Virus record (IMG/VR): IMGVR_UViG_3300020603_000015
Coordinates: 1 to 64,000 of that record
DNA from: a virus
DNA: 64,000 bases
Direction: 5' to 3' (one strand)
The position numbers and the translations under genes were made by a program. Of the stretch, positions 1 to 64,000 are shown piece after piece (positions within the stretch are counted from its first letter, which is position 1; every line of letters begins with the position of its first letter). Under the pieces are notes generated by a model, which was given only the letters and a program-made list of their open reading frames with translations, ran no database searches and was not told where the DNA came from.

Positions 1-1807
1 AAATAACTAGTGGTTTATTTGTCTTTTTATTAATTATCTTGATACTAACTGTGCCTGGCTCATGTATAATATCAATGTCAGAGAAATCTAACGCAGGATG
101 TTTGTCAATTATTTGTGATTTGCCTGCTTTGACCTGTTTTGGTCCAACTAGTGCCATTAAGAACTTTGTTTCTTTATCCTCATAACCCATGATCTTTAAT
201 AGATTTTTAAGGAATAATTCTTTATTTTCTGGAGATGATTTATAAAAAGAATTGAGTTTATTAGCTACCCTATCTGCTAGATATTGATTTAGTGGATATC
301 TTGCGGCAGTTCTTTCTTTTCTCAATTGATTTATAAATTCTTCATCTTCGTCATTATCTTTTGCATATTTGACTCCCTGTTCTGCTTCTTTTGCAGCTGC
401 ATCAAGATCTTTAAATTTTTTATCCGATTTTAATTCACTGGTAAACTTGACAGATTCTTCTTCGCCGCATAAATTTCTTATTAAACTAGCCTTTGTGCTA
501 TTTGACAAATTAACATTTTTTGTCTGATACATCTTAAGACTATATGCATCTAGAACTTCTTCACCCGACGACTTTTTTACTTTTAATCTAATATCTGCCT
601 TGAATTCAGCGCCTTGTAAAAACGATTTATTATCGAGAAATATTTGTAATATATTACCTCTGTTTTTGCCGACCGAGTTAATTATGTATGACGACATGTC
701 ATTACTTGCTAATGATATCACCGATCTGATTTCTTCATATTTAGTGCCGGCGACGTCTCTTAATTTTTTATCCCAAATATTCACTACACTTTCCACTTCT
801 GGTATATATCGTTTACCCTCATCATTCAATTGTACAACTTTGGTTACATAGTTTTCATTGATATCTTCGGTCAGAACAATATCAATTGGAGTTTCGTTTT
901 TCTGAATTACATATTTTACAGTCAGAGCTTCATTATAATTACCACGTATAGCTTCTAAAGCACCCTCACTAACTGGATTTGGTGATTCTATACCACTCTT
1001 GTCTTTATTAATAGAAGAAGGAATGGTAATTTCAGTTTCTTCTCCAGGCTCCAAATCACTCATACTATTTGTGATTAGTATATTTATAACTGACCTAAAA
1101 TAGGACTTAACTTTTTCCCATGTTTTTTTAAAAAATCCTGTAATTTTGCTTAGTAATGATTCATTGATTGAAATAATTACACCTATTTTTTCATCATATA
1201 CTTGTTCGCCAATTAAATCACCCTCTGAATTATACCAACTCATTCCTTTTCTGTAGAAACCATACTTAACAGCTTCATCTACACTATAATTTATCAATGG
1301 TGTTTCGCCAGTCAATATGGCAACATTCGCAACAGCGTCTTGTTTTATAGCTCCAGTAGATCTTTCGTCTTTATCATCCGCTTCTATGTCTGTTTGAACT
1401 TCTTTATCTATCGATACAATATCCTTCTTTTCTTCATCTGACTTTTCTTCATCTGGTTGTTTTTCAGTAGCTCTTACAGCCGATAAATCTCCAGGTACAT
1501 TAAATATATTAGCTTGTACTTTTTTTGGATTTTCGACAAAATGCGTTCCTTTATTTACAGCTCGATTACGATATTCTTTGCTTGGAAAGGTTACAAGTAT
1601 ACCATCTTTATTATAAGCCTGTCGTTCTGGGAATCGACCCGCTTCAAAAAGTGTAGCGGTTCTGTCTACAATCTCATCAATACCATAACCATTTTTTTCT
1701 AGGTACTCTTGTAATATTAACACATGTTCCGGATTATTAATATCAAGAACACCATTCTTTATACGAGAATCGCAACAAACATCATTTATAATTGACTTAA
1801 AATTCAT
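1..1807 (-). CDS. Partial large phage protein, function unknown (C-terminus beyond window)
   Basis: The minus strand is open from an ATG at 1807 to the window edge, about 602 codons with no stop, so the C-terminus lies outside the window. I do not recognise the family with confidence. Residues about 100-160 form a charged Glu/Lys/Asp-rich linker, followed by a helical stretch with several Lys and aromatic residues near residue 230. The second half contains an Asp, then a Ser-Leu-Lys triplet (near FKADIRLKV and DAYSLKMYQ), and later AARYPLNQYLADRV. The D...SLK spacing recalls PD-(D/E)XK nuclease cores, but this is only a weak resemblance. An ATATTTATA motif lies a few bases upstream of the start. 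It follows the polymerase-like gene in the same direction. A virion structural or nuclease-like protein is possible. Confidence 0.7.
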   Translation of the reverse strand, partial: MNFKSIINDVCCDSRIKNGVLDINNPEHVLILQEYLEKNGYGIDEIVDRTATLFEAGRFPERQAYNKDGILVTFPSKEYRNRAVNKGTHFVENPKKVQANIFNVPGDLSAVRATEKQPDEEKSDEEKKDIVSIDKEVQTDIEADDKDERSTGAIKQDAVANVAILTGETPLINYSVDEAVKYGFYRKGMSWYNSEGDLIGEQVYDEKIGVIISINESLLSKITGFFKKTWEKVKSYFRSVINILITNSMSDLEPGEETEITIPSSINKDKSGIESPNPVSEGALEAIRGNYNEALTVKYVIQKNETPIDIVLTEDINENYVTKVVQLNDEGKRYIPEVESVVNIWDKKLRDVAGTKYEEIRSVISLASNDMSSYIINSVGKNRGNILQIFLDNKSFLQGAEFKADIRLKVKKSSGEEVLDAYSLKMYQTKNVNLSNSTKASLIRNLCGEEESVKFTSELKSDKKFKDLDAAAKEAEQGVKYAKDNDEDEEFINQLRKERTAARYPLNQYLADRVANKLNSFYKSSPENKELFLKNLLKIMGYEDKETKFLMALVGPKQVKAGKSQIIDKHPALDFSDIDIIHEPGTVSIKIINKKTNKPLVI

Positions 1808-1822
1808 CAATTATAAATATAA

Positions 1823-3121
1823 TTAAGTTTGTTGTAATTTCAAATCATGGTAATTATTTCCAGTATAAACTTTAACTTTGAACTTTTTGTTCTTAACTAT
1901 GTCAATAACATCGTTTAAAGTCTGTTGTGTTACATCCTTACTGACATCAAACAATATACTATCATAGACATAAAGTATGGGTAACATGGGTTTATCACTC
2001 AAATACTTGATAACATTACCCAAACTATTCAAACCATACTCAGTTTCAGCCGCCTGAATAATATAAGCAAATAGTTTGTTTTTATTAGGATCCTTAATGT
2101 GATTACTGGTTATTTTCCTCTTATAGATTGGCGTTGTGACATAACCCTTCTTTTCAAACATTTCCCAATATTTGTTCTTTAACTGGTCTGTTTTAGCAAA
2201 ATATGGTATGGATAGATATTGATCTTTAATATGTCCATATAGATTTACCATAGTCAATTTCTTGGATTTACTCATGGTTTCTGCATCAACAATGTCTACA
2301 TTATAGTATTGTTTAGCCAAATGTTCATATATAGTTTCATTATCAGGCACTTTATAATCAATTAAATTGCTTACAATATATGGATGAAAACCTGTAAAGT
2401 CTATCATCATCAAATGACCACCATCGTATCTGGATACAAAACTTTTTCTACAACCATCCTCTTTGTTTAGAGCTACGTAGTTTACACTATCAAACTTATT
2501 GCTGGGTCTACCAGTTGGATTATAAATGTTATACTGAGTATACACATAACCATCATTTGTTTTAGCCTTAAAATGTTCTTTGAATATAGATTCGTCAATC
2601 TTTATACCATTCTTCTCAACCTCATACAGAGTATCTGATATAACGTTGTTGAAAAACTTGAAACAATATGAATCCTTCTTTTCTTCGTTTAGTGTTTCAA
2701 TTTGAAGTACCTCTTGGTCAAAGTCTTTTTGATGATTAACGTATGGATATATCATATTCATATCATTAATATCACCAACACGAATTTTTATACTCAGATA
2801 TGTTTCTGAGTCTTGTTCTTCAATAATTTTGTTATCTTTGAGAAAACCAAATAAATTTACATCAATTAGGTTACAATTCTTTAAGATATACTTATATCGT
2901 TTTTTGTTGTTTACATAAATATCTCGGTCTTCTGACTTGATGTATTTTATGAAACTCTTGAGAGTATCGTTAACGTCTACATCTGGATGACAAAAGTTAA
3001 AATAGTGTTTATCCTTAGTAAAATAATCATACACAAACGCAACAATAACTTTGTCATACGATATGTGTTTATTTACATTTCGAGTGATAAACTTTAGATA
3101 TATTTGATTTGAGAGATGCAC
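1823..3121 (-). CDS. Divergent family A DNA polymerase-like protein without exonuclease domain
   Basis: The C-terminal half carries a recognisable Pol I palm/finger pattern: TGRPSN near residue 203, motif A with Asp241 in MMIDFTGFH, motif B-like KKLTMVNLYG (Lys288, Tyr295, Gly296), a Q-helix-like IQAAETEYG near 356, and motif C-like LYVYDSILFD with Asp387. Both catalytic aspartates are present. The usual Glu of motif A is replaced by His, and the His-Asp-Glu of motif C reads Tyr-Asp-Ser. Residues 1-150 resemble no 3'-5' exonuclease that I can identify, and 432 residues is short for the family. T4-like phages normally use a family B polymerase, so this may be a specialised, repair or degenerate polymerase. 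A TTGACAT-type promoter lies just upstream and would give an almost leaderless message. Confidence 0.72.
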   Translation of the reverse strand: MHLSNQIYLKFITRNVNKHISYDKVIVAFVYDYFTKDKHYFNFCHPDVDVNDTLKSFIKYIKSEDRDIYVNNKKRYKYILKNCNLIDVNLFGFLKDNKIIEEQDSETYLSIKIRVGDINDMNMIYPYVNHQKDFDQEVLQIETLNEEKKDSYCFKFFNNVISDTLYEVEKNGIKIDESIFKEHFKAKTNDGYVYTQYNIYNPTGRPSNKFDSVNYVALNKEDGCRKSFVSRYDGGHLMMIDFTGFHPYIVSNLIDYKVPDNETIYEHLAKQYYNVDIVDAETMSKSKKLTMVNLYGHIKDQYLSIPYFAKTDQLKNKYWEMFEKKGYVTTPIYKRKITSNHIKDPNKNKLFAYIIQAAETEYGLNSLGNVIKYLSDKPMLPILYVYDSILFDVSKDVTQQTLNDVIDIVKNKKFKVKVYTGNNYHDLKLQQT

Positions 3122-3128
3122 ACTATAA

Positions 3129-3156
3129 CATATACACCAATTGGCGCCTATGTCAA
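3129..3156 (-). promoter_or_regulatory. Candidate sigma70-type early promoter for the polymerase-like gene
   Basis: On the minus strand TTGACA (3156-3151) is followed after 16 bases by TATATG (3134-3129). The predicted start of transcription falls within a base or two of the ATG at 3121, so the transcript would be nearly leaderless. The -35 shares its TTGACAT form with the promoters at 15829, 35163 and 35969. Confidence 0.5.
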
Positions 3157-3157
3157 C

Positions 3158-3544
3158 TCAAAACCCTCTCCAGAATTGTCTTGGGTTATTCAAAACATTT
3201 TGTATCTGTGGAAATACTAGATACGATTGTTGTATTCTCAATATATTATAATCTACCACACCAGTTGTAAGTAGCATCTTACCCTTGTATTGATTGAATT
3301 CTGGTCCAGATACTTTCCATGTTATTTTAATATTTTTGTAATAAGCATTATTTACAATGTTATAATCTTTTGCATTCGTCTCGTATACGTTTGGATAGTT
3401 GATTTTACCCACAAAATATCTGGTTATATAACCATATTCATAATCGGATGGTTTAACTATAGGTATATAATTGGATGGTTCAAAATAGTTGTAGATATCC
3501 AACCCAAGCTTATTTTTTGTAGAATCTGGTGTATCTGTTATCAT
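3158..3544 (-). CDS. Small conserved-looking phage protein next to baseplate genes
   Basis: A 128-residue protein whose ATG overlaps the stop of the upstream hub-like gene (ATGA), so the two are probably translationally coupled. The middle holds a pattern I associate with uncharacterised proteins of T4-like phages near baseplate genes: DYEYGYITRYFVGK, followed by an aromatic-rich segment with ITWKVSGPEF. There are no catalytic motifs, signal peptide or membrane segments. Its place as the last gene of the tape measure-baseplate run suggests a minor baseplate or baseplate assembly protein. That role is inferred from position only. Confidence 0.75.
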   Translation of the reverse strand: MITDTPDSTKNKLGLDIYNYFEPSNYIPIVKPSDYEYGYITRYFVGKINYPNVYETNAKDYNIVNNAYYKNIKITWKVSGPEFNQYKGKMLLTTGVVDYNILRIQQSYLVFPQIQNVLNNPRQFWRGF

Positions 3545-6500
3545 ATATTTATATACTCCAATTCACTACCAGCAATACATCTCAATAATGCGGTAATGGT
3601 TGTTTCCCACTTACCAGCTGATATATTGTGTTCCACTTCAAGTATTTGAAATATCACGTTACCAGGTACATATGGTTTTGGTAGATTACTTATAGCGAAC
3701 ACTTGGAGATTTCTGAATCCATAAATACCATCCAAGGTTAAAGTAATTTGAAAGTTATCAGCTACACCTGTGTATTTTGCTATATTGCCTGATATATCAT
3801 TATCGTCCAACATTCTTCTCAATTTGGCCTTCATGTTTGGTGGCAAACACAAATACTTCCAGTTGTATTTTGGATCTTCTAACTCAGCGCCCGTTTTTAA
3901 TATAGCTTTATCTTGTTCTGTAACGTTGTAAACTCTCATACAAAGGATGTCATTACGAGCAACATTACCATACACTTGTATGTTTGCTATATCTCTGTTT
4001 TCATTTTTAAAATCTTCGTTTGTACCAGGAATATTACCAGCTTGTTGAGCCTTAGCTAACTCTTGACCCTTTAGTTCAGAAATTTGTTTTAATTGATAAA
4101 TATCCAATCTGTCTCTAAATTTGATTGATGGTATCCTTACTGTCTCCGTCATCAAAATATCCAACTCTTGTTGTGAATTAGCCTTTGCAATTTTATCTTC
4201 TATAACCTCAGTCAGGCTTGGTGAATTGGATCCACCAAACAAAACGTTGTTTGCTTGTTCATTGGTTAAGCTAACATCAAAGTTTATACTCTTTACAACA
4301 TTGTTTGTTTTTGCTAAATCAAACATGTATATCTTCTTCAAGATATCAGTGTTGATGGTGTTTTTATCAATAATTGAAAGTTTACCATTTAAACCATCTA
4401 CGATATCAAACTCCCAAAAATTATCGACTGAATTGTTTATTGTGCTCAATATCGCTAACAAAAACTCCTTGAGTGTTTTTACCTTTTCATCATTTGCAAT
4501 TTCTATCAATCTAAACTTTGATATATAAAGATTCTTTAAATAGCCATAATAGTATTTCTTGTATCTTTTAACCACACTTACACCCTTGTTATCTAAGAAC
4601 TCCTTATCTTGATCAAATGGAAATGCTGCAGATTTTCCAGGCTGCTTGACGGGGTTGTTTAAATAATAATAAAACCAATTTATTACTCTATCCAAATCAT
4701 CACGAAGTAATCCTGATGTACCAAATGTTTTTGCTGTAGCTATAGCTGCTAGAACAAGTGATTTATCCGCGCTGATATTCTTGTCTTTTCTATCAGCCGC
4801 TGTAATTTTTGATTGAGGTAATTCTAAATCCGCTACATTTTTGTTAATATCACAGAACGGATTCTTGACGGGATTTTTTTGATCAGCTGTTAGAAATCGA
4901 CCGCCTCTATTAACTTTTGGCGCAACTGGGTTTGGTATCAAAACATTTTTGTCACATGATATTAAGTTTGGGTGTGCATTAACAATAACATCAGCGTTAT
5001 CAATAACGTACAAGTTGTTTATTGGATTTGAGCAAAATAAATTTATTAATTCAAACACAAAATCCAGCTGCATCCATACTTCATCATTAGTATCCTTAGC
5101 ATCAAAATCAGTATTTTTATCAGCAAAAGACATTTGTTGGGCGTTTACTCCATTTGTAAATGTAATAGATCCATACTGAATTGGTAGTGGTGATGATGGA
5201 TATTTTGGGTTTCCTTGTAAACCAGCAGCTGCGGCCGCAGCTGCTCTTGATGGAGGTGTTGGATTGTTTGAGTCTAATGGCGTTGTAACTCTAGGTCCAG
5301 CCTGAAGAGCAGCTGCTGCTCTTGTACCTGGTCTTGTAGGGTTTGCTGGAATATTTGGAGTACCTCTTCCTCTAGAAGCTGCGTCGGCTCTAGACATGAC
5401 AAACGTATTTTTACTAGGTTCTTTTTTAGCTCTATACAAGTCTTCTCTTCTTCCCATGAAAACTCTATCTTCAGCTTTACCACCATAAAAAGATGATTTT
5501 CCAACCGATTGAGGTTTAGCAGCAACACTTATTGCAAGTCGTATAGCATCCTCTTTCTTCTTTCGGGTTTGTTGGTCATTTGCATCAGCATCCGCATCTT
5601 CTTTACTTTTCTCTGCATATTTGTTCGCAATCTCTGTTTTATTGGCAACCACATAATCAACAAAGTTACTTCTGGATTTAACCACATCAGTTATAGATGG
5701 TAAATAAATTTTGATAAAATCTTTGAGGTTGATATATTCTGTACTATTAATACCACCTTGATTTTTAGTAGCATTATTATCGGTTCTAAACCCAGCAAAC
5801 AGTCCTTGTCTTGATGTACATTCCACATTACATTCGTAAACAAATCCGTTTTGTGTGGTAAAATTGTATTTGGTTATGATACCCGTCACACATCCATAAT
5901 TTCCATATGACAAGTTGGCTCTATCCAGTGCCGTTTGAGGATTGGACACAATGTCCCAACACTCATCTTTTTCTTTCAAATTAAGAATTGATTTTTGATT
6001 AAATAAATTCCAACCAAATTCTATAAATATATTTATACCAGGAGTCAAAAAGAATGGCATCATATATTCAAGTTGAGCTAAGGTATAGCAATTAAACTTA
6101 AATGATGCAAACGTCAAAAATTCCTTACTTTGTTTAAGTTGTGCAGATATTATGCCAGGAGGTGGTAATATTGATGATACAACGTTATCCTGTGGAAATC
6201 CTTTTTCTAATTTAGATTGATAGTTTGTTAACGATCTAAGTGATGGATCAATAAAGTGTGGTTCACCATTTGCTTCATAACCAATGATGGCTCCTTTTTG
6301 AGTTAATGGAGTTGTATTATTATAACCAAATGCGTCATAAAAACCATCACCGCCTTTTAATATATAACCATCATATGGTTTGGTATTGTTTGGATCACTA
6401 TATCCAGATTTATTCAAATATCCACTTCTTGGAATATATCCGTTTGCAATTTGACCCGTACCATTTGAAAATATACGTATCCAAGGTGTGACAGGGCCTT

Positions 6501-6672
6501 TATATTTGCTATGATTATTTTGAAAATCAAATGTAGCATTTACAAATGGATTTGGGATGTTCATTCCAATGTTATTTGAATTGCTACGGCGACGTAATTC
6601 TCTAACCATTTCCGTTGGAATGTTTTGTATTTCCCACCATGTTGGCGCTGTATCTATAATCTCCGTCTGCAT
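3541..6672 (-). CDS. Large baseplate hub-like structural protein
   Basis: A 1043-residue protein lying after tape measure, a tube-initiator-like protein and a LysM protein, the position of hub proteins in contractile tails. Residues about 180-300 include MMPFFLTPGINIFIEFGW and a region with a Gly-Cys and a Phe-rich strand pattern typical of tail hub beta domains. A low-complexity Ala/Pro/Arg/Gly linker occupies about 420-500, including a run of alanines, and separates the N- and C-terminal parts. The C-terminal 100 residues contain a strand-rich region ending with VEHNISAGKWETTITALL, which resembles the end of hub domains that grip the central spike. The hub assignment rests on context and fold impression. 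A fused gp27-like protein or other baseplate component is possible. Confidence 0.6.
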   Translation of the reverse strand: MQTEIIDTAPTWWEIQNIPTEMVRELRRRSNSNNIGMNIPNPFVNATFDFQNNHSKYKGPVTPWIRIFSNGTGQIANGYIPRSGYLNKSGYSDPNNTKPYDGYILKGGDGFYDAFGYNNTTPLTQKGAIIGYEANGEPHFIDPSLRSLTNYQSKLEKGFPQDNVVSSILPPPGIISAQLKQSKEFLTFASFKFNCYTLAQLEYMMPFFLTPGINIFIEFGWNLFNQKSILNLKEKDECWDIVSNPQTALDRANLSYGNYGCVTGIITKYNFTTQNGFVYECNVECTSRQGLFAGFRTDNNATKNQGGINSTEYINLKDFIKIYLPSITDVVKSRSNFVDYVVANKTEIANKYAEKSKEDADADANDQQTRKKKEDAIRLAISVAAKPQSVGKSSFYGGKAEDRVFMGRREDLYRAKKEPSKNTFVMSRADAASRGRGTPNIPANPTRPGTRAAAALQAGPRVTTPLDSNNPTPPSRAAAAAAAGLQGNPKYPSSPLPIQYGSITFTNGVNAQQMSFADKNTDFDAKDTNDEVWMQLDFVFELINLFCSNPINNLYVIDNADVIVNAHPNLISCDKNVLIPNPVAPKVNRGGRFLTADQKNPVKNPFCDINKNVADLELPQSKITAADRKDKNISADKSLVLAAIATAKTFGTSGLLRDDLDRVINWFYYYLNNPVKQPGKSAAFPFDQDKEFLDNKGVSVVKRYKKYYYGYLKNLYISKFRLIEIANDEKVKTLKEFLLAILSTINNSVDNFWEFDIVDGLNGKLSIIDKNTINTDILKKIYMFDLAKTNNVVKSINFDVSLTNEQANNVLFGGSNSPSLTEVIEDKIAKANSQQELDILMTETVRIPSIKFRDRLDIYQLKQISELKGQELAKAQQAGNIPGTNEDFKNENRDIANIQVYGNVARNDILCMRVYNVTEQDKAILKTGAELEDPKYNWKYLCLPPNMKAKLRRMLDDNDISGNIAKYTGVADNFQITLTLDGIYGFRNLQVFAISNLPKPYVPGNVIFQILEVEHNISAGKWETTITALLRCIAGSELEYINI

Positions 6673-6675
6673 AAC

Positions 6676-6966
6676 TTAATTTACGTTTTTTAAATTGTTC
6701 AGTATTTGAGATACATTATCAGGTATTCTTAGTTGTTTTCCTTGAGGTATAGATAATTTACCTTTACCCAAGTTATTTGCTTGTGCTATGACCCACCAGT
6801 AACTTTCGTCTCCATAATACTTCTTAGCCAAACTATCCAAATAATCAGCCTCGCTGGCTATAATATAGGTATCATTTATTGATTCTGGAATAATAGGATA
6901 ATAAGTTGTTCTGTATACATTCTTACCATCATATCTTTTATAAACTGGTGTAAATTGATATCTCAT
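6676..6966 (-). CDS. LysM-domain baseplate protein (gp53-like)
   Basis: A 96-residue protein containing one LysM-like domain: EADYLDSLAKKYYGDESYWWVIAQANN followed within 20 residues by IPQGKQLRIP. The tryptophans and the IPxGxxLxIP ending are typical of LysM modules in baseplate wedge or tail-adaptor proteins such as T4 gp53 and the XkdP/gpX class. It lies 3 bases upstream of the hub-like gene and 12 bases downstream of the 865-residue protein. This order (tape measure, tube-initiator-like, LysM, hub) is common in contractile tails. The N-terminus with FTPVYKRYDGKNVYRT probably contacts neighbouring baseplate subunits. Confidence 0.75.
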   Translation of the reverse strand: MRYQFTPVYKRYDGKNVYRTTYYPIIPESINDTYIIASEADYLDSLAKKYYGDESYWWVIAQANNLGKGKLSIPQGKQLRIPDNVSQILNNLKNVN

Positions 6967-6978
6967 ATTAGTATATAA

Positions 6979-9576
6979 TTATAATGCGTCAAATGCATTA
7001 CGTTGATTAATCCAGTTGTTATCGTATCTAATATTCTTTGAAAAATTATTTTTAGCAACATCTGGGTCTCTGTTATAGTACTCTACAAGTGGAGACTTTT
7101 TATCAGGTTGAAGTTCTGTGTTAATAGGCCCTATAAAATTTGAATCGGTGTTCTGAACTCTAGCATTAGCAGCATCAAAGCTTTCCAAATAATTAATAAT
7201 TGATACTGGAGCGTCTCCCCAAATAGCTTTACCTGTGTATGGACGATCTTTTTCAAGAACATTCATTTGAATATTTATATCCGCTGTTCTTGGAAATTGC
7301 GCAAATCTTCCTCGTGATCTAGCCTTGTCCCCTCTAGGATTGATGATTGTGGATGAGTCCATCCATTCAATTGCTTTATTTGATCCATAATACCAACTTC
7401 GTCCATTTTCTTGACCTTCTTCTGGTATTGTTTCCCAACTAGCATCATCTGGTATTACAACATTACAGCTGGTCAATAAAACAAAATGATTCTTATAAAA
7501 ATCACCAAGTGTCAATTGAACCATAGGTGGTATCATGTATCCACCTTCTTGTTGTAATGTATAATTTGCTGGTCTTGTTAATCCGACAAGATAATTGATA
7601 CGTTGCCACATAGGCATCAATTCTTTCACACTATGTGCATTGACAGTAAAGTTAAAACTTAATTGTCTTTCAAATCCTTTGTAATAATAGAGTTTGTCGG
7701 GACGACCTAAATATTCTACCGGTTCCCAAGAACAATTGTTGTTGTCCGTGATTCCTTTGACGGTAGCGTTAAATGGAATATACTTTTGGTTAACAATATC
7801 ATAGAAATAAAACTTTATGATATCAGGCCCATACACTCCATATTTATCGGTTTTGATATATTGTTTGTCAAATTCTTCTTGACTCAACACTTGTAGAGAG
7901 TTTACATAATCAACATTGTTGGTCGGATAGATATATCGATCATTTGGCCCTTCACCCAAACGTGTTGGTACCTTATTGCCTGTTGTTCGATCAGTACGAA
8001 CACGTCCTTGATATGTATCATTTTTAACGGATGGACTGTTAAGATTTCTGGCATCCAATTCATTTAGATAGTTTGTTCCGATACGTTTAGCCTCGCCACT
8101 CCATTTAGCAAATTGAAGTGGTTTTAGACTCTTTCGGTTAACGGTATATTTGCTTTCGTTTCCACTAATATCATTTACAGCACGATCAAAATTTTCAATT
8201 ATATCCTTAACCTTATTGTTTGTTTCATCACTAAATGTAGTTTTGAATCCACGTTGATCATCAAGATATGTCTTGTAATTTAAGATTTGATCCGAATATT
8301 CATTGTTATCATCAACCTTAATTACATCTGTGTATTTGTTGCTATCTCCAGTTGGTGATATAGCCTTTTTTGTTAGTTTAGTACTTAACAAATTATTCTT
8401 ATCTTTGGATAGTATACCAACCTCTTTGGTGTAATCAACGTATTGTTGTGTAATGTTTCTAACAATAATTAATCTGCTTAAATTAGTCTTGTTCTTTGAC
8501 ACGTTATAAAAACGTTGACCAACAGCTTGTGAATAATTAGCTTTTTTGCCAAATCCTATTGAGTTTAATAATCCACTCAATATACCGCCACCAGCAATAC
8601 CGGTTTGTTCTGGATTGAACAACTTGCCAGCATTCAACATATAATCATATGTTTGTTCATCCGCACGATATCTTGCTGGCCATGGTTGTTTTGGTGGCAA
8701 TATACCACCAATTAAAGTGTTGTTTTGAAAAAATCTACCTACTCCAGACAATAATCTGCTGAAAAAACCACCTCCCGCATTTGATACCAATCGTTGATAT
8801 CTAGCCGTATTATAAGCATTTGTTGCGGTATTACCTCTCAATAAGTCTTTTACACCATCTCTAGCAATCGAAGTAACTACTTTATTTGAATTATCTCCAC
8901 CACCTACCAACGATGTCAATGTGGATAGTCCTAAACCACCACTAGCCGCACTTGCAACACTACTGCGTGGTGGCGATGGTTGTGGAGGTGCACTACCCAA
9001 TAATTGTCCGACAGCACTTACGGCATTGCTAAGACCTGTACCACCTAATAATCCTGTTAATATATTGCTTGTATCAATGTGTCTGGTTGGACGCTCTAAT
9101 AATCCGAAAGAAGCGGAACGTATAGCGGCAATCAACGGCGAAGCTGGGTTATAGACCTTAGTTTCGTCAAATGGTTGAAATCCTTGTAAAATTAGTTGTT
9201 TACCTATAAACTTTACACCCGCATTCGATCCTAAAAATCTTCTAATACGAGTTGTGTCTTGTACTGCAGCACTTACAGGTAATGACCTATTACCACCAAT
9301 TTTAGTGCGTTGACCTTCATTTGGGTTCTTATAGATGTATTGTTGAGAACGAACCAAACCTTTTAGATATAGATCTTGAGGTTTGTTTTTAGTATATAAT
9401 ACACTATCATTACCATTTGTTGTAAACAATGTTTCTAACTTACCACCACGTCTTATATTGATAAATGACTCAGCGTTTGGTGGTAATCTGAGTCCAGTGG
9501 CTTGTATTTGAGACAAAGTTGTTACTTGACCAGTACTTCCGCCAAATCCCTCTACGAATGTTTGACTATTTGCCAT
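6979..9576 (-). CDS. Tail tube initiator / baseplate protein (gp48/gp54-like)
   Basis: An 865-residue protein immediately after the tape measure gene. The N-terminal half is rich in Gly, Ser, Asn and Thr (including a stretch with VASAASGGLGLSTLTSLVGGG) and looks flexible. The C-terminal third has the strand pattern of tube-like domains: YKGFERQLSFNFTVNAHS, MPMWQRINYLVGLTRP, PPMVQLTLGDFYKNH and SCNVVIPDDASWE. These resemble the tube-initiating folds of T4 gp48/gp54 and of adaptor proteins in other contractile tails. It ends just before the LysM gene. An ATATTTATA element lies about 5 bases before the ATG. The exact T4 counterpart cannot be decided by eye. Confidence 0.6.
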   Translation of the reverse strand: MANSQTFVEGFGGSTGQVTTLSQIQATGLRLPPNAESFINIRRGGKLETLFTTNGNDSVLYTKNKPQDLYLKGLVRSQQYIYKNPNEGQRTKIGGNRSLPVSAAVQDTTRIRRFLGSNAGVKFIGKQLILQGFQPFDETKVYNPASPLIAAIRSASFGLLERPTRHIDTSNILTGLLGGTGLSNAVSAVGQLLGSAPPQPSPPRSSVASAASGGLGLSTLTSLVGGGDNSNKVVTSIARDGVKDLLRGNTATNAYNTARYQRLVSNAGGGFFSRLLSGVGRFFQNNTLIGGILPPKQPWPARYRADEQTYDYMLNAGKLFNPEQTGIAGGGILSGLLNSIGFGKKANYSQAVGQRFYNVSKNKTNLSRLIIVRNITQQYVDYTKEVGILSKDKNNLLSTKLTKKAISPTGDSNKYTDVIKVDDNNEYSDQILNYKTYLDDQRGFKTTFSDETNNKVKDIIENFDRAVNDISGNESKYTVNRKSLKPLQFAKWSGEAKRIGTNYLNELDARNLNSPSVKNDTYQGRVRTDRTTGNKVPTRLGEGPNDRYIYPTNNVDYVNSLQVLSQEEFDKQYIKTDKYGVYGPDIIKFYFYDIVNQKYIPFNATVKGITDNNNCSWEPVEYLGRPDKLYYYKGFERQLSFNFTVNAHSVKELMPMWQRINYLVGLTRPANYTLQQEGGYMIPPMVQLTLGDFYKNHFVLLTSCNVVIPDDASWETIPEEGQENGRSWYYGSNKAIEWMDSSTIINPRGDKARSRGRFAQFPRTADINIQMNVLEKDRPYTGKAIWGDAPVSIINYLESFDAANARVQNTDSNFIGPINTELQPDKKSPLVEYYNRDPDVAKNNFSKNIRYDNNWINQRNAFDAL

Positions 9577-9580
9577 TAAT

Positions 9581-9589
9581 TATAAATAT
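9581..9589 (-). promoter_or_regulatory. ATATTTATA start-proximal element (gp48/54-like gene)
   Basis: Reads ATATTTATA on the coding strand, ending 4 bases before the ATG at 9576. It overlaps the end of the tape measure stop region. One of about twenty such elements described in the findings. Confidence 0.5.
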
Positions 9590-17734: not shown

Positions 17735-20700
17735 TTATGAAAAAACCTCAATATATTTTGTACCAGCCGTAAAAGCATTTGAACCGCCATTCGACACACT
17801 TGCCGCTATATAAATACGAATATATCCGGCTAATGTTCTACCACTACTACTTGTTGTAGCTATACCATTACAATTTGCAATAGACAAAAAGTTGCTAGTA
17901 TTACCCGCTCCATATACATACAATCTACCATTTGCATCGGGTACATCACCCACACCTATATTTGTATTAGTAACTTGAAATGTCCTAGTAGCAGCCGCAT
18001 ATATAGAAATTGGTAATGTTTGATTATAAAAATAAGCTTCAGTGGGCGCATTATTTAAGTAAGATTCTCCATTAGAATTTCTAAATGCTATATCATTACT
18101 TCCAAATGAGAAACTCCCAGGCGATGCTCCTCGTTTAACTGTTAAAGGATTAGTACTCGTTGATGTATCATTTACACCTAAATGACTATTAGCTGTGTCA
18201 TGAAATAAAAAGGTGCTATCTTTTAGAGTTGTAGAAGATGTGGAATAAATGACTCTATCAGTGTTTGTAAATGAACCACCACTTATACCACTAGTACCGG
18301 CTGGCGCAGCAAGACCACTTGTACCTGTCGTACCTGTTGAACCACTCGTAGCATTTGCAGTACTTGTACCACCTGTAGCAGTAGCACCATTTGTACCACT
18401 TGTACCACTGCTACCACTGGTAGAACTTACAGTACTTGTACCACCTGTAGCAGAAGCACCACTGGTACCACTTGTACCATTGCTACCACTTGTTGCGCTT
18501 GTACCGCTTGTTCTTGCACCAGTACCACTAACACCATTATTACCACTTGTACCACTGCTACCAGTTGTTGCGCTTGTACCGCTTGTTCTTGCACCAGTAC
18601 CGCTTGTACCATTATTACCACTTGTACCACTGCTACCAGTACTACCACTAGTAGAACTTACAGTACTTGTACCACCTGTAGCAGTAGCACCACTGGTACC
18701 GCTGCTACCAGTACTACCACTGGTAGAACTTACAGTACTTGTACCACCTGTAGCAGAAGCACCACTGGTACCACTTGTACCACTGCTACCACTTGTTGCG
18801 CTTGTACCGCTTGTTCTTGCACCAGTACCGCTTGTACCATTATTACCACTTGTACCACTGCTACCAGTACTACCACTAGTAGAACTTACAGTACTTGTAC
18901 CACCTGTAGCAGCAGCACCACTGGTACCGCTGCTACCAGTACTACCACTGGTAGAACTTACAGTACTTGTACCACCTGTAGCAGAAGCACCACTGGTACC
19001 ACTGGTACCACTGCTACCACTGCTACCACTTGTACCGCTTGTAAAACTTAAAGTACTTGTACCACCTGTAGCAGAAGCACCACTTGTACCACTGGTACCA
19101 CTGCTACCACTGGTAGAACTTACAGTACTTGTACCACCTGTAGCAGCAGCACCACTGGTACCGCTGCTACCAGCACTACCACTAGTAAAACTTACAGTAC
19201 TTGTACCACCTGTAGCAGAAGCACCACTGGTACCACTTGTACCACTGCTACCACTGCTACCACTTGTACCGCTGGTAAAACTTAAAGTACTTGTGCCACC
19301 TGTAGCAGAAGCACCACTGGTACCACTGCTACCACTGCTACCACTGCTACCACTTGTACCGCTGGTAAAACTTAAACTACTTGTACCACCTGTAGCAGAA
19401 GCACCACTGGTACCGCTGCTACCAGTACTACCACTGGTAAAACTTATAGTACTTATACCACCTGTAGCGGACGCACCACTGGTACCACTGGTACCACTGC
19501 TACCACTGCTACCACTTGTACCGCTGGTAAAACTTTCAGTACTTGTACCACCTGTAGCAGAAGCACCACTGGTACCGCTGCTACCACTTGTACCGCTGGT
19601 AAAACTTAAAGTACTTGTACCACTTGTTCCGCTTACACCACTGGTACCAGCAGTACCACCTGTACCACTTGTGCCACTTGATGATCCACTTAAACCACTG
19701 GTACCAACCAAACCACTGCTACCAGCAGTACCGCCTGTACCACTTGTACCACTGGTACCACTTGTACCACTTGTACCACTGGTATCACTTGTACCGCTTG
19801 TACCATTATTACCACTGGTACCACTTGTGCCACTGCTACCACTTGTAAATGCACCCGAACCACTTGTACCACTTGTTCCGCTTACACCACTGGTACCAGC
19901 AGTACCACCTGTACCACTTGTGCCACTTGATGATCCACTTAAACCACTGGTACCAACCAAACCACTGCTACCAGCAGTACCGCCTGTACCACTTGTACCA
20001 CTGGTACCACTTGTACCACTTGTACCACTTGTACCACTTGTTTGGCTTACACCACTGGTACCAGCAGTACCGCCTGTACCACTTGTACCACTTGTTGATC
20101 CACTTAAACCACTGGTACCAACCAAACCACTGCTTCCATTAGTTCCTCCAAATCCACTTGTACCACTTGTACCACTTATACCACTTGAAAAACAACTGTT
20201 ACCACTTGTACCATTTGTACCATTTTGACCACTGCTACCACTGGTACCAGTGGTACCGCTTGTTCTTGCACCAGTACCACTAGTGCCATTTGTACCATTT
20301 GCACCACTGCTACCACTGCTACCACTTGTACCACTTGAAAAACAACTGCTACCACTTGTACCATTCAAACCACTTGTACCATTTGTACCACTTGTACCAC
20401 TTGAAAAACAACTGCTACCACTTGTACCACTTGTACCATTTGCACCACTGGTACCACTGGTACCACTGGTACCGGTAGTACCGCTTGTTCCTGAACCACC
20501 ACTAGTGCCATTTGTAGCAGATAATCCGCTGCTACCACTCGTACCATTCAAACCACTTGTACCATTTGTACCACTCGTACCACTTGAAAAACAACTGATA
20601 CCACTTGTACCACTCGTTCCGCTTTTACCACTTGTACCACTTGTACCACTGCTACCACTGCTACCACTAGTGCCACTTGTACCACTCGTTCCGCTTGTAC

Positions 20701-21124
20701 CACCCGTACCATTTGTACCACTCGTTCCGCTTGTACCACTCGTTCCGCTTGTACCAGATGTACCACTTATACCACTAGTACCATTTGTACCAAATATACC
20801 ACTTGTACCGGAAGTACCGGTTACACCACTAGTGCCTGACGCGGGTGCTATAAAAACTTCTTTTGTGATATTATCTATGGCTAAAACATGAGTTAACGGA
20901 AATGGACCAGCGCCTGTACCTGACGGAAGATTAGTATATAGATTATTGGAAACATATATTTTTGAAGCAGTTATTTCGTTTAGGTTTTTTGAACCTGTTA
21001 AAAGGCCTTGTGCGTTTGTAATAATTAATAAATTGCTACCAGAAACCACCCTTTCTGTAAAATTATTTCCAGAGGAGTCACGTTGAGTAAAAAGAGATGC
21101 AAATCTATCGATACTACTACCCAT
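17735..21124 (-). CDS. Collagen-like Gly-Thr-Ser repeat tail fibre protein
   Basis: A 1129-residue protein. The first about 95 residues are ordinary sequence with a probable virion attachment role. Residues about 95-950 are an almost uninterrupted Gly-X-Y array in which X and Y are mostly Thr, Ser, Ala or Asn, as in collagen-like triple helices of phage and microbial fibres. The C-terminal 170 residues (from about GSFTNTDRVIYS) are a conventional strand-rich domain ending in KYIEVFS and may be the receptor-binding tip. Four SCFSSG units break the Gly-X-Y pattern and bring cysteines into the shaft. Proline is nearly absent, so triple-helix stability may need glycosylation. It lies downstream of the neck genes, with a glycosyltransferase downstream. 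On the plus strand it creates a spurious Pro-Leu-Val frame. Confidence 0.85.
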   Translation of the reverse strand: MGSSIDRFASLFTQRDSSGNNFTERVVSGSNLLIITNAQGLLTGSKNLNEITASKIYVSNNLYTNLPSGTGAGPFPLTHVLAIDNITKEVFIAPASGTSGVTGTSGTSGIFGTNGTSGISGTSGTSGTSGTSGTSGTNGTGGTSGTSGTSGTSGSSGSSGTSGTSGKSGTSGTSGISCFSSGTSGTNGTSGLNGTSGSSGLSATNGTSGGSGTSGTTGTSGTSGTSGANGTSGTSGSSCFSSGTSGTNGTSGLNGTSGSSCFSSGTSGSSGSSGANGTNGTSGTGARTSGTTGTSGSSGQNGTNGTSGNSCFSSGISGTSGTSGFGGTNGSSGLVGTSGLSGSTSGTSGTGGTAGTSGVSQTSGTSGTSGTSGTSGTSGTGGTAGSSGLVGTSGLSGSSSGTSGTGGTAGTSGVSGTSGTSGSGAFTSGSSGTSGTSGNNGTSGTSDTSGTSGTSGTSGTSGTGGTAGSSGLVGTSGLSGSSSGTSGTGGTAGTSGVSGTSGTSTLSFTSGTSGSSGTSGASATGGTSTESFTSGTSGSSGSSGTSGTSGASATGGISTISFTSGSTGSSGTSGASATGGTSSLSFTSGTSGSSGSSGSSGTSGASATGGTSTLSFTSGTSGSSGSSGTSGTSGASATGGTSTVSFTSGSAGSSGTSGAAATGGTSTVSSTSGSSGTSGTSGASATGGTSTLSFTSGTSGSSGSSGTSGTSGASATGGTSTVSSTSGSTGSSGTSGAAATGGTSTVSSTSGSTGSSGTSGNNGTSGTGARTSGTSATSGSSGTSGTSGASATGGTSTVSSTSGSTGSSGTSGATATGGTSTVSSTSGSTGSSGTSGNNGTSGTGARTSGTSATTGSSGTSGNNGVSGTGARTSGTSATSGSNGTSGTSGASATGGTSTVSSTSGSSGTSGTNGATATGGTSTANATSGSTGTTGTSGLAAPAGTSGISGGSFTNTDRVIYSTSSTTLKDSTFLFHDTANSHLGVNDTSTSTNPLTVKRGASPGSFSFGSNDIAFRNSNGESYLNNAPTEAYFYNQTLPISIYAAATRTFQVTNTNIGVGDVPDANGRLYVYGAGNTSNFLSIANCNGIATTSSSGRTLAGYIRIYIAASVSNGGSNAFTAGTKYIEVFS
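18275..20840 (-). repeat. Collagen-like tandem repeat region with two nested longer periods
   Basis: The 9-base repeat coding Gly-X-Y extends over about 2.5 kb. Within it, blocks containing ASATGG and then SFTSG or SSTSG recur about a dozen times around 18350-19620. A second block type (containing TAGSSGLVGTSGLSG and relatives) recurs about three times around 19620-20130. DNA of this kind expands and contracts easily, so exact copy number may differ among relatives or assemblies. Confidence 0.85.
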
Positions 21125-21175
21125 ACATTATTAAATAAATATAAAATAGTTTGTTTAACACGGTAGTCTTATTAT

Positions 21176-22585
21176 TTAATATGACTGAAACAATGATGTA
21201 ACTATTCTTCTCCATTGACCCGCGCTATAAATATAAAAATAATTACCATCATAGCTTATCCAACCATCTTGACCATAATCATTTGATTGAACTGGTGTTT
21301 GTTGATAAAACTTATCTGGGAATCGTTGAAATACTCTAAATGCTGTATTTATAGGTCTACGAGAACTTGTTGTATATATTGGATTATTGCATTCATCATA
21401 GCCACTTATATAGGTACTGGTAGAAGGATCATAATCGAACACAGAAATAGCTCTTCTCATCCAACCGAGAGGGTATTGATATATATAGATATAATTTGAA
21501 TCGTATGCGAGCCAACCATTTTCTCCATATTCGTTTGAACTTTTTGGCGGTGGGTGAAATGGAATCTTTGTGATAGAAACAGATTTCTTTTCAGTTGGAT
21601 ATACATCCTTTATAATATTTTTATCTATAGGCTGTACACCCACTCCATCAACATAATCAAAATCTTGTTGTTTATCTTTAATAGCTGTTGTATCTTCGAA
21701 ACCATATTGTTTTGCATTATTCTTAATATTATCCATCTGTTCAGCATCTACCGCAGCCTCCATCAACTTAATCTTTCTGATGGTAAACATCTTTTGGGTA
21801 GTATTCTTGATACCTTCTAGGCCAGGTATAAACGATGGATTCAACAAATAACCATTTACGGTTAAATTGAATGTGGTTTTAACATTTCTATCATTGGTAT
21901 CATCCAACTCAATATCGGTGGTAAAGTTATCAGCTTTTACCAAAAACTTAAATCTTTCTTTATCACCCCAATAATCATTGCAAGCGTAACTTATTTCTTC
22001 TAAAAGTTTGTTATTTTGATCAACATAATCGGTCCAAATTACGCATTCATATGTAACTATGACTTGTTTAGGCAATGTTACGGTGAATATTTGTTTGGTT
22101 GGTCTAGAATTAAACAATATGTTGCTGTTTAAGATGTTGAATCTGTCATACTTATTTTTTTCTGAATAAGGTACAATAGCTTGATATGCCAAATAACGAT
22201 TAAACGTAGCACGATCCTTATTATCCGCAACTTCTGAGCGTCTCATCATAAATGCAGGCAATAGTATTTTACCTTGATTATCTCTAATATACCCATCTTT
22301 TTTCATAGCGGCCCATCTTTCTGGACTACCATATATGATAGGTACTTTAACCAATTCACCATTATCCATCACTTGTAGATTGATCTTATTATTGATAAAA
22401 CCCATAATGGTACTATCAATGTCCATCAAATCTATCGTGAGATTTTTTACTTCATCTGTATCACGACGTATAGCAAATTGGCGCTTATATGTGATATCTT
22501 TGTCAGATTGTGCCATTGGATCTTGCACCATGTTTGGTACAGGATTTACTTGATTATTAGATATTGAACTTACTTGCCATGGCAT
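21176..22585 (-). CDS. Neck/tail completion protein with tandem C-terminal aromatic repeats
   Basis: A 469-residue protein starting MPWQVSSIS. Residues about 30-110 carry a conserved-looking structural core (IRRDTDEVKNLTIDLMDID, then IIYGSPERWAAMKKDG), which I associate with neck or tail-completion proteins in T4-like phages. Residues about 350-385 and 434-466 are two copies of a Trp/Tyr-rich unit (YGENGWLAYDSNYIYIY and YGQDGWISYDGNYFYIY, each ending in a Trp-Arg-Arg element). They look like surface beta-motif modules added to the C-terminus. The gene lies 3 bases after a probable gp14-like gene and upstream of the fibre gene. T4 gp15 is the natural counterpart by position. Confidence 0.62.
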   Translation of the reverse strand: MPWQVSSISNNQVNPVPNMVQDPMAQSDKDITYKRQFAIRRDTDEVKNLTIDLMDIDSTIMGFINNKINLQVMDNGELVKVPIIYGSPERWAAMKKDGYIRDNQGKILLPAFMMRRSEVADNKDRATFNRYLAYQAIVPYSEKNKYDRFNILNSNILFNSRPTKQIFTVTLPKQVIVTYECVIWTDYVDQNNKLLEEISYACNDYWGDKERFKFLVKADNFTTDIELDDTNDRNVKTTFNLTVNGYLLNPSFIPGLEGIKNTTQKMFTIRKIKLMEAAVDAEQMDNIKNNAKQYGFEDTTAIKDKQQDFDYVDGVGVQPIDKNIIKDVYPTEKKSVSITKIPFHPPPKSSNEYGENGWLAYDSNYIYIYQYPLGWMRRAISVFDYDPSTSTYISGYDECNNPIYTTSSRRPINTAFRVFQRFPDKFYQQTPVQSNDYGQDGWISYDGNYFYIYSAGQWRRIVTSLFQSY

Positions 22586-22587
22586 AA

Positions 22588-23160
22588 TTAATTTTGTCTT
22601 TGTATGATATTTAGTTTACTTAATCTCGTATAGTGAGTATTGACTATTAAACTCCAAGACTTATCTGGGTGACCTCCAAGGAATTGTTCTTGTACAACAT
22701 TATCCATTTCATAAAATCTTTCGTTATACAAAACAACATCTCCAATTTCTGGAAAAAAGTTTGTAATAATACAATCACGTTCTCTGAACTTAAAAATTGT
22801 GTTTTGGTTTCTGTCAGGACCAAATTTTGATGCATTTTCACCAGTTATATCTTCACGTTCGGCTAAACATGAAAGATTAATTGCCGGATAAAACATTTTA
22901 CCTTGTGAAGAAACTGATTCACCATACATGTTTACGGTAGTTTCGTTAATAGCAATCTTAAACACTTGTACAACTATTTCAGCGATATCACCAAAAAATT
23001 CTGCGTTAACAGAACTTAATAAGTTCATATCTCTTTTTGAATAAAATCTACCTGGCAAATAATTTGGATTATAAATCCCAACATCTTTTCTTCCTTGTGT
23101 CCAATATTCTTTAAACGCAGGATTTTGCTGTGGATATTGTGGTGAATTTGGGATAGCCAT
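22588..23160 (-). CDS. Neck protein, probable gp14-like
   Basis: A 190-residue protein directly following the gp13-like gene. It includes NPNYLPGRFYSKRDMNLLSS near residue 31 and DIAEIVVQVFKIAINETTVNMYGES near 58, then a strand-rich C-terminal part with IGDVVLYNERFYEMDNV. This is a common pattern for neck/connector completion proteins that sit between head and tail in T4-like phages. Its order after the gp13-like protein and before the tail completion-like protein supports this. The start lies 3 bases after the upstream stop, so it is in the same operon. Confidence 0.68.
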   Translation of the reverse strand: MAIPNSPQYPQQNPAFKEYWTQGRKDVGIYNPNYLPGRFYSKRDMNLLSSVNAEFFGDIAEIVVQVFKIAINETTVNMYGESVSSQGKMFYPAINLSCLAEREDITGENASKFGPDRNQNTIFKFRERDCIITNFFPEIGDVVLYNERFYEMDNVVQEQFLGGHPDKSWSLIVNTHYTRLSKLNIIQRQN

Positions 23161-23163
23161 AAA

Positions 23164-24381
23164 TTATCCAATATAAATGTGTAATGGAACTTTAGATAGC
23201 ATTTTGTTCATAGACTCAGATTCTTTATCCTTGTTTTCTAATTGGTTGACACGTAAACTTTTCTCCAACATTTCTCGTAATTTCTCGATAAGATTGCTTG
23301 TTTCCTCCTTAGCCTCAGCACGTAATTCAGCACCATCTAAGGTAACTTCGCCACCTGGAATTGGAACCGTGCTATACTTTTGAAGTATACGACCAAGTGT
23401 TTCTTTACAAAGTGCTAAGAAATACTTTTTAATCCATTGTTTTCCTGACTGATTAATTTTACAATATGTACAATATTCGTAAGGGATATCACTCGGATCA
23501 CTAACATATTCGTATCTTGAACCACTAAAAAAATTGGTAATATTTTTATCATTTTCTAGATAATAATCAATCCAAATTTTTACATCATTCATTGGTATTG
23601 GGAATATTCTGAGTTTATTATTACCAACTATTTCAAAACTATATTGACTCTTACGTACCATATCATTGAATTCAATAGCTTGAATACGTTCTAAGTCTTC
23701 AAATATCGGAGTCATCAAGAATTGAGTTGCCGGACTATAAGCACTAAAACCAAGTTCTGATAATATGTTACTATAACTCATACCAGTCATGCTGAATGGA
23801 TCGTATATACGAGCAACAGCCGGTGTTCTAAAATGAAATACTCTACGAACTTCAATTCTTGATCCGGTCAAGTGTTCTATATCTTCACCAATCAATTTGT
23901 TTAAATCGTATAATTGTTCACTACCACTTATACTTGCAGATACGTTTATATAATTTCTCTTTAGTGGTGTTTCACCATTCACTAGAGCTTCACTACCATA
24001 TTGTTTACTAAGTTGTACAACAAATGGCAAACCAGTGCTTTTTACGCCCAGTCCAGTTAAATTTGGATATTGATCTTGTGGTAAACCAGTTAAATCTGCC
24101 ATGTTGTTAACAATATTAAACTCGTTAACTACACGATTATATTCAAGAACGGATTCTTCAAAACAAGCATAGAAATTTTCATCTATCATTTCTATATCAA
24201 CAATTGGATACCCAAGACGTTTCGCAGCCCACATTGCACTGCTACTACAATCATTTTCAAACGTGGTCTCACCACTATTACAGATCTCGTCCAAATAATA
24301 ACCAAAAGGAACGTTGCTAGACGTTACAGCACTACCACTGCCTGGCCATCTTATCCTATCTTGATCTAAATTAGCACTCAT
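23164..24381 (-). CDS. Neck protein, probable gp13-like
   Basis: A 405-residue protein beginning MSANLDQDRIRWPGSG. The N-terminal half has FYACFEESVLEYNRVVNEFN, typical of head-completion/neck proteins of T4-like phages. Middle residues have SYSFEIVGNNKLRIFPIP-like strand sequence and IWIDYYLENDKN. The C-terminus is Glu/Lys-rich helix, ending in LSKVPLHIYIG. It lies first in the neck operon, preceding the gp14-like gene by 3 bases. It probably closes the filled head and joins it to the tail. The start is supported by an ATATTTATA element just upstream. Confidence 0.7.
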   Translation of the reverse strand: MSANLDQDRIRWPGSGSAVTSSNVPFGYYLDEICNSGETTFENDCSSSAMWAAKRLGYPIVDIEMIDENFYACFEESVLEYNRVVNEFNIVNNMADLTGLPQDQYPNLTGLGVKSTGLPFVVQLSKQYGSEALVNGETPLKRNYINVSASISGSEQLYDLNKLIGEDIEHLTGSRIEVRRVFHFRTPAVARIYDPFSMTGMSYSNILSELGFSAYSPATQFLMTPIFEDLERIQAIEFNDMVRKSQYSFEIVGNNKLRIFPIPMNDVKIWIDYYLENDKNITNFFSGSRYEYVSDPSDIPYEYCTYCKINQSGKQWIKKYFLALCKETLGRILQKYSTVPIPGGEVTLDGAELRAEAKEETSNLIEKLREMLEKSLRVNQLENKDKESESMNKMLSKVPLHIYIG

Positions 24382-24385
24382 TTAT

Positions 24386-24394
24386 TATAAATAT
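24386..24394 (-). promoter_or_regulatory. ATATTTATA start-proximal element upstream of the neck operon
   Basis: Reads ATATTTATA on the coding strand and ends 4 bases before the ATG at 24381, which opens the neck-fibre operon. Confidence 0.5.
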
Positions 24395-24438
24395 CGAATG
24401 AATGGTAATTTCACTATTTTAATGGTATATATGTAATT

Positions 24439-24576
24439 TTATATAAAAGAATCCGCAATTATCTTATATACAGATGGTTTTGGTTTTGATTGTAGTTTTT
24501 CTTTAAGAAGCAACGCATCTTTCTTTTTCTTGGTGTCCAACACCTTTTTTAGAATATTTTTTACCTTTTTGTTCAT
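24439..24576 (-). CDS. Small basic protein (45 residues)
   Basis: A 45-codon frame whose ATG overlaps the stop of the cupin-like gene (ATGA). The peptide is strongly basic: MNKKVKNILKKVLDTKKKK, then a Gln-Ser-Lys-Pro-rich middle. ATGA coupling and same-strand context support translation. Its charge suggests nucleic acid binding or packaging, but I see no known motif. It is too short to trust on its own. Confidence 0.45.
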   Translation of the reverse strand: MNKKVKNILKKVLDTKKKKDALLLKEKLQSKPKPSVYKIIADSFI

Positions 24577-24842
24577 ATAAATTTGATTATTTTAACAACA
24601 AGATTTCCTGTTCCTTTGATAACCCTATGATATGTTTCTTTTGGTATAAAAATTTTTTTATCAAAAGAAACTGGTAGCGAATTATCTAATTGTATTTGCC
24701 AATTACCTTCATTTTTTACCACTTCTATCAGCCTATCTTCTTTATCCAAATGCCATTCTAATTGATGAATATCTACATTTGAATTGAATTCACGAATATA
24801 TTCATTATTTCCTAAATTTGTTTCGTTATATGGTAAACTCAT
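24573..24842 (-). CDS. Small cupin-like protein
   Basis: An 89-residue protein overlapping the upstream HAD-peptidase gene by 4 bases (ATGA). It has HQLEWHLDKEDRLIEVV near residue 26, an LDNSLPVSFDKKIFIPKETYHRVIKG stretch, and LVVKIIKFI at the end. The IPKxxxHRV element and the EWHxDxEDR element suggest a small beta-barrel (cupin-like) phage protein. The paired His residues could bind metal. I recognise the type as recurrent in large T4-like phages but not its function. Coupling to the HAD-peptidase gene suggests a related role. Confidence 0.65.
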   Translation of the reverse strand: MSLPYNETNLGNNEYIREFNSNVDIHQLEWHLDKEDRLIEVVKNEGNWQIQLDNSLPVSFDKKIFIPKETYHRVIKGTGNLVVKIIKFI

Positions 24843-25855
24843 ATTTTAATGATCTTACTAGCAGACCCTTTTTCTCTCATATATCTATTGAATTCAACAA
24901 ATAAATCTTCCGCATTCATTCTGGCATCTACTTCCCAAGGTAGAGTTTTTTCTTTTTCTTCATCGTCATATTTAGGATATTCTTTACCATCCCAACTATT
25001 ATCTACAATGTTGTATCTACCATCTTCAACTTGTTTGATGTGCCAGCATTCGTGTGCTAATGTTTTAATTTGATTATCGCTACTATGAGGACTGTTTGTT
25101 CTCATAATAATCTTATAGCTGTCTACTTTATATGGTTTACTCTTACCTTTAACATCTACCTTACCCTGAACTTTTCCATCTAAATTACCAAACTCTAATT
25201 TGATTTTACCGGTGGGTAGATTTAATCTTTTAGCAAAAAATTTATACGCAGTTTTAAGTCTTTCTTTATCAACGATATTTTTTAGTATTTCATTTAAATT
25301 AGTACCAAATTTAGGTAAATTATCAACCTCATGTTTTAAAGGTGTAGACAAATCAACCAATTTATACTTGATTGGCAAATTCTTAATTGAATTGAAAACT
25401 GTATTAACATTCTTTGGACTATCATCGATAAAAAATATATCATTAAATCCTTCGTTATTAATTTTATCAACAATCCAATCCGCTTTAGCCTGCGGATTAC
25501 CAGTTCCAAGAGTTATAACCGGCAAATCAATTTTAAATATCTTATTGATAATATTCTTGATGTGCTTATTAGCTTCATCTCCTCTAGCCGTCAGTATGAC
25601 AGTCAACCTATCTTTAACGCCTGCATTTACAATTTTATAAAATCGTTTAGCAACTGGCTTAATGATTTGAGGATTAATAATTGTTTCAAATTGACTGAAA
25701 TCAAACTCATCTCCTGGTTTTGGTTCATAGACTGCATATTCAGCAGGTGTAAGATATGAAAACTTACCAGGCCCTTGCTTTAATAATACCTTTGCGGTTG
25801 TATGAAAAAGTGTATCGTCAAAATCAAACACCCTTAATTTTTTGGTTTGAATCAT
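24839..25855 (-). CDS. HAD phosphatase fused to an HExxH metallopeptidase-like domain
   Basis: A 338-residue protein with two recognisable parts. The N-terminal domain has HAD motif I (VFDFDDTLF; Asp11 and Asp13), motif II (VILTARG near residue 86) and motif IV (IFFIDDSPKNV near 140). Residues about 200-338 carry LAHECWHIKQ (His268, Glu269, His272), the HExxH zinc site, and WEVDAR at 307-312, whose Glu308 may be the third ligand. The gene overlaps both neighbours with ATGA-type junctions. A possible protease site (LNE) lies between the domains. Function in virion or cell is unknown. Confidence 0.75.
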   Translation of the reverse strand: MIQTKKLRVFDFDDTLFHTTAKVLLKQGPGKFSYLTPAEYAVYEPKPGDEFDFSQFETIINPQIIKPVAKRFYKIVNAGVKDRLTVILTARGDEANKHIKNIINKIFKIDLPVITLGTGNPQAKADWIVDKINNEGFNDIFFIDDSPKNVNTVFNSIKNLPIKYKLVDLSTPLKHEVDNLPKFGTNLNEILKNIVDKERLKTAYKFFAKRLNLPTGKIKLEFGNLDGKVQGKVDVKGKSKPYKVDSYKIIMRTNSPHSSDNQIKTLAHECWHIKQVEDGRYNIVDNSWDGKEYPKYDDEEKEKTLPWEVDARMNAEDLFVEFNRYMREKGSASKIIKI

Positions 25856-27132
25856 AGTAAAGCCTTAATAATTTTTTTGTAAATTGATTCTTTCTTAACT
25901 AATTGATCCAATGGCACACCTCTATATTTTTGTCTTATTTGCGCAATAGGCATACCATATTGTTTTTCAGCCTGTGCTGCTAAACTATATCTATCAAGCT
26001 TTTCTTTTTCTTTAGCATGTAGTTTACGTGATACACTAGCCGCAACAACACTTTTTACATTGTCGGTATAATACTTTTCACCCGAATTCAATAAATCATT
26101 TAGTATCTTAATTTCAATTTCTAAACTATCCACTTCACGTTCCAAATTGGCTTTTTCAGCAGTTGTAAACTTTGCTCCTGTTGTATGTAATTTGCCTCTC
26201 TTTTCAACAAACTCTTGGGTCTTATCATCAATTACTTTTTCTAATGATATACCAGCTGGTTTATTATCAGGTTCCAAAAATGCATAGGAAATAGTTTTTT
26301 CAGAATCTATTGGTGCCATTGTTGGCATATCTGTATCAGTTATTACTATAGTAACATTATTACCATCAATGAATAATACATCACCGAAAATTTTCATGCC
26401 TTTTAATTTTACTTTGTCTCCAATCGTAAAATACTTTGTAGCTTCATTATCATCAGATTGTGATTTAGGTGTTGTAGGTGTCGTTGGTTCTTTCTTGGGT
26501 TCATCAATACCATACAATTCATTGTAGGTATAGATTTTGCTGCCTGGTTCATATAATACTTCTTTTACATTATAACCATTGAATTCTATGGCATATTCAT
26601 ATTCTTTCTTAAACGGCATCAATTTAGACAAATTAGATGTCCAAAATGATACAATAATAGCTTTACCTCTTGGAATAGCTGATTCAATTTTTATATCTAA
26701 ATTTGTAGTTGTTGTTTCTTCAGAATCATCATCTACTTCGAATATCCTACCCTTTAGTAGTGGATCGGCATAAGGACCAAATCTACCAAGACCTTTTAAT
26801 AAATTTTCTAGTTGTAAATGACCACCGCCATTATTTCCGCTCTTTAATTGTCTTAATGCTTTTTGTGCCCAATAATCAAGTTGATCACGATCAGATGTAT
26901 ATTGTATATCAGGAGCTTTATCCAATTCATCAATCTCTTTTAGTACATCCGGATCATCACAAAGAAATACTTTTTTAATAACGCTATATCCAAATACCAA
27001 ATTCTTATTTGCTTTTTCATCTTTATAAACAAGAAAAGCACATTTATTAGCTGGAGTAGAGTAATTATAAGTCTTTTTCTTAAAATATACGGTATCTGGA
27101 TTTTCAATCAAAAGTCGGTTTAAACTAATCAT
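25852..27132 (-). CDS. Probable capsid-targeted protein with leader MISLNRLLIE, function unknown
   Basis: A 426-residue protein opening with a 10-residue leader that aligns with the T4 capsid-targeting sequence and offers a LIE|N protease site. Its own family is unknown to me. A KOW-like small beta domain occurs near residue 240 (FTIGDKVKLKGMKIFGDV), preceded by a Thr/Pro/Lys linker (EPTTPTTPKSQSDDNE). The C-terminal 120 residues are helical and charged (VDSLEIEIKILNDLLNSGEK), ending with LDQLVKKESIYKKIIKALL. It is the first of three coupled genes with the HAD-peptidase and the cupin-like protein. Packaging in the head is a prediction from the leader. Confidence 0.72.
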   Translation of the reverse strand: MISLNRLLIENPDTVYFKKKTYNYSTPANKCAFLVYKDEKANKNLVFGYSVIKKVFLCDDPDVLKEIDELDKAPDIQYTSDRDQLDYWAQKALRQLKSGNNGGGHLQLENLLKGLGRFGPYADPLLKGRIFEVDDDSEETTTTNLDIKIESAIPRGKAIIVSFWTSNLSKLMPFKKEYEYAIEFNGYNVKEVLYEPGSKIYTYNELYGIDEPKKEPTTPTTPKSQSDDNEATKYFTIGDKVKLKGMKIFGDVLFIDGNNVTIVITDTDMPTMAPIDSEKTISYAFLEPDNKPAGISLEKVIDDKTQEFVEKRGKLHTTGAKFTTAEKANLEREVDSLEIEIKILNDLLNSGEKYYTDNVKSVVAASVSRKLHAKEKEKLDRYSLAAQAEKQYGMPIAQIRQKYRGVPLDQLVKKESIYKKIIKALL

Positions 27133-27137
27133 ATAGT

Positions 27138-27146
27138 TATAAATAT
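27138..27146 (-). promoter_or_regulatory. ATATTTATA element before the MISLNRLLIE gene
   Basis: Reads ATATTTATA on the coding strand, 5 bases before the ATG at 27132. The plus-strand copy serving the divergent hydroxylase gene is only 23 bases away. Confidence 0.5.
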
Positions 27147-27168
27147 TATTTGTAGGATATATCGTTTG

Positions 27169-27177
27169 ATATTTATA
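27169..27177 (+). promoter_or_regulatory. ATATTTATA element before the plus-strand hydroxylase gene
   Basis: Reads ATATTTATA on the plus strand, 6 bases before the ATG at 27184. This is the same orientation relative to its gene as the minus-strand copies, which supports a directional role. Confidence 0.5.
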
Positions 27178-27183
27178 TGAAGA

Positions 27184-27735
27184 ATGATATTAATGACATT
27201 TTTAACCATATTGCTACTAATTCTCTGGTGTAGTATATTTGAGTGGCTATTACATAAATATTTGATGCATAAGTCACTTTTCAAGTTTGAATACGCGTAT
27301 AAAGCTCACACCAAGGTACATCATAATATTTATAAGTACGACGAAACTTATCACGCTCAAAATGGAGATGATGGTAAAAAGATTCCTATGGCTTGGTGGA
27401 ATGGCGTGGTAATCTCATTACTAGCTGCATTACCTATGTTTATATTTGGATATAAAATATTCTTGTTAACATTTGTTGTGTCTATGTGTTATTACGGAAT
27501 GTATGAATTTATACACTGGTGTATGCATTTTCCAAAAAGTAGAAATGTAGAATATAGATTATGGTTTAAGAAACTAAACGGACACCATTTATTACATCAT
27601 AGATATATGCATAAAAACTATAATGTGGTACTGCCATTTGCTGATTGGTTATTTGGTACTTTATTAATAAAAAGTCCAATTAAATTTGGTCAATGTAAAC
27701 CATCTTATTGTGTACCAAATGTTCAGCCAGAATAA
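27184..27735 (+). CDS. Fatty acid hydroxylase-superfamily membrane protein
   Basis: A 183-residue plus-strand protein. A hydrophobic N-terminus (MTFLTILLLILWCSIF) and two further membrane segments (about 75-95 and 95-112) surround histidine clusters typical of di-iron membrane hydroxylases and desaturases: EWLLHKYLMH, HTKVHH, HWCMH and HHLLHHRYMH. These match the HX3-4H, HX2-3HH spacing of the fatty acid hydroxylase / carotenoid hydroxylase superfamily. It could alter host lipids, which is unusual for a phage. The ATG at 27184 is preferred; an 18-codon frame starts at 27177 but stops early. It overlaps the end of the convergent kinase gene by 13 bases. Opposite orientation to its neighbours suggests separate acquisition. 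Confidence 0.8.
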   Translation: MILMTFLTILLLILWCSIFEWLLHKYLMHKSLFKFEYAYKAHTKVHHNIYKYDETYHAQNGDDGKKIPMAWWNGVVISLLAALPMFIFGYKIFLLTFVVSMCYYGMYEFIHWCMHFPKSRNVEYRLWFKKLNGHHLLHHRYMHKNYNVVLPFADWLFGTLLIKSPIKFGQCKPSYCVPNVQPE

Positions 27736-28532
27736 TTACTTCTAGGACGCATTGGTTCTATATTAGGATAAACCAAGTCTAGATGATCAAAATCGTCTTT
27801 AGTAGTGTCTACTTTTTTGACATTATTATAATAATTTTGCAACCACATCTTACCGGTTGGATTCTTAACAGGACTCTTCAAGAATTGAATCACACTTCTC
27901 AATACACTTTTATCGATTGGCTCACCACTTTTTGTACGATCAACAATCTTGAAATTGTTCCCAAATATGTTTTGAAAATGTCCCATGTTATTTTGACAAC
28001 TGAACCACATTTGCGACAATAAATCTTCAGGTATTTTACGAGGTCTTTTATTGTTTCGTTCGATTGCTACTTGCAAGCTTGTGTTTACAAATATCATATA
28101 ACAATCATAACCATATTGCTCCATAATTCTTTTCTTTATTTGTATGGATTGTATACTATCACCTGTACCATCTATGATAAGACCCAATCGGGAGTTTCTA
28201 TACATGACCAATTTTTTATTTGTTATTTGTTTTGCTTTTTCTCTAGTAGATTGTGGGCCGATTGTCAATTTTTTAAATTCATCTGGACTCAACTTACTCA
28301 AATCAGATGAAATCTTCATTTTCTGAAGCATTTGTTCAAATTCATTATCACTGTTGATTAACTTTAACCCATACTTGTTGACCGAGGAATCAGACGGTAA
28401 ATCAAACAATTCATTTGCAACTGTGCTTTTACCACTACCAGGTCCACCCGCCATAAATATACATTTGAGTGTAGATGGATCGTCTACACCTTCTGTCAAT
28501 CTGTTTTTTTTAAGTAATTCAAGTAAGTTCAT
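27723..28532 (-). CDS. Zeta-toxin-like P-loop kinase with capsid-targeting-like leader
   Basis: A 269-residue protein. Residues 29-37 have the Walker A AGGPGSGKST, and later NGLIIDGTGD-like and VNTSLQVAIERNNKRPRKIP stretches resemble nucleotide-handling zeta toxin/adenylylsulfate kinase-type P-loop enzymes. The first 14 residues (MNLLELLKKNRLTE) end in an LTE site where a gp21-type protease could cut before Gly15. The leader is longer than the other copies here. The phosphate acceptor is unknown. The ATG follows an AT-rich leader with a partial version of the start-proximal motif. Confidence 0.75.
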   Translation of the reverse strand: MNLLELLKKNRLTEGVDDPSTLKCIFMAGGPGSGKSTVANELFDLPSDSSVNKYGLKLINSDNEFEQMLQKMKISSDLSKLSPDEFKKLTIGPQSTREKAKQITNKKLVMYRNSRLGLIIDGTGDSIQSIQIKKRIMEQYGYDCYMIFVNTSLQVAIERNNKRPRKIPEDLLSQMWFSCQNNMGHFQNIFGNNFKIVDRTKSGEPIDKSVLRSVIQFLKSPVKNPTGKMWLQNYYNNVKKVDTTKDDFDHLDLVYPNIEPMRPRSNYSG

Positions 28533-28547
28533 ATATTTAAATATAAT

Positions 28548-29381
28548 TCACATTACGAATATATCGCCTATATTAGCTCCTAAAACATCTTCAATTAGAT
28601 ATGGTATTGTATTTGCAATATTATCTAATTTTTCTTGTGCTTCTTCTAAATTTTGTGTGGTTGCTATAGTTTTGCTACCATAAGGACCAAATCCTACCAA
28701 AAGCTTTTTGGTAAGAGGATTAAATGTAATTTTACCGTCTTTTAAATATTGTACAAACAATTCATAGTAAAATTCGTAGTATCTACGATGTAGTTTACCT
28801 TCTCTGGCACTACGCATTGTACCAATATGGTTAAACAATCTACCTTTGGCTAAATCAAATGTTCTGGATTTTTTATAATCATCACTGCCATATCTTGTGT
28901 TTTCTTTGCTTTTACCGTAAATCTTTAACAGTTCATTAAATTCTTTATCAACCCAGTCAGTATATTCTTTGAATTGATGTGTTTTATTCATTACGTGACC
29001 TACTCTATGAATTATAGTCCACGCAGTCATAGGAATTTTATCAGCGGCTGTATTGCTTACAAAGAATACTGTGATGTTATCACTATTGATTTTGAATTGG
29101 TTAGGATCTAAACCCAAACCTTCTGGATATGGTTTTACGAGAAATTCGTATGGTACTCTACCTTTTTCGCTGAATTGTCTTAAACCAGGCTTGTTAACAA
29201 AATAAAAATCAAAGTTGACTGATGTATTTTTTAACATATCCTTGACTTTTTGTATGGTTACTGGATGACTTAGTGCAGCTCTGTCTCTTGGATCTTTGTA
29301 TGAAGCGCCTTTTTCAAATCCGCCTAATGTTGTATATGCGCCTAGGGGGGCTTCGTTTAGTATATCTTTAAATTTGATCAT
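28548..29381 (-). CDS. Probable capsid-targeted protein with HRVGH motif and leader MIKFKDILNE
   Basis: A 277-residue protein whose leader MIKFKDILNE|A matches the T4 capsid-targeting sequence MKTYQEFIAE|A in length and character. Near residue 125 it has WTIIHRVGHVMN, which looks like an HExxH metal site with Glu replaced by Arg, and it is followed by a His-containing helix. It may be an inactive relative of a metallopeptidase or simply a structural motif. Residues about 190-215 have KLHRRYYEFYYELFVQYLKDG. It overlaps the upstream 311-residue gene by 4 bases (ATGA). Packaging is inferred from the leader. Confidence 0.72.
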   Translation of the reverse strand: MIKFKDILNEAPLGAYTTLGGFEKGASYKDPRDRAALSHPVTIQKVKDMLKNTSVNFDFYFVNKPGLRQFSEKGRVPYEFLVKPYPEGLGLDPNQFKINSDNITVFFVSNTAADKIPMTAWTIIHRVGHVMNKTHQFKEYTDWVDKEFNELLKIYGKSKENTRYGSDDYKKSRTFDLAKGRLFNHIGTMRSAREGKLHRRYYEFYYELFVQYLKDGKITFNPLTKKLLVGFGPYGSKTIATTQNLEEAQEKLDNIANTIPYLIEDVLGANIGDIFVM

Positions 29382-30313
29382 AGAGGAGGTGGTGTTGGAC
29401 TTGGAAATGTATGTGTAGCTGTTGGAATATTTAAACTGGTAAACACAAACTCTCTTTCAAATAAACCGGCTGAATTAATTACTATTCCATTGTAACTATC
29501 AATAAACAAATATTGACAGGCTTGATTGTTCAAACTACCATCACTTGTTAGCGAGTATCCAACGCCTAAATTACTTTGTGTTTCCCAATAGGCATCATTT
29601 TTAGAATTTTTGGCAGATTCGTACACCCAAGTATTATAGTAAGCTAGATTTTTTCCATAAAAACTTGCAGCATTGTTCTGCATATCTTGTTCAGTAAATT
29701 GTGAAGTAACATACTCTTGGGATGGTTGATATGATGTAATTACAAACCTCTTTAACAATACTGACCAAATAGATTGATCCAAAGCATATGTAGCTGTTTC
29801 CAATAAACTATTGAATAGTGGATCATCTTGGCTTGGAAATAAATTTGGTGTAGCCAAATCAGAAACATTGCCAGAAATTGTCGTAGTAGCAAATGGAGTG
29901 ATTAATTGTCCACTATAAGTATTGTTCCACAATCCAGATGTATTGGCATACAAATTTTGTAAATCACTACCACATTGTAGTGATGTTTGTTCAAATCTAC
30001 TCATAAGATCAGCAAACTCTCCAGCCAAACACGGTGGTGTAGTTGTAGCATATTGAGCTACCATAGAAGCAATAAAATTACCAGCTAATGCTCCTCCAAA
30101 TCCAATACAACCACCCAATGCTGATGTTGCACTTGTAAGAAGATTTACACCTATTTGTAAACCCAGATCTTGATTATCTGTTTGTTGTAACAAGGCATAT
30201 GCATTTAATATCTTAGAATTACCATACGAGTAAAACTGGTTATTGAATATTATCATGTTATTCAAATTAACTTGTGCATTAGCTATATCAGTTGAAGAAG
30301 GAGTTGTTGTCAT
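29378..30313 (-). CDS. Hypothetical protein with a hydrophobic central segment
   Basis: A 311-residue protein of unknown function. It is rich in Asn, Thr, Ser and Gln, with a short hydrophobic Gly/Ala segment at about residues 60-88 (LGGCIGFGGALAGNFIASMV), which could cross or disturb a membrane. Three cysteines lie near residues 68, 99 and 114. The C-terminus is Pro/Thr-rich (FPSPTPPPL). It overlaps the capsid-targeted HRVGH protein by 4 bases and is downstream of the pseudopilin, so it may belong to an entry or exclusion module. No family assigned. Confidence 0.68.
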   Translation of the reverse strand: MTTTPSSTDIANAQVNLNNMIIFNNQFYSYGNSKILNAYALLQQTDNQDLGLQIGVNLLTSATSALGGCIGFGGALAGNFIASMVAQYATTTPPCLAGEFADLMSRFEQTSLQCGSDLQNLYANTSGLWNNTYSGQLITPFATTTISGNVSDLATPNLFPSQDDPLFNSLLETATYALDQSIWSVLLKRFVITSYQPSQEYVTSQFTEQDMQNNAASFYGKNLAYYNTWVYESAKNSKNDAYWETQSNLGVGYSLTSDGSLNNQACQYLFIDSYNGIVINSAGLFEREFVFTSLNIPTATHTFPSPTPPPL

Positions 30314-30350
30314 CTGTTAATAAATATTAAAAAAACTCACTTGGAAAATA

Positions 30351-31007
30351 TCATAGAGAGTAATTAGTTCTGTAGGATTGGACAATTGCCCACTTATTTT
30401 CGGGTTGAAATATTTGAGGATACTTTAAATACGAAGCATGTCCATCTGCATATATATATGATGCTCCATTGTTGTGCTTTTTAAAATCTAATTCAGTTTG
30501 ATCATTACCTTTTCCTTCAAATATATCCATATAAAAATGTCTTGAATTTCCTAACTTTTCCCCAAATATTACTGTTTCACTTACGAATAGAATGGAACTA
30601 GACTTCAATGGTTCCTCTAAAATGTCCCAATCCGCGTCAAAATATTCATAGTAATAATCATTAAATCCATTGATTATAAAACTACGATTTGATTTGTTAA
30701 TGTTTGTTTCAACTAGATTATTTGTAAATTTATCGACAGGACATCTTAATATACCAACATTCTCATAATATGGTTTTAATGCTAATGGCCACTGATTTGT
30801 CAAACTACGCGGCGGATATATGTCATTATAATCTAACTTATATTGTTCAGCTGAAAGACCCAATTGCCTAGAGTTGTTTAAACATTGTATTTGAAGCGCT
30901 TTACTTTTTGCTTTACTCAATGATGGTAATAAAAGACCGGCTAATATTGCAATTATAGCTATTACCACTAGTAATTCAATCAAAGTAAATGCTTTTTTAT
31001 TTTTCAT
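30351..31007 (-). CDS. Type II/IV pseudopilin with H-X9-DG motif
   Basis: A 218-residue protein with a textbook prepilin N-terminus: MKNKKA then [22 protein letters not shown], with cleavage predicted after Ala6 and the Glu5 of the mature pilin. The C-terminal part has [14 protein letters not shown], in which His178 and Asp188-Gly189 are separated by exactly nine residues. This H-X9-DG arrangement marks pseudopilins typical of Planctomycetes, Verrucomicrobia and Lentisphaerae. Phages rarely encode such proteins, so it points to the host lineage. The protein would be processed by a host prepilin peptidase and could enter host pilus or secretion machinery. It starts 3-4 bases from a preceding very short frame and is followed by the 311-residue gene. 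Confidence 0.88.
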
Positions 31008-31104
31008 AACTAATTGTTTGTTTTTTTAAATTATACTTACCAATTCTATAATAACCAGTATTAGCTGTAAATTTTATCAGATAATTGTCTGTTTTAATAG
31101 TCAT
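30997..31104 (-). CDS. Possible 35-residue leader peptide overlapping the pilin start
   Basis: A 36-codon frame with ATG at 31104 that ends inside the first codons of the pseudopilin gene, overlapping it by 11 bases. Its peptide is basic and aromatic ([15 protein letters not shown]). Overlap with the downstream start could couple translation. Nothing else supports it. The rest of the gap between 31105 and 31240 shows only short imperfect TTCTTCTTACA repeats. Confidence 0.25.
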
Positions 31105-31240
31105 ATCTTCTTCTTACATTCTTCTTACATTCTGGTTCTACTCGATCTTATAACATGTAATCCGCATGTAGGAATTACTTGTGTCATCAAACAACCACAC
31201 TTAACATGTCTATTTTTAGTTAATATCATACTCTTATAAA

Positions 31241-31270
31241 TAGAAAATCCCGCCAGAACCTAGCGGGACT
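31241..31270 (-). terminator. Rho-independent terminator after the EF-hand-like gene
   Basis: The minus strand reads TCCCGC, a short loop, GCGGGA and then TTTTCTATTT, at 31268-31241. It lies about 25 bases after the stop of the small basic protein gene. Confidence 0.75.
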
Positions 31271-31292
31271 TTGTCATAAATTTATTATTTGA

Positions 31293-31580
31293 TTAAACCT
31301 TATTTCCAAGTCTCTTGTTAACAATAGATTGGACTTTCCTTAAAAAAGCAGCATCATCTGTTTTACCATCTCTTTCAGCAGCTGCTGCTTTTCTGGCAGC
31401 AATTACAGCATCACCAGTAGTAATCTTGCCATCACCGGTTTGATCCAATTTCTTGGTAACCTTTGGAGCTGGTGGTGATTGTTTCTTAGGCGCTTCTTTC
31501 TTAGGAGATTCTTTTTTAGCTTCTAATTTAAGTTCTTCTAGTATTTCTTTGATTAAATTTTTAATTTCGTTACGCGTCAT
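31293..31580 (-). CDS. Small Lys-rich protein with an EF-hand-like motif
   Basis: A 95-residue protein with a positively charged N-terminal helix (IKNLIKEILEELKLEAKKE), then a Lys/Pro/Ala linker, then a calcium-binding-loop-like DQTGDGKITTGD at about residues 47-58. The end is helical (RKVQSIVNKRLGNKV). A strong ribosome binding site (GAGGAG) lies 8 bases before the ATG, unlike most genes here, so expression may be high. The IKE and LEE elements near the N-terminus could be protease sites. A terminator follows. Its function is unknown; a head-internal DNA-binding role would fit its charge. Confidence 0.68.
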   Translation of the reverse strand: MTRNEIKNLIKEILEELKLEAKKESPKKEAPKKQSPPAPKVTKKLDQTGDGKITTGDAVIAARKAAAAERDGKTDDAAFLRKVQSIVNKRLGNKV

Positions 31581-31619
31581 ATAATTTCTCCTCTTAATAA
31601 ATATATTTTAAAATTTAAA

Positions 31620-31768
31620 TTACCAATATTTTCTTTTACCTTTATTGCTCAATGATTTCATTCTATGACTTCTATAAAGCCAATATCCAGCTGTTGTTTG
31701 ATCTTTTGAGCACATATACGTCTTAATTCAGTAAGAACTGGACGTTTTTCAACCTCAAACTTAACCAT
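31620..31768 (-). pseudogene. Frameshifted duplicate of the C-terminus of the 200-residue internal-type protein
   Basis: Reading the minus strand, one frame gives RRICAQK and the neighbouring frame continues with DQTTAGYWLYRSHRMKSLS and NKGKRKYW before TAA at 31620. These match the end of the protein at 32187-32789, with RCAQKKDRTTAGYWSCRSHR and NKGRGRF. The two parts are out of frame by a small deletion. In the frame from 31768 only a 36-residue peptide would be made. It is probably a duplicated and decayed gene end. Nothing else is evident between 31581 and 31841. Confidence 0.72.
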
Positions 31769-31841
31769 ATTATATTTGTCGTTTTTAAACGTAGTTTATT
31801 TTTTTGTCTTTTAAAAGACAATAAATTTTACCATAAAAAAT

Positions 31842-32183
31842 TTAATTAAAACTTTTACCACAACCACAAGTGCTTGCTGCATTTGGATTAATAAATTTAA
31901 AACCTCCGCCCATTAATTCATAAGAATAATCTAGTTCAGCCTCTTTAATATAATTCGCACTAAAATTGTCTATGACTACACTCACACTTTCATATTCATA
32001 TACCAAATCATTGTCTCTGATTTCATCAAATGTCATACCATACTGTAAACCACTACATCCACCTGCTTCTACAAATATTCTCAAACTTTTGTTTTTATAA
32101 TCCTCTGTATTTTTAACTAAATTATTTACTTCGGTTAAAGCATTATCAGTTAATTTAATTATTGAAGTTTCTAATTTTATCAT
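31842..32183 (-). CDS. A-type iron-sulfur carrier (IscA/HesB-like)
   Basis: A 113-residue protein with all the features of A-type carriers: FVEAGGCSGLQYGM with Cys43, and near the end a STCGCG motif (Cys106 and Cys108). Between them it has SYELMGGGFKFINPNA typical of the family. It starts 3 bases after the end of the 200-residue gene. A-type carriers deliver Fe-S clusters to enzymes; a phage copy would be an auxiliary metabolic gene supporting host or viral Fe-S enzymes. All three cysteines are intact. Confidence 0.9.
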   Translation of the reverse strand: MIKLETSIIKLTDNALTEVNNLVKNTEDYKNKSLRIFVEAGGCSGLQYGMTFDEIRDNDLVYEYESVSVVIDNFSANYIKEAELDYSYELMGGGFKFINPNAASTCGCGKSFN

Positions 32184-32186
32184 AAT

Positions 32187-32789
32187 TTACCAAAATCTAC
32201 CTCGGCCTTTATTACCTAAACTGCGCATACGATGACTACGACAACTCCAATAACCGGCTGTTGTTCTGTCTTTCTTTTGAGCACATCTATGTCTAGCAGC
32301 AAAACTTTTTCGACGAGCTTTATTGCCTGCTCTACTTCTCATATTTGGATCTCCGAATGTTACTTTCTTGATTTTACCATTTTTACCTTTGACGTAGACA
32401 GCATATTTTTTTGGTCCACCTGGAGTTCTAACTGGTCTATTAAGTGTAACACTTCTGCCACGATGTTTAGCTTCAATTATCAAATCTTCTTCAATTTCAA
32501 TCGGAGCATCCAAATAAACTTCTCTACCCTCAAAAATTTCTTTTTTACCAAGGTCACTCTCAACCAATTCAGCGTCTGGATCACATAGTTCAATTAAATT
32601 ATTGTAATATAACTTACGAACTTCTTCAATTAACTCAAAATAAGATTCACTATAAGTTCTAAAAATGTTTTCCATTAATGGAATTTGTTTTTCTAAATGA
32701 TAATTTAAATTAGCTGTAATTACTGTATCTTGCAGCATTTTCATCGGACAAAGTTCTTGATTTTCAAATAAATCGATTAATTTAATCAT
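32187..32789 (-). CDS. Probable internal head protein with leader MIKLIDLFE
   Basis: A 200-residue protein. The 9-residue leader ends at LFE|N, a gp21-type cleavage site. The middle is acidic and hydrophobic, and the last 70 residues are very basic: YAVYVKGKNGKIKKVTFGDPN, then RSRAGNKARRKSFAARHRCA and a TTAGYWSCRSHR stretch. I recognise this C-terminal type from structural or decoration-like proteins of large phages, though not its function. The basic tail suggests contact with packaged DNA. A decayed copy of this end lies 400 bases downstream at 31620-31768. Confidence 0.78.
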   Translation of the reverse strand: MIKLIDLFENQELCPMKMLQDTVITANLNYHLEKQIPLMENIFRTYSESYFELIEEVRKLYYNNLIELCDPDAELVESDLGKKEIFEGREVYLDAPIEIEEDLIIEAKHRGRSVTLNRPVRTPGGPKKYAVYVKGKNGKIKKVTFGDPNMRSRAGNKARRKSFAARHRCAQKKDRTTAGYWSCRSHRMRSLGNKGRGRFW

Positions 32790-32801
32790 ATAATATAAAT
32801 A

Positions 32802-33728
32802 TTATTCATACTTGTTTGTTAGTTTTAATTCGCCAATTAGTCTCTTTTCGTTGTCATTTAAGTTTTTATCCAATTCAACACCTAAATCCTTTAACGTATA
32901 ACTAACCCCAGTCTTTTTCTCTACATTCTTCATTATTTCTATAGTATCCACAACACTATCCAAAGTGGTCTTGTATTTACCAAATTCAACCGAAGAAGTC
33001 AAATTACTAAAATCAACAGATCTAGGAGCTATACCCTTTATTATTGATATTGCATATGAAGCAATATGTTCAAATACACTAAATATCGCGCTTGCAATTG
33101 GATTTGTAGCTGCCAAAAATCTCAATACCATAAAGCATATCAAGAATATTAATATGCCAGTAACCCCTATTGTCACAAACCTCTTCAAACCATACATGAC
33201 ACCGCCTAGACCCATCCAACTGTTTACTTCATTCACGGTAACCTGAAGGGCGTCTGCCTTTTTTGCCACCTGCGAAGCCTGTGTTTCCAATCCTTTTATT
33301 TGTTTTTCATACACATCTTCAATTTCTTTTTGTCTTACTTGAAGAGTCATAATCTCATCATCACGTTCTTTGAGTAGTTTACCGCCCTTTTGTTTTTCCT
33401 TTTCAACTTCACTATTCAATAGATCTGTGAGTTCTTTTATTTTGTTCAAATCATCGATATTTGGATTACCAGTGATGTTCAAAATTCTACCATTAAAGTC
33501 TATAGCAGTCTTGACTTGGACGGGCGGATTTGTAACAGATTTAAGAGAATAGTCAGTTCCACTAGCTAGTGTAGCAACTTGTTGTAACTTTTCACCTTCG
33601 TTTTTTGCCATTTCAACTCGGGTATTTGCAAGAACATCTTTGGTCTTTTGGACCTTTTCTACATTCGTAGATTTGCATCCGCTGACCAATAAAAATGATG
33701 TTAAAAATAGTGTAAATAGTTTTCTCAT
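32802..33728 (-). CDS. Lipoprotein with coiled coil and transmembrane segment
   Basis: The protein (308 residues from the ATG at 33728; a TTG start at 33743 is less likely because it lies in the start-proximal motif) opens MRKLFTLFLTSFLLVSGC, a lipoprotein signal with lipobox Cys18. It is followed by a coiled-coil region (about residues 100-165) and a transmembrane segment (about 190-213, IGVTGILIFLICFMVLRFL). This makes a cell-envelope protein exposed by lipid anchor and by a membrane span. Roles such as superinfection exclusion or lysis (spanin-like) are possible but not shown. It lies upstream of the basic internal-type protein. Confidence 0.7.
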   Translation of the reverse strand: MRKLFTLFLTSFLLVSGCKSTNVEKVQKTKDVLANTRVEMAKNEGEKLQQVATLASGTDYSLKSVTNPPVQVKTAIDFNGRILNITGNPNIDDLNKIKELTDLLNSEVEKEKQKGGKLLKERDDEIMTLQVRQKEIEDVYEKQIKGLETQASQVAKKADALQVTVNEVNSWMGLGGVMYGLKRFVTIGVTGILIFLICFMVLRFLAATNPIASAIFSVFEHIASYAISIIKGIAPRSVDFSNLTSSVEFGKYKTTLDSVVDTIEIMKNVEKKTGVSYTLKDLGVELDKNLNDNEKRLIGELKLTNKYE

Positions 33729-33794
33729 GTCTATAAATATCAATCCATACTATAAAAACTTGTATATTTCACCACTATAATATATGATACTAAC

Positions 33795-34568
33795 ATGTCA
33801 AAATATTGTGATACATCGTTAATTGACATCAAAAGTATCAATAAAAATGTTGCAAAAACACTTATTGAAAAAAATCATTACACTCACAAATGGAGTTTAT
33901 GTACTGTAGCTTATGGTGTTTATCATAAAGAATATATAGAAAGCACATTCTTTGGTGGTTATAACGAAAAATTAATTGGCGTATTGATATACGGAAATGC
34001 AGTAGGTAGAAATGCCAGTACAAGCATATCTCCACTACTTACTAACAACAATGTACTAGAACTTACAAGACTGTGGATATCTGATGGTTATGGCAAGAAT
34101 ATTGAAAGCTATTGTATTGCTGAAAGTTTTAGATTATTAAACATCGAATATCCCCACATAAAATGTATATTAAGTTACGCTGACAGCGAGGTGGGTCATA
34201 AAGGTACAATATATCAAGCAACAGGATTCCTATATCAAGGGGATAATTATGTAGATATAGCACTAATGCCTAACTATAGTGTTAGTTTAAACGGTCCTCC
34301 TAATTATGAGTGGATACATAGTAGAAGTGTTTATGCTAGATGGAAAACACATAGTGTGGATAAACTAAAAGAACGTATAGGTAGAACATTTTGGCGCAAA
34401 CGTGAAAGCGGTAAACATCGTTATATCAAGTTTATTGGCAACAAGATAGAAAATAAAAAGTTAGCTAAATCACTAAAACATAAAGTTCTACCTTACCCAA
34501 AAAATACTTCGTTCAAAGAAGAAGTAACGGAAATCCTTGTGGAAAATATCAATCAATTTTTTGAATAA
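33795..34568 (+). CDS. mom: Mom-like DNA adenine modification enzyme
   Basis: A 257-residue plus-strand protein. Motifs that align with phage Mu Mom include IEKNHYTHKW, LELTRLWISDGYGKNIES, and KCILSYADSEVGHKGTIYQATGFLYQG, with KHRYIKFIG near the end. Mom converts adenine to N6-carbamoylmethyl adenine and protects DNA from restriction. The start at 33795 gives a complete domain. It is convergent with the pyrophosphatase gene, and a bidirectional terminator separates the two. I see no Com-like activator in this window. Confidence 0.82.
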   Translation: MSKYCDTSLIDIKSINKNVAKTLIEKNHYTHKWSLCTVAYGVYHKEYIESTFFGGYNEKLIGVLIYGNAVGRNASTSISPLLTNNNVLELTRLWISDGYGKNIESYCIAESFRLLNIEYPHIKCILSYADSEVGHKGTIYQATGFLYQGDNYVDIALMPNYSVSLNGPPNYEWIHSRSVYARWKTHSVDKLKERIGRTFWRKRESGKHRYIKFIGNKIENKKLAKSLKHKVLPYPKNTSFKEEVTEILVENINQFFE

Positions 34569-34603
34569 AAAACCCCCAACCTTTCGGAAGGGGGTTTGTT
34601 TAA
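34567..34603. terminator. Bidirectional terminator between mom-like and pyrophosphatase genes
   Basis: Hairpin with CCCCC/GGGGG stem, and TTTTTT on the minus-strand side; the plus-strand side has a weaker GTTTGTTTAATT. It lies directly after the plus-strand stop at 34568 and before the minus-strand stop at 34610, so it can stop both convergent units. Confidence 0.75.
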
Positions 34604-34609
34604 TTAAAA

Positions 34610-35143
34610 TTACTTATTAGAATTGACTTTAAAATTGTTATGACACCCAATTACATACTTTTGAGCCTCTTTATTATGAATCCATCCCTTTACTTTAATA
34701 GGATTGGGTTTTTTATTAACCTTCTTATACAACCTAAAAAAGTCTTCACACACTGTTAAAAACATAGAATCTAGATCATCTATATCTTCGTAATTATTTG
34801 GATTATATGTTGGAACTCCTAATATTTTATAGTCTTTCTTATCGTAATCATATGTTACTAATCCACCCACAATCTTAACCGTTATAAGAGATAAAGGTAT
34901 AAGAGGTACGGTGTTATATATTAAAATATCGGTTGGATCTCCATCCTCGGATAAAGTTTGGGGTAAAAATCCATAACTGGCTGGATATTGAAGTGAACTA
35001 ATTAAACATCTATCCAATCGTAACATGTTTAATTTAACATCATATTCATATTTTGCATTTGTATCTTTTGGTATTTCTACAATAGCATGAGCCTCAGTTG
35101 GAAACAGTATGGGTTGCGAAACATTAATTAAATTTTGTAGCAT
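34610..35143 (-). CDS. ppa: Family I inorganic pyrophosphatase
   Basis: A 177-residue soluble pyrophosphatase: AIVEIPKDTNAKYEYD near residue 17, then SLQYPASYGFLPQTLSEDGDPTDIL, which includes the family signature Asp-Gly-Asp-Pro-x-Asp that binds magnesium. A DIDDLDSMF stretch supplies further acidic residues. Phage copies are uncommon, but the enzyme would remove pyrophosphate from nucleotide and DNA synthesis or from the glycosyl/nucleotidyl transfers encoded elsewhere here. A clear TTGACA-N17-TATACT promoter lies just upstream, nearly identical to that of the neighbouring endonuclease gene. Confidence 0.88.
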   Translation of the reverse strand: MLQNLINVSQPILFPTEAHAIVEIPKDTNAKYEYDVKLNMLRLDRCLISSLQYPASYGFLPQTLSEDGDPTDILIYNTVPLIPLSLITVKIVGGLVTYDYDKKDYKILGVPTYNPNNYEDIDDLDSMFLTVCEDFFRLYKKVNKKPNPIKVKGWIHNKEAQKYVIGCHNNFKVNSNK

Positions 35144-35162
35144 AAAACGGAGAACTAATATA

Positions 35163-35191
35163 AGTATATATAAATTTTATGATAATGTCAA
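35163..35191 (-). promoter_or_regulatory. Strong sigma70-type promoter for the pyrophosphatase gene
   Basis: TTGACA (35191-35186), 17 bases, TATACT (35168-35163). The predicted leader is about a dozen bases. The bases between and beyond (CATTA, CATA, AATTT, TATATACTTATA) match the endonuclease promoter at 35969-35997 almost base for base. Confidence 0.65.
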
Positions 35192-35222
35192 ATATATAAA
35201 AAACAAAAAAAACAAAAAAAAA

Positions 35223-35960
35223 TTAATATTTTCTTTTATGTAATTTAATCGTGGTTAGTGATACACCATACTTTTCACTCAATTCGTTATTACTAAAATT
35301 ACCACTCTTCAAATCATCAACAAATTCATTTTTTCTAAGCGCAAAGTTTCTCTTTTGTTCACTAATCTTACGTTTCATTTCATCACTCATAGCACCACGC
35401 TTTTTGCCTTTTAAGCCGTTATCATAACTGTAATTAATATTGCGATTAGCCAACTTTTCATTTCTCTCCTTATATTTAAGTGTACCAACGTCAGTACCAT
35501 ATTTAGCAACAAACCACTCTAATGTATAACGTCCTACAGCACGTTCTCGCTGTCTCTCCTTAGCCTCATCACTATGTTTTTTACCATGCATATGACCCAC
35601 ATTATTTGCAGCAGTCATATTTTCTAAGATTTTTTCTTTATTAGGATTATATGTAAAATTATCTCCACCGTTAGCTATTGGACTGATATTATAACCAATA
35701 TCACGCATATAAGGTTTAAATATATCTAAATAAAATTGTTCTCGTTTAAATAATTCACTTTCATTCACATTCTCCAAAATAACAAATTCAAAACCAGACT
35801 CTCCATAAAAATCCCACGCATGTTGCAGCTTAGGATTGATATGTTTATTTTGCTTTAAATCGTTTTTGTGTTCCCACCAACGACGGTCAATATCTTTAGC
35901 AGAGCCAATGTAAAACTTACCATTTTTAATATTTGTTATTTTGTATACACCACTTTTCAT
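35223..35960 (-). CDS. GIY-YIG homing endonuclease (Seg-like)
   Basis: A 245-residue protein with an intact N-terminal GIY-YIG domain: GVYKITNIKNGKFYIGSAKD then RRWWEH, and an FEFVILENVNESEL region with the catalytic-Glu element. Residues about 125-160 and 175-205 carry NUMOD-like helical DNA-binding repeats (HGKKHSDEAKERQRE, RGAMSDEMKRKISEQ), and a helix-turn-helix-like NNELSEKYGVSLTTIKLHK closes the protein. It is a free-standing homing endonuclease lying between the capsid and pyrophosphatase genes. A promoter almost identical to that of the pyrophosphatase gene precedes it, possibly because the two sites were exchanged or copied. Confidence 0.85.
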   Translation of the reverse strand: MKSGVYKITNIKNGKFYIGSAKDIDRRWWEHKNDLKQNKHINPKLQHAWDFYGESGFEFVILENVNESELFKREQFYLDIFKPYMRDIGYNISPIANGGDNFTYNPNKEKILENMTAANNVGHMHGKKHSDEAKERQRERAVGRYTLEWFVAKYGTDVGTLKYKERNEKLANRNINYSYDNGLKGKKRGAMSDEMKRKISEQKRNFALRKNEFVDDLKSGNFSNNELSEKYGVSLTTIKLHKRKY

Positions 35961-35968
35961 ATAATATA

Positions 35969-35997
35969 AGTATATACAAATTCTATGGTAATGTCAA
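35969..35997 (-). promoter_or_regulatory. Strong sigma70-type promoter for the GIY-YIG gene
   Basis: TTGACA (35997-35992), 17 bases, TATACT (35974-35969). The predicted +1 lies about two bases before the ATG at 35960, which would give a leaderless message. Confidence 0.65.
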
Positions 35998-36014
35998 ATA
36001 TTTTATTTATGTGC

Positions 36015-36046
36015 AACAAAAAACCCCAACTTTCGTTGGGGTTTTG
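36015..36046 (-). terminator. Rho-independent terminator after the major capsid gene
   Basis: Hairpin AAACCCCAAC / GTTGGGGTTT with a GAAA-type loop and a TTTTTTG tract on the minus strand, 25 bases after the capsid gene stop. Confidence 0.8.
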
Positions 36047-36069
36047 AGTTATTTTAATTGAACCAAGAA

Positions 36070-37836
36070 TTATACGGTGTCAAGATCACTGATAAGAACT
36101 TTTCCATAGAATTCGGGGCGCACTACCTTCTTAGCGTAGCGGGTCATTACGCCTCTACGTGGTGTGAAGTTAGTTGGGTCATAAACCAATGGAGTTTGGA
36201 TTAGTGGAATATATGGAGCATATACTGCACCGGTTTCTAGGAAGTTGCTTCCACGGAAACCAACCAAGATTACGTTATCAGTCATGTATGGGTTCTTGTA
36301 AACTTGGAAGCGACTTGCGAAGCTACCAACACGACTTACACCCATTGCGAACTTAGCTTGATCACCATCTGTGTTAACAACATAACCTGGGATTGATTCC
36401 AAGATAGTTGCTACGTCTGGTGAACATACTAGGAAGTTTGCACCACCACGTAGAGTCAATTGGTGAATCTTGTTTGAGACCTTTTGGATCTTGTTACCAA
36501 GAGTTTGGAACCAAGTGCTCTTAACGTAAGCAGTACGATTTGGTGAGCTGTTAACTACACGGGTGAAGTTAGCAACCGGAGTACCTGTTGTACCACCACC
36601 TGCAAAGCTTAGAGTCTTAGTGAACTCAGTACCAATTTGGGCTGACCAAGCTTCGGTAGTAGTACCAGTTACGGACTCGTTCAACATGTCTAGGATTTCG
36701 AGGTCGATTTCCATAGATACATATTCACTCAATAGAGCAGTAAGTTCTGCTTCTGCATCGATGGAATGATATGCGTTCAAGTCTTGAGCCAATTCTGGAG
36801 TCCAGACTGCTTTCAACTTACGGGTCTTAGCAACTATTGGTTCGCTGTTTAGTACCAAGTTTACTTCAGGAATACTGATATCGTCACCGATAGGTTGTGT
36901 AGCGGTACCAGCAGCATTACCAGAACCTTCACCTGCGGTCTTACCAGCTTCAAAGTCACCACGGCGATTATCTGTAGGTTGAATTGTGTAGTTCAACTTT
37001 GGAGTTTGTGCTGGGGTAGCAGCGGTACTTGATTGACTTACGAACAAGTTAATTACGTAGTTTGGTGCAGCAATAGTACCTGTATTTACTACGTTGGCGT
37101 AGGTGTTTAATACAGTTAGGCCTACGTTACCCGTAGTTTGCAGACCAAATGAACGTACTGCGTTCAAGTCAGCATTCCATACATAACCAGTAGCGGCTAA
37201 AGATCCGTTTGTGGCTTGAGTATTGTCGTTAATATCTAGAGCAATCTTGAAGACACCCTTAACATTAGTGCCTGACAATGAGGAGCTAAATGCTGAATCA
37301 AATTGTAGATCTTTCCAGCTTGCGGAAGTTACAGTTGCGTTTGCGGATGTGAATGCTGAACTCGTTACTACACGTTCAGAGTAAGCAAAACGACCTTGAC
37401 CGTATAGACCATTTACTGCTGCATCGGTTGAACCGAACTTAGCAGAATTGGTACCACCGAACAAGCTAGTGCCTGGGGTTTGACCCAACTTACCAGTACC
37501 ATACTTAAAGTCTAAGTAAAATACTAGACCGGATGGTAAATTCATTGGTTGAACGCTTACGAATTCCTTAGCAGCAATTTCAGCGAATACACGGCGAACT
37601 AATGGTAGAGCAACGCCAGCCCATTGTTCTGAACTGGTTGATGTACCAGTTGTAGAAGCTTCATCTAGCAATTGCTTTGCTTGGTTTTCTAATAGGATTG
37701 ACATGTGTGCCTTTTCAACACCAGTTACGCCTTCAAGAAGGCCTGTCTTTTCCCACTTAGTTTGTAATCCACGGGTTTCGGCCATCAATTTGGCTTGTGG
37801 ATTCATATTATTTGTTAATAGACTTTTTACATCCAT
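36070..37836 (-). CDS. gp23: Major capsid protein (T4 gp23-like)
   Basis: A 588-residue protein with the gp23 N-terminal arrangement: a propeptide of about 59 residues ending in LLDE, cleaved before Ala60 by the prohead protease, matching the T4 gp23 position. The mature protein has VALPLVRRVFAEIAAKEFVSVQPM, typical for the HK97-fold capsid, and many Gly/Thr/Ser-rich loops in the middle, so it is about 65 residues longer than in T4. It is preceded by a recognisable ribosome binding site (AAAGGA) and followed by a terminator. It is next to the scaffold gene, as in T4. The high-expression signals fit a major structural protein. Confidence 0.93.
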   Translation of the reverse strand: MDVKSLLTNNMNPQAKLMAETRGLQTKWEKTGLLEGVTGVEKAHMSILLENQAKQLLDEASTTGTSTSSEQWAGVALPLVRRVFAEIAAKEFVSVQPMNLPSGLVFYLDFKYGTGKLGQTPGTSLFGGTNSAKFGSTDAAVNGLYGQGRFAYSERVVTSSAFTSANATVTSASWKDLQFDSAFSSSLSGTNVKGVFKIALDINDNTQATNGSLAATGYVWNADLNAVRSFGLQTTGNVGLTVLNTYANVVNTGTIAAPNYVINLFVSQSSTAATPAQTPKLNYTIQPTDNRRGDFEAGKTAGEGSGNAAGTATQPIGDDISIPEVNLVLNSEPIVAKTRKLKAVWTPELAQDLNAYHSIDAEAELTALLSEYVSMEIDLEILDMLNESVTGTTTEAWSAQIGTEFTKTLSFAGGGTTGTPVANFTRVVNSSPNRTAYVKSTWFQTLGNKIQKVSNKIHQLTLRGGANFLVCSPDVATILESIPGYVVNTDGDQAKFAMGVSRVGSFASRFQVYKNPYMTDNVILVGFRGSNFLETGAVYAPYIPLIQTPLVYDPTNFTPRRGVMTRYAKKVVRPEFYGKVLISDLDTV

Positions 37837-37887
37837 AATATTTTTTCCTTTTTTTATCTTTTTGGTTTGTTAATACTCGCAAACTAA

Positions 37888-39009
37888 TTACTTCTTAATT
37901 CCTGCGAGCTTTTGGAATCTTGAAGCCATCACATCAGCTTGAGGTTCTACAATGGTAGATTCAGGCTTTGTGCTGGATACTGGTTTGCTTGCCAAACCTT
38001 CGGTGATAGTACTTACAGTTGCATTTGTCTTCTTTTTAACAACTGATCCACCTCCATTAATTGATTCGGCCAAAACTGTATATGCCAACTTGACTTCACG
38101 AATATTTTTAGTCAAGTCGAAAGTGTTAATAATCTTCAACTTTTGTTCTTCGGTCAAAGTCTTGCCCTTGAACAACTTGTTGGTGTATAGCAACTTAGCA
38201 TTTAACAAATTGGTTTCTGATAGAACACCTTTCAAATACTTGACAGTTTCTACGTGTTCACTCAATTGGTTCTTCAATGCTTCGTTTTCTTCATTAATAG
38301 CTACTAGAGCTTCTGCCATTTCTTCACAGGTTACATCCCCTTCAGATGGTGATGGAACTTGACCTGGGGCAGGAGCTGCGGATGCGGCTGGAACTGCTTC
38401 TGGAGCAGCTGCAGCTGGAGCAACAGGAGCGGCTGGAGCTGCTGGAGCTGCTACGGCAGCAGCGGCTGGATCGACGTTTTCTTCTTCAGTTTCTAGTTCT
38501 GCTAGAAGTTCATCTAAATTTACTGTTTCATCCATATCATCCATTTCCTCCAGGCCATCCGCATCTTTATTGATGCTTTCGTCTTTCTCTGGTTTGTCTG
38601 TGTCATCATGTCTGTGTCCGACCTCACCTTCTAGCTCTGCTAGAATTTCTTCAAGTTCTTCGCTGGTTACTTCGGCACCCTCTTCTTCTTCAAGCTTAGC
38701 AACTTCAGTTTCGTTACCACTTGTTTCGGTTGATGTCTTGTTAGCCGAAGCAGATGGAGATTTTGGATGTTGCGTATCAGCAGTATTACCCTTTTCACCG
38801 CCGATACCGGATGAAGCTAACTTTTCTTCAACTTTACCTTCTTTAGTTTCGGTGTTTTCTTCTTCAACCATTTCTTTCTTGAGTTGGTCTGCGAACATTT
38901 CTTTCATGCTCTTAGCAAAATTTTCCTCAAGAAAAGTTTTTGCATTAGCAATTGCAGTTTCACGAACTGCCTTTGCGTCTGCGATGCTTTCCTTTAATAG
39001 ATCGCTCAT
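37888..39009 (-). CDS. gp22: Prohead scaffolding core protein (T4 gp22-like)
   Basis: A 373-residue, very acidic protein between the capsid and the protease side, in the T4 order. It is dominated by Glu/Lys/Asp helical segments, with an Ala/Pro linker at about residues 185-225 (such as AAPAAPAAPVAP). It starts MSDLLKE|S, which again offers a gp21-type site at the extreme N-terminus, and contains further LxE sites, consistent with scaffold breakdown during head maturation. A ribosome binding site (GAAAGG) precedes the ATG. It is larger than T4 gp22 (269 residues). Confidence 0.82.
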   Translation of the reverse strand: MSDLLKESIADAKAVRETAIANAKTFLEENFAKSMKEMFADQLKKEMVEEENTETKEGKVEEKLASSGIGGEKGNTADTQHPKSPSASANKTSTETSGNETEVAKLEEEEGAEVTSEELEEILAELEGEVGHRHDDTDKPEKDESINKDADGLEEMDDMDETVNLDELLAELETEEENVDPAAAAVAAPAAPAAPVAPAAAAPEAVPAASAAPAPGQVPSPSEGDVTCEEMAEALVAINEENEALKNQLSEHVETVKYLKGVLSETNLLNAKLLYTNKLFKGKTLTEEQKLKIINTFDLTKNIREVKLAYTVLAESINGGGSVVKKKTNATVSTITEGLASKPVSSTKPESTIVEPQADVMASRFQKLAGIKK

Positions 39010-39158
39010 ATTAATTTTACCTTTCTTATATTGTTTGTGAAGTTATTATAGAACTCCAAAGAAGATTGATTTTTTGTAGACATCAAATGATTGACGTATT
39101 TAATAAATAAATATAATTAAAATGCATAATATATTAAAAAAAATCATATTTATTGTAT

Positions 39159-39770
39159 ATGCCTGCTAAAAGTGAAAAACAAGCAAGACTATTCAGATTA
39201 GTACGTGGATTACAAAAAGGTGATATATCACCAAATAAAGTATCTCCACAAATTCTTAAAATGGCAAAAACAATCAAACCAACTAGTGTGAATCATTTTA
39301 TCAAAATTAAAGAAATACTTCACAAATTAAAAGAAGGATACAAAGAAAGTGGATCTGAATATACTCTTAGTAAGGCAAAAGAAATCATTGATAAACCGTT
39401 TGACCAAGTATTAAGAGAAAATGTTGGTCTACCATTTAATCAAAAAGAATTATTAGTATTTCAATCCAAACAAAATGGATTTGCTGGGTTTGGAAAAACA
39501 AATTTTATACACAAAAGAAGCACCGGTGAAATCATCGCGGATATACATAGTAATGATTCTTCAAAAAAATTTGTCTTCAAAAAGTTAGCCAATAATCAAA
39601 ATAAAGGTCTTTATAACTATGCTTGTTTTATCAGAATTATGTCAGATGATACAGATAAACCTGAAGATAAAGTGTTTTATACACTAAGTAATATTTTTGA
39701 AGATGATGAATCTGGGAAAACCAAAGTCTTATCAGACTTTATTGATAGAATTAACTCATATGGCCTATAA
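39159..39770 (+). CDS. DUF3008-like small phage protein with an added C-terminal domain
   Basis: A 203-residue plus-strand protein starting MPAKSEKQARLFRLV at 39159 (a TTG at 39153 also lies in frame). Its N-terminus matches the MPAKSxxQxR type of short phage proteins of unknown function (DUF3008-like). The C-terminal 120 residues include ENVGLPFNQKELLVFQSKQN and FVFKKLANNQNKGLYNY and are unassigned. It sits with one more plus-strand gene between the scaffold and core genes, which is a polarity change inside the head cluster. The gene overlaps the following plus-strand gene by 11 bases. Confidence 0.65.
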   Translation: MPAKSEKQARLFRLVRGLQKGDISPNKVSPQILKMAKTIKPTSVNHFIKIKEILHKLKEGYKESGSEYTLSKAKEIIDKPFDQVLRENVGLPFNQKELLVFQSKQNGFAGFGKTNFIHKRSTGEIIADIHSNDSSKKFVFKKLANNQNKGLYNYACFIRIMSDDTDKPEDKVFYTLSNIFEDDESGKTKVLSDFIDRINSYGL

Positions 39771-40191
39771 TTATAATCCAAAATTTAAAAATTACATTGA
39801 ATCACAAGATAGTAATTTGAAATTTATTATTAATAAAGATAGAGATAATCATGATTTTAACTATAGACCTACAACTATGAAAATGAAAAACTTTCTTAAT
39901 GTAGAAACTGAAGATAATCCTAAATATAAAATAATGGATATCGATAATCCAAACGGATGGTCATTTAATGAACTTGATACATTAGGTCACATGGGGTTCA
40001 AAATGGATAATGACTATGATATGACCTGCGAAGTAGAGATTCCATCACTTGAAATGGAAAATGAAAAACAATTTGTTAAGATTTATAAAGAAGAAGACGG
40101 ATATGTTTTAGAAACAACTCGTCGTTACGTATTTGAAAGTTTTAATAAACTATTGGAATTTATTGATAATATTCCAACAAAGATATTTTAA
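39760..40191 (+). CDS. Hypothetical protein coupled to the DUF3008-like gene
   Basis: A 143-residue plus-strand protein. I use the ATG at 39760 (MAYNYNPKFKNYIESQ), which overlaps the end of the upstream gene by 11 bases, as in a coupled pair. It contains NGWSFNELDTLGHMGFKMDND near the middle and an acidic C-terminus. No family is evident. It converges with the 154-residue minus-strand gene, overlapping its end by 4 bases. Confidence 0.6.
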   Translation: MAYNYNPKFKNYIESQDSNLKFIINKDRDNHDFNYRPTTMKMKNFLNVETEDNPKYKIMDIDNPNGWSFNELDTLGHMGFKMDNDYDMTCEVEIPSLEMENEKQFVKIYKEEDGYVLETTRRYVFESFNKLLEFIDNIPTKIF

Positions 40192-40652
40192 TTAGGTTGG
40201 TCGATATCTCTTGAAGAAACAATGCTAACTGAATCAGGTCTACCTTGTACTTGATACGATTGAGGAGATTCCGTAATTGGATCCGCAATCTCAAAATAAC
40301 GTTCTAGTTTCATACCGATTTCTTCATAAAGCATTTCAAGTTTGTGTTCTATTTCTTTAATCTTTTGTGATTCTTCGTAAAGTTTACCGGCCATCCTCTT
40401 TACTTCTTTCATATCACGTTCAACCATCTTAGCTTCCATCCAATCACCACACTCCTTTAGTGTGTAACGCTCGGCTAAATTAATCACATCAATAATTTTA
40501 TGTGCTGTTTCATAAATAGATTCAGCCTTTAAGCTCTTGCGATATTCATTATAAGCTTTGATGGTTTCATATAGCTTTACTTTTTCTTCTTTTGTAAGAG
40601 GAGTATAAGCAACTTCGGTTGAATTCTCTACTAGATGTTTTAGCTTTATCAT
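40188..40652 (-). CDS. Probable internal head protein with leader MIKLKHLVE
   Basis: A 154-residue, highly helical protein. The leader MIKLKHLVE|N fits the capsid-targeting pattern with an LVE cleavage site. The rest is a series of charged amphipathic helices (LTKEEKVKLYETIKAYNEYR, then EVKRMAGKLYEESQKIKEIE), like T4 internal proteins or core proteins. It lies directly after the protease gene, a position compatible with the prohead core. An ATATTTATA element lies 5 bases upstream of the start. Confidence 0.7.
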   Translation of the reverse strand: MIKLKHLVENSTEVAYTPLTKEEKVKLYETIKAYNEYRKSLKAESIYETAHKIIDVINLAERYTLKECGDWMEAKMVERDMKEVKRMAGKLYEESQKIKEIEHKLEMLYEEIGMKLERYFEIADPITESPQSYQVQGRPDSVSIVSSRDIDQPN

Positions 40653-40657
40653 ATGAA

Positions 40658-40666
40658 TATAAATAT
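40658..40666 (-). promoter_or_regulatory. ATATTTATA element upstream of the MIKLKHLVE gene
   Basis: Reads ATATTTATA on the coding strand, 5 bases before the ATG at 40652, between this gene and the protease stop. Confidence 0.5.
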
Positions 40667-40674
40667 TAGTTAAA

Positions 40675-41277
40675 TTACAATTCGGAAAGAATATTATGAA
40701 TTAATCTTTCTGCATTTGTATAAGGATTTACGATAATTTTATTATCTACACTTTCGTTGATTTTACCTTGTGGATACATGAATGCACCTTGTGTGCTTGG
40801 ATTGCTTACAAAGTCAAAAGCAATTAAATCAAAATCATCTTGTACAATATCAGCACCTTCACGCATATCTTTCTTTACACTACCTAGACCACGACTACTA
40901 ATACCCAATAGAATACCAGATTGTAATAGATCTTTTAAAATATTACCACTGGGTGTAGGAAGAATTTCTACAGTACCAACCAAATCTTTACCATCCCATC
41001 CCATGTCAACAATGTTATGGCTAACATTCTTTAAATTAACAACGGACGATTCTGGATGGTCAAGTTCGCCCATAGCACGACGTTGCTTTACAAAGTTTTC
41101 CATATACTTGTCAGCTTCACGTTTTAATACGTCTTCTGGATATAAACGACCATTTTGGTTCTTTGCGTCAGCACGTTGTAATACTCCACTAACTAATAAT
41201 TTGCCGTCTTTTAAAGACTCATTTAATGAAGTTTTTTTAAATTTGAATGGTAATACATCAATTAATATTTGTTTCAT
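40675..41277 (-). CDS. gp21: Prohead core protease (T4 gp21-like)
   Basis: A 200-residue protease of the T4 gp21 type (S80). His74 lies in GELDHP, and Ser127-Ser128 in GILLGISSRGLGS, spaced as in gp21 (His-Ser about 53 apart). DLVGTVEILPTPSGN matches the strand between them. The first 20 residues end in SLNE|S, which could be an autocleavage site. The start at 41277 follows the end of the upstream gene by one base; a longer frame from 41331 lies within that gene. This is the enzyme expected to cut the leaders of the capsid-targeted proteins. Confidence 0.88.
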   Translation of the reverse strand: MKQILIDVLPFKFKKTSLNESLKDGKLLVSGVLQRADAKNQNGRLYPEDVLKREADKYMENFVKQRRAMGELDHPESSVVNLKNVSHNIVDMGWDGKDLVGTVEILPTPSGNILKDLLQSGILLGISSRGLGSVKKDMREGADIVQDDFDLIAFDFVSNPSTQGAFMYPQGKINESVDNKIIVNPYTNAERLIHNILSEL

Positions 41278-41278
41278 A

Positions 41279-42367
41279 TTAAGCAGTAGGTTGAGTTCCT
41301 GGTGGCTTTTCACCAGCGGTTTGTTTAGCAACTGCAGGCTCGTCAGATGTTACAACATTTGATGGTTGTGTAACAACTTGTTTATTTGGATCAACCAAAG
41401 CCTTTGATTTAGCAATTTGATATTGATCTTTAGGTTTCACATCTGCCTTTCCTAAAATTCTGATTTTAAATCCTGGTTTAATAAAGAACTTAGCAACTTT
41501 TTGTTTACTTTCTTCACGACCCGTTATTACAATTACATATCTATCATAATAATAATCAATATTTACTCCTGTAACGTTGATTGTATAATCTGCTTCTGGT
41601 TGTTTATATCCCTTACTAGCACGCACAACTATCTTTTTATCCAAAATAGCATCTTGAATTTTTCTTTGTAAATTAGTCTTTAATTGTTCAGTACTATCCT
41701 TTAATTTTGAATCAAAATCTGTAAAATCGGTTTGTACATTATACGATTGAACATTTATATCTACATTTGATGTTTTTGGTTTTGTTGCGACTGGATTAGG
41801 TTGAGCTGTTGACGCAGCGGTTGCTGGTTCCGCAACTGGTTGACCTTCAACTTCATGTTGTAATTTATAAATTAAACCACCAACGCCTTCTTTACGTATT
41901 TTTTTGACAAGTTTAATAGCTTGTTCGGTCATTGGCAATTGACCTTGTTCATGACCTGCTAAACCAGGATCCAATTCAGGATCACCATGTTGTACTAAAC
42001 CATTTTGATCTCTATAGGTAGATACTGGTTCAATATTTTGAGCAGGTGTTACATAAGCTGGTTCACTATACATTTGATTTTCCAACTTATAATTTTGACT
42101 TTTTTTAACTTTCTTAGTAGGTGTAAATCCGGCTTGATGTACAACGCTTGGTCTAGCACCTTTTCTATTAAAAGCAAATGGTGTAGTACCAATATCACCA
42201 CCCATATGCGCTCCGCCTGTAGCAACGCCCATAGTGCCCGTTGTACTAGCCTCATTCTTCTTTAACTCGGCATCTACCTGATTTTCTATTTTTTCACGAT
42301 AAATTTGAGCATATTTTTTTACAACTTCTCCAAACGAATCGCTAGACTTTTTAAGATGATTTTTCAT
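41279..42367 (-). CDS. Head-associated protein between core protein and protease genes
   Basis: A 362-residue protein that overlaps the upstream 294-residue gene by 17 bases. Its N-terminal 100 residues are basic and Gln/Lys/Glu-rich, and a Gly/Thr-rich segment with TTGTMGVATGGAHMGG at about 40-55 is exposed-looking. Residues 155-190 have an Ala/Pro linker (VAEPATAASTAQPNPVATKP), followed by a folded part with ADYTINVTGVNIDYYYDRYVIV. Its place between portal/core and protease matches T4 gp67/gp68, but the sequence itself does not let me assign a homologue. Confidence 0.62.
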   Translation of the reverse strand: MKNHLKKSSDSFGEVVKKYAQIYREKIENQVDAELKKNEASTTGTMGVATGGAHMGGDIGTTPFAFNRKGARPSVVHQAGFTPTKKVKKSQNYKLENQMYSEPAYVTPAQNIEPVSTYRDQNGLVQHGDPELDPGLAGHEQGQLPMTEQAIKLVKKIRKEGVGGLIYKLQHEVEGQPVAEPATAASTAQPNPVATKPKTSNVDINVQSYNVQTDFTDFDSKLKDSTEQLKTNLQRKIQDAILDKKIVVRASKGYKQPEADYTINVTGVNIDYYYDRYVIVITGREESKQKVAKFFIKPGFKIRILGKADVKPKDQYQIAKSKALVDPNKQVVTQPSNVVTSDEPAVAKQTAGEKPPGTQPTA

Positions 42368-43235
42368 TTTGAATCTTATTCAGTTCCTCAATTAATTCAT
42401 ATGCAGTTAAGAGTGATGTCAATTGGTTTTCTTTTACCAATCCATTTATGGTTTTATTTGAAAGTTGTGTAATAGTCTCGTTTAATTTAATCTTAATAAT
42501 ATCATTATTAACAATCTTAGATGAACTTTCTTTCAATATACCAGATACTCTTTTGTATTCAAGATTCACAAATTCAGTAAATTTATTTGTATTTGATACA
42601 TTTGTGATATATTCTTTCAACAAACGTTTTTGGTCAGGTAGTAAATTACTATACTTTTTGTTGAAGTTTTCAATTAGGAACTTATAAGCAATCAAACGAA
42701 CTTCAGCAGTTTGAGAACTATACAAATCAAGTGGTTGTGATTCATTCTTTTTTATCTTAGTCAAATTCTCAACAACATATTCTCTTGATTCGATTAATTC
42801 TTCCACCCCAAACTTTACCTCATTAACATTTTCATTTTCAAACAATTTATATATTGATGCATACAACTTATAATTTGGAATCTTATTCTTTAGGAACTCA
42901 TCGATATTATACTTTTCTTTTATTTCTTTTACCAAATTATACTTTTGTTTATTTAATTCACGACTATTAATCTTAGAACGAGTCTGCAAAACAACATCTA
43001 AAATACGATCTGCCGATTCTGGATTCCTAGAAGATTGTGATGATATAAAGTTGTATAATTGGAACTCTTTACCCAACTCCTTTGACTCGTTGAAATAATT
43101 GAACATTAGATTTTTCGTGAATGTTTCATCACGTCCGGCAAGAATATCAGACGTTATTTGTCGGGTAAGTAATTCAAATAGCACTCCGCTATTTTTAAAC
43201 TTAGAATGTTTCGCTTTCTTATGCATAAGTTCCAA
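42351..43235 (-). CDS. Helical prohead core-type protein
   Basis: A 294-residue, mostly helical protein with many Asn, Lys, Glu and Leu residues. It begins with MHKKAKHSKFKNSGVLFELL (from residue 4) and contains NLMFNYFNESKELGKEFQLY. It is next in order after the portal protein. Its composition is like prohead core or neck-assembly proteins; the sequence gives no catalytic motif. A start-proximal ATATTTATA-type element lies about 5 bases upstream of the ATG. Confidence 0.62.
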   Translation of the reverse strand: MELMHKKAKHSKFKNSGVLFELLTRQITSDILAGRDETFTKNLMFNYFNESKELGKEFQLYNFISSQSSRNPESADRILDVVLQTRSKINSRELNKQKYNLVKEIKEKYNIDEFLKNKIPNYKLYASIYKLFENENVNEVKFGVEELIESREYVVENLTKIKKNESQPLDLYSSQTAEVRLIAYKFLIENFNKKYSNLLPDQKRLLKEYITNVSNTNKFTEFVNLEYKRVSGILKESSSKIVNNDIIKIKLNETITQLSNKTINGLVKENQLTSLLTAYELIEELNKIQNEKSS

Positions 43236-43288
43236 TTAAATATAAATATATGTAAAGATTAAAATTATTCGCTATTTATACTTTTCTT

Positions 43289-45166
43289 TTATTCTTTTAT
43301 ATTATTTTCGTCCATAAAAGATGGTTTTTTTACAGACTCTTTCAAAACTTCCTTGGTTTCGAAATCTTTTAACAAAACCGACAATGACTCTAGCGACAAC
43401 GGTGATTTATTTTTATATTTGTGCGTTGGTGATAAATCGCTAACTCTCTTGTTTTCTAAATTACCAAATGGGTCTTCTCCGAATGGGTATTTACTAGCAT
43501 CCTTTCTACCAGTTTGATCTCTTTTCTTTTCAGTTAATTTTGGAGTTTCACTTCCACCACCAGATGATTCTGGGGGTGTACCACCAGCCTCACTGCCAGA
43601 CTCAGTTCCTCCAGTTTCGCCACTACCCGCATCTCCACCAGTATCAGTGCCTCCAGATTCTTCTCCCTTTGATTTTAAGAATGCTAAAGCTGGATCATTA
43701 CCATCTTCTTCAATTTGTTTAAATCTATAAATTCCTTTAGCATCATCGATTAATTGTTTTTGTAAATTAATCATATCTTGCTCAGACATGCTAAATACGT
43801 TATCATAAATCCATTTTTTGCTGAACAATTTTTGTTCTTGCATGTCTTTGGCTACTTCTACTTTGCTTTTCCAAACATCAATCTTTTCCTTTTCAAAGAT
43901 AGTAGATGGGTTTGTTAATTGTAAACTAAAGTCTACCAACGATTCATCTCTATATCCTTGACTATACAAATGAATTACCGCAATCTTGTTCAATTCACTA
44001 ACAATAATACGTTGTACACGTTGAATTGTTCTAGCAAAACGAATATCTTCAGCCGCCAATGTAGCCTTACCAGATAATGATTCATCATACCCCAAGAATG
44101 CCTTTGGAATCTTAAGTGCTGACATCATCTTATTGCGTAGATATTCAATATCATCTGTACCTGTCCATTCTAGTCCAGGCAAATTATCAATACTTGTACC
44201 ACTATCGCCACCACGAACTGGTAGGAAAAAGTCTTCAACCATGTTTTGAAGGTTAAAACGTAAATTATAGTCACCAGTTTGTTGATCCAAATATGGAGTC
44301 TTTTTCATTTGCGCAATAATTCGTTCCATGTGATTATCAACTTCATTTGGAGGAATATTACCAATATCGACTTTAAAAATACGTTTTTCTGGAGCACGCA
44401 TGATGCGATGAATCAACATTGCATCTTCCATTAAACTCAATTGTTTCCAAACACGGCGAGCACCTTCTAACATACTCTTACCATAAGGTAAGAAGTTACT
44501 ATCACTCAGTAAACGAAAGTGTGCAATTTGATAGTTCTCAAGATCTTCAATTTTATTACCATATGGAAGATTAACTTGAAACTTAACAAAATTCTTATTT
44601 TGTAGATGTGCATTTTCAATACGAGTAACATAATATGAACTAAGTGGTTCAACCATGTATACGCCATATTCTGGACTGATATGTAACCTTAAATAAAAAT
44701 CGCCATACTTGACCATGCTACGAGTCCAAGACCAAAGATTAAACTCAATATTAAGAATATCATAAAATAAATTGTTTAATATTTGTTTGATATCATCATT
44801 CGAAGATTGAACAGAGATAATGTCACCCAATTCATTTTTACTTGTACATTCATCCGAATAAATGTCTAATGCAGATGCGAGAATTGGATCCATATCCATT
44901 GTATCATAATCGCGAAATAGTTCTACACGACTACTTTGATAGCTAAGATTAAAGTCACGGGTATATTGATTATATGCGGTAGTTCTAAGACGATTAAAAC
45001 GATCTCTTAAACTATTACGATCTGTAGCATATTGAATTTCATCAGTGTCAATTACCTTTAATTTCTTACCACCAATATTACGTACAATAACATCATTACT
45101 AAAAAGACGTTTTAATCTTGCAAAAAGCGATCTATTCTTTAATTCTTGAAATGATTTATCAGTCAT
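43289..45166 (-). CDS. gp20: Portal vertex protein (T4 gp20-like)
   Basis: A 625-residue protein in the canonical position between terminase and core/protease genes. Conserved-looking regions include RDYDTMDMDPILASALDIYSD, MEDAMLIHRIMRAPEKRIF and PGLEWTGTDDIEYLRNKMMSAL with KIPKAFLGYDESLSGK, all typical of T4-like portals. The C-terminal 100 residues are Gly/Ser/Glu/Thr-rich (GGTDTGGDAGSGETGG type) and probably disordered. It forms the dodecameric ring through which DNA is packaged. The start at 45166 is preceded by AT-rich sequence; a ribosome binding-like GGCGGTAAG lies nearby. Confidence 0.92.
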   Translation of the reverse strand: MTDKSFQELKNRSLFARLKRLFSNDVIVRNIGGKKLKVIDTDEIQYATDRNSLRDRFNRLRTTAYNQYTRDFNLSYQSSRVELFRDYDTMDMDPILASALDIYSDECTSKNELGDIISVQSSNDDIKQILNNLFYDILNIEFNLWSWTRSMVKYGDFYLRLHISPEYGVYMVEPLSSYYVTRIENAHLQNKNFVKFQVNLPYGNKIEDLENYQIAHFRLLSDSNFLPYGKSMLEGARRVWKQLSLMEDAMLIHRIMRAPEKRIFKVDIGNIPPNEVDNHMERIIAQMKKTPYLDQQTGDYNLRFNLQNMVEDFFLPVRGGDSGTSIDNLPGLEWTGTDDIEYLRNKMMSALKIPKAFLGYDESLSGKATLAAEDIRFARTIQRVQRIIVSELNKIAVIHLYSQGYRDESLVDFSLQLTNPSTIFEKEKIDVWKSKVEVAKDMQEQKLFSKKWIYDNVFSMSEQDMINLQKQLIDDAKGIYRFKQIEEDGNDPALAFLKSKGEESGGTDTGGDAGSGETGGTESGSEAGGTPPESSGGGSETPKLTEKKRDQTGRKDASKYPFGEDPFGNLENKRVSDLSPTHKYKNKSPLSLESLSVLLKDFETKEVLKESVKKPSFMDENNIKE

Positions 45167-45191
45167 ATCTTACCGCCATATATATAAGTAT

Positions 45192-46805
45192 TTATAACAA
45201 CCAAGTTAAACTTTCTTTTTTACTGTTTATATTAGCATTTGGGTTGAAATCCCACCCTTCTGTAGGAGAACCAAATGGTTTTGTTAATATAGGAGAATTA
45301 TGAACGCTGGATACTTTACTAATGCCTGCTAACATTTGTCTATTGTAAGCAATCTGATCATTTCTAAGTCTAAGTGCAGTTTCACGTACCCATAATCCTA
45401 TTCCCATAGACATTACCAAATCATCATTGTAGCCACGTAGTGCTTCTGCTTTTGGTCCATTCCAAATAAAAACATTCAACTCTTCATATAATCGTTTCGA
45501 TTTAATAATTACTTGTTTTTGTCTAAAAAATAACTCCAAATTACTTACAACTAATGGTCTGTTTTTAGTAGTTGTAGTAAATCCAGCAACCATCTTTTTA
45601 TCTTGTGCATGTAATTTGTTGCTATATGTTTTTTCCACATCCACAATTGTGAGATCACTTGAACTATAAAACGTATGAGGATAATTTCTGTCAATAATCT
45701 GTTGAAGTGTACCCCAACCAACGTTATTGTTTTCTACAACTAATAGTGCATTATTATATTCAGTAGCAATAGTTACTAATAGATTGCCATAATCTTTTGT
45801 AGTTAATTGCCCTTTATATTCTGCAACTTGTTCCATAGTATCAACATCTATAACATGAAAAGCGCTGAAATCTGCACCATCGCCTCTAGCACAATCAGCT
45901 GTCACTAAATAATTCTTGCTATAATTTGGGTAATCCCATATCCATAAATCTTGATTATTACCTCGCCTTTCTATAGGATCTTTTATGTATGTTTGTTTAT
46001 AAAATTCCAATACATCAACACTAACTACTTGATTGCCTGATGTACTAAAATCACAATCACATTCTTGCGCAGCACCCTTTACACCTGATAATTCTGTCTG
46101 ATTATCTCTCCACGATTGATCTCTTTCTGGATGTAAATGCCATGGCAATTTTATTGTTTTGAATCCTTTTTTACCAGACTTTTCGTTTTCTTCCGATTCA
46201 ATCCATGTTTTATGAAAAAAGTTACCAACGCCGTTCGGTGTACTTAATATAATCGATCTACCACCAGTAGATAAAGTATATTGTGATGATAACCAAATTT
46301 CTTCTATACCATCAATAAACGCAGCTTCGTCTATAATTAACAATGATAATGCTGATGAACGACCTGCTGTGCCAGCCGATGAGACAGCTTTAATTTGTGA
46401 TCCATTCTTTAATCTCAGTGACAATCTATTATCTTCCACACATGGCACTTTTAACCAACTAGGAAGATTATCATTAGCAAATCTTACCTTGGTAACGATT
46501 TCCTTTGCGGTTTCCTGTGTTATACTAATACATAAAATATTCTTATCATTATGGAATGTCATTAACCATAAACTATAAGCAGCAGTAAGAGTGCTAATAC
46601 CCATCTGACGACTTTTAAGAACAATGTTCAATTGATTATCAACAAAGTCTTGTAATGCCTTCTCTTGAAATGGATACAATTCAAATCCAACTGTACCACG
46701 TATGGGATGTTGAATCTTTACATACTTCTTTATGAAGTATATAGGATTTTCAATACATTTTTTATATTCTTGCTTTATTATCTCTCTTAAGTTTTGCTGA
46801 CTCAT
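45192..46805 (-). CDS. gp17: Terminase large subunit (T4 gp17-like)
   Basis: A 537-residue packaging motor. Walker A-like VLKSRQMGIST at about residues 62-72, Walker B SLLIIDEAAF at 153-162 with the catalytic glutamate, and the nuclease domain with YLVTADCARGDGADFSAFHVID near 299-320 are all present. It is shorter than T4 gp17 (610 residues). It overlaps the end of the zinc-finger gene by 44 bases, and the portal gene follows 26 bases later. It powers and cuts DNA during head filling. Confidence 0.93.
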   Translation of the reverse strand: MSQQNLREIIKQEYKKCIENPIYFIKKYVKIQHPIRGTVGFELYPFQEKALQDFVDNQLNIVLKSRQMGISTLTAAYSLWLMTFHNDKNILCISITQETAKEIVTKVRFANDNLPSWLKVPCVEDNRLSLRLKNGSQIKAVSSAGTAGRSSALSLLIIDEAAFIDGIEEIWLSSQYTLSTGGRSIILSTPNGVGNFFHKTWIESEENEKSGKKGFKTIKLPWHLHPERDQSWRDNQTELSGVKGAAQECDCDFSTSGNQVVSVDVLEFYKQTYIKDPIERRGNNQDLWIWDYPNYSKNYLVTADCARGDGADFSAFHVIDVDTMEQVAEYKGQLTTKDYGNLLVTIATEYNNALLVVENNNVGWGTLQQIIDRNYPHTFYSSSDLTIVDVEKTYSNKLHAQDKKMVAGFTTTTKNRPLVVSNLELFFRQKQVIIKSKRLYEELNVFIWNGPKAEALRGYNDDLVMSMGIGLWVRETALRLRNDQIAYNRQMLAGISKVSSVHNSPILTKPFGSPTEGWDFNPNANINSKKESLTWLL

Positions 46806-47409
46806 ATTTTGTTTCTAATTCACTAATCTCAGCATCTATATTTTCTAATCTTTTTACTACGGCTGTTAAGTCTAACTCTATATTTTCACGGATTTTTGAC
46901 ATATCTGGCACTCCTTCCCAATGTTCTATAGATCCATCTTCTTCAAGAAATTCAACTGGTTTATTATGATTTTGGTCACACCAGTTTTTAGCCTCTTCAA
47001 ATTTATTCTTATAATCCAACAATGCTGATTTTATATTCTTGAGTTCACGGATTTTGTTGAATGTATCCCAAATACCCAATTTTTTAAGATGAGTTTCTTC
47101 ATTTATAAAACATTCATAACATAATCCAGACTTTGGCCATGTTCTATCATCCAAATAACTACCCCATCGAACATCCATATTGCAGTGTTTACAACGTTGT
47201 TCCACAACGATTGATGCTCGTTTTGAAACACGGCGTTTACTACCATTTTTCCAAATCCACTTCCGTCCCTGCCCATCCTCCCACTCATCACCTTCTTTGC
47301 GTTTACTATTTTCAAGATTAGAATCATAACCAACTTGCACGAATGGACGATTACCATCCACGTAATCTTTAATAATATCGAGATTGCTTTTACCTAATGC
47401 TCTTTTCAT
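46762..47409 (-). CDS. Zinc-finger protein upstream of terminase, candidate small terminase subunit
   Basis: A 215-residue protein with a four-cysteine zinc-binding motif (QRCKHCNMDVRW and later GLCYECFI), preceded by a basic stretch (RKWIWKNGSKRRVSKR). The C-terminal half is a coiled coil (LTAVVKRLENIDAEISELETKY). It overlaps the large terminase start by 44 bases, so it is probably translated with it. Small terminase subunits often lie in this position, but the zinc finger is not typical of T4 gp16. The role as DNA recognition subunit is inference. Confidence 0.6.
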   Translation of the reverse strand: MKRALGKSNLDIIKDYVDGNRPFVQVGYDSNLENSKRKEGDEWEDGQGRKWIWKNGSKRRVSKRASIVVEQRCKHCNMDVRWGSYLDDRTWPKSGLCYECFINEETHLKKLGIWDTFNKIRELKNIKSALLDYKNKFEEAKNWCDQNHNKPVEFLEEDGSIEHWEGVPDMSKIRENIELDLTAVVKRLENIDAEISELETKYESAKLKRDNKARI

Positions 47410-47427
47410 AACAAATATGTATTTATT

Positions 47428-48480
47428 TTATTTACCAAAACCACTTTGTAGTCCCCTAATAATGAAACTACCAGTTATTTTAAATGGCTTACTATGAATA
47501 CTTGGATCTCTTACAACAATGCCTTCATGTTTTTCTAGATCACCAATTTCACTAGTAGCATTCTTGAGAATTTCATCGCCCAACTTGATTGTAGTAATAT
47601 AAACAATAATATCATTAACTATCTTGTCTATGTCTTGACCCTCAAAATCTCGCGTAATATTTTTACTTGCAGCTGCTTTCTGAAATTGTTCACGGGTAAT
47701 TAACGGTGTTTGAATAGTCACATTAGTCAACCAATCTTTCAAACTCTTGGTTACTGGTTTTCCTTGAGGATACAATGTAACTTTTTCGCCCAATGGTTTT
47801 GAAAGATTTGGACGAGTTTTGAATTTAGTATCAACACTTCCTAATACTTTAAATCCATATTTCTTAGCAACCAAATTCAACTTATTGATATAAGATTGCA
47901 TTGCGGTTTTATCATAAGAAATTTCAGTAGCTACTCTTGATTTGACACTACCGTCTTTACCAAATGTCTTTGGCTTTATTTCTTTTAAACCATGAATTGC
48001 CAAAAAGTTACCAATGTCTTCGTATCCAAGAACGTTTGTTTGTCCTTCAACATATTCAATGTTCAACAAAATGTTTGGATTGTTCAATAACCCAAGAGCT
48101 TTCAATTCGTTTTGAGTTGTTGGTATAGCTTCATCAAATATTTGAATGACTCTGGTACCAATCTTAATGAACCCATGTTCTGAACCTGTTTCTTGATTTG
48201 GTAAAAATCTAGCACTTAGATCTTGTGGGCGCATTCCCTTAATGTCTAGTGGTTTCGCACTACCACGGTCCATCACAAATTCTCCATTGACTAAACGAAT
48301 ACTAGCATTGACACCATCAATCTTGACACTACCAGTTCCTTTCTCCAACGATGCGATTGACTTTTGAAAAACGTTTATAAATTCTTTTGCAGTAGATGTA
48401 AAATCAAATGGATGCTCCATATGACCACCAGCACCACCTTCTTTGAGAACTTCCGACAAAATATTACTTAGCTTTATCAT
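47428..48480 (-). CDS. ATP-dependent ligase-fold nucleotidyltransferase with leader MIKLSNILSE
   Basis: A 350-residue protein. The leader MIKLSNILSE|V fits the capsid-targeting pattern. Behind it come MEHPFDF and the ligase motif I VKIDGVNASIRL (Lys53 as the candidate AMP acceptor), a motif III-like NIEYVEG at about 140, motif IV EGIVVRD at 319-325 and motif V KPFKITG at 331-337. It belongs to the covalent nucleotidyltransferase superfamily of DNA/RNA ligases, in a phage family I know as uncharacterised. It overlaps the flavodoxin-like gene by 4 bases. It is probably an RNA or DNA ligase carried in the head. Confidence 0.8.
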   Translation of the reverse strand: MIKLSNILSEVLKEGGAGGHMEHPFDFTSTAKEFINVFQKSIASLEKGTGSVKIDGVNASIRLVNGEFVMDRGSAKPLDIKGMRPQDLSARFLPNQETGSEHGFIKIGTRVIQIFDEAIPTTQNELKALGLLNNPNILLNIEYVEGQTNVLGYEDIGNFLAIHGLKEIKPKTFGKDGSVKSRVATEISYDKTAMQSYINKLNLVAKKYGFKVLGSVDTKFKTRPNLSKPLGEKVTLYPQGKPVTKSLKDWLTNVTIQTPLITREQFQKAAASKNITRDFEGQDIDKIVNDIIVYITTIKLGDEILKNATSEIGDLEKHEGIVVRDPSIHSKPFKITGSFIIRGLQSGFGK

Positions 48481-49244
48481 GGTTTAATAAATGTTTTTTC
48501 AAATGTAGACACACCCTTCAAATAAGAACGAGCAGTTTCATCAAGCGCGTTATCTGTAAATTGCCAATTCCAAAATAATTGATCAGGCGTTTTAAATCCA
48601 AAAAATTCTAGAACATTTTTTTGAATTTCTGCTACATCTTTACCATTCCAATTTTGTCCCACAGCAATAAATCCGGCGTCAATATCTTTTACAATATTTT
48701 TTTCTCCTAGAGTTGAATGTCTATTTTCAATCCAAGTTAGTCTTTCTATAAGTTTTTGATAATAACTATTAGCTTGACCCCATCTTATACTAGCAAAAAA
48801 TACTACACAATCGCTTTCAAATAATTCTTTACTAATTTTCCATAATTCATCACTTTTATCATTGTAACTTGCCCAACAACGATGATATCCACTTGGATTC
48901 TGATCTTTGTTTTTTAATAAAGAACCAATCGTTCCACAATGATTACCACCAAACTCTTTGTTACTACTTACGTTACCTTCACATGGAACAATATGCAACT
49001 TAGTAGTGTCAATTAAGGTTACCTTTTCTTTGCCAAGTAATTCTTGAATTTTGATAGCTAGTTGGCTACTTTTTGGAACGTCTTCTTTGTGTTTGACCCA
49101 TCTGTTGCTAGTGGTTAATAATAAAATTTTGTTTTTACTACGTAAATAATCTATGGTTTTCTTGTATTTTTTGGCATACAAGTCCATATCTTGCTCGCTA
49201 ATTGGTAACTTAGCTTCTATTAGTAGGTCTGAAAGACTAATCAT
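48477..49244 (-). CDS. Flavodoxin/NADPH-dependent FMN reductase-like protein with leader MISLSDLLIE
   Basis: A 255-residue protein with leader MISLSDLLIE|A, again as in T4. The body has a flavodoxin-like pattern: an early hydrophobic strand with LLLTTSNRWVK, a Cys-containing CEGNVSSNKEFGGNHCG element, and SDCVVFFASIRWGQANSYYQKLIE, which is where FMN reductases have the Pro-Val-Tyr loop. Redox activity with FMN is expected, but cofactor residues need checking. It overlaps the ligase gene by 4 bases, so both probably share expression and packaging. Confidence 0.75.
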   Translation of the reverse strand: MISLSDLLIEAKLPISEQDMDLYAKKYKKTIDYLRSKNKILLLTTSNRWVKHKEDVPKSSQLAIKIQELLGKEKVTLIDTTKLHIVPCEGNVSSNKEFGGNHCGTIGSLLKNKDQNPSGYHRCWASYNDKSDELWKISKELFESDCVVFFASIRWGQANSYYQKLIERLTWIENRHSTLGEKNIVKDIDAGFIAVGQNWNGKDVAEIQKNVLEFFGFKTPDQLFWNWQFTDNALDETARSYLKGVSTFEKTFIKP

Positions 49245-49248
49245 CGCT

Positions 49249-49257
49249 TATAAATAT
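49249..49257 (-). promoter_or_regulatory. ATATTTATA element upstream of the flavodoxin-like gene
   Basis: Reads ATATTTATA on the coding strand, 4 bases before the ATG at 49244. It comes directly after the sheath terminator, so it would open a new transcription unit for the flavodoxin-ligase pair. Confidence 0.5.
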
Positions 49258-49280
49258 GTAAATTATAATAAAAATAATAT

Positions 49281-49320
49281 ATATAAACAAAAAACCCCCG
49301 GCTTTTTAGGGCCGGGGTTC
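49281..49320 (-). terminator. Rho-independent terminator after the sheath gene
   Basis: GAACCCCGGC, loop with AAAAA, GCCGGGGGTT stem on the minus strand followed by TTTTGTTT. It lies 17-44 bases after the sheath gene stop and is the most GC-rich hairpin in the window. Confidence 0.82.
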
Positions 49321-49336
49321 TTGTTTAATTTATGCT

Positions 49337-52300
49337 TTATTCACCGAAACTAGCACCAGTTGGTAGAATGTTGAAGTCAAGGATAATGAATTCAGCAGTT
49401 CTAGCTGGTTGGATGAAGATTTGACCATAAAGGATATTTCTATCAATTAGGTCAGGTGTATTGTTTTGTTCATCCATCTTAACTTGATAAGCATAGATAC
49501 CATTACGTTGTTGTACAGATTCTAAATATGGATTTACGATACTCAAGAATCTATTACGTGTAGCAGCTACGTTTTGTTCGAATACCAAGTATTTGCTTGA
49601 ACTTGCGATAAACTTCTTCAAGTTAATCAACAAGCGACGAACATTGATACGATCCAAAGCGCTTGGAGCAATTTGTAGAGTCTTTTGACCCCACACACAG
49701 ATACCTTGACCTGGAAAGGCTGCGATTGGATTTACACGACCTTCGTACAATTCATCACGTTCACTATGTGTAGTTCTATCCAGAACTTGTACAGCGATTG
49801 GAATACCACCACGATTTAGACCAGCAGGAGCATACCATTCAGCAGATGCATTATCGTTAGCAGCATAAACTGCTGGTAATACCACTGAAGGAGGTACACT
49901 AATAATCTTGTTGGTATTAGTATCTAGAATCTTTACCCATGGATAATATGTAGCAACATAGTTACTATCAATTGTAGCGACTGAGTTGACGGCGGCATCA
50001 ATCAATCCGACAGTTTGGTTACTTGCTGGGAACACGACGTTATCCATGATATAGAAACAATCACCACGAGCTTCGCACATATCGATTGTAATTTCAGTTA
50101 CGTAGCTGTGTTGTTCACGGAAGATGCCAGGCAATACAATCAAGTTGATATCAAATTCATCCGCATTACCTAGAGCAGCGATACATTGTTTGTATGCAAT
50201 ACTACCTGGGCTATTGATATTTGTACAATCTAGACCTTGTGTATTACCAGCGGTAATATCACTTCCTAGAGCGATTGGAATTGATGGCCATTTACCATCA
50301 AATCCACCTTGGAATCCCACTAGGAACTTACGTAGTTTTACGTATGTAGATTCATTAACTGGATCATAGTTACTTGGAATACTACCACTCAGGGATGGAT
50401 CTAGTAGTGAACCAGTACCATTTGCATAGAACTTGGCGTTTTGAGTACCTCGAGTCTTGTCTTCCAAGTCAAAGTCAATATTTATACCATTTACGCTACT
50501 TGGCAATGGTTTGAAATATTCGTCGGTATCGTTATATACACCAACATTTGCTGAAGAAGTTGGATACAAAGATACCAATTCATCGTCGGCTTGAGGTACG
50601 TCGTTGAATACTGTACCACAACTATATTTACCAGGCGCTAGAGACCAGATACTTGCTTTGCTATATCTGACCGGAGGAATAATATCTGCTAAAGTACCAG
50701 CGACTGGAGTAGAATATGATTCAAATCCATATGGTACAGATACTTCTGGATATAAACCATCAGCCATTTCAATTCTGATGAATTGACTCAAGTTAACATA
50801 TGTACCAAATTCGATGATTTTACCAGCGAATGTGATGTATGCGTAACGATCACCAATTCTACGTGCAATGAAGTTTGCACTATCAGGATTTAAATTCAAG
50901 TTTTGATAAATTTCCAAATACTTTGGACGTTTATCTGTGTCACTATAAGCACGAACTGCAAGTGAGAATGAACCCCAATCACTACCTGGGACTGTACCAG
51001 CCAACTTAACGTTGCTGATTTCAATCTTGTATTTCTTGTTACTCAACGTACCATCACTTAGTGTATGTATCTTGAACAATTGATACTTGGTTGGTACTGC
51101 GGATTCATTTGCACTACCTCTAAATGGAGCAATCTTTTGTGAGTAGATCCATGGAGTATATGCATTAGTGATACTAAATTGACTATCACCCGCAGTAAGA
51201 TTTGTGCTGTATTGGTCAACAAACTTTAATGGTTCACCAATTGCAAATCCAGCTTCTGGAGCTGTATTTGCTAGCAACTTCCAACCACCGCCTTCAGCAC
51301 TTGGACGAGTCTTTTCAGCGACAAATCTTTGAATACTATCTTGGAACAACATGTAGTTGTAAGCAGCTTCTACTTTTTGACCAGCAACTTGTTTTGCTGG
51401 GTTACCAGCGGTTGGATCAAATCCAAATACATTTCCAACGAAATTATTATCACTCTCATTTAGGGTGAAGTCATAATAACCATATGTTCCTGCACTTGTG
51501 GTACCATCATCATTTGCGAAGCTATACTTTAAGATTAGTTGATATGCATTTTCATTTGGATTAATCAATCCCTTATATGGGAATACTGAACTTGTTAGTT
51601 GACTTAGTGTTGATGTATCAAAACCATATACTTCATATCTATTGTTGAATTGTGAAGAAGCATTTTGAGTATTATTCAATACTGCCAATACCATCTTGCT
51701 TCTTGCAGATGAATTTGGGTTACATGGATCACCACCAGATGTGTCTTGATTTGTGAATGTACCATCAAAATCACCATAAGCACCAGCTACTAGACCCAAG
51801 AATTGTAGACTTGATCCACAGGTGCTTGCACCTCTAATAGACTTGAAACTTGCACTATGTAGTGATAATGTACCATTTACATCAAATGTGGTTGTATCAT
51901 AATCCAAACTTACCTTCGCACTTGAAGTCATAGATGCGGACAAATAAGCTACCGTTTCAGAGCTTTCATTAAATGCCGTAGCAATCTTAGTCTCGGGTGT
52001 TACGTTTTGGTTTTGTACACTAGAGGTCAAATAATAGTATCCAGCAAAAATTCCTGCTGTTGGCGTTGTACCGGTGATCTTTCTTAGCAAATATGTATTT
52101 GCGCCCGATGAATTGGTGGTGCTAACAGTACCCAGTGTTACTTGTTTACCCGCGTATAGTACTGATCCACTCAAAAATCCACCCGTACCATTATAATTAC
52201 TATAATAAACCGCTGTTGCTGCTTTTGGTGCGAACTTACCACTTACAATACCATTTACTCTTAAACGTGATGTATCATGTCTGTATGTAAATACTGCGTC

Positions 52301-53272
52301 TGACTTTGAACTGCTAATACTAGCATTGCTAAAGTCTAAAGCGCAATCAGCTGGATATCTACCGAAGACTAATCCAAATGTAACATTATTACTATTCAAT
52401 GTATAAGATTGAGTTAAATAATTATAATATGCACTAGGTAAAAACGAAGATGAGAATGCAATTGAATATTTGGTGGCACCTATAGAAGCAGATATATTTC
52501 CTGCTATTTTGTATTTTTGATAATCAAAGTTTGCTAGGACATATTCAGAAGATCCACCTGATGGTTGAACTTTGTATCCTTGTTGCACTACAGATGCGCT
52601 GAAGATATAAGAATTGTTCGTTGTAGTAATTTTAAACAATTTACCTTTACTACCAGACGATGCTAATGAGGCTGACAACGTATTACTATTTGCGATAGTT
52701 GGCCAACCAATTGATACTAGGAATTGTTGAATTTCCAAATTAGTAGCGCGGGTTACACTTAATGATGATGATATTCTACCAGTAGTACCAGCTAATCCTT
52801 TAATACCTGTTGTACTTGACTTAAGTTCTGATGAACTATATTCTAGAATTAAATTTGAAGAATAATTATCACTATCCAAAAACATGAATGATGCGGTAGT
52901 CAATGCACCCAAATCACTATTTCTGTTCCAATAACCTGGCTGAGCATAGATGACCAATGGGTTTTTTTGCCAGTATCCGGTCAAACCACCAACACGAACA
53001 ACAGTTACCACACCTTGTTGTAACAAGTATTCTTTAGCGGTATATGGACCATAATATACCCCATCTGCTAATCCAAATCGTTGTTCAAGCTCCGCAACCT
53101 CTGTAATTCTGGCTGGGAAAAATGCGGGTCCGTCTGAAAACGGTGCTACTATAGCACCTCCGATATTGGCTACACCTTGGGCTAGCCCCGATAGATCATT
53201 TTCTCTAGTAAATACACCAGGACTTACTATATTTTGTACTGGTGAAAATCTCCCACCTTCTGTTATTGGCAT
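49337..53272 (-). CDS. gp18: Tail sheath protein (T4 gp18-like), unusually long
   Basis: A 1311-residue protein, about twice the length of T4 gp18 (659). The N-terminal 100 residues (ENDLSGLAQGVANIGGAIVAP) and the C-terminal 150 residues (RRLLINLKKFIASSSKYLVFEQN with TRNRFLSIVNPYLESVQQRNG) are typical of contractile sheaths and make the core fold. Between them is a long Ser/Thr/Asn/Gly-rich insertion (about residues 130-900), presumably surface domains. A recognisable ribosome binding site (GAAAGGA) and a terminator after the stop support strong expression. Confidence 0.9.
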   Translation of the reverse strand: MPITEGGRFSPVQNIVSPGVFTRENDLSGLAQGVANIGGAIVAPFSDGPAFFPARITEVAELEQRFGLADGVYYGPYTAKEYLLQQGVVTVVRVGGLTGYWQKNPLVIYAQPGYWNRNSDLGALTTASFMFLDSDNYSSNLILEYSSSELKSSTTGIKGLAGTTGRISSSLSVTRATNLEIQQFLVSIGWPTIANSNTLSASLASSGSKGKLFKITTTNNSYIFSASVVQQGYKVQPSGGSSEYVLANFDYQKYKIAGNISASIGATKYSIAFSSSFLPSAYYNYLTQSYTLNSNNVTFGLVFGRYPADCALDFSNASISSSKSDAVFTYRHDTSRLRVNGIVSGKFAPKAATAVYYSNYNGTGGFLSGSVLYAGKQVTLGTVSTTNSSGANTYLLRKITGTTPTAGIFAGYYYLTSSVQNQNVTPETKIATAFNESSETVAYLSASMTSSAKVSLDYDTTTFDVNGTLSLHSASFKSIRGASTCGSSLQFLGLVAGAYGDFDGTFTNQDTSGGDPCNPNSSARSKMVLAVLNNTQNASSQFNNRYEVYGFDTSTLSQLTSSVFPYKGLINPNENAYQLILKYSFANDDGTTSAGTYGYYDFTLNESDNNFVGNVFGFDPTAGNPAKQVAGQKVEAAYNYMLFQDSIQRFVAEKTRPSAEGGGWKLLANTAPEAGFAIGEPLKFVDQYSTNLTAGDSQFSITNAYTPWIYSQKIAPFRGSANESAVPTKYQLFKIHTLSDGTLSNKKYKIEISNVKLAGTVPGSDWGSFSLAVRAYSDTDKRPKYLEIYQNLNLNPDSANFIARRIGDRYAYITFAGKIIEFGTYVNLSQFIRIEMADGLYPEVSVPYGFESYSTPVAGTLADIIPPVRYSKASIWSLAPGKYSCGTVFNDVPQADDELVSLYPTSSANVGVYNDTDEYFKPLPSSVNGINIDFDLEDKTRGTQNAKFYANGTGSLLDPSLSGSIPSNYDPVNESTYVKLRKFLVGFQGGFDGKWPSIPIALGSDITAGNTQGLDCTNINSPGSIAYKQCIAALGNADEFDINLIVLPGIFREQHSYVTEITIDMCEARGDCFYIMDNVVFPASNQTVGLIDAAVNSVATIDSNYVATYYPWVKILDTNTNKIISVPPSVVLPAVYAANDNASAEWYAPAGLNRGGIPIAVQVLDRTTHSERDELYEGRVNPIAAFPGQGICVWGQKTLQIAPSALDRINVRRLLINLKKFIASSSKYLVFEQNVAATRNRFLSIVNPYLESVQQRNGIYAYQVKMDEQNNTPDLIDRNILYGQIFIQPARTAEFIILDFNILPTGASFGE

Positions 53273-53348
53273 AATTTAATCCTTTCAAATGTTATTTAAT
53301 TTATAAATAGTGCCAAAAAAACTGAACACGTTACTATTTATATAACTT

Positions 53349-53876
53349 TTAAATTTTACCAACTAATTTTTTTATTATATCAATTGACGGAATTTTCTCC
53401 AACTCATTTTTTAGAAATGAGTATTTGAGGTTATATTTTTGTCTGGAGATTTCATAATTATCATAATTTTCATTAAAAAAAGTTAAATTTATACCATATT
53501 TAAAACGTGTGTTATTTACTTTATTAAATAAATCAATATACTTAGTCCACACGTTTGCTTCATCAATATTATCGGTCTTCAAGTTAAACATAAAATTGAA
53601 ATCTGATATTTTAAAATTATACTCATCTATACATTCTACACCAGTATCCATATCAAACGCATATAATTTTATAGAATCAAATTCTAAAGGAATGAATTCT
53701 GGTTTTGTATACCAATATCCAAATTTTATATTTTCTGTGGAATAGTATTGATTTGTACTACTTTTCATTACATAGTGTAATGCATGGTTGATATATTTTT
53801 GGGGTACATTATAGAAGTTTAACCTCTGTACGGAAGTGATATAATCTATTTTAAAATAACCATTTTTAGAATTCAT
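53349..53876 (-). CDS. Hypothetical protein at the end of the glycan-modification operon
   Basis: A 175-residue protein, overlapping the carbamoyltransferase gene by 4 bases (ATGA). It is rich in Tyr, Phe, Asn and Lys (ISDFNFMFNLKTDN), and may be a small strand-rich domain. No motif is recognised. Its coupling suggests a role with the carbamoyltransferase or a glycan-binding role. A 76-base gap to the sheath start follows. Confidence 0.6.
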   Translation of the reverse strand: MNSKNGYFKIDYITSVQRLNFYNVPQKYINHALHYVMKSSTNQYYSTENIKFGYWYTKPEFIPLEFDSIKLYAFDMDTGVECIDEYNFKISDFNFMFNLKTDNIDEANVWTKYIDLFNKVNNTRFKYGINLTFFNENYDNYEISRQKYNLKYSFLKNELEKIPSIDIIKKLVGKI

Positions 53877-55513
53877 ACTAATTTATAAATTTTATTGTTA
53901 ATAATTAAAAGATCTACAGTACCTTCAGCCAAATGTTTTAGTGCGTGATTTGGTGAATTGATAATAGGCTCTCCATGACCATTAAAACTTGTATTCATTA
54001 AAACGGGTATTTTAGATCGATGATTATAAGCGGAAAGTATCTTATGAAATAGAGAATGTCTATATTTATTTACAACTTGTGGTCTAGCTGTATTATCATA
54101 AAAATTTATAACCGCCGGTATTTTATTGGCCCATTGTTCTTTTACGGTATAACATAAAGTCATAAACTCTGCAGTTCTTTTAGATTTATATACATAGCAT
54201 ACATCCTCAATGTATTCTTCCATGACTATAGGTGCGAATGGCATAATATCGTCACGTTTTAATCTTTCATTTATATATGCATGAGTTTCTTTTCTGGTTG
54301 GCTCTACAACAATAGAACGTGAACCTAAAGCTCTTGGACCATATTCTGTAGCACCATCAAATATACCAATAACTTTACCATCAACCAGATAGTCTCCAAT
54401 TTTATTAAAATCTAAATCTTCGGATGCTAGTGTCTTTCCAAAATTGGATTGGAAATTATCAATATCAATTTGTGTGTCTTGATATGATGTTTTATTACCA
54501 AGAAATACATTATCAATTCTTCTATTTGTAAACACACCCAATTCTACAGCATATGCAATTGCTGATCCAAGAGATAATCCTTCATCATTCATAGCAGGAT
54601 ATACCCACATCTCTTTAAATGGTAATAATTCGTTTATCTTTTGGTTGATTTTAACATTTGCAAAAATACCACCTGCTAAACATAGATTATCAAATGGTCC
54701 ATACTCATCGTAATATTTCTTTATAAAATTAAGAATAGTAATTTCGCTGATATATTGTAGATTGTATGCTAAATCTCTTTTTAGATTCAAAGCATCTTCT
54801 TTTGATAGTGTTTTCAACAATGTGGTGTACTTTTCCTGAATCATACACGATGCTTTTAACATATCGTTTTGCACAAAGAAATTCAATGTATCAAATATCT
54901 TTTGATTGAATTTTCCCTGCGCAGCAAGACCCATAATCTTACCCTCGTCTTTAATAGGAGTAAGACCAAATATCAAACACATCAAAAACCAAAGATTAGC
55001 AACGCTTCCATTTTTAACACGTTCACCAATTTCAATTAGTTTACCATTTTTAACAATATAACATGCAGTTTGACTATCGTTTTTTGCCTTCCACGGATTA
55101 TAACGATCATAATTTTCTTTATTCAATATTGTCCAATCATCATCGCCACAATCGCCACCATCATATGCAACGATTAATGTATTTTCGTTAAAGCCGGATG
55201 TATAATAAGCACCGCATGCGTGTGCATATTCGTGTCCAATAGTTCTAAGTTCTCTGTTATTTACAATATCACGCAAAAATTTATGTTCTGTAGCTATAGG
55301 TTTAGCACAAGCAAATTTTACGTTTGGATCGTTAATATCAAAATTAAAGTTTTTTTGTAAAGCATCTAGACTATTGATTGGGAATATACAACCTGCGTGT
55401 GCTGATTTAACTCTTGTGAATCTTTCTTCGGAATAACAAGCTAATATTTGATTATTCTCAATTAAAGCAACGCCAACATCATGTGGTCCTATGTAGCTAC
55501 CTACTATTTTCAT
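53873..55513 (-). CDS. NodU/CmcH-type O-carbamoyltransferase
   Basis: A 546-residue protein. The N-terminal domain shows SEERFTRVKSAHAGCIFP (the SEERF...K.H element), IGHEYAHACGAYYTSGF with histidines for metal binding, and VAYDGGDCGDD. The C-terminal YrdC-like part shows GIFDGATEYGPRALGSRSI and FAPIVMEEY, then LMNTSFNGHGEPIINSP. These are all characteristic of NodU/CmcH/TobZ carbamoyltransferases that transfer a carbamoyl group from carbamoyl phosphate to a sugar or hydroxyl. The gene overlaps its neighbour 714-residue transferase by 4 bases. The substrate may be a sugar on a virion protein or lipopolysaccharide. Confidence 0.87.
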   Translation of the reverse strand: MKIVGSYIGPHDVGVALIENNQILACYSEERFTRVKSAHAGCIFPINSLDALQKNFNFDINDPNVKFACAKPIATEHKFLRDIVNNRELRTIGHEYAHACGAYYTSGFNENTLIVAYDGGDCGDDDWTILNKENYDRYNPWKAKNDSQTACYIVKNGKLIEIGERVKNGSVANLWFLMCLIFGLTPIKDEGKIMGLAAQGKFNQKIFDTLNFFVQNDMLKASCMIQEKYTTLLKTLSKEDALNLKRDLAYNLQYISEITILNFIKKYYDEYGPFDNLCLAGGIFANVKINQKINELLPFKEMWVYPAMNDEGLSLGSAIAYAVELGVFTNRRIDNVFLGNKTSYQDTQIDIDNFQSNFGKTLASEDLDFNKIGDYLVDGKVIGIFDGATEYGPRALGSRSIVVEPTRKETHAYINERLKRDDIMPFAPIVMEEYIEDVCYVYKSKRTAEFMTLCYTVKEQWANKIPAVINFYDNTARPQVVNKYRHSLFHKILSAYNHRSKIPVLMNTSFNGHGEPIINSPNHALKHLAEGTVDLLIINNKIYKLV

Positions 55514-57654
55514 AAATTATTATCTTTAATTAGACGATCAATTGTTTCTATAACCATTTGTGGGGTGATAGATTTTGTACATTCAAATATTTCCTTTTTC
55601 TCGGACTTCGGACACCACATCCAATTACCCCTATCAAAATAATTATCATTCCAACAACCAGTACATACATTTTTATTTTGCACACGATATGGAGTTTCAA
55701 ACTCTGTATAATCATATGAAAATCCACTAATCAATATGGTTGGCTTTTCTAATGCCCATGACAACCACGATAATCCCGATGGTAAACCTATAAAAAATGA
55801 GCTGTGATATATTTGATTCATACGATCACTCAATGGATGATCACCTGTTAAATCAATAGCATTTTGAGGTATAACATTCATATTGTCGCCATTACCCCAA
55901 CTATAATTTTTATCTATACAAACAACATCAAATCCTTTAGTCTTCAAGTATTCGATAACAATTTCCCAACCTCCTTTGTGATTCCAATACTTACATTGTG
56001 ATGTACTTTGTGTAGCAATAGTCACGGTAGGTTTTGTAAATGTCGAAGGCTTTAATGGAAAATCTAACAAAGGTCTTTCTGGAACATATGACAAACCTAG
56101 ATAATCGGAAACTATCTTTTGTAGAGGCTCTTTTCTTATATCAGTCTTACATCTATTGGTATTGATGGTTTTATCATCCACATACCAGCCTGGTTTATAT
56201 GTAGCAAACATTTCTGGACCGGATTCATCCATATTCAAAAATTTGATATTCTTATATTTCTTTTCGAAAAATGGACGTAGATTTGGAATCTTTACGTACA
56301 AATTACACTTATGTTTTACTCTGAATTGTTCAGTTATAGGCATCCAACACAACTGATCACCCAACGCTGGTGTATCAAATTGAATCAAAACATTTCTATC
56401 TGTCAAATCTAAATCGTAATCTAGTAAAGTCTTGCCTGTTAAATTGCTTTTTACTGAAATATTAAATGGAATATAATATGCAAAGTCACATCTTCCCCAC
56501 CAACCATCTTTGAGAGTTGTGTTATATAGAACTTGATCGGTTACCCTGTTTTTAAATACCACATCAAACGATTCATCTTTATTAACACAATTTGTTATTT
56601 CTATACACGCATTATCATTGAATGAATAGTTTATATTAGCTGTAATGGTTGCTTGATTAGTATTCTTATCCAATGTGTCGTATATGTTGACAAATTTATT
56701 TGCAAATAACTTATCAATATATTCATCGTATAGTTCTATTAACTGATCTGATCTCTTATCATAAGAATTATTTTTTGCAGCTTTTAATGCCTCTGTATGA
56801 TAGCGTTCATAATTGCTAATAACTTTTCCAATAGCATCTTTGATTTGTTTGGTATTTCTATCAACCACAATCATACCTTCGTATTTTTTGTCTTCAAATG
56901 TTCCTACTACAGGAAGACCACAAGCCATAGCTTCCAACAAAGTTAGATTTGGATGACCGGCTTCCAGTTCTGATGCGTGTATAAAAACATCATGGTTGTT
57001 ATATAACTCTATCAATCCATTTTCATCCAGATCAAATACTTTTGTCAGCTTTTCATAATTGTTTAATGACGACTCCAATGTTTCAAAAAATTTCCTGTTG
57101 TTACTTGGACCGGCGATTGTGATAGGTAGGTTTAATTCTTTAGCCGCCTGTATTGCAAACTTAAAACCTTTTCTATCGGCTGATTGATTGTTCGCATAAC
57201 CATTATTAGCTACACATAATAGTTTATAGTTTTCTCTATTATAGTTTTTGTATTTAAAAGTATCTGTATTAACAGCATGCGAAAAATATCTTAATTTTTT
57301 ACTACCAAAGTAGTCAACTAGATATTTTGCAGGACATGTTGATATAATACTATTTTCTATAGCCTTTAAATTCTCTTTAAATACTGGAGAATCTTTACCA
57401 TAAAGATAAGCATGATGATCGTGTAAAGTAAAGATGTATGGAATACCACGTTTATGACATTCATTTGCTAAATTAGCGACATGTACGTGAACAATAGTAT
57501 TGTCATTATACTTTATATCGTCCAAAAATTTGATCTCACATTCCAATCCTTTTTTGTTTAATTGAAGATAATAATCCCAAATTATTTTTTCTATAGCACC
57601 CCAACCATTAGGAGGAATAGGCAATAAACCCAAATGTACTTGTATTACTTTCAT
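55510..57654 (-). CDS. Bifunctional GT4 glycosyltransferase / BAHT-type protein O-heptosyltransferase
   Basis: A 714-residue fusion. Residues 1-310 are a GT4-type GT-B enzyme (PPNGWGAIEKIIWDYY near the start; EAGHPNLTLLEAMACGLPVVG near 230-250). From about residue 330 to the end the sequence follows bacterial autotransporter O-heptosyltransferases: NVLIQFDTPALGDQLCWMP, GLPSGLSWLSWALEKPTILISGF, and a C-terminal iron-finger-like motif NVCTGCWN...WMWCP...FECT with four cysteines. BAHT enzymes attach sugars to Ser/Thr of repeat proteins. Being fused to a GT4 may let one protein start and extend a glycan. It is followed by the carbamoyltransferase gene. Confidence 0.83.
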   Translation of the reverse strand: MKVIQVHLGLLPIPPNGWGAIEKIIWDYYLQLNKKGLECEIKFLDDIKYNDNTIVHVHVANLANECHKRGIPYIFTLHDHHAYLYGKDSPVFKENLKAIENSIISTCPAKYLVDYFGSKKLRYFSHAVNTDTFKYKNYNRENYKLLCVANNGYANNQSADRKGFKFAIQAAKELNLPITIAGPSNNRKFFETLESSLNNYEKLTKVFDLDENGLIELYNNHDVFIHASELEAGHPNLTLLEAMACGLPVVGTFEDKKYEGMIVVDRNTKQIKDAIGKVISNYERYHTEALKAAKNNSYDKRSDQLIELYDEYIDKLFANKFVNIYDTLDKNTNQATITANINYSFNDNACIEITNCVNKDESFDVVFKNRVTDQVLYNTTLKDGWWGRCDFAYYIPFNISVKSNLTGKTLLDYDLDLTDRNVLIQFDTPALGDQLCWMPITEQFRVKHKCNLYVKIPNLRPFFEKKYKNIKFLNMDESGPEMFATYKPGWYVDDKTINTNRCKTDIRKEPLQKIVSDYLGLSYVPERPLLDFPLKPSTFTKPTVTIATQSTSQCKYWNHKGGWEIVIEYLKTKGFDVVCIDKNYSWGNGDNMNVIPQNAIDLTGDHPLSDRMNQIYHSSFFIGLPSGLSWLSWALEKPTILISGFSYDYTEFETPYRVQNKNVCTGCWNDNYFDRGNWMWCPKSEKKEIFECTKSITPQMVIETIDRLIKDNNL

Positions 57655-57656
57655 GA

Positions 57657-59648
57657 TTATTTAGCTGTGAAATGTCCGTTATTCTGCAAATCCTCTAGTT
57701 TAGAAAACACCTGTACTACTTCTTTTACCATGTTTTTGTTTTCAGAGTCGTACAAAGCGTTTACTACTTTATACACGTTGTTTGGTTCAAAATCAACCTC
57801 AATATGCCACCAACCTTTGGTTTGTATTTCATTTTGTGATTCTCGTATCAACACATCATTCTTGTAAACAGATATTCTATTGTATTTTTTATCTATTTTG
57901 TTATTGAAACTACTCAAACAAACAAACTTAGAAGTATTAGTCATTGGCAAAACTGACAAATATTCACACATAGAAAACATATTGATTTCACTATTACTAA
58001 AGAATGACTCTTCGTTGTTGTTAGTATCTATGTATAGATCTTTTTTATGATCCAACACTCTGTTATAATAGAATTGTTCTAAACCATTTGATATATTCTT
58101 CTCTTTAACAAACATCTCATATGATATAGGTGTGAAATACTCAAAATGATCCAGATAAAAATCCGTGTTAATAGCATGAAATACCGTTTTGATTGTATCT
58201 CCTTCAAGTGCTTTATCATAGAAAAAGAAACCTTTCTTGGTCTTCAATAAATTCTTAATAAAATCTAATTTATTAAAATCTTTTTCGTTTACAACCACAT
58301 CGTAGTTAAAAGCAAATACATTCTTGTATCCCAATTTATTTGCGAGTGATATACCATTGTAATAATTTAATGCGACACCCAACCCATGATATATGTTCGC
58401 ACCACATGATGGTAAGTGTACTCTTATATCGTGATATTGATTAACCAACGACCAATTCGCATAAAAATTGTGTATTATAGACGGATTGTTTTTATCATAT
58501 ATACAATAATCCACCAACGATTGTAACTCTTGACTGACTGGATAATGTGATGTTAATATTACTTTATACCCTGCCTTCTGAATCTGTTGAATGGCTTTTA
58601 TTGTAGTATCTTCTACTATCTTATAATTTGGATGTGTAGAAATAACCGCAATAAATTCTTTATCATCAACTCGTTCACTTGTTTTAACGCCTATCAATTT
58701 ATTACGAATCAAATCTACATTATTATTAAAACTAGATTCATCAAGATAAGAAATATTATCATAACATGAATATCTATTCAAATAGACTGGTAGATTATAA
58801 AACAAACTTGGTATATTATATGAAATAGCTTCTTTAATTACAATTGGCGCGGTTTCTTTATCGTTTGCATGACCACGACTTGTAAACAAAAATAAATCCA
58901 TACAACTATAAAAATTATGTACGTCTTTTCGTTCACCCCAAACCTTTACATTTTTAGGTAAATCATTTAATAATGGTTCCCAATATGATCTAAAGTTATC
59001 GGCCATATTACCAATACAATGAAACTGAACATTTTCATTTTCCATCGCACGTGCATATTCGATAAACTCTTTTTGATTTTTTCTTGGTGTGAATAGACCT
59101 ACATGCATAACATGTTTTTTACTAGGATCTAAACCCAATTCTTTTAATCCATCATTACGATTCTTACGAGTTCTTACTTCAACTGGATATTCAATAACAT
59201 CCGATTTAACAGGTAATTTTTTAACATTTTGTTTCTGGAAGTTACTTACAAACAAAAATTGATCAGGCAAAACTCTCTTATTATCTGAATTAAAACTACT
59301 ATCGTGTGATGTTTCTACTATAAAATAGTTTCGATCTTTATCATAAATTCTGGATGATATAGATAGATCCATAAAATACTCAGGCATTTCTTCAAAGTGA
59401 ATAATATTCGGTTTTATTTTACTTATCAAATTTATGATATCTTCCTTGTTATCATATAAAGTATAAAACTTGTTTTTACATATATTTTTAATCTGGTCTC
59501 GTTGTACGATAAACTTTCCACCTGTTACGTCCGCATATTCAATACAATATACGTCGTATATATCAATCAGACACTTTATCTTCTTTAAAAGAAATTGAGG
59601 AAGACCACCGGTGGACAAATGTGGAGCGATAAATAACAATTTTTTCAT
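57657..59648 (-). CDS. Two-domain glycosyltransferase (GT4 plus second glycan domain)
   Basis: A 663-residue protein from the ATG at 59648. N-terminal 330 residues are GT4-like: LLFIAPHLSTGGLPQFLLKK, HVGLFTPRKNQKEFIEY near 185 and HANDKETAPIVIKEAISYNIPSLFY. The second half holds EFIAVISTHPNYKIVEDTTIKAIQQI with a later FNYDVVVN element resembling a GT-A-like glycosyltransferase of the region VLTSHYPVSQEL onwards. It lies between the FkbM methyltransferase and the 714-residue transferase, in the same direction. It probably adds two consecutive sugars to a virion or surface glycan. Confidence 0.75.
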   Translation of the reverse strand: MKKLLFIAPHLSTGGLPQFLLKKIKCLIDIYDVYCIEYADVTGGKFIVQRDQIKNICKNKFYTLYDNKEDIINLISKIKPNIIHFEEMPEYFMDLSISSRIYDKDRNYFIVETSHDSSFNSDNKRVLPDQFLFVSNFQKQNVKKLPVKSDVIEYPVEVRTRKNRNDGLKELGLDPSKKHVMHVGLFTPRKNQKEFIEYARAMENENVQFHCIGNMADNFRSYWEPLLNDLPKNVKVWGERKDVHNFYSCMDLFLFTSRGHANDKETAPIVIKEAISYNIPSLFYNLPVYLNRYSCYDNISYLDESSFNNNVDLIRNKLIGVKTSERVDDKEFIAVISTHPNYKIVEDTTIKAIQQIQKAGYKVILTSHYPVSQELQSLVDYCIYDKNNPSIIHNFYANWSLVNQYHDIRVHLPSCGANIYHGLGVALNYYNGISLANKLGYKNVFAFNYDVVVNEKDFNKLDFIKNLLKTKKGFFFYDKALEGDTIKTVFHAINTDFYLDHFEYFTPISYEMFVKEKNISNGLEQFYYNRVLDHKKDLYIDTNNNEESFFSNSEINMFSMCEYLSVLPMTNTSKFVCLSSFNNKIDKKYNRISVYKNDVLIRESQNEIQTKGWWHIEVDFEPNNVYKVVNALYDSENKNMVKEVVQVFSKLEDLQNNGHFTAK

Positions 59649-59650
59649 AT

Positions 59651-60616
59651 TCACTTAATGAAGAATATAGTACCCATATTCTGAGACAATACATAATCTT
59701 TGTCGGTCAAAAAATACATTTTATAATTTAAATTGGTCAATCTAGATATTAACATGTTGAGTCTTTCGTCTTTATTATGAAATTCTAAAAAGATAGTATG
59801 ACAATTTTTAATAAAATCATCGGACGTTGATTCAAAAAAGTCATACTCAGCGCCTTCAATATCCACTTTAAGATATGTTGGGTACTGGAGATTATTAACT
59901 TTAGCAAACACTTCAAGATGAATGCCGTCAACAGAACATAAATTTTTATCTTTATTTATGATAGAACATGCAACTGATCCTTGACTTAATCCACCCTCTA
60001 GATTACCAAAATTTAGTGATTCAAATGTTTTATAAATGGCTTTTTTATATGTAGATACATTTTTACCATATACATCACAATTATACTTTAGATAATCATA
60101 TATCAATGGGTTTGGTTCGAATGCATATATGTTTTTAGTATCATAGTTTGAACACATTAAAGAAAAAGCGCCTATGTTAGCACCCAAATCGTAGACTACA
60201 TCACCATCTTTAACATTACAGAGTTTTTTAAAAGATTCATCGTAGAAAAATGTTTGATATGGCGGATACGTTATATCAATATCATTAGATTTCAACTTTA
60301 TATTTAATCCAGTATTTTTAAATCTATAGTATTTGGTACAAATTGGTTTAGAGTTTTCATTAAAAAACTCCATGATGATACCGGGATGACATTCCAACTT
60401 TGTTATATTTATGGGCCAACTATAACTCCATACATTATGATTGGGGCCCATTTGAACATGAAGCAAGTTGTTAGTTAAATTTGTATCAATACTTTTAAGT
60501 ATGACAAAAAAATTAACAGATGTATCAAAATTTTTATGAAAATGACACTCTCCATTTTGGTTAATTGTGAAACTTAAGTTTACATCACCAATAATGAGAG
60601 AATCTGATATTTCCAT
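59651..60616 (-). CDS. FkbM-family SAM methyltransferase
   Basis: A 321-residue protein. The C-terminal 190 residues are a Rossmann methyltransferase: GDVVYDLGANIGAFSLMCS (SAM-binding glycine loop), IYAFEPNPLIYDYL (acidic residue after strand 2), YLKVDIEGAEYDF (Asp-Ile-Glu-Gly-Ala-Glu, family signature) and HTIFLEFHN. This is the FkbM type, which often methylates sugars. The N-terminal 125 residues are strand-rich and similar in style to accessory regions of the two glycosyltransferases. The stop overlaps the short gap before the 663-residue transferase gene; the Mre11-Rad50 fusion lies upstream. Confidence 0.83.
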   Translation of the reverse strand: MEISDSLIIGDVNLSFTINQNGECHFHKNFDTSVNFFVILKSIDTNLTNNLLHVQMGPNHNVWSYSWPINITKLECHPGIIMEFFNENSKPICTKYYRFKNTGLNIKLKSNDIDITYPPYQTFFYDESFKKLCNVKDGDVVYDLGANIGAFSLMCSNYDTKNIYAFEPNPLIYDYLKYNCDVYGKNVSTYKKAIYKTFESLNFGNLEGGLSQGSVACSIINKDKNLCSVDGIHLEVFAKVNNLQYPTYLKVDIEGAEYDFFESTSDDFIKNCHTIFLEFHNKDERLNMLISRLTNLNYKMYFLTDKDYVLSQNMGTIFFIK

Positions 60617-60617
60617 A

Positions 60618-64000: not shown

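Follow-up and report, generated by a model that had tools for sequence, protein, structure and literature searches.

The stretch of DNA analysed here (the window, 64,000 nucleotides, positions 1 to 64,000 of IMG/VR record IMGVR_UViG_3300020603_000015) makes up most of an incomplete 66,077 bp record of a T4-like myovirus, an assignment based on a gp23 capsid protein, gp15-like and gp19-like proteins, baseplate matches and a T4-type portal and terminase. The features that concern us, a collagen-like fibre with its neighbours and a cassette of glycan genes beside the tail sheath gene, are all encoded on the minus strand:

16400-17431, minus strand: single-domain GT4 (PF00534, 30.7 bits; phrog_2170), called with a TTG start, directly downstream of the fibre gene
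17735-21124, minus strand: collagen-like fibre gene, an ORF of 1129 residues, with an N-domain (residues 1-96), a Gly-X-Y zone (residues 97-939, 843 residues, DNA about 18308-20836) and a C-domain (residues 940-1129)
21176-22585, minus strand: T4 gp15-like tail sheath stabiliser (PF16724), the upstream neighbour, which marks the fibre locus in relatives
49337-53272, minus strand: giant tail sheath of 1311 residues (phrog_23), directly downstream of the cassette
53349-53876, minus strand: p175, a 175-residue protein of unknown function that occurs together with the carbamoyltransferase
53873-55513, minus strand: NodU/TobZ-type O-carbamoyltransferase (PF02543/PF16861; phrog_1601; PDB 7xb6, E 9e-40)
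55510-57654, minus strand: fusion of GT4 (residues about 1-325) and BAHT (residues 338-708), 714 residues, putative protein O-heptosyltransferase
57657-59654, minus strand: two-domain transferase with an N-terminal GT4 (PF13692) and a second domain of unknown type
59651-60616, minus strand: FkbM methyltransferase (PF05050, TIGR01444)
60618-63806, minus strand: SMC/metallophosphatase-like protein, the upstream border of the cassette

The fibre ORF matched the Pfam collagen profile (PF01391) with an E value of 4.6e-40. A preliminary description of this DNA had credited it with about 855 residues of Gly-X-Y; a zone of 843 residues is indeed present, but its continuity was overstated, as only 615 of these residues (205 triplets) fall into runs of four triplets or more, 30 in number and the longest of 27 triplets, with interruptions such as SCFSSG, TGARTSG and ASATGGTSTVSSTSG between them. 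In 2000 shuffles of the same residues a mean of only 18 triplets fell in runs (maximum 51) and the longest run was 11. Position X is occupied by Thr in 58% and Ser in 21% of cases and position Y by Ser in 73% and Asn in 9%; with 461 Ser/Thr and no proline in the zone, the description of X and Y as Ser/Thr-rich and almost free of proline was accurate, and the underlying observation of a Gly-X-Y fibre ORF accompanied by glycan enzymes was confirmed. Synonymous codons are mixed (for Thr, ACA 107, ACT 42 and ACC 40; for Ser, AGT 171 and AGC 62), which argues that the repeat is not merely a DNA microsatellite and that selection at the protein level holds it. A 659-residue VPL-repeat ORF on the opposite strand (18249-20228, plus strand) was rejected as a gene, being a mirror of the fibre repeat. 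Among contigs of the same population (L051-L060) the N-domain was identical and the repeat varied in length, giving fibres of 1103, 1110, 1129 and over 1400 residues, differences in which assembly error may have a part; about the first 600 residues were common, one contig sharing 166, and further contigs ended within the repeat. A tblastn search of phage records with the full-length fibre returned nothing, an outcome probably due to low-complexity filtering.

Threonine in X and serine in Y are weak triple-helix formers, and glycosylated threonine is able to stabilise collagen without hydroxyproline. The fibre has glycine at every third residue over long runs, as collagens do, and lacks the Pro/Hyp or charge pairs that serve as triple-helix stabilisers, its 843-residue zone holding 0 proline and 7 charged residues. 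In bacterial collagen-like proteins position Y favours Thr and position X favours Pro (PMC8968730), whereas the fibre carries Thr mainly in X and Ser in Y. The phage collagen-like side-tail proteins EPclA and EPclB, which are trimeric and unglycosylated when recombinant, are like the fibre in being Gly-X-Y fibre proteins of phages, but they have proline in about half of the X positions and many charged residues, where the fibre is saturated with Ser/Thr (PMC3368898). Since the fibre has neither proline nor charge, unlike the known phage collagens, a glycan coat would be a plausible stabiliser.

BAHT enzymes are known for decorating bacterial autotransporters. In the 714-residue enzyme, residues 338-707 matched the family profile TIGR04414 with 328 bits (curated cut-off 200), and TibC (PDB 4rap) was matched by sequence with an E value of 1e-71 and was also the best structure match. 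TibC has a catalytic D110 and the iron-finger cysteines C339/342/358/370 (PMC4358343); these correspond to D433 and to C664, C667, C681 and C692 of the phage enzyme, the chain of the TibC D110A mutant (4rb4) having alanine in the D433 column. In alignments the aspartate and the four cysteines were invariant in phage BAHTs down to 35-43% identity. An AlphaFold model built on an input alignment of 11 rows retrieved TibC first in Foldseek (E 7e-33, TM on the target 0.86), with the iron-finger part modelled at low confidence. Profile match, retained residues and predicted fold together strongly support the assignment, already made in the preliminary description, of a true BAHT joined to a GT4; O-heptosyl transfer from an ADP-heptose donor, a trait of the family along with dodecamer assembly, is proposed on the ground of that membership.

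Compared with the known members of the family (TibC/Aah; TIGR04414, PDB 4RAP/4RB4, PMC4358343), the C-terminal 370 residues keep the aspartate, the four cysteines and, in the model, the TibC fold, but the enzyme is phage-encoded and fused to a GT4, its genome has no autotransporter, and phage BAHT is associated with Ser/Thr-rich Gly-X-Y proteins instead. It had been pointed out that BAHT enzymes modify Ser/Thr in repetitive adhesins. That precedent does not carry over directly to the fibre, since the known acceptor repeat, TIGR04415, had no match within the 66-kb record, itself incomplete. TibC, moreover, recognises a beta-helix, where the acceptor proposed here is a collagen-like chain, a difference that counts against our reading (PMC4358343).

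The other enzymes named in the preliminary description (the single GT4, the carbamoyltransferase, the two-domain transferase and FkbM) are likewise present by profile match. In the clade of the window the cassette (FkbM, the two-domain transferase, BAHT and, optionally, the carbamoyltransferase) is always flanked by the SMC-like gene and the sheath gene, and in the nearest relatives without BAHT the end of the SMC-like gene and the sheath gene are 104-184 bp apart, so that the cassette appears to be an optional insert. The two-domain transferase, whose AlphaFold model was too poor to use (pLDDT 51.6), adjoins BAHT in every case in this clade. The carbamoyltransferase is missing in most BAHT-positive relatives, including a clade at 65% identity, and together with p175 is limited to the subclade of the window, while FkbM is missing from at least one BAHT-positive relative (L026/G018); the conserved core is thus the two-domain transferase and BAHT. 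It was also suggested earlier that the shaft is carbamoylated and methylated, and although both genes are there, their absence from BAHT-positive relatives makes them optional decorations at best. The GT4 downstream of the fibre has the same position in L056 and L057 and was not found adjoining the fibre in other BAHT-positive relatives.

A link between BAHT and the fibre was apparent within the clade when the region after the gp15-like gene was taken as the fibre locus in relatives. All 12 BAHT-positive contigs that reach this locus, read as DNA, carry a Ser/Thr-rich Gly-X-Y fibre there (Ser/Thr 0.69-0.92 of X and Y positions, proline about 0), and six further BAHT-positive contigs have a Gly-X-Y fibre by Pfam match. 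No Gly-X-Y ORF was found at the locus in five of five BAHT-negative relatives (G025, G029, G030, G031 and G032); several BAHT-negative relatives have a fibre of 458-463 residues from another family in its place. Leaving aside a homing endonuclease and some families present in only part of the BAHT-positive contigs, the cassette enzymes are alone in tracking the trait; the endonuclease, a 245-residue GIY-YIG family, was dismissed as unrelated. A reading of the contrast as many events was also rejected, as the sheath tree gives about one loss (2 changes). Because the BAHT-negative relatives are essentially one clade, the contrast amounts to about one evolutionary event, and weight was therefore placed on tests across lineages.

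At least 503 relatives in IMG/VR were found with the phage BAHT profile, and the best 80 of these loci, 40-50% identical to a huge-phage BAHT, were read for the forward test. In this sample 48 of the 80 distant loci have a Ser/Thr-rich Gly-X-Y ORF within 10 kb of BAHT, at a distance of up to 1 kb in 17 of the 48 and of up to 50 bp in 7, and most of the loci lacking one are ended by contig edges; when the loci flanked by 8 kb or more on each side are grouped at 70% identity, such an ORF is present in 11 of 13 BAHT clusters from these best 80. Among tail-module control loci the figure was 9 of 61. For the reverse test we took 45 contigs, none shorter than 30 kb, whose sole selection criterion was a GTSGTS-type pattern in the DNA. 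Of these, 26 encode a BAHT that scores above the cut-off, as do 22 of the 27 that reach 50 kb and 20 of the 39 outside the clade of the window, as against 0 of 24 random and 2 of 24 T4-like contigs (Fisher p 6e-7 and 7e-5, respectively, the BAHT and GTS samples being without phylogenetic correction). Contig truncation biases these counts, mostly against seeing the link.

Individual genomes give the same picture of adjacency. The sole isolate with BAHT among 50,697 phage records was Microcystis phage Mel-JY01, in which 1.7 kb separate the BAHT gene from a preceding Gly-X-Y ORF of 1016 residues (Ser/Thr 0.79); another Gly-X-Y ORF stands behind the latter. The 735-kb phage LR756501 has many Gly-X-Y genes, and a pair of two-domain transferase and GT4-BAHT genes starts 99 bp from one of them; BAHT and a Gly-X-Y gene are adjacent in G057, and in two Flavobacteriia-binned contigs a Gly-X-Y ORF is located upstream of BAHT and its GT neighbours, one having the order Gly-X-Y, GT, GT4, BAHT. 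The related Flavobacterium phage immuto had no BAHT match and no collagen. Counter-cases occur on both sides: Ser/Thr Gly-X-Y fibres without BAHT were seen in G039, G041 and 5 of the 27 long GTS-pattern contigs, and LR756504 has BAHT and no collagen. A Pfam search of seven BAHT-negative Ser/Thr Gly-X-Y contigs found GT4 in none and GT2 in two. The coupling between BAHT and Ser/Thr-rich Gly-X-Y fibres that the preliminary description had implied is thus borne out by comparative genomics in both directions; at the level of genomes it is real, and it extends far beyond the phage of the window. On a separate point of annotation, the deposited annotation of Mel-JY01, PP395634.1, misses the 1016-residue ORF at 2-3052 on the plus strand, an antisense ORF and the 3' end only having been called.

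Since Ser/Thr Gly-X-Y fibres travel with phage BAHT across unrelated phages, it is probable that the phage glycosylates its own fibre, and we give a probability of about 0.6 to the reading that it is O-glycosylated on Ser/Thr by the phage's own BAHT, the acceptor being taken from genomic coupling. The 34 kb between the gene for the 714-residue enzyme and the fibre gene in the window count against the fibre as acceptor. In the main rival reading the target of the cassette is a different virion protein, in the first place the giant tail sheath, and the fibre merely shares the tail module. The constant position of the cassette next to the sheath gene, with the SMC-like gene on its other side, throughout the window's clade agrees with this, as do a BAHT near a sheath gene in 26 of the 80 distant loci (the best 80 of at least 503; mostly about 300 bp upstream) and a sheath Ser/Thr content slightly higher in BAHT-positive (0.192) than in BAHT-negative (0.170) relatives. 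Yet the sheath is only 18% Ser/Thr, its size and large extra domain are unchanged in BAHT-negative relatives, and many BAHT loci among those best 80 have no sheath but an adjoining Gly-X-Y gene; it is the Ser/Thr Gly-X-Y fibres, and not the sheath, that are gained and lost with BAHT, and we regard the sheath as a real alternative acceptor, though a rather unlikely one. Co-occurrence could also be indirect, if large phages of certain hosts tend to carry both genes, with the fibre acting as a linker, unmodified, disordered or of polyglycine-II-like form. The Ser/Thr Gly-X-Y phages without BAHT fit such a linker and the lineages are not fully independent, but direct adjacency in several of them (the 17 of 48 loci within 1 kb, from the best 80 of at least 503) and the high odds obtained, forward and in reverse, relative to T4-like and random controls make it improbable.

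The enzymes might instead act on the LPS or capsule of the host during infection, for example in a superinfection block, given that LPS and capsule loci commonly contain GT9, GT4, FkbM and carbamoyltransferase domains and that PHROGs classes some of the cassette enzymes as host-takeover genes. We consider this quite doubtful: the iron finger present in the GT9-like domain is specific to BAHT, and the domain clears the cut-off for protein O-heptosyltransferases by a wide margin, while the LPS heptosyltransferase I profile matched the 714-residue enzyme weakly (17.4 bits), and the glycan genes are part of the late structural module and follow a structural gene in their presence and absence. Glycosylation of DNA is a frequent activity of phage glycosyltransferases, and DNA hypermodification based on GTs has been described (Pyle 2024, as cited in PMC12619734), but modification of the phage's DNA bases by these enzymes is highly improbable, as the core enzyme belongs to a family with protein acceptors and no DNA-modification gene was noticed among the scanned proteins of the incomplete contig.

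Self-glycosylation of the fibre would have partial parallels in known systems. To our knowledge, BAHT has not been reported in the glycosylation of mycobacteriophage virions. Glycosyltransferases of those phages decorate virion proteins at the C-termini of capsid and tail-tube subunits, according to Freeman 2023 as cited in PMC12619734, whereas a collagen-like shaft is proposed here. In Clostridioides difficile the gene sgtA lies directly beside the collagen-like bclA3 and SgtA glycosylates Thr/Ser in the repeat (PMC7157674); a glycosyltransferase gene near that of a collagen-like surface protein is the common element, but SgtA adds GlcNAc, no BAHT is involved, the BclA3 repeats are GPT, and the setting is a spore and not a virion (PMC7157674). 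Mimivirus L230, which hydroxylates and glucosylates Lys of collagens, is likewise a virus-encoded collagen-glycosylating enzyme, unlike ours in its Lys acceptor, its eukaryotic virus and its enzyme family (PMC9614988). No report of BAHT in phages, or of its coupling with collagen-like fibres, was found among the open-licence papers searched.

In the scheme that we infer for acceptor, sugar, stabilising role and place in the virion, the fibre would be a tail-associated, probably trimeric, collagen-like shaft. The first sugar, which by family would be D-glycero-D-manno-heptose drawn from the host's ADP-heptose, would be attached by the BAHT half to serines and threonines of the Gly-X-Y zone; elongation or capping of the glycan may then fall to the fused GT4 and the two-domain transferase, joined by FkbM and the carbamoyltransferase in phages that have them. 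Laboratory E. coli strains also produce ADP-heptose. Sugars covering the rod would do the work of Pro/Hyp or charge pairs and keep it stiff, hydrated and resistant to proteases. The interpretation offered in the preliminary description is, taken as a whole, partly supported. Only tentatively do we extend it to a widespread phage system in which BAHT O-heptosyltransferases glycosylate proline-free Gly-Ser/Thr-Ser fibres and the glycan replaces (hydroxy)proline as rod stabiliser. If true, BAHT enzymes would gain a new class of acceptor and collagen-like fibres a new mode of construction, with hundreds of uncultured large phages sugar-coating their own fibres by means of one enzyme family. It would bear on the adsorption, stability and recognition of the virions, and would offer a simple bacterial route to a stable, proline-free, glycosylated collagen-like material.

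Opposite the Ser/Thr-rich Gly-X-Y repeats of the collagen-like fibre of this T4-like phage, an open frame is found on the other strand whose Val-Pro-Leu repeats are the mirror of the fibre's own Gly-Thr-Ser repeat:

18249-20228, plus strand: antisense ORF of 659 aa with Val-Pro-Leu repeats

It was also observed that such antisense ORFs mislead gene callers, as in the Microcystis phage isolate Mel-JY01, where a called CDS (739-2298, minus strand) covers the true Gly-X-Y ORF. The Mel-JY01 Gly-X-Y ORF has few prolines, despite a gene in the same phage that is annotated as a prolyl 4-hydroxylase:

L412 6570-7169 (Mel-JY01 146571-147170): annotated prolyl 4-hydroxylase

The 735-kb huge phage LR756501 (L415, whole record) encodes many distinct long Gly-X-Y proteins, in open frames of up to 3488 aa.

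In several relatives (G053, G058, G059 and G061) the full gene for BAHT, the proposed protein O-heptosyltransferase, is followed by a short BAHT-like ORF of 270-294 aa, as in G053:

L273, about 12070-12915: short second BAHT-like ORF, directly after the full BAHT

The tail sheath carries about 850 additional residues ahead of its conserved C-terminal part, a form kept across the clade with BAHT present or absent:

49337-53272, minus strand: tail sheath, 1311 aa

The same SMC-sheath-portal-capsid module, at 64-81% identity, was found with an empty glycan cassette site in the 303,564-bp G031 (contig L078); this long contig either represents a relative of jumbo size or is an artefact of assembly.

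The window also holds two host-like metabolic genes and a prepilin-like gene:

31842-32183, minus strand: IscA/ErpA-type Fe-S assembly protein
34610-35143, minus strand: inorganic pyrophosphatase
30351-31007, minus strand: prepilin-like protein matching 07963 and TIGR02532, and weakly DUF1559 and Verru_Chthon

Prepilin-like proteins of this last type are common in Verrucomicrobiota and Planctomycetota, and the phage protein is thus a possible hint at a host in these phyla.

Follow-up and report, generated by a model that had tools for sequence, protein, structure and literature searches.

The window, that is, the whole 64,000-nucleotide stretch analysed here, covers 64 of the 66 kb of the IMG/VR contig of a freshwater bacteriophage and has a G+C content of 29-38%. 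A second contig of 78.8 kb (G001) encodes proteins identical to those of the window and continues the genome of the same phage, or of one almost identical to it; relatives of this phage were present on dozens of contigs from other samples. The DNA of the head region had no match among annotated phages, nor did the 255-aa and 350-aa proteins described below in protein searches against annotated phages; the comparisons were therefore made with IMG/VR relatives and distant cultured phages. The window contains a cluster of T4-type head genes, all located on the minus strand:

45192-46805, minus strand: terminase
43289-45166, minus strand: portal
40675-41277, minus strand: prohead protease of the S77 (gp21) family, presumed to do the processing (PF03420, 2.4e-29; phrog_207, 8e-54)
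37888-39009, minus strand: scaffold/core-like protein preceding the capsid gene, a presumed protease substrate (16 LxE sites versus 6.7 expected)
36070-37836, minus strand: major capsid protein (phrog_138, 1e-69)

The two profile matches bear out the gp21-type protease proposed in an earlier note on this DNA. The scaffold-like protein had no match in a profile search. Two overlapping ORFs on the plus strand (39153-40191) lie within this minus-strand cluster, between the scaffold gene and the gene of a 154-aa protein, and are possibly an insertion or a single frameshifted gene.

Seven ORFs for which the earlier note had claimed a short N-terminal leader were all found at the coordinates it gave, on the minus strand (the bar marks the predicted cleavage site):

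48477-49244, minus strand: 255-aa protein, leader MISLSDLLIE|A (49215-49244), kept in 36/36 distinct homologues
47428-48480, minus strand: 350-aa RNA-ligase-like nucleotidyltransferase, leader MIKLSNILSE|V (48451-48480), kept in 42/42 homologues
40188-40652, minus strand: 154-aa protein adjoining the protease, leader MIKLKHLVE|N (40626-40652), kept in 37/37 homologues
32187-32789, minus strand: 200-aa basic protein, leader MIKLIDLFE|N (32763-32789), phrog_7595 domain at residues 107-184
28548-29381, minus strand: 277-aa HRxGH protein, leader MIKFKDILNE|A (29352-29381), with leader-bearing homologues
27723-28532, minus strand: 269-aa P-loop kinase, leader MNLLELLKKNRLTE|G (28491-28532), AAA_33 match of 1.8e-11
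25852-27132, minus strand: 426-aa protein, leader MISLNRLLIE|N (27103-27132), with leader-bearing homologues

The AAA_33 match supports the kinase label given previously. The label of ligase stands in part: the KIDG, EGIVVRD and KITG motifs were invariant or nearly so among the homologues, but the profile match (RNA_ligase PF09414, E = 0.08) and the best PDB folds, which were RNA ligases (E about 0.1), stayed below significance, and a sequence search of the PDB gave no match. The flavodoxin-like label of the 255-aa protein was not borne out by profile or fold: a profile search found no match, the predicted structure (pLDDT 44) gave no informative fold, and the sole match among PDB sequences was weak (1zx3, E = 0.014). 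Homologues of the HRxGH protein begin with MIKLKDILNE|A/T or MIKLKELLME|V, and those of the 426-aa protein with MVKLIDILVE|N, MIRFKDLLLE|N, MKLFRDLLLE|N or MIKLKNLLAE|N. A gene overlapping that of the 426-aa protein (24839-25855, minus strand) encodes a HAD-like protein with a HECWH-motif domain and itself has no leader.

We found that the leaders follow a compact pattern, M..h..hh.?E, with hydrophobic residues at positions 4, 7 and 8 and E at position 9 or 10. It fits six of the seven, the exception being the kinase with its longer leader, whose LTE|G junction nevertheless recurs in other phages. Position P3 was L in all seven leaders of the window and L, I, V or M in homologues, and the E was invariant. 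A T4-style regex matched six gene starts in the window, whereas 300 shuffles gave 0.23 matches on average and never more than 2. Over 2.25 Mb comprising the window and the loci of its relatives, a stricter regex recovered seven gene families only, six of them from the window and one a new 173-aa family. When five further contigs were taken together with the window's phage, the pattern occurred at 33 of 767 start-proximal methionines versus 2 of 1861 internal ones, a difference whose significance is overstated by the relatedness of these genomes. On contig G005 (303 kb; loci L197-L212), where the genes of the protease, the ligase-like protein and the 154-aa protein recur, the T4-style pattern showed no clear excess despite the same head genes (2 versus 0.95 expected); this contig may be a jumbo phage or a joined assembly. 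The earlier note had suggested scanning with a model of the leader. A position-specific matrix built from the leaders of the window did not work, since the T4 leader scored very low and the virion proteins of cyanophage S-CREM2 were not separated, and hydrophobic-pattern regexes were used instead. A Sec signal peptide was also considered and ruled out: it needs a basic start, a hydrophobic core of 7-15 residues and a small-x-small site, whereas the leaders have 9-14 residues with polar residues interspersed and a terminal E.

The leader was kept in all 115 of the 115 distinct homologues of the 255-aa, ligase-like and 154-aa proteins taken together. In the two families with 10-residue leaders, positions 8 and 10 were fixed, position 4 was L or F and position 7 was I or L, while positions 3, 5 and 9 drifted. 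Mutagenesis of T4 IPIII has shown that residues 4 and 7 serve mainly targeting, and residues 8 and 10 processing (PMC9026906). This match between the constrained positions and the T4 data supports a T4-like capsid-targeting leader. The leaders are real, and chance is excluded as their source. The alignment with the T4 leader, described before as residue for residue, holds for the hydrophobic spacing and the E|A junction but not for overall identity.

Comparisons of homologues showed that the junction is kept even where the start of the protein has changed. In the kinase family, an [LIVM]xE|G junction was present in 15 of 15 distinct homologous sequences, from freshwater phages, pelagiphage HTVC008M, Methylophilales phage Melnitz and Agrobacterium phage Atu_ph07, although the sequences upstream of it are unrelated and of different lengths (for example, MIRLSDLLNE|G, MKNFMQVLNE|G, MKLKEILNKIIQNNYLIE|G, MIPFILKE|G and MKTFAELQE|G). 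In Atu_ph07, L302 and L303 this junction is internal. Two homologues of the HRxGH protein (L245 and L246) carry the leader on an extra N-terminal domain, and IKE|AP or ITE|AP occurs again, internally, where the leader of the window's HRxGH protein ends. For the basic domain, 15 of 16 distinct sequences retained an [LIVM]xE junction; only L374 departs from this, with an IQE close by at a different spacing. A signal linked to the start of the protein would be lost behind a fused domain, so that the retained junctions indicate a protease site. It is a reasonable inference from these sequences that fused cargo would be cut apart inside the head. In Atu_ph07, a 779-codon protein (L216:2257-4593) has the leader-like start MKWNDLNE|A and a kinase after VTE|G; by eye, its upstream domain resembles an ADP-ribosyltransferase. 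No description of fused cargo behind internal LxE sites as a means of multi-enzyme delivery was found in the literature examined.

The distribution of protease sites was then compared among the head genes, as gp21 cleaves after L/I-x-E (PMC9026906). LxE enrichment is limited to the expected protease substrates: besides the scaffold, the 154-aa protein (9 versus 3.6 expected) and the basic protein (9 versus 2.7) were enriched, while portal and terminase were at background and the protein encoded at 41279-42367 had none. The scaffold sites claimed previously were thus confirmed, as was the site in the capsid protein, QLLDE|A at residue 59 (37660-37668), which was kept in 25 of 25 homologues. This is a probable propeptide cut site, positioned like the cut in T4 gp23, whose propeptide has 65 residues (PMC9026906). 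All nine LxE sites of the basic protein fall within residues 1-106, giving an acidic pro-region followed by LIIE|A at residue 106 (32472) and then the basic domain; this last site coincides with the start of the phrog_7595 match, and probably only the C-terminal ~94 residues survive. The 154-aa protein, with its gene next to that of the protease and its many LxE sites, is probably a digested prohead-core protein rather than an injected effector.

To relate the leader to proteins actually found in virions, we matched the virion proteome of cyanophage S-CREM2 (PMC10665884, Table 3) to its genome. The leader was present in 5 of 27 virion proteins without an assigned structural role versus 2 of 165 non-virion proteins (p = 7e-4), with two tighter regexes having been set after the S-CREM2 data were seen; with the looser regex fixed beforehand, the counts were 5/27 versus 6/165 (p = 0.0097). 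The five virion proteins are a SAM hydrolase, an APH-like kinase, a cytidylyltransferase and two hypothetical proteins, and both non-virion matches are small (55-66 aa). A Cas9-like virion protein of the same phage has RFASFMAE|A a few residues inside its start. In S-SCSM1, two clean leaders were found among 281 genes, one of them on NMNAT, which is in the virion. In S-SZBM1, the virion cytidylyltransferase begins with MRFRQFIIE|A, and two of the three matches are small proteins encoded beside a virion gene and absent from the shallow virion data set. Although meant as replications, S-SCSM1 and S-SZBM1 gave no significant enrichment individually; pooling the three cyanophages gave p = 0.010 with the T4-style regex and 0.027 with the looser one. 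A leader-bearing cytidylyltransferase was present in the virions of all three. Overall, these proteomes modestly favour packaging: the signal is clear in S-CREM2 and modest in the pooled set, and all three phages are distant from the window's phage. In T4 itself, the regex recovered IPII, IPIII, Alt and gp24, missed IPI, and also matched the uncharacterised e.6, which has no known packaging. The window encodes a cytidylyltransferase-like protein (13173-13946, minus strand) that has no leader, unlike its cyanophage counterparts.

Composition could in principle produce such starts, since the window is A+T-rich, with I, K and L codons common, and A+T-rich gene starts favour M-I-K-L followed by a random E; the shuffles, the internal-methionine control and the 115 homologues contradict this explanation, which is scarcely credible. 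Short amphipathic N-termini can serve membrane attachment, dimerisation or chaperone binding, and such roles are known elsewhere. A helix of this kind, for which heads would be irrelevant, needs no invariant E with L or I two residues before it, and accounts neither for the site kept internally in fusions nor for leader-bearing proteins in the virions of related phages, so that we regard it as very improbable.

A closer competitor accepts that the leaders target proteins to the prohead core but takes the proteins themselves to be structural or assembly factors that are retained or digested, with no injected effector among them. The 154-aa protein, adjoining the protease and LxE-rich like core proteins, fits this well, and the core proteins of T4 are cut up by gp21 (PMC9026906). 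On the other hand, the enzyme domain of the kinase begins directly after the cut, which offers no particular reason for a structural role; a leader-bearing SAM hydrolase, kinase and cytidylyltransferase occur in sequenced virions; and T4 Alt and the internal proteins are ejected (PMC9026906). We consider this explanation unlikely.

We therefore hold, with high confidence, that these proteins share an N-terminal capsid-targeting sequence like that of T4 IPIII, which is cut by the gp21-type protease. The amphipathic stretch, with its hydrophobic residues at positions 4 and 7, would dock each protein onto the scaffold core of the prohead, and the S77 protease would cut after the (L/I)xE that closes the leader, releasing the mature protein within the head, while also destroying the scaffold and core proteins. 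DNA packaging would then proceed around the cargo, which would enter the host together with the DNA. For the window's phage, docking and cutting are highly likely on the sequence evidence, packaging is very probable, and injection with the DNA is probable by analogy with T4. The likely cargo comprises the kinase, the RNA-ligase-like protein, the basic domain and the HRxGH, 426-aa and 255-aa proteins. The packaged arsenal proposed in the earlier note survives in its core of leader and protease, through the conserved positions, the fusion junctions and the cyanophage virions, but is weaker for the 154-aa protein and for the labels of flavodoxin and ligase. Speculatively, the pairing of the kinase with an RNA-ligase-like protein would be apt for mending cut tRNA straight away.

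The underlying principle is known from T4, in which a capsid-targeting sequence on IPI, IPII, IPIII and Alt is cut by gp21 (PMC9026906; originally Mullaney and Black 1996). As in T4, there are about 10 N-terminal residues with hydrophobic positions 4, 7 and 8, a terminal E and an L/I-x-E site, an S77 protease and an LxE-rich scaffold are encoded in the same genome, and the mature proteins are unrelated. Unlike in T4, more families are tagged in the window's phage and its relatives, many of them enzymes; the start is M-I-K/S-L rather than the T4 consensus M-K-T-Y/F; and in some homologues the site is internal to a fusion. Polyvalent or head-packaged effectors such as ADP-ribosyltransferases (PMC9503650) are likewise enzymes for which carriage in heads and early action are predicted, but there the prediction comes from gene context or from fusion to a head protein such as MuF or portal, whereas here the mark is a short cleavable leader. 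In giant phage SPN3US, N-terminal propeptides of head proteins are likewise removed by a prohead protease, gp245, but its cut motif is AxE and the propeptides have 20-254 residues, in contrast to the shared 10-residue leader (PMC10052503). What is new is the extension of this principle to uncultured freshwater phages distant from T4, a cargo rich in enzymes, cargo proteins fused so that the site is internal, and the link from leaders to unexplained enzymes in cyanophage virions, for which a search of open-access literature found no previous paper.

Further families of leader-bearing proteins were observed in relatives. An RGMS-motif protein of 136 aa, encoded outside the window (G001:1187-1597), carries MKRYSLLYE|S and variants at 50 loci; by this motif it would be ADP-ribosyltransferase-like, and a PDB sequence search gave no match. 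Contig G003 encodes a Mom-family protein (121273-122082; PF25680, 1.4e-24) with MIKLKELILE|G and a GP88-family protein (PF17338, 1.6e-34) with MKFIDLLTE|A, and G006 a protein with a sub-threshold DRAT match and MILLKDLLNE|S. The window has its own Mom-family protein (33795-34568, plus strand; PF25680, 2e-43), which, unlike the G003 relative, has no leader. We lean slightly towards a broader reading, that in T4-type phages far from the coliphages one modular cleavable tag would load an open-ended set of enzymes, with some relatives loading polyproteins that are cut at LxE in the head. If so, the injected effectors of a phage could be listed from sequence by their tag, which would also account for the SAM hydrolase, kinases and cytidylyltransferases in cyanophage virions. 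Few phage-injected proteins are known, since virion proteomics is seldom done and what it finds may be written off as contamination; with a leader that predicts cargo, thousands of uncultured T4-type phages would yield candidates for effectors acting in the first minute, and fused cargo with internal LxE sites would deliver several enzymes from one gene.

Several other features of the window were observed. The sequence TATTTATA occurs at 30 sites versus 14 expected (for example, 27138-27145, 32794-32801, 40658-40665 and 49249-49256), often 11-14 bases upstream of start codons, of leader genes and others alike, and is possibly a promoter or translation element. A pseudopilin-like protein (30351-31007, minus strand) has an N-terminal methylation motif (PF07963, 3e-9) and a weak DUF1559 match; this type is associated with Planctomycetota and Verrucomicrobiota, a possible hint at the host. 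A tail-fibre-like gene with TSG repeats is located at 17735-21124 on the minus strand, and the 659-aa ORF on the opposite strand (18249-20228, plus strand) is probably an artefact of these repeats.

Follow-up and report, generated by a model that had tools for sequence, protein, structure and literature searches.

A phage-encoded GT4–BAHT fusion protein with the fold and catalytic residues of TibC-type O-heptosyltransferases

Clusters of glycosyltransferase (GT) genes are common in environmental phages, where they are usually read as modifiers of LPS or of DNA. The locus described here raises the question of whether such a cluster could build glycans on proteins. It encodes a 714-residue protein that joins a GT4 domain to a domain of the BAHT family. 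To our knowledge, this family is known only for sugar-coating bacterial adhesins, and its studied members glycosylate serine residues of proteins. We analyzed a stretch of 64,000 nucleotides (the window) contained in a 66 kb IMG/VR virus entry. In the open-licence literature, we found no description of a phage BAHT protein or of a GT4–BAHT fusion.

An intact and conserved fusion gene

The open reading frame at 55510-57654 (minus strand) is complete, running from ATG to stop, and is free of frameshifts. Genes for terminase, portal and contractile tail sheath share one strand block with it, which identifies the record as that of a phage. The carrier is a large phage of the freshwater type. Near-identical loci from other metagenomes (L001 and L003, in which the gene is 100% identical) demonstrate that the fusion is not an assembly artifact, and copies in other assemblies share 64–80% identity. 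In comparisons with unsaturated dS, both halves of the gene have dN/dS values of 0.03–0.22, indicating that purifying selection keeps both. A first-pass annotation, made from the letters of the DNA, had proposed a GT4 enzyme fused to a BAHT-type protein in a phage; this proposal is borne out, the fusion being both real and conserved.

The N-terminal half (residues 1–318; 56701-57654, minus strand) forms a GT4 glycosyltransferase domain with a GT-B fold, in agreement with the earlier description of a separate GT-B enzyme. It matches PF00534 (Glycos_transf_1) with 52 bits (7.9e-14; cut-off 26.4) and superimposes on the structures of GT4 enzymes with Z scores of up to 28.6 over 306 aligned residues. 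A short linker (residues 328–335), predicted with low confidence in the AlphaFold2 (AF2) model, connects it to the BAHT half. PHROGs returned matches to the GT4 half only, with no BAHT family matched.

The C-terminal half retains the fold and active site of TibC

Residues 338–714 (55513-56643, minus strand) comprise an N-terminal beta-barrel, a catalytic domain and an iron finger. The profile TIGR04414, which represents the curated BAHT/TibC family (‘autotransporter strand-loop-strand O-heptosyltransferase’), matches residues 338–707 with 328 bits (E=7e-98; 330 bits in the protein's own record), far above its curated cut-off of 200. The best solved relative is TibC of ETEC (PDB 4rap_A, phmmer E=1e-71). 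The AF2 model of the fusion protein (pLDDT 91) overlays TibC (4rb4) with a Z score of 45.1 and an rmsd of 1.8 Å over 366 residues (338–713), including the N-terminal beta-barrel. The profile search and the structure prediction, both suggested with the first-pass annotation, agree on the family.

TibC depends on D110, K230, R286 and W305 and on the iron-binding cysteines C339, C342, C358 and C370 (PMC4358343). All of these mutationally tested residues are kept in the phage protein, as D433, K555, R611, W630, C664, C667, C681 and C692. The catalytic base D433 (56356-56358, minus strand) sits in the motif LGDQLCW at the position of TibC D110, and SGLSWLSWAL contains the equivalent of W305. These two motifs, the ISGF element and the pattern C664-x2-C667...C681...C692 had been picked out at first reading, and each is confirmed by the alignment. 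The four cysteines (55579-55665, minus strand) align with TibC C339/342/358/370 and form a predicted metal site. Rather than being lost among relatives, they are fully conserved in all 40 aligned homologues (33 viral and 7 bacterial proteins), as are D433, K555 and W630. By family membership, the fusion protein would be a protein O-heptosyltransferase, presumably with serine as the acceptor residue.

The phage protein also contains T551 and P625. The latter occupies the position of TibC P300, which predicts the same donor, ADP-D,D-heptose. The adenine-contacting arginine is present in the window protein and missing in 19 of the 33 aligned viral members, which could use another nucleotide sugar. 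At the hydrophobic thumb tip, TibC F265/V266 are replaced by D590/N591 and F368 alone is retained (F690), so that a TibC-style dodecamer contact is not predicted. The tip is a structural trait of TibC that the family model does not demand. The thumb-tip residues are unconserved across the viral clade and also in several of the aligned bacterial members, and within the aligned set they are therefore no criterion of membership.

BAHT relatives form a widespread virus branch

A broad-alignment scan of IMG/VR revealed at least 506 viral stretches with BAHT relatives, and 107 viral loci were reduced to 47 non-redundant ones. Among the matches listed, the GT4–BAHT fusion recurs down to 33% identity. 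Other architectures are also found: Microcystis phage Mel-JY01 carries an N-terminal extension annotated as FkbM fused to BAHT, the 636 kb phage LR756504 has a stand-alone BAHT, and locus L029 encodes GT4 and BAHT as separate genes. Contigs of bacterial and archaeal genomes gave 18 matches. The GT4 half is also covered only in L029, which is a phage contig that had been assigned to a Winogradskyella MAG; the other 17 matches start at residue 270 or later and leave the GT4 half uncovered. A quick tree unites TibC with most of the bacterial proteins in one supported group of ten; the remaining diversity consists mostly of viral proteins. With sampling driven by a viral query, this pattern should not be taken as evidence of origin.

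The fusion gene lies in a putative glycosylation operon

Five minus-strand genes, coupled through 4-bp overlaps or a single 2-bp gap, precede the tail sheath gene in the order FkbM, 665-residue GT, GT4–BAHT, carbamoyltransferase and 175-residue ORF. The first (59651-60616) encodes an FkbM-family methyltransferase (TIGR01444, 5.6e-21; PF05050) and overlaps the next gene by 4 bp; it is absent in L018. The second (57657-59654; PF13692/PF00534), 2 bp upstream of GT4–BAHT, encodes a two-domain glycosyltransferase with an N-terminal GT4 domain, a second alpha/beta domain and a C-terminal beta-sandwich. In its AF2 model (pLDDT 88), residues 1–324 adopt the GT4 fold; a structure search gave no fold assignment for the second domain. 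The beta-sandwich of this enzyme and the N-terminus of the FkbM protein were also considered as copies of the TibC barrel, a proposal we rejected after profile search and hhalign returned nothing (best probability 4%).

Downstream, and overlapping GT4–BAHT by 4 bp, lies a gene for a NodU/Nol-type O-carbamoyltransferase (53873-55513; PF16861 2e-50, PF02543 2e-30, phrog_1601 3e-89), followed by the 175-residue ORF (53349-53876), which is co-present with it. Both are missing in several relatives, in which the sheath gene follows GT4–BAHT after ~80 bp. NodU-type carbamoyltransferases and FkbM methyltransferases decorate sugars, and the operon therefore fits glycan capping.

The predicted donor, ADP-heptose, normally comes from the Gram-negative host. 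Neither gmhA nor rfaE domain II was found in the 66 kb record, itself a fragment, so that here the donor would have to come from the host. Two huge BAHT phages encode an ADP-heptose pathway enzyme themselves: LR756504 has a GmhA that scores 251 bits, above the cut-off, and is encoded 27 kb away from BAHT, and LR756501 has an HldE-type kinase domain (306 bits, somewhat under the curated cut-off of 345). No gmhA turned up in 22 other records, most or all of which are probably fragments. We gave no weight to a weak hit to rfaE domain I in G019 (55 bits) or to an incomplete one to domain II in LR756501 (E=0.002).

A collagen-like fibre is the leading candidate acceptor

Autotransporter SLS target repeats (TIGR04415) were found neither in the protein's own record nor in 14 related records, most of which are fragments. 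The window does encode a collagen-like tail fibre of 1129 residues (17735-21124, minus strand; PF01391 4.6e-40, phrog_1806/5073), identified also by its composition: its core consists of ~840 residues of (G-S/T-S/T)n with 55% Ser+Thr. We searched for (GSS)n arrays with a DNA pattern, using a reversed control. Arrays were present in 17 of 21 BAHT phage records and in none of nine BAHT-less phages (Fisher 5e-5), controls that were not lineage-matched and that include Flavobacterium phage immuto, the nearest BAHT-less isolate by terminase, and two huge phages. The reversed control had zero matches.

The reciprocal samples are less uniform. Among long contigs selected for arrays alone, some of them near-duplicates, 11 of 21 carry BAHT, a frequency not significantly different from the 4 of 15 among terminase-selected contigs (p=0.18). 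In the latter, which are short fragments selected by terminase alone as an unbiased test, arrays and BAHT do not co-occur (0/4 with BAHT versus 3/11 without), and the association is thus not confirmed there. LR756504 carries BAHT and gmhA and has no arrays. Gene neighborhoods add direct proximity: BAHT lies 17 bp (L099) and 95 bp (L079) upstream of a collagen-like gene, many other viral BAHT loci have terminase or collagen-like genes as neighbors, and a small collagen-like (SSGTSG)n protein is encoded nearby at two BAHT loci of gammaproteobacteria. We rank the fibre at 17735-21124 as the leading candidate acceptor and the tail sheath as the second.

The case for the sheath is one of analogy. 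The sheath protein of the window (1311 residues; 49337-53272, minus strand; PF04984 1.6e-15, PF17482, phrog_23 1.4e-67, synteny) contains a long insertion, and its gene is the first virion gene downstream of BAHT both in the window family and in L029, where it follows after 111 bp. Bacterial BAHT genes often precede their substrate gene (PMC4358343), and by this analogy the sheath would be the acceptor. We regard this as improbable, since of the 47 non-redundant viral BAHT loci, 18 have a sheath gene in the 6 kb downstream, and none was detected over that distance in the other 29, some of whose contigs end early. In addition, the sheath gene of Mel-JY01 is ~24 kb away, and a large sheath insertion is also present in LR756508, which lacks BAHT.

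Targets other than virion proteins

The operon might alternatively alter the host surface, glycosylating LPS or a host surface protein and thereby blocking superinfection; PMC7029224 reads the host-recognition GT clusters of pelagimyophages in this way. The BAHT catalytic domain is indeed related to the GT9 LPS heptosyltransferases, matching PF01075 (Pfam GT9) with 26.9 against a cut-off of 22 (3.6e-6), which we take to reflect distant kinship. Several features nevertheless make a host-surface target unlikely. The domain belongs to a protein-modifying family, complete with beta-barrel and iron finger, and scores 328 bits with that family's profile versus 17.4 bits with the LPS heptosyltransferase I model TIGR02193, which is below the cut-off of 185.3. 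Moreover, the gene lies within the late virion block and not among early host-takeover genes.

Least probable, and in our judgment very unlikely, is that the operon enzymes glycosylate hypermodified phage DNA in the style of T4: the phage is T4-like, T4 alpha-glucosyltransferase-like folds fall within GT4 (the neighboring GT reaches Z 20) and 7 of 14 related records carry a gene of the thymidylate-synthase family, which can include hydroxymethylases, but the other 7, one of them the genome of Mel-JY01 (190 kb, deposited as complete), lack it, TibC-type enzymes target protein serine, and carbamoyl- and methyltransferases are also part of the operon.

Discussion

Our preferred reading, in which we place about even confidence, is that the GT4–BAHT protein combines two glycosyltransferase activities, belongs to an operon for glycosylation by the phage and heptosylates serines of a phage structural protein. 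In the BAHT domain, D433 would act as the base, and K555, T551, R611 and W630 would bind the donor, predicted to be ADP-D-glycero-D-manno-heptose. The sugar would be transferred in the host cytoplasm to the hydroxyl groups of serines in a freshly synthesized structural protein, while the four-cysteine iron finger would stabilize the enzyme and contact the acceptor, as in TibC. Next, the GT4 domain of the fusion would plausibly attach another sugar to this product; elongation and capping of the glycan would fall to the two-domain GT, the FkbM methyltransferase and the carbamoyltransferase. Among acceptors, Ser-rich (GSS/GTS)n collagen-like fibres would be the most likely, with the tail sheath next. 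A sugar coat of this kind would shield or disguise the virion, or adjust its adsorption.

More tentatively, and with doubt outweighing confidence, this reading may be extended to environmental T4-like and huge phages. They would hold a large, virus-centered branch of protein O-heptosyltransferases, exceeding in diversity the adhesin-modifying enzymes sampled from bacteria, and would use it to coat the collagen-like (Gly-Ser/Thr-Ser/Thr)n fibres of their own virions with methylated and carbamoylated glycans built on heptose; some of the phages would also supply ADP-heptose pathway enzymes.

The presence of BAHT in hundreds of phage contigs provides a testable lead, namely that GT clusters assemble glycans on proteins, probably virion proteins. 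It suggests that many phages attach sugars to proteins, with the components of their own particles as the most likely targets. The finding widens a family that takes its name from bacterial adhesins, and the phage branch may have an acceptor that is not a beta-helix. Phage protein glycans would matter for how phages are recognized, how stable they are and how they adsorb, and GT4–BAHT would give glycoprotein work a bifunctional enzyme of a new type.

Three known systems invite comparison. The pelagimyophage clusters (PMC7029224) are similar in that they belong to T4-like environmental phages, lie near tail genes and include rfaE; they differ in having been interpreted as modifying the O-chain. 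Mycobacteriophages, known to us from a cited summary (Freeman et al. 2023, in PMC12619734), resemble our system in that phage-encoded GTs are linked to glycans on virion proteins. Closest are the BAHT enzymes TibC and AAH (4rap/4rb4). The SLS target repeat and the autotransporter partner are traits of the bacterial system and not of the enzyme itself, and neither was found in the phages searched. The window protein shares with TibC/AAH 38% identity, the domain order of beta-barrel, catalytic domain and iron finger, the catalytic and donor residues tested by mutation, the four cysteines and the proline equivalent to P300. It differs from them in being virus-borne and in its N-terminal GT4 fusion. 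The fold and chemistry are already known from TibC and AAH, and the GT4–BAHT protein of phages is a variant of these.

Duplicated BAHT genes and heptose-pathway genes in phages

In several phages, the main BAHT (bacterial autotransporter heptosyltransferase) gene is directly followed by a second, N-terminally shortened copy of about 270–290 aa that lacks the barrel (loci L071:5180–6025, L072:5362–6177, L073:5169–5993, L124:6273–7136 and L127:8064–8915); records G035 and G036 likewise contain such a copy. Among the huge phages that carry BAHT, LR756504 encodes gmhA (430182–430640) and LR756501 an HldE-type kinase (209213–210175). A contig from a Winogradskyella MAG, L029 (JABDKL010000107.1), is in truth a phage contig, on which collagen-like, GT, FkbM, BAHT and tail sheath genes are found.

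Other genes of the window

The tail sheath of the window (49337–53272) is 1311 aa long, and only its final quarter to third is recognisable as a sheath domain. The 484 kb phage LR756508, in which no BAHT match was found, also has a long sheath of a related form. A single 1062-aa ORF (60618–63806) encodes a fused SbcDC, in which a phosphoesterase part resembling SbcD is joined to a part resembling SbcC/Rad50. The 659-aa ORF at 18249–20228 (+), antisense to the collagen-like gene, is most likely an artefact of that gene's repeat.

BAHT loci in bacteria

A Schwartzia (Selenomonadaceae) MAG contains three BAHT genes in tandem (L040:7716–11536). A sugar cluster of Anaerovibrio lipolyticus (L039:6046–11035) includes a BAHT gene that is separated from a flagellin-like gene by about 1.6 kb, which hints that flagellin may be an acceptor.
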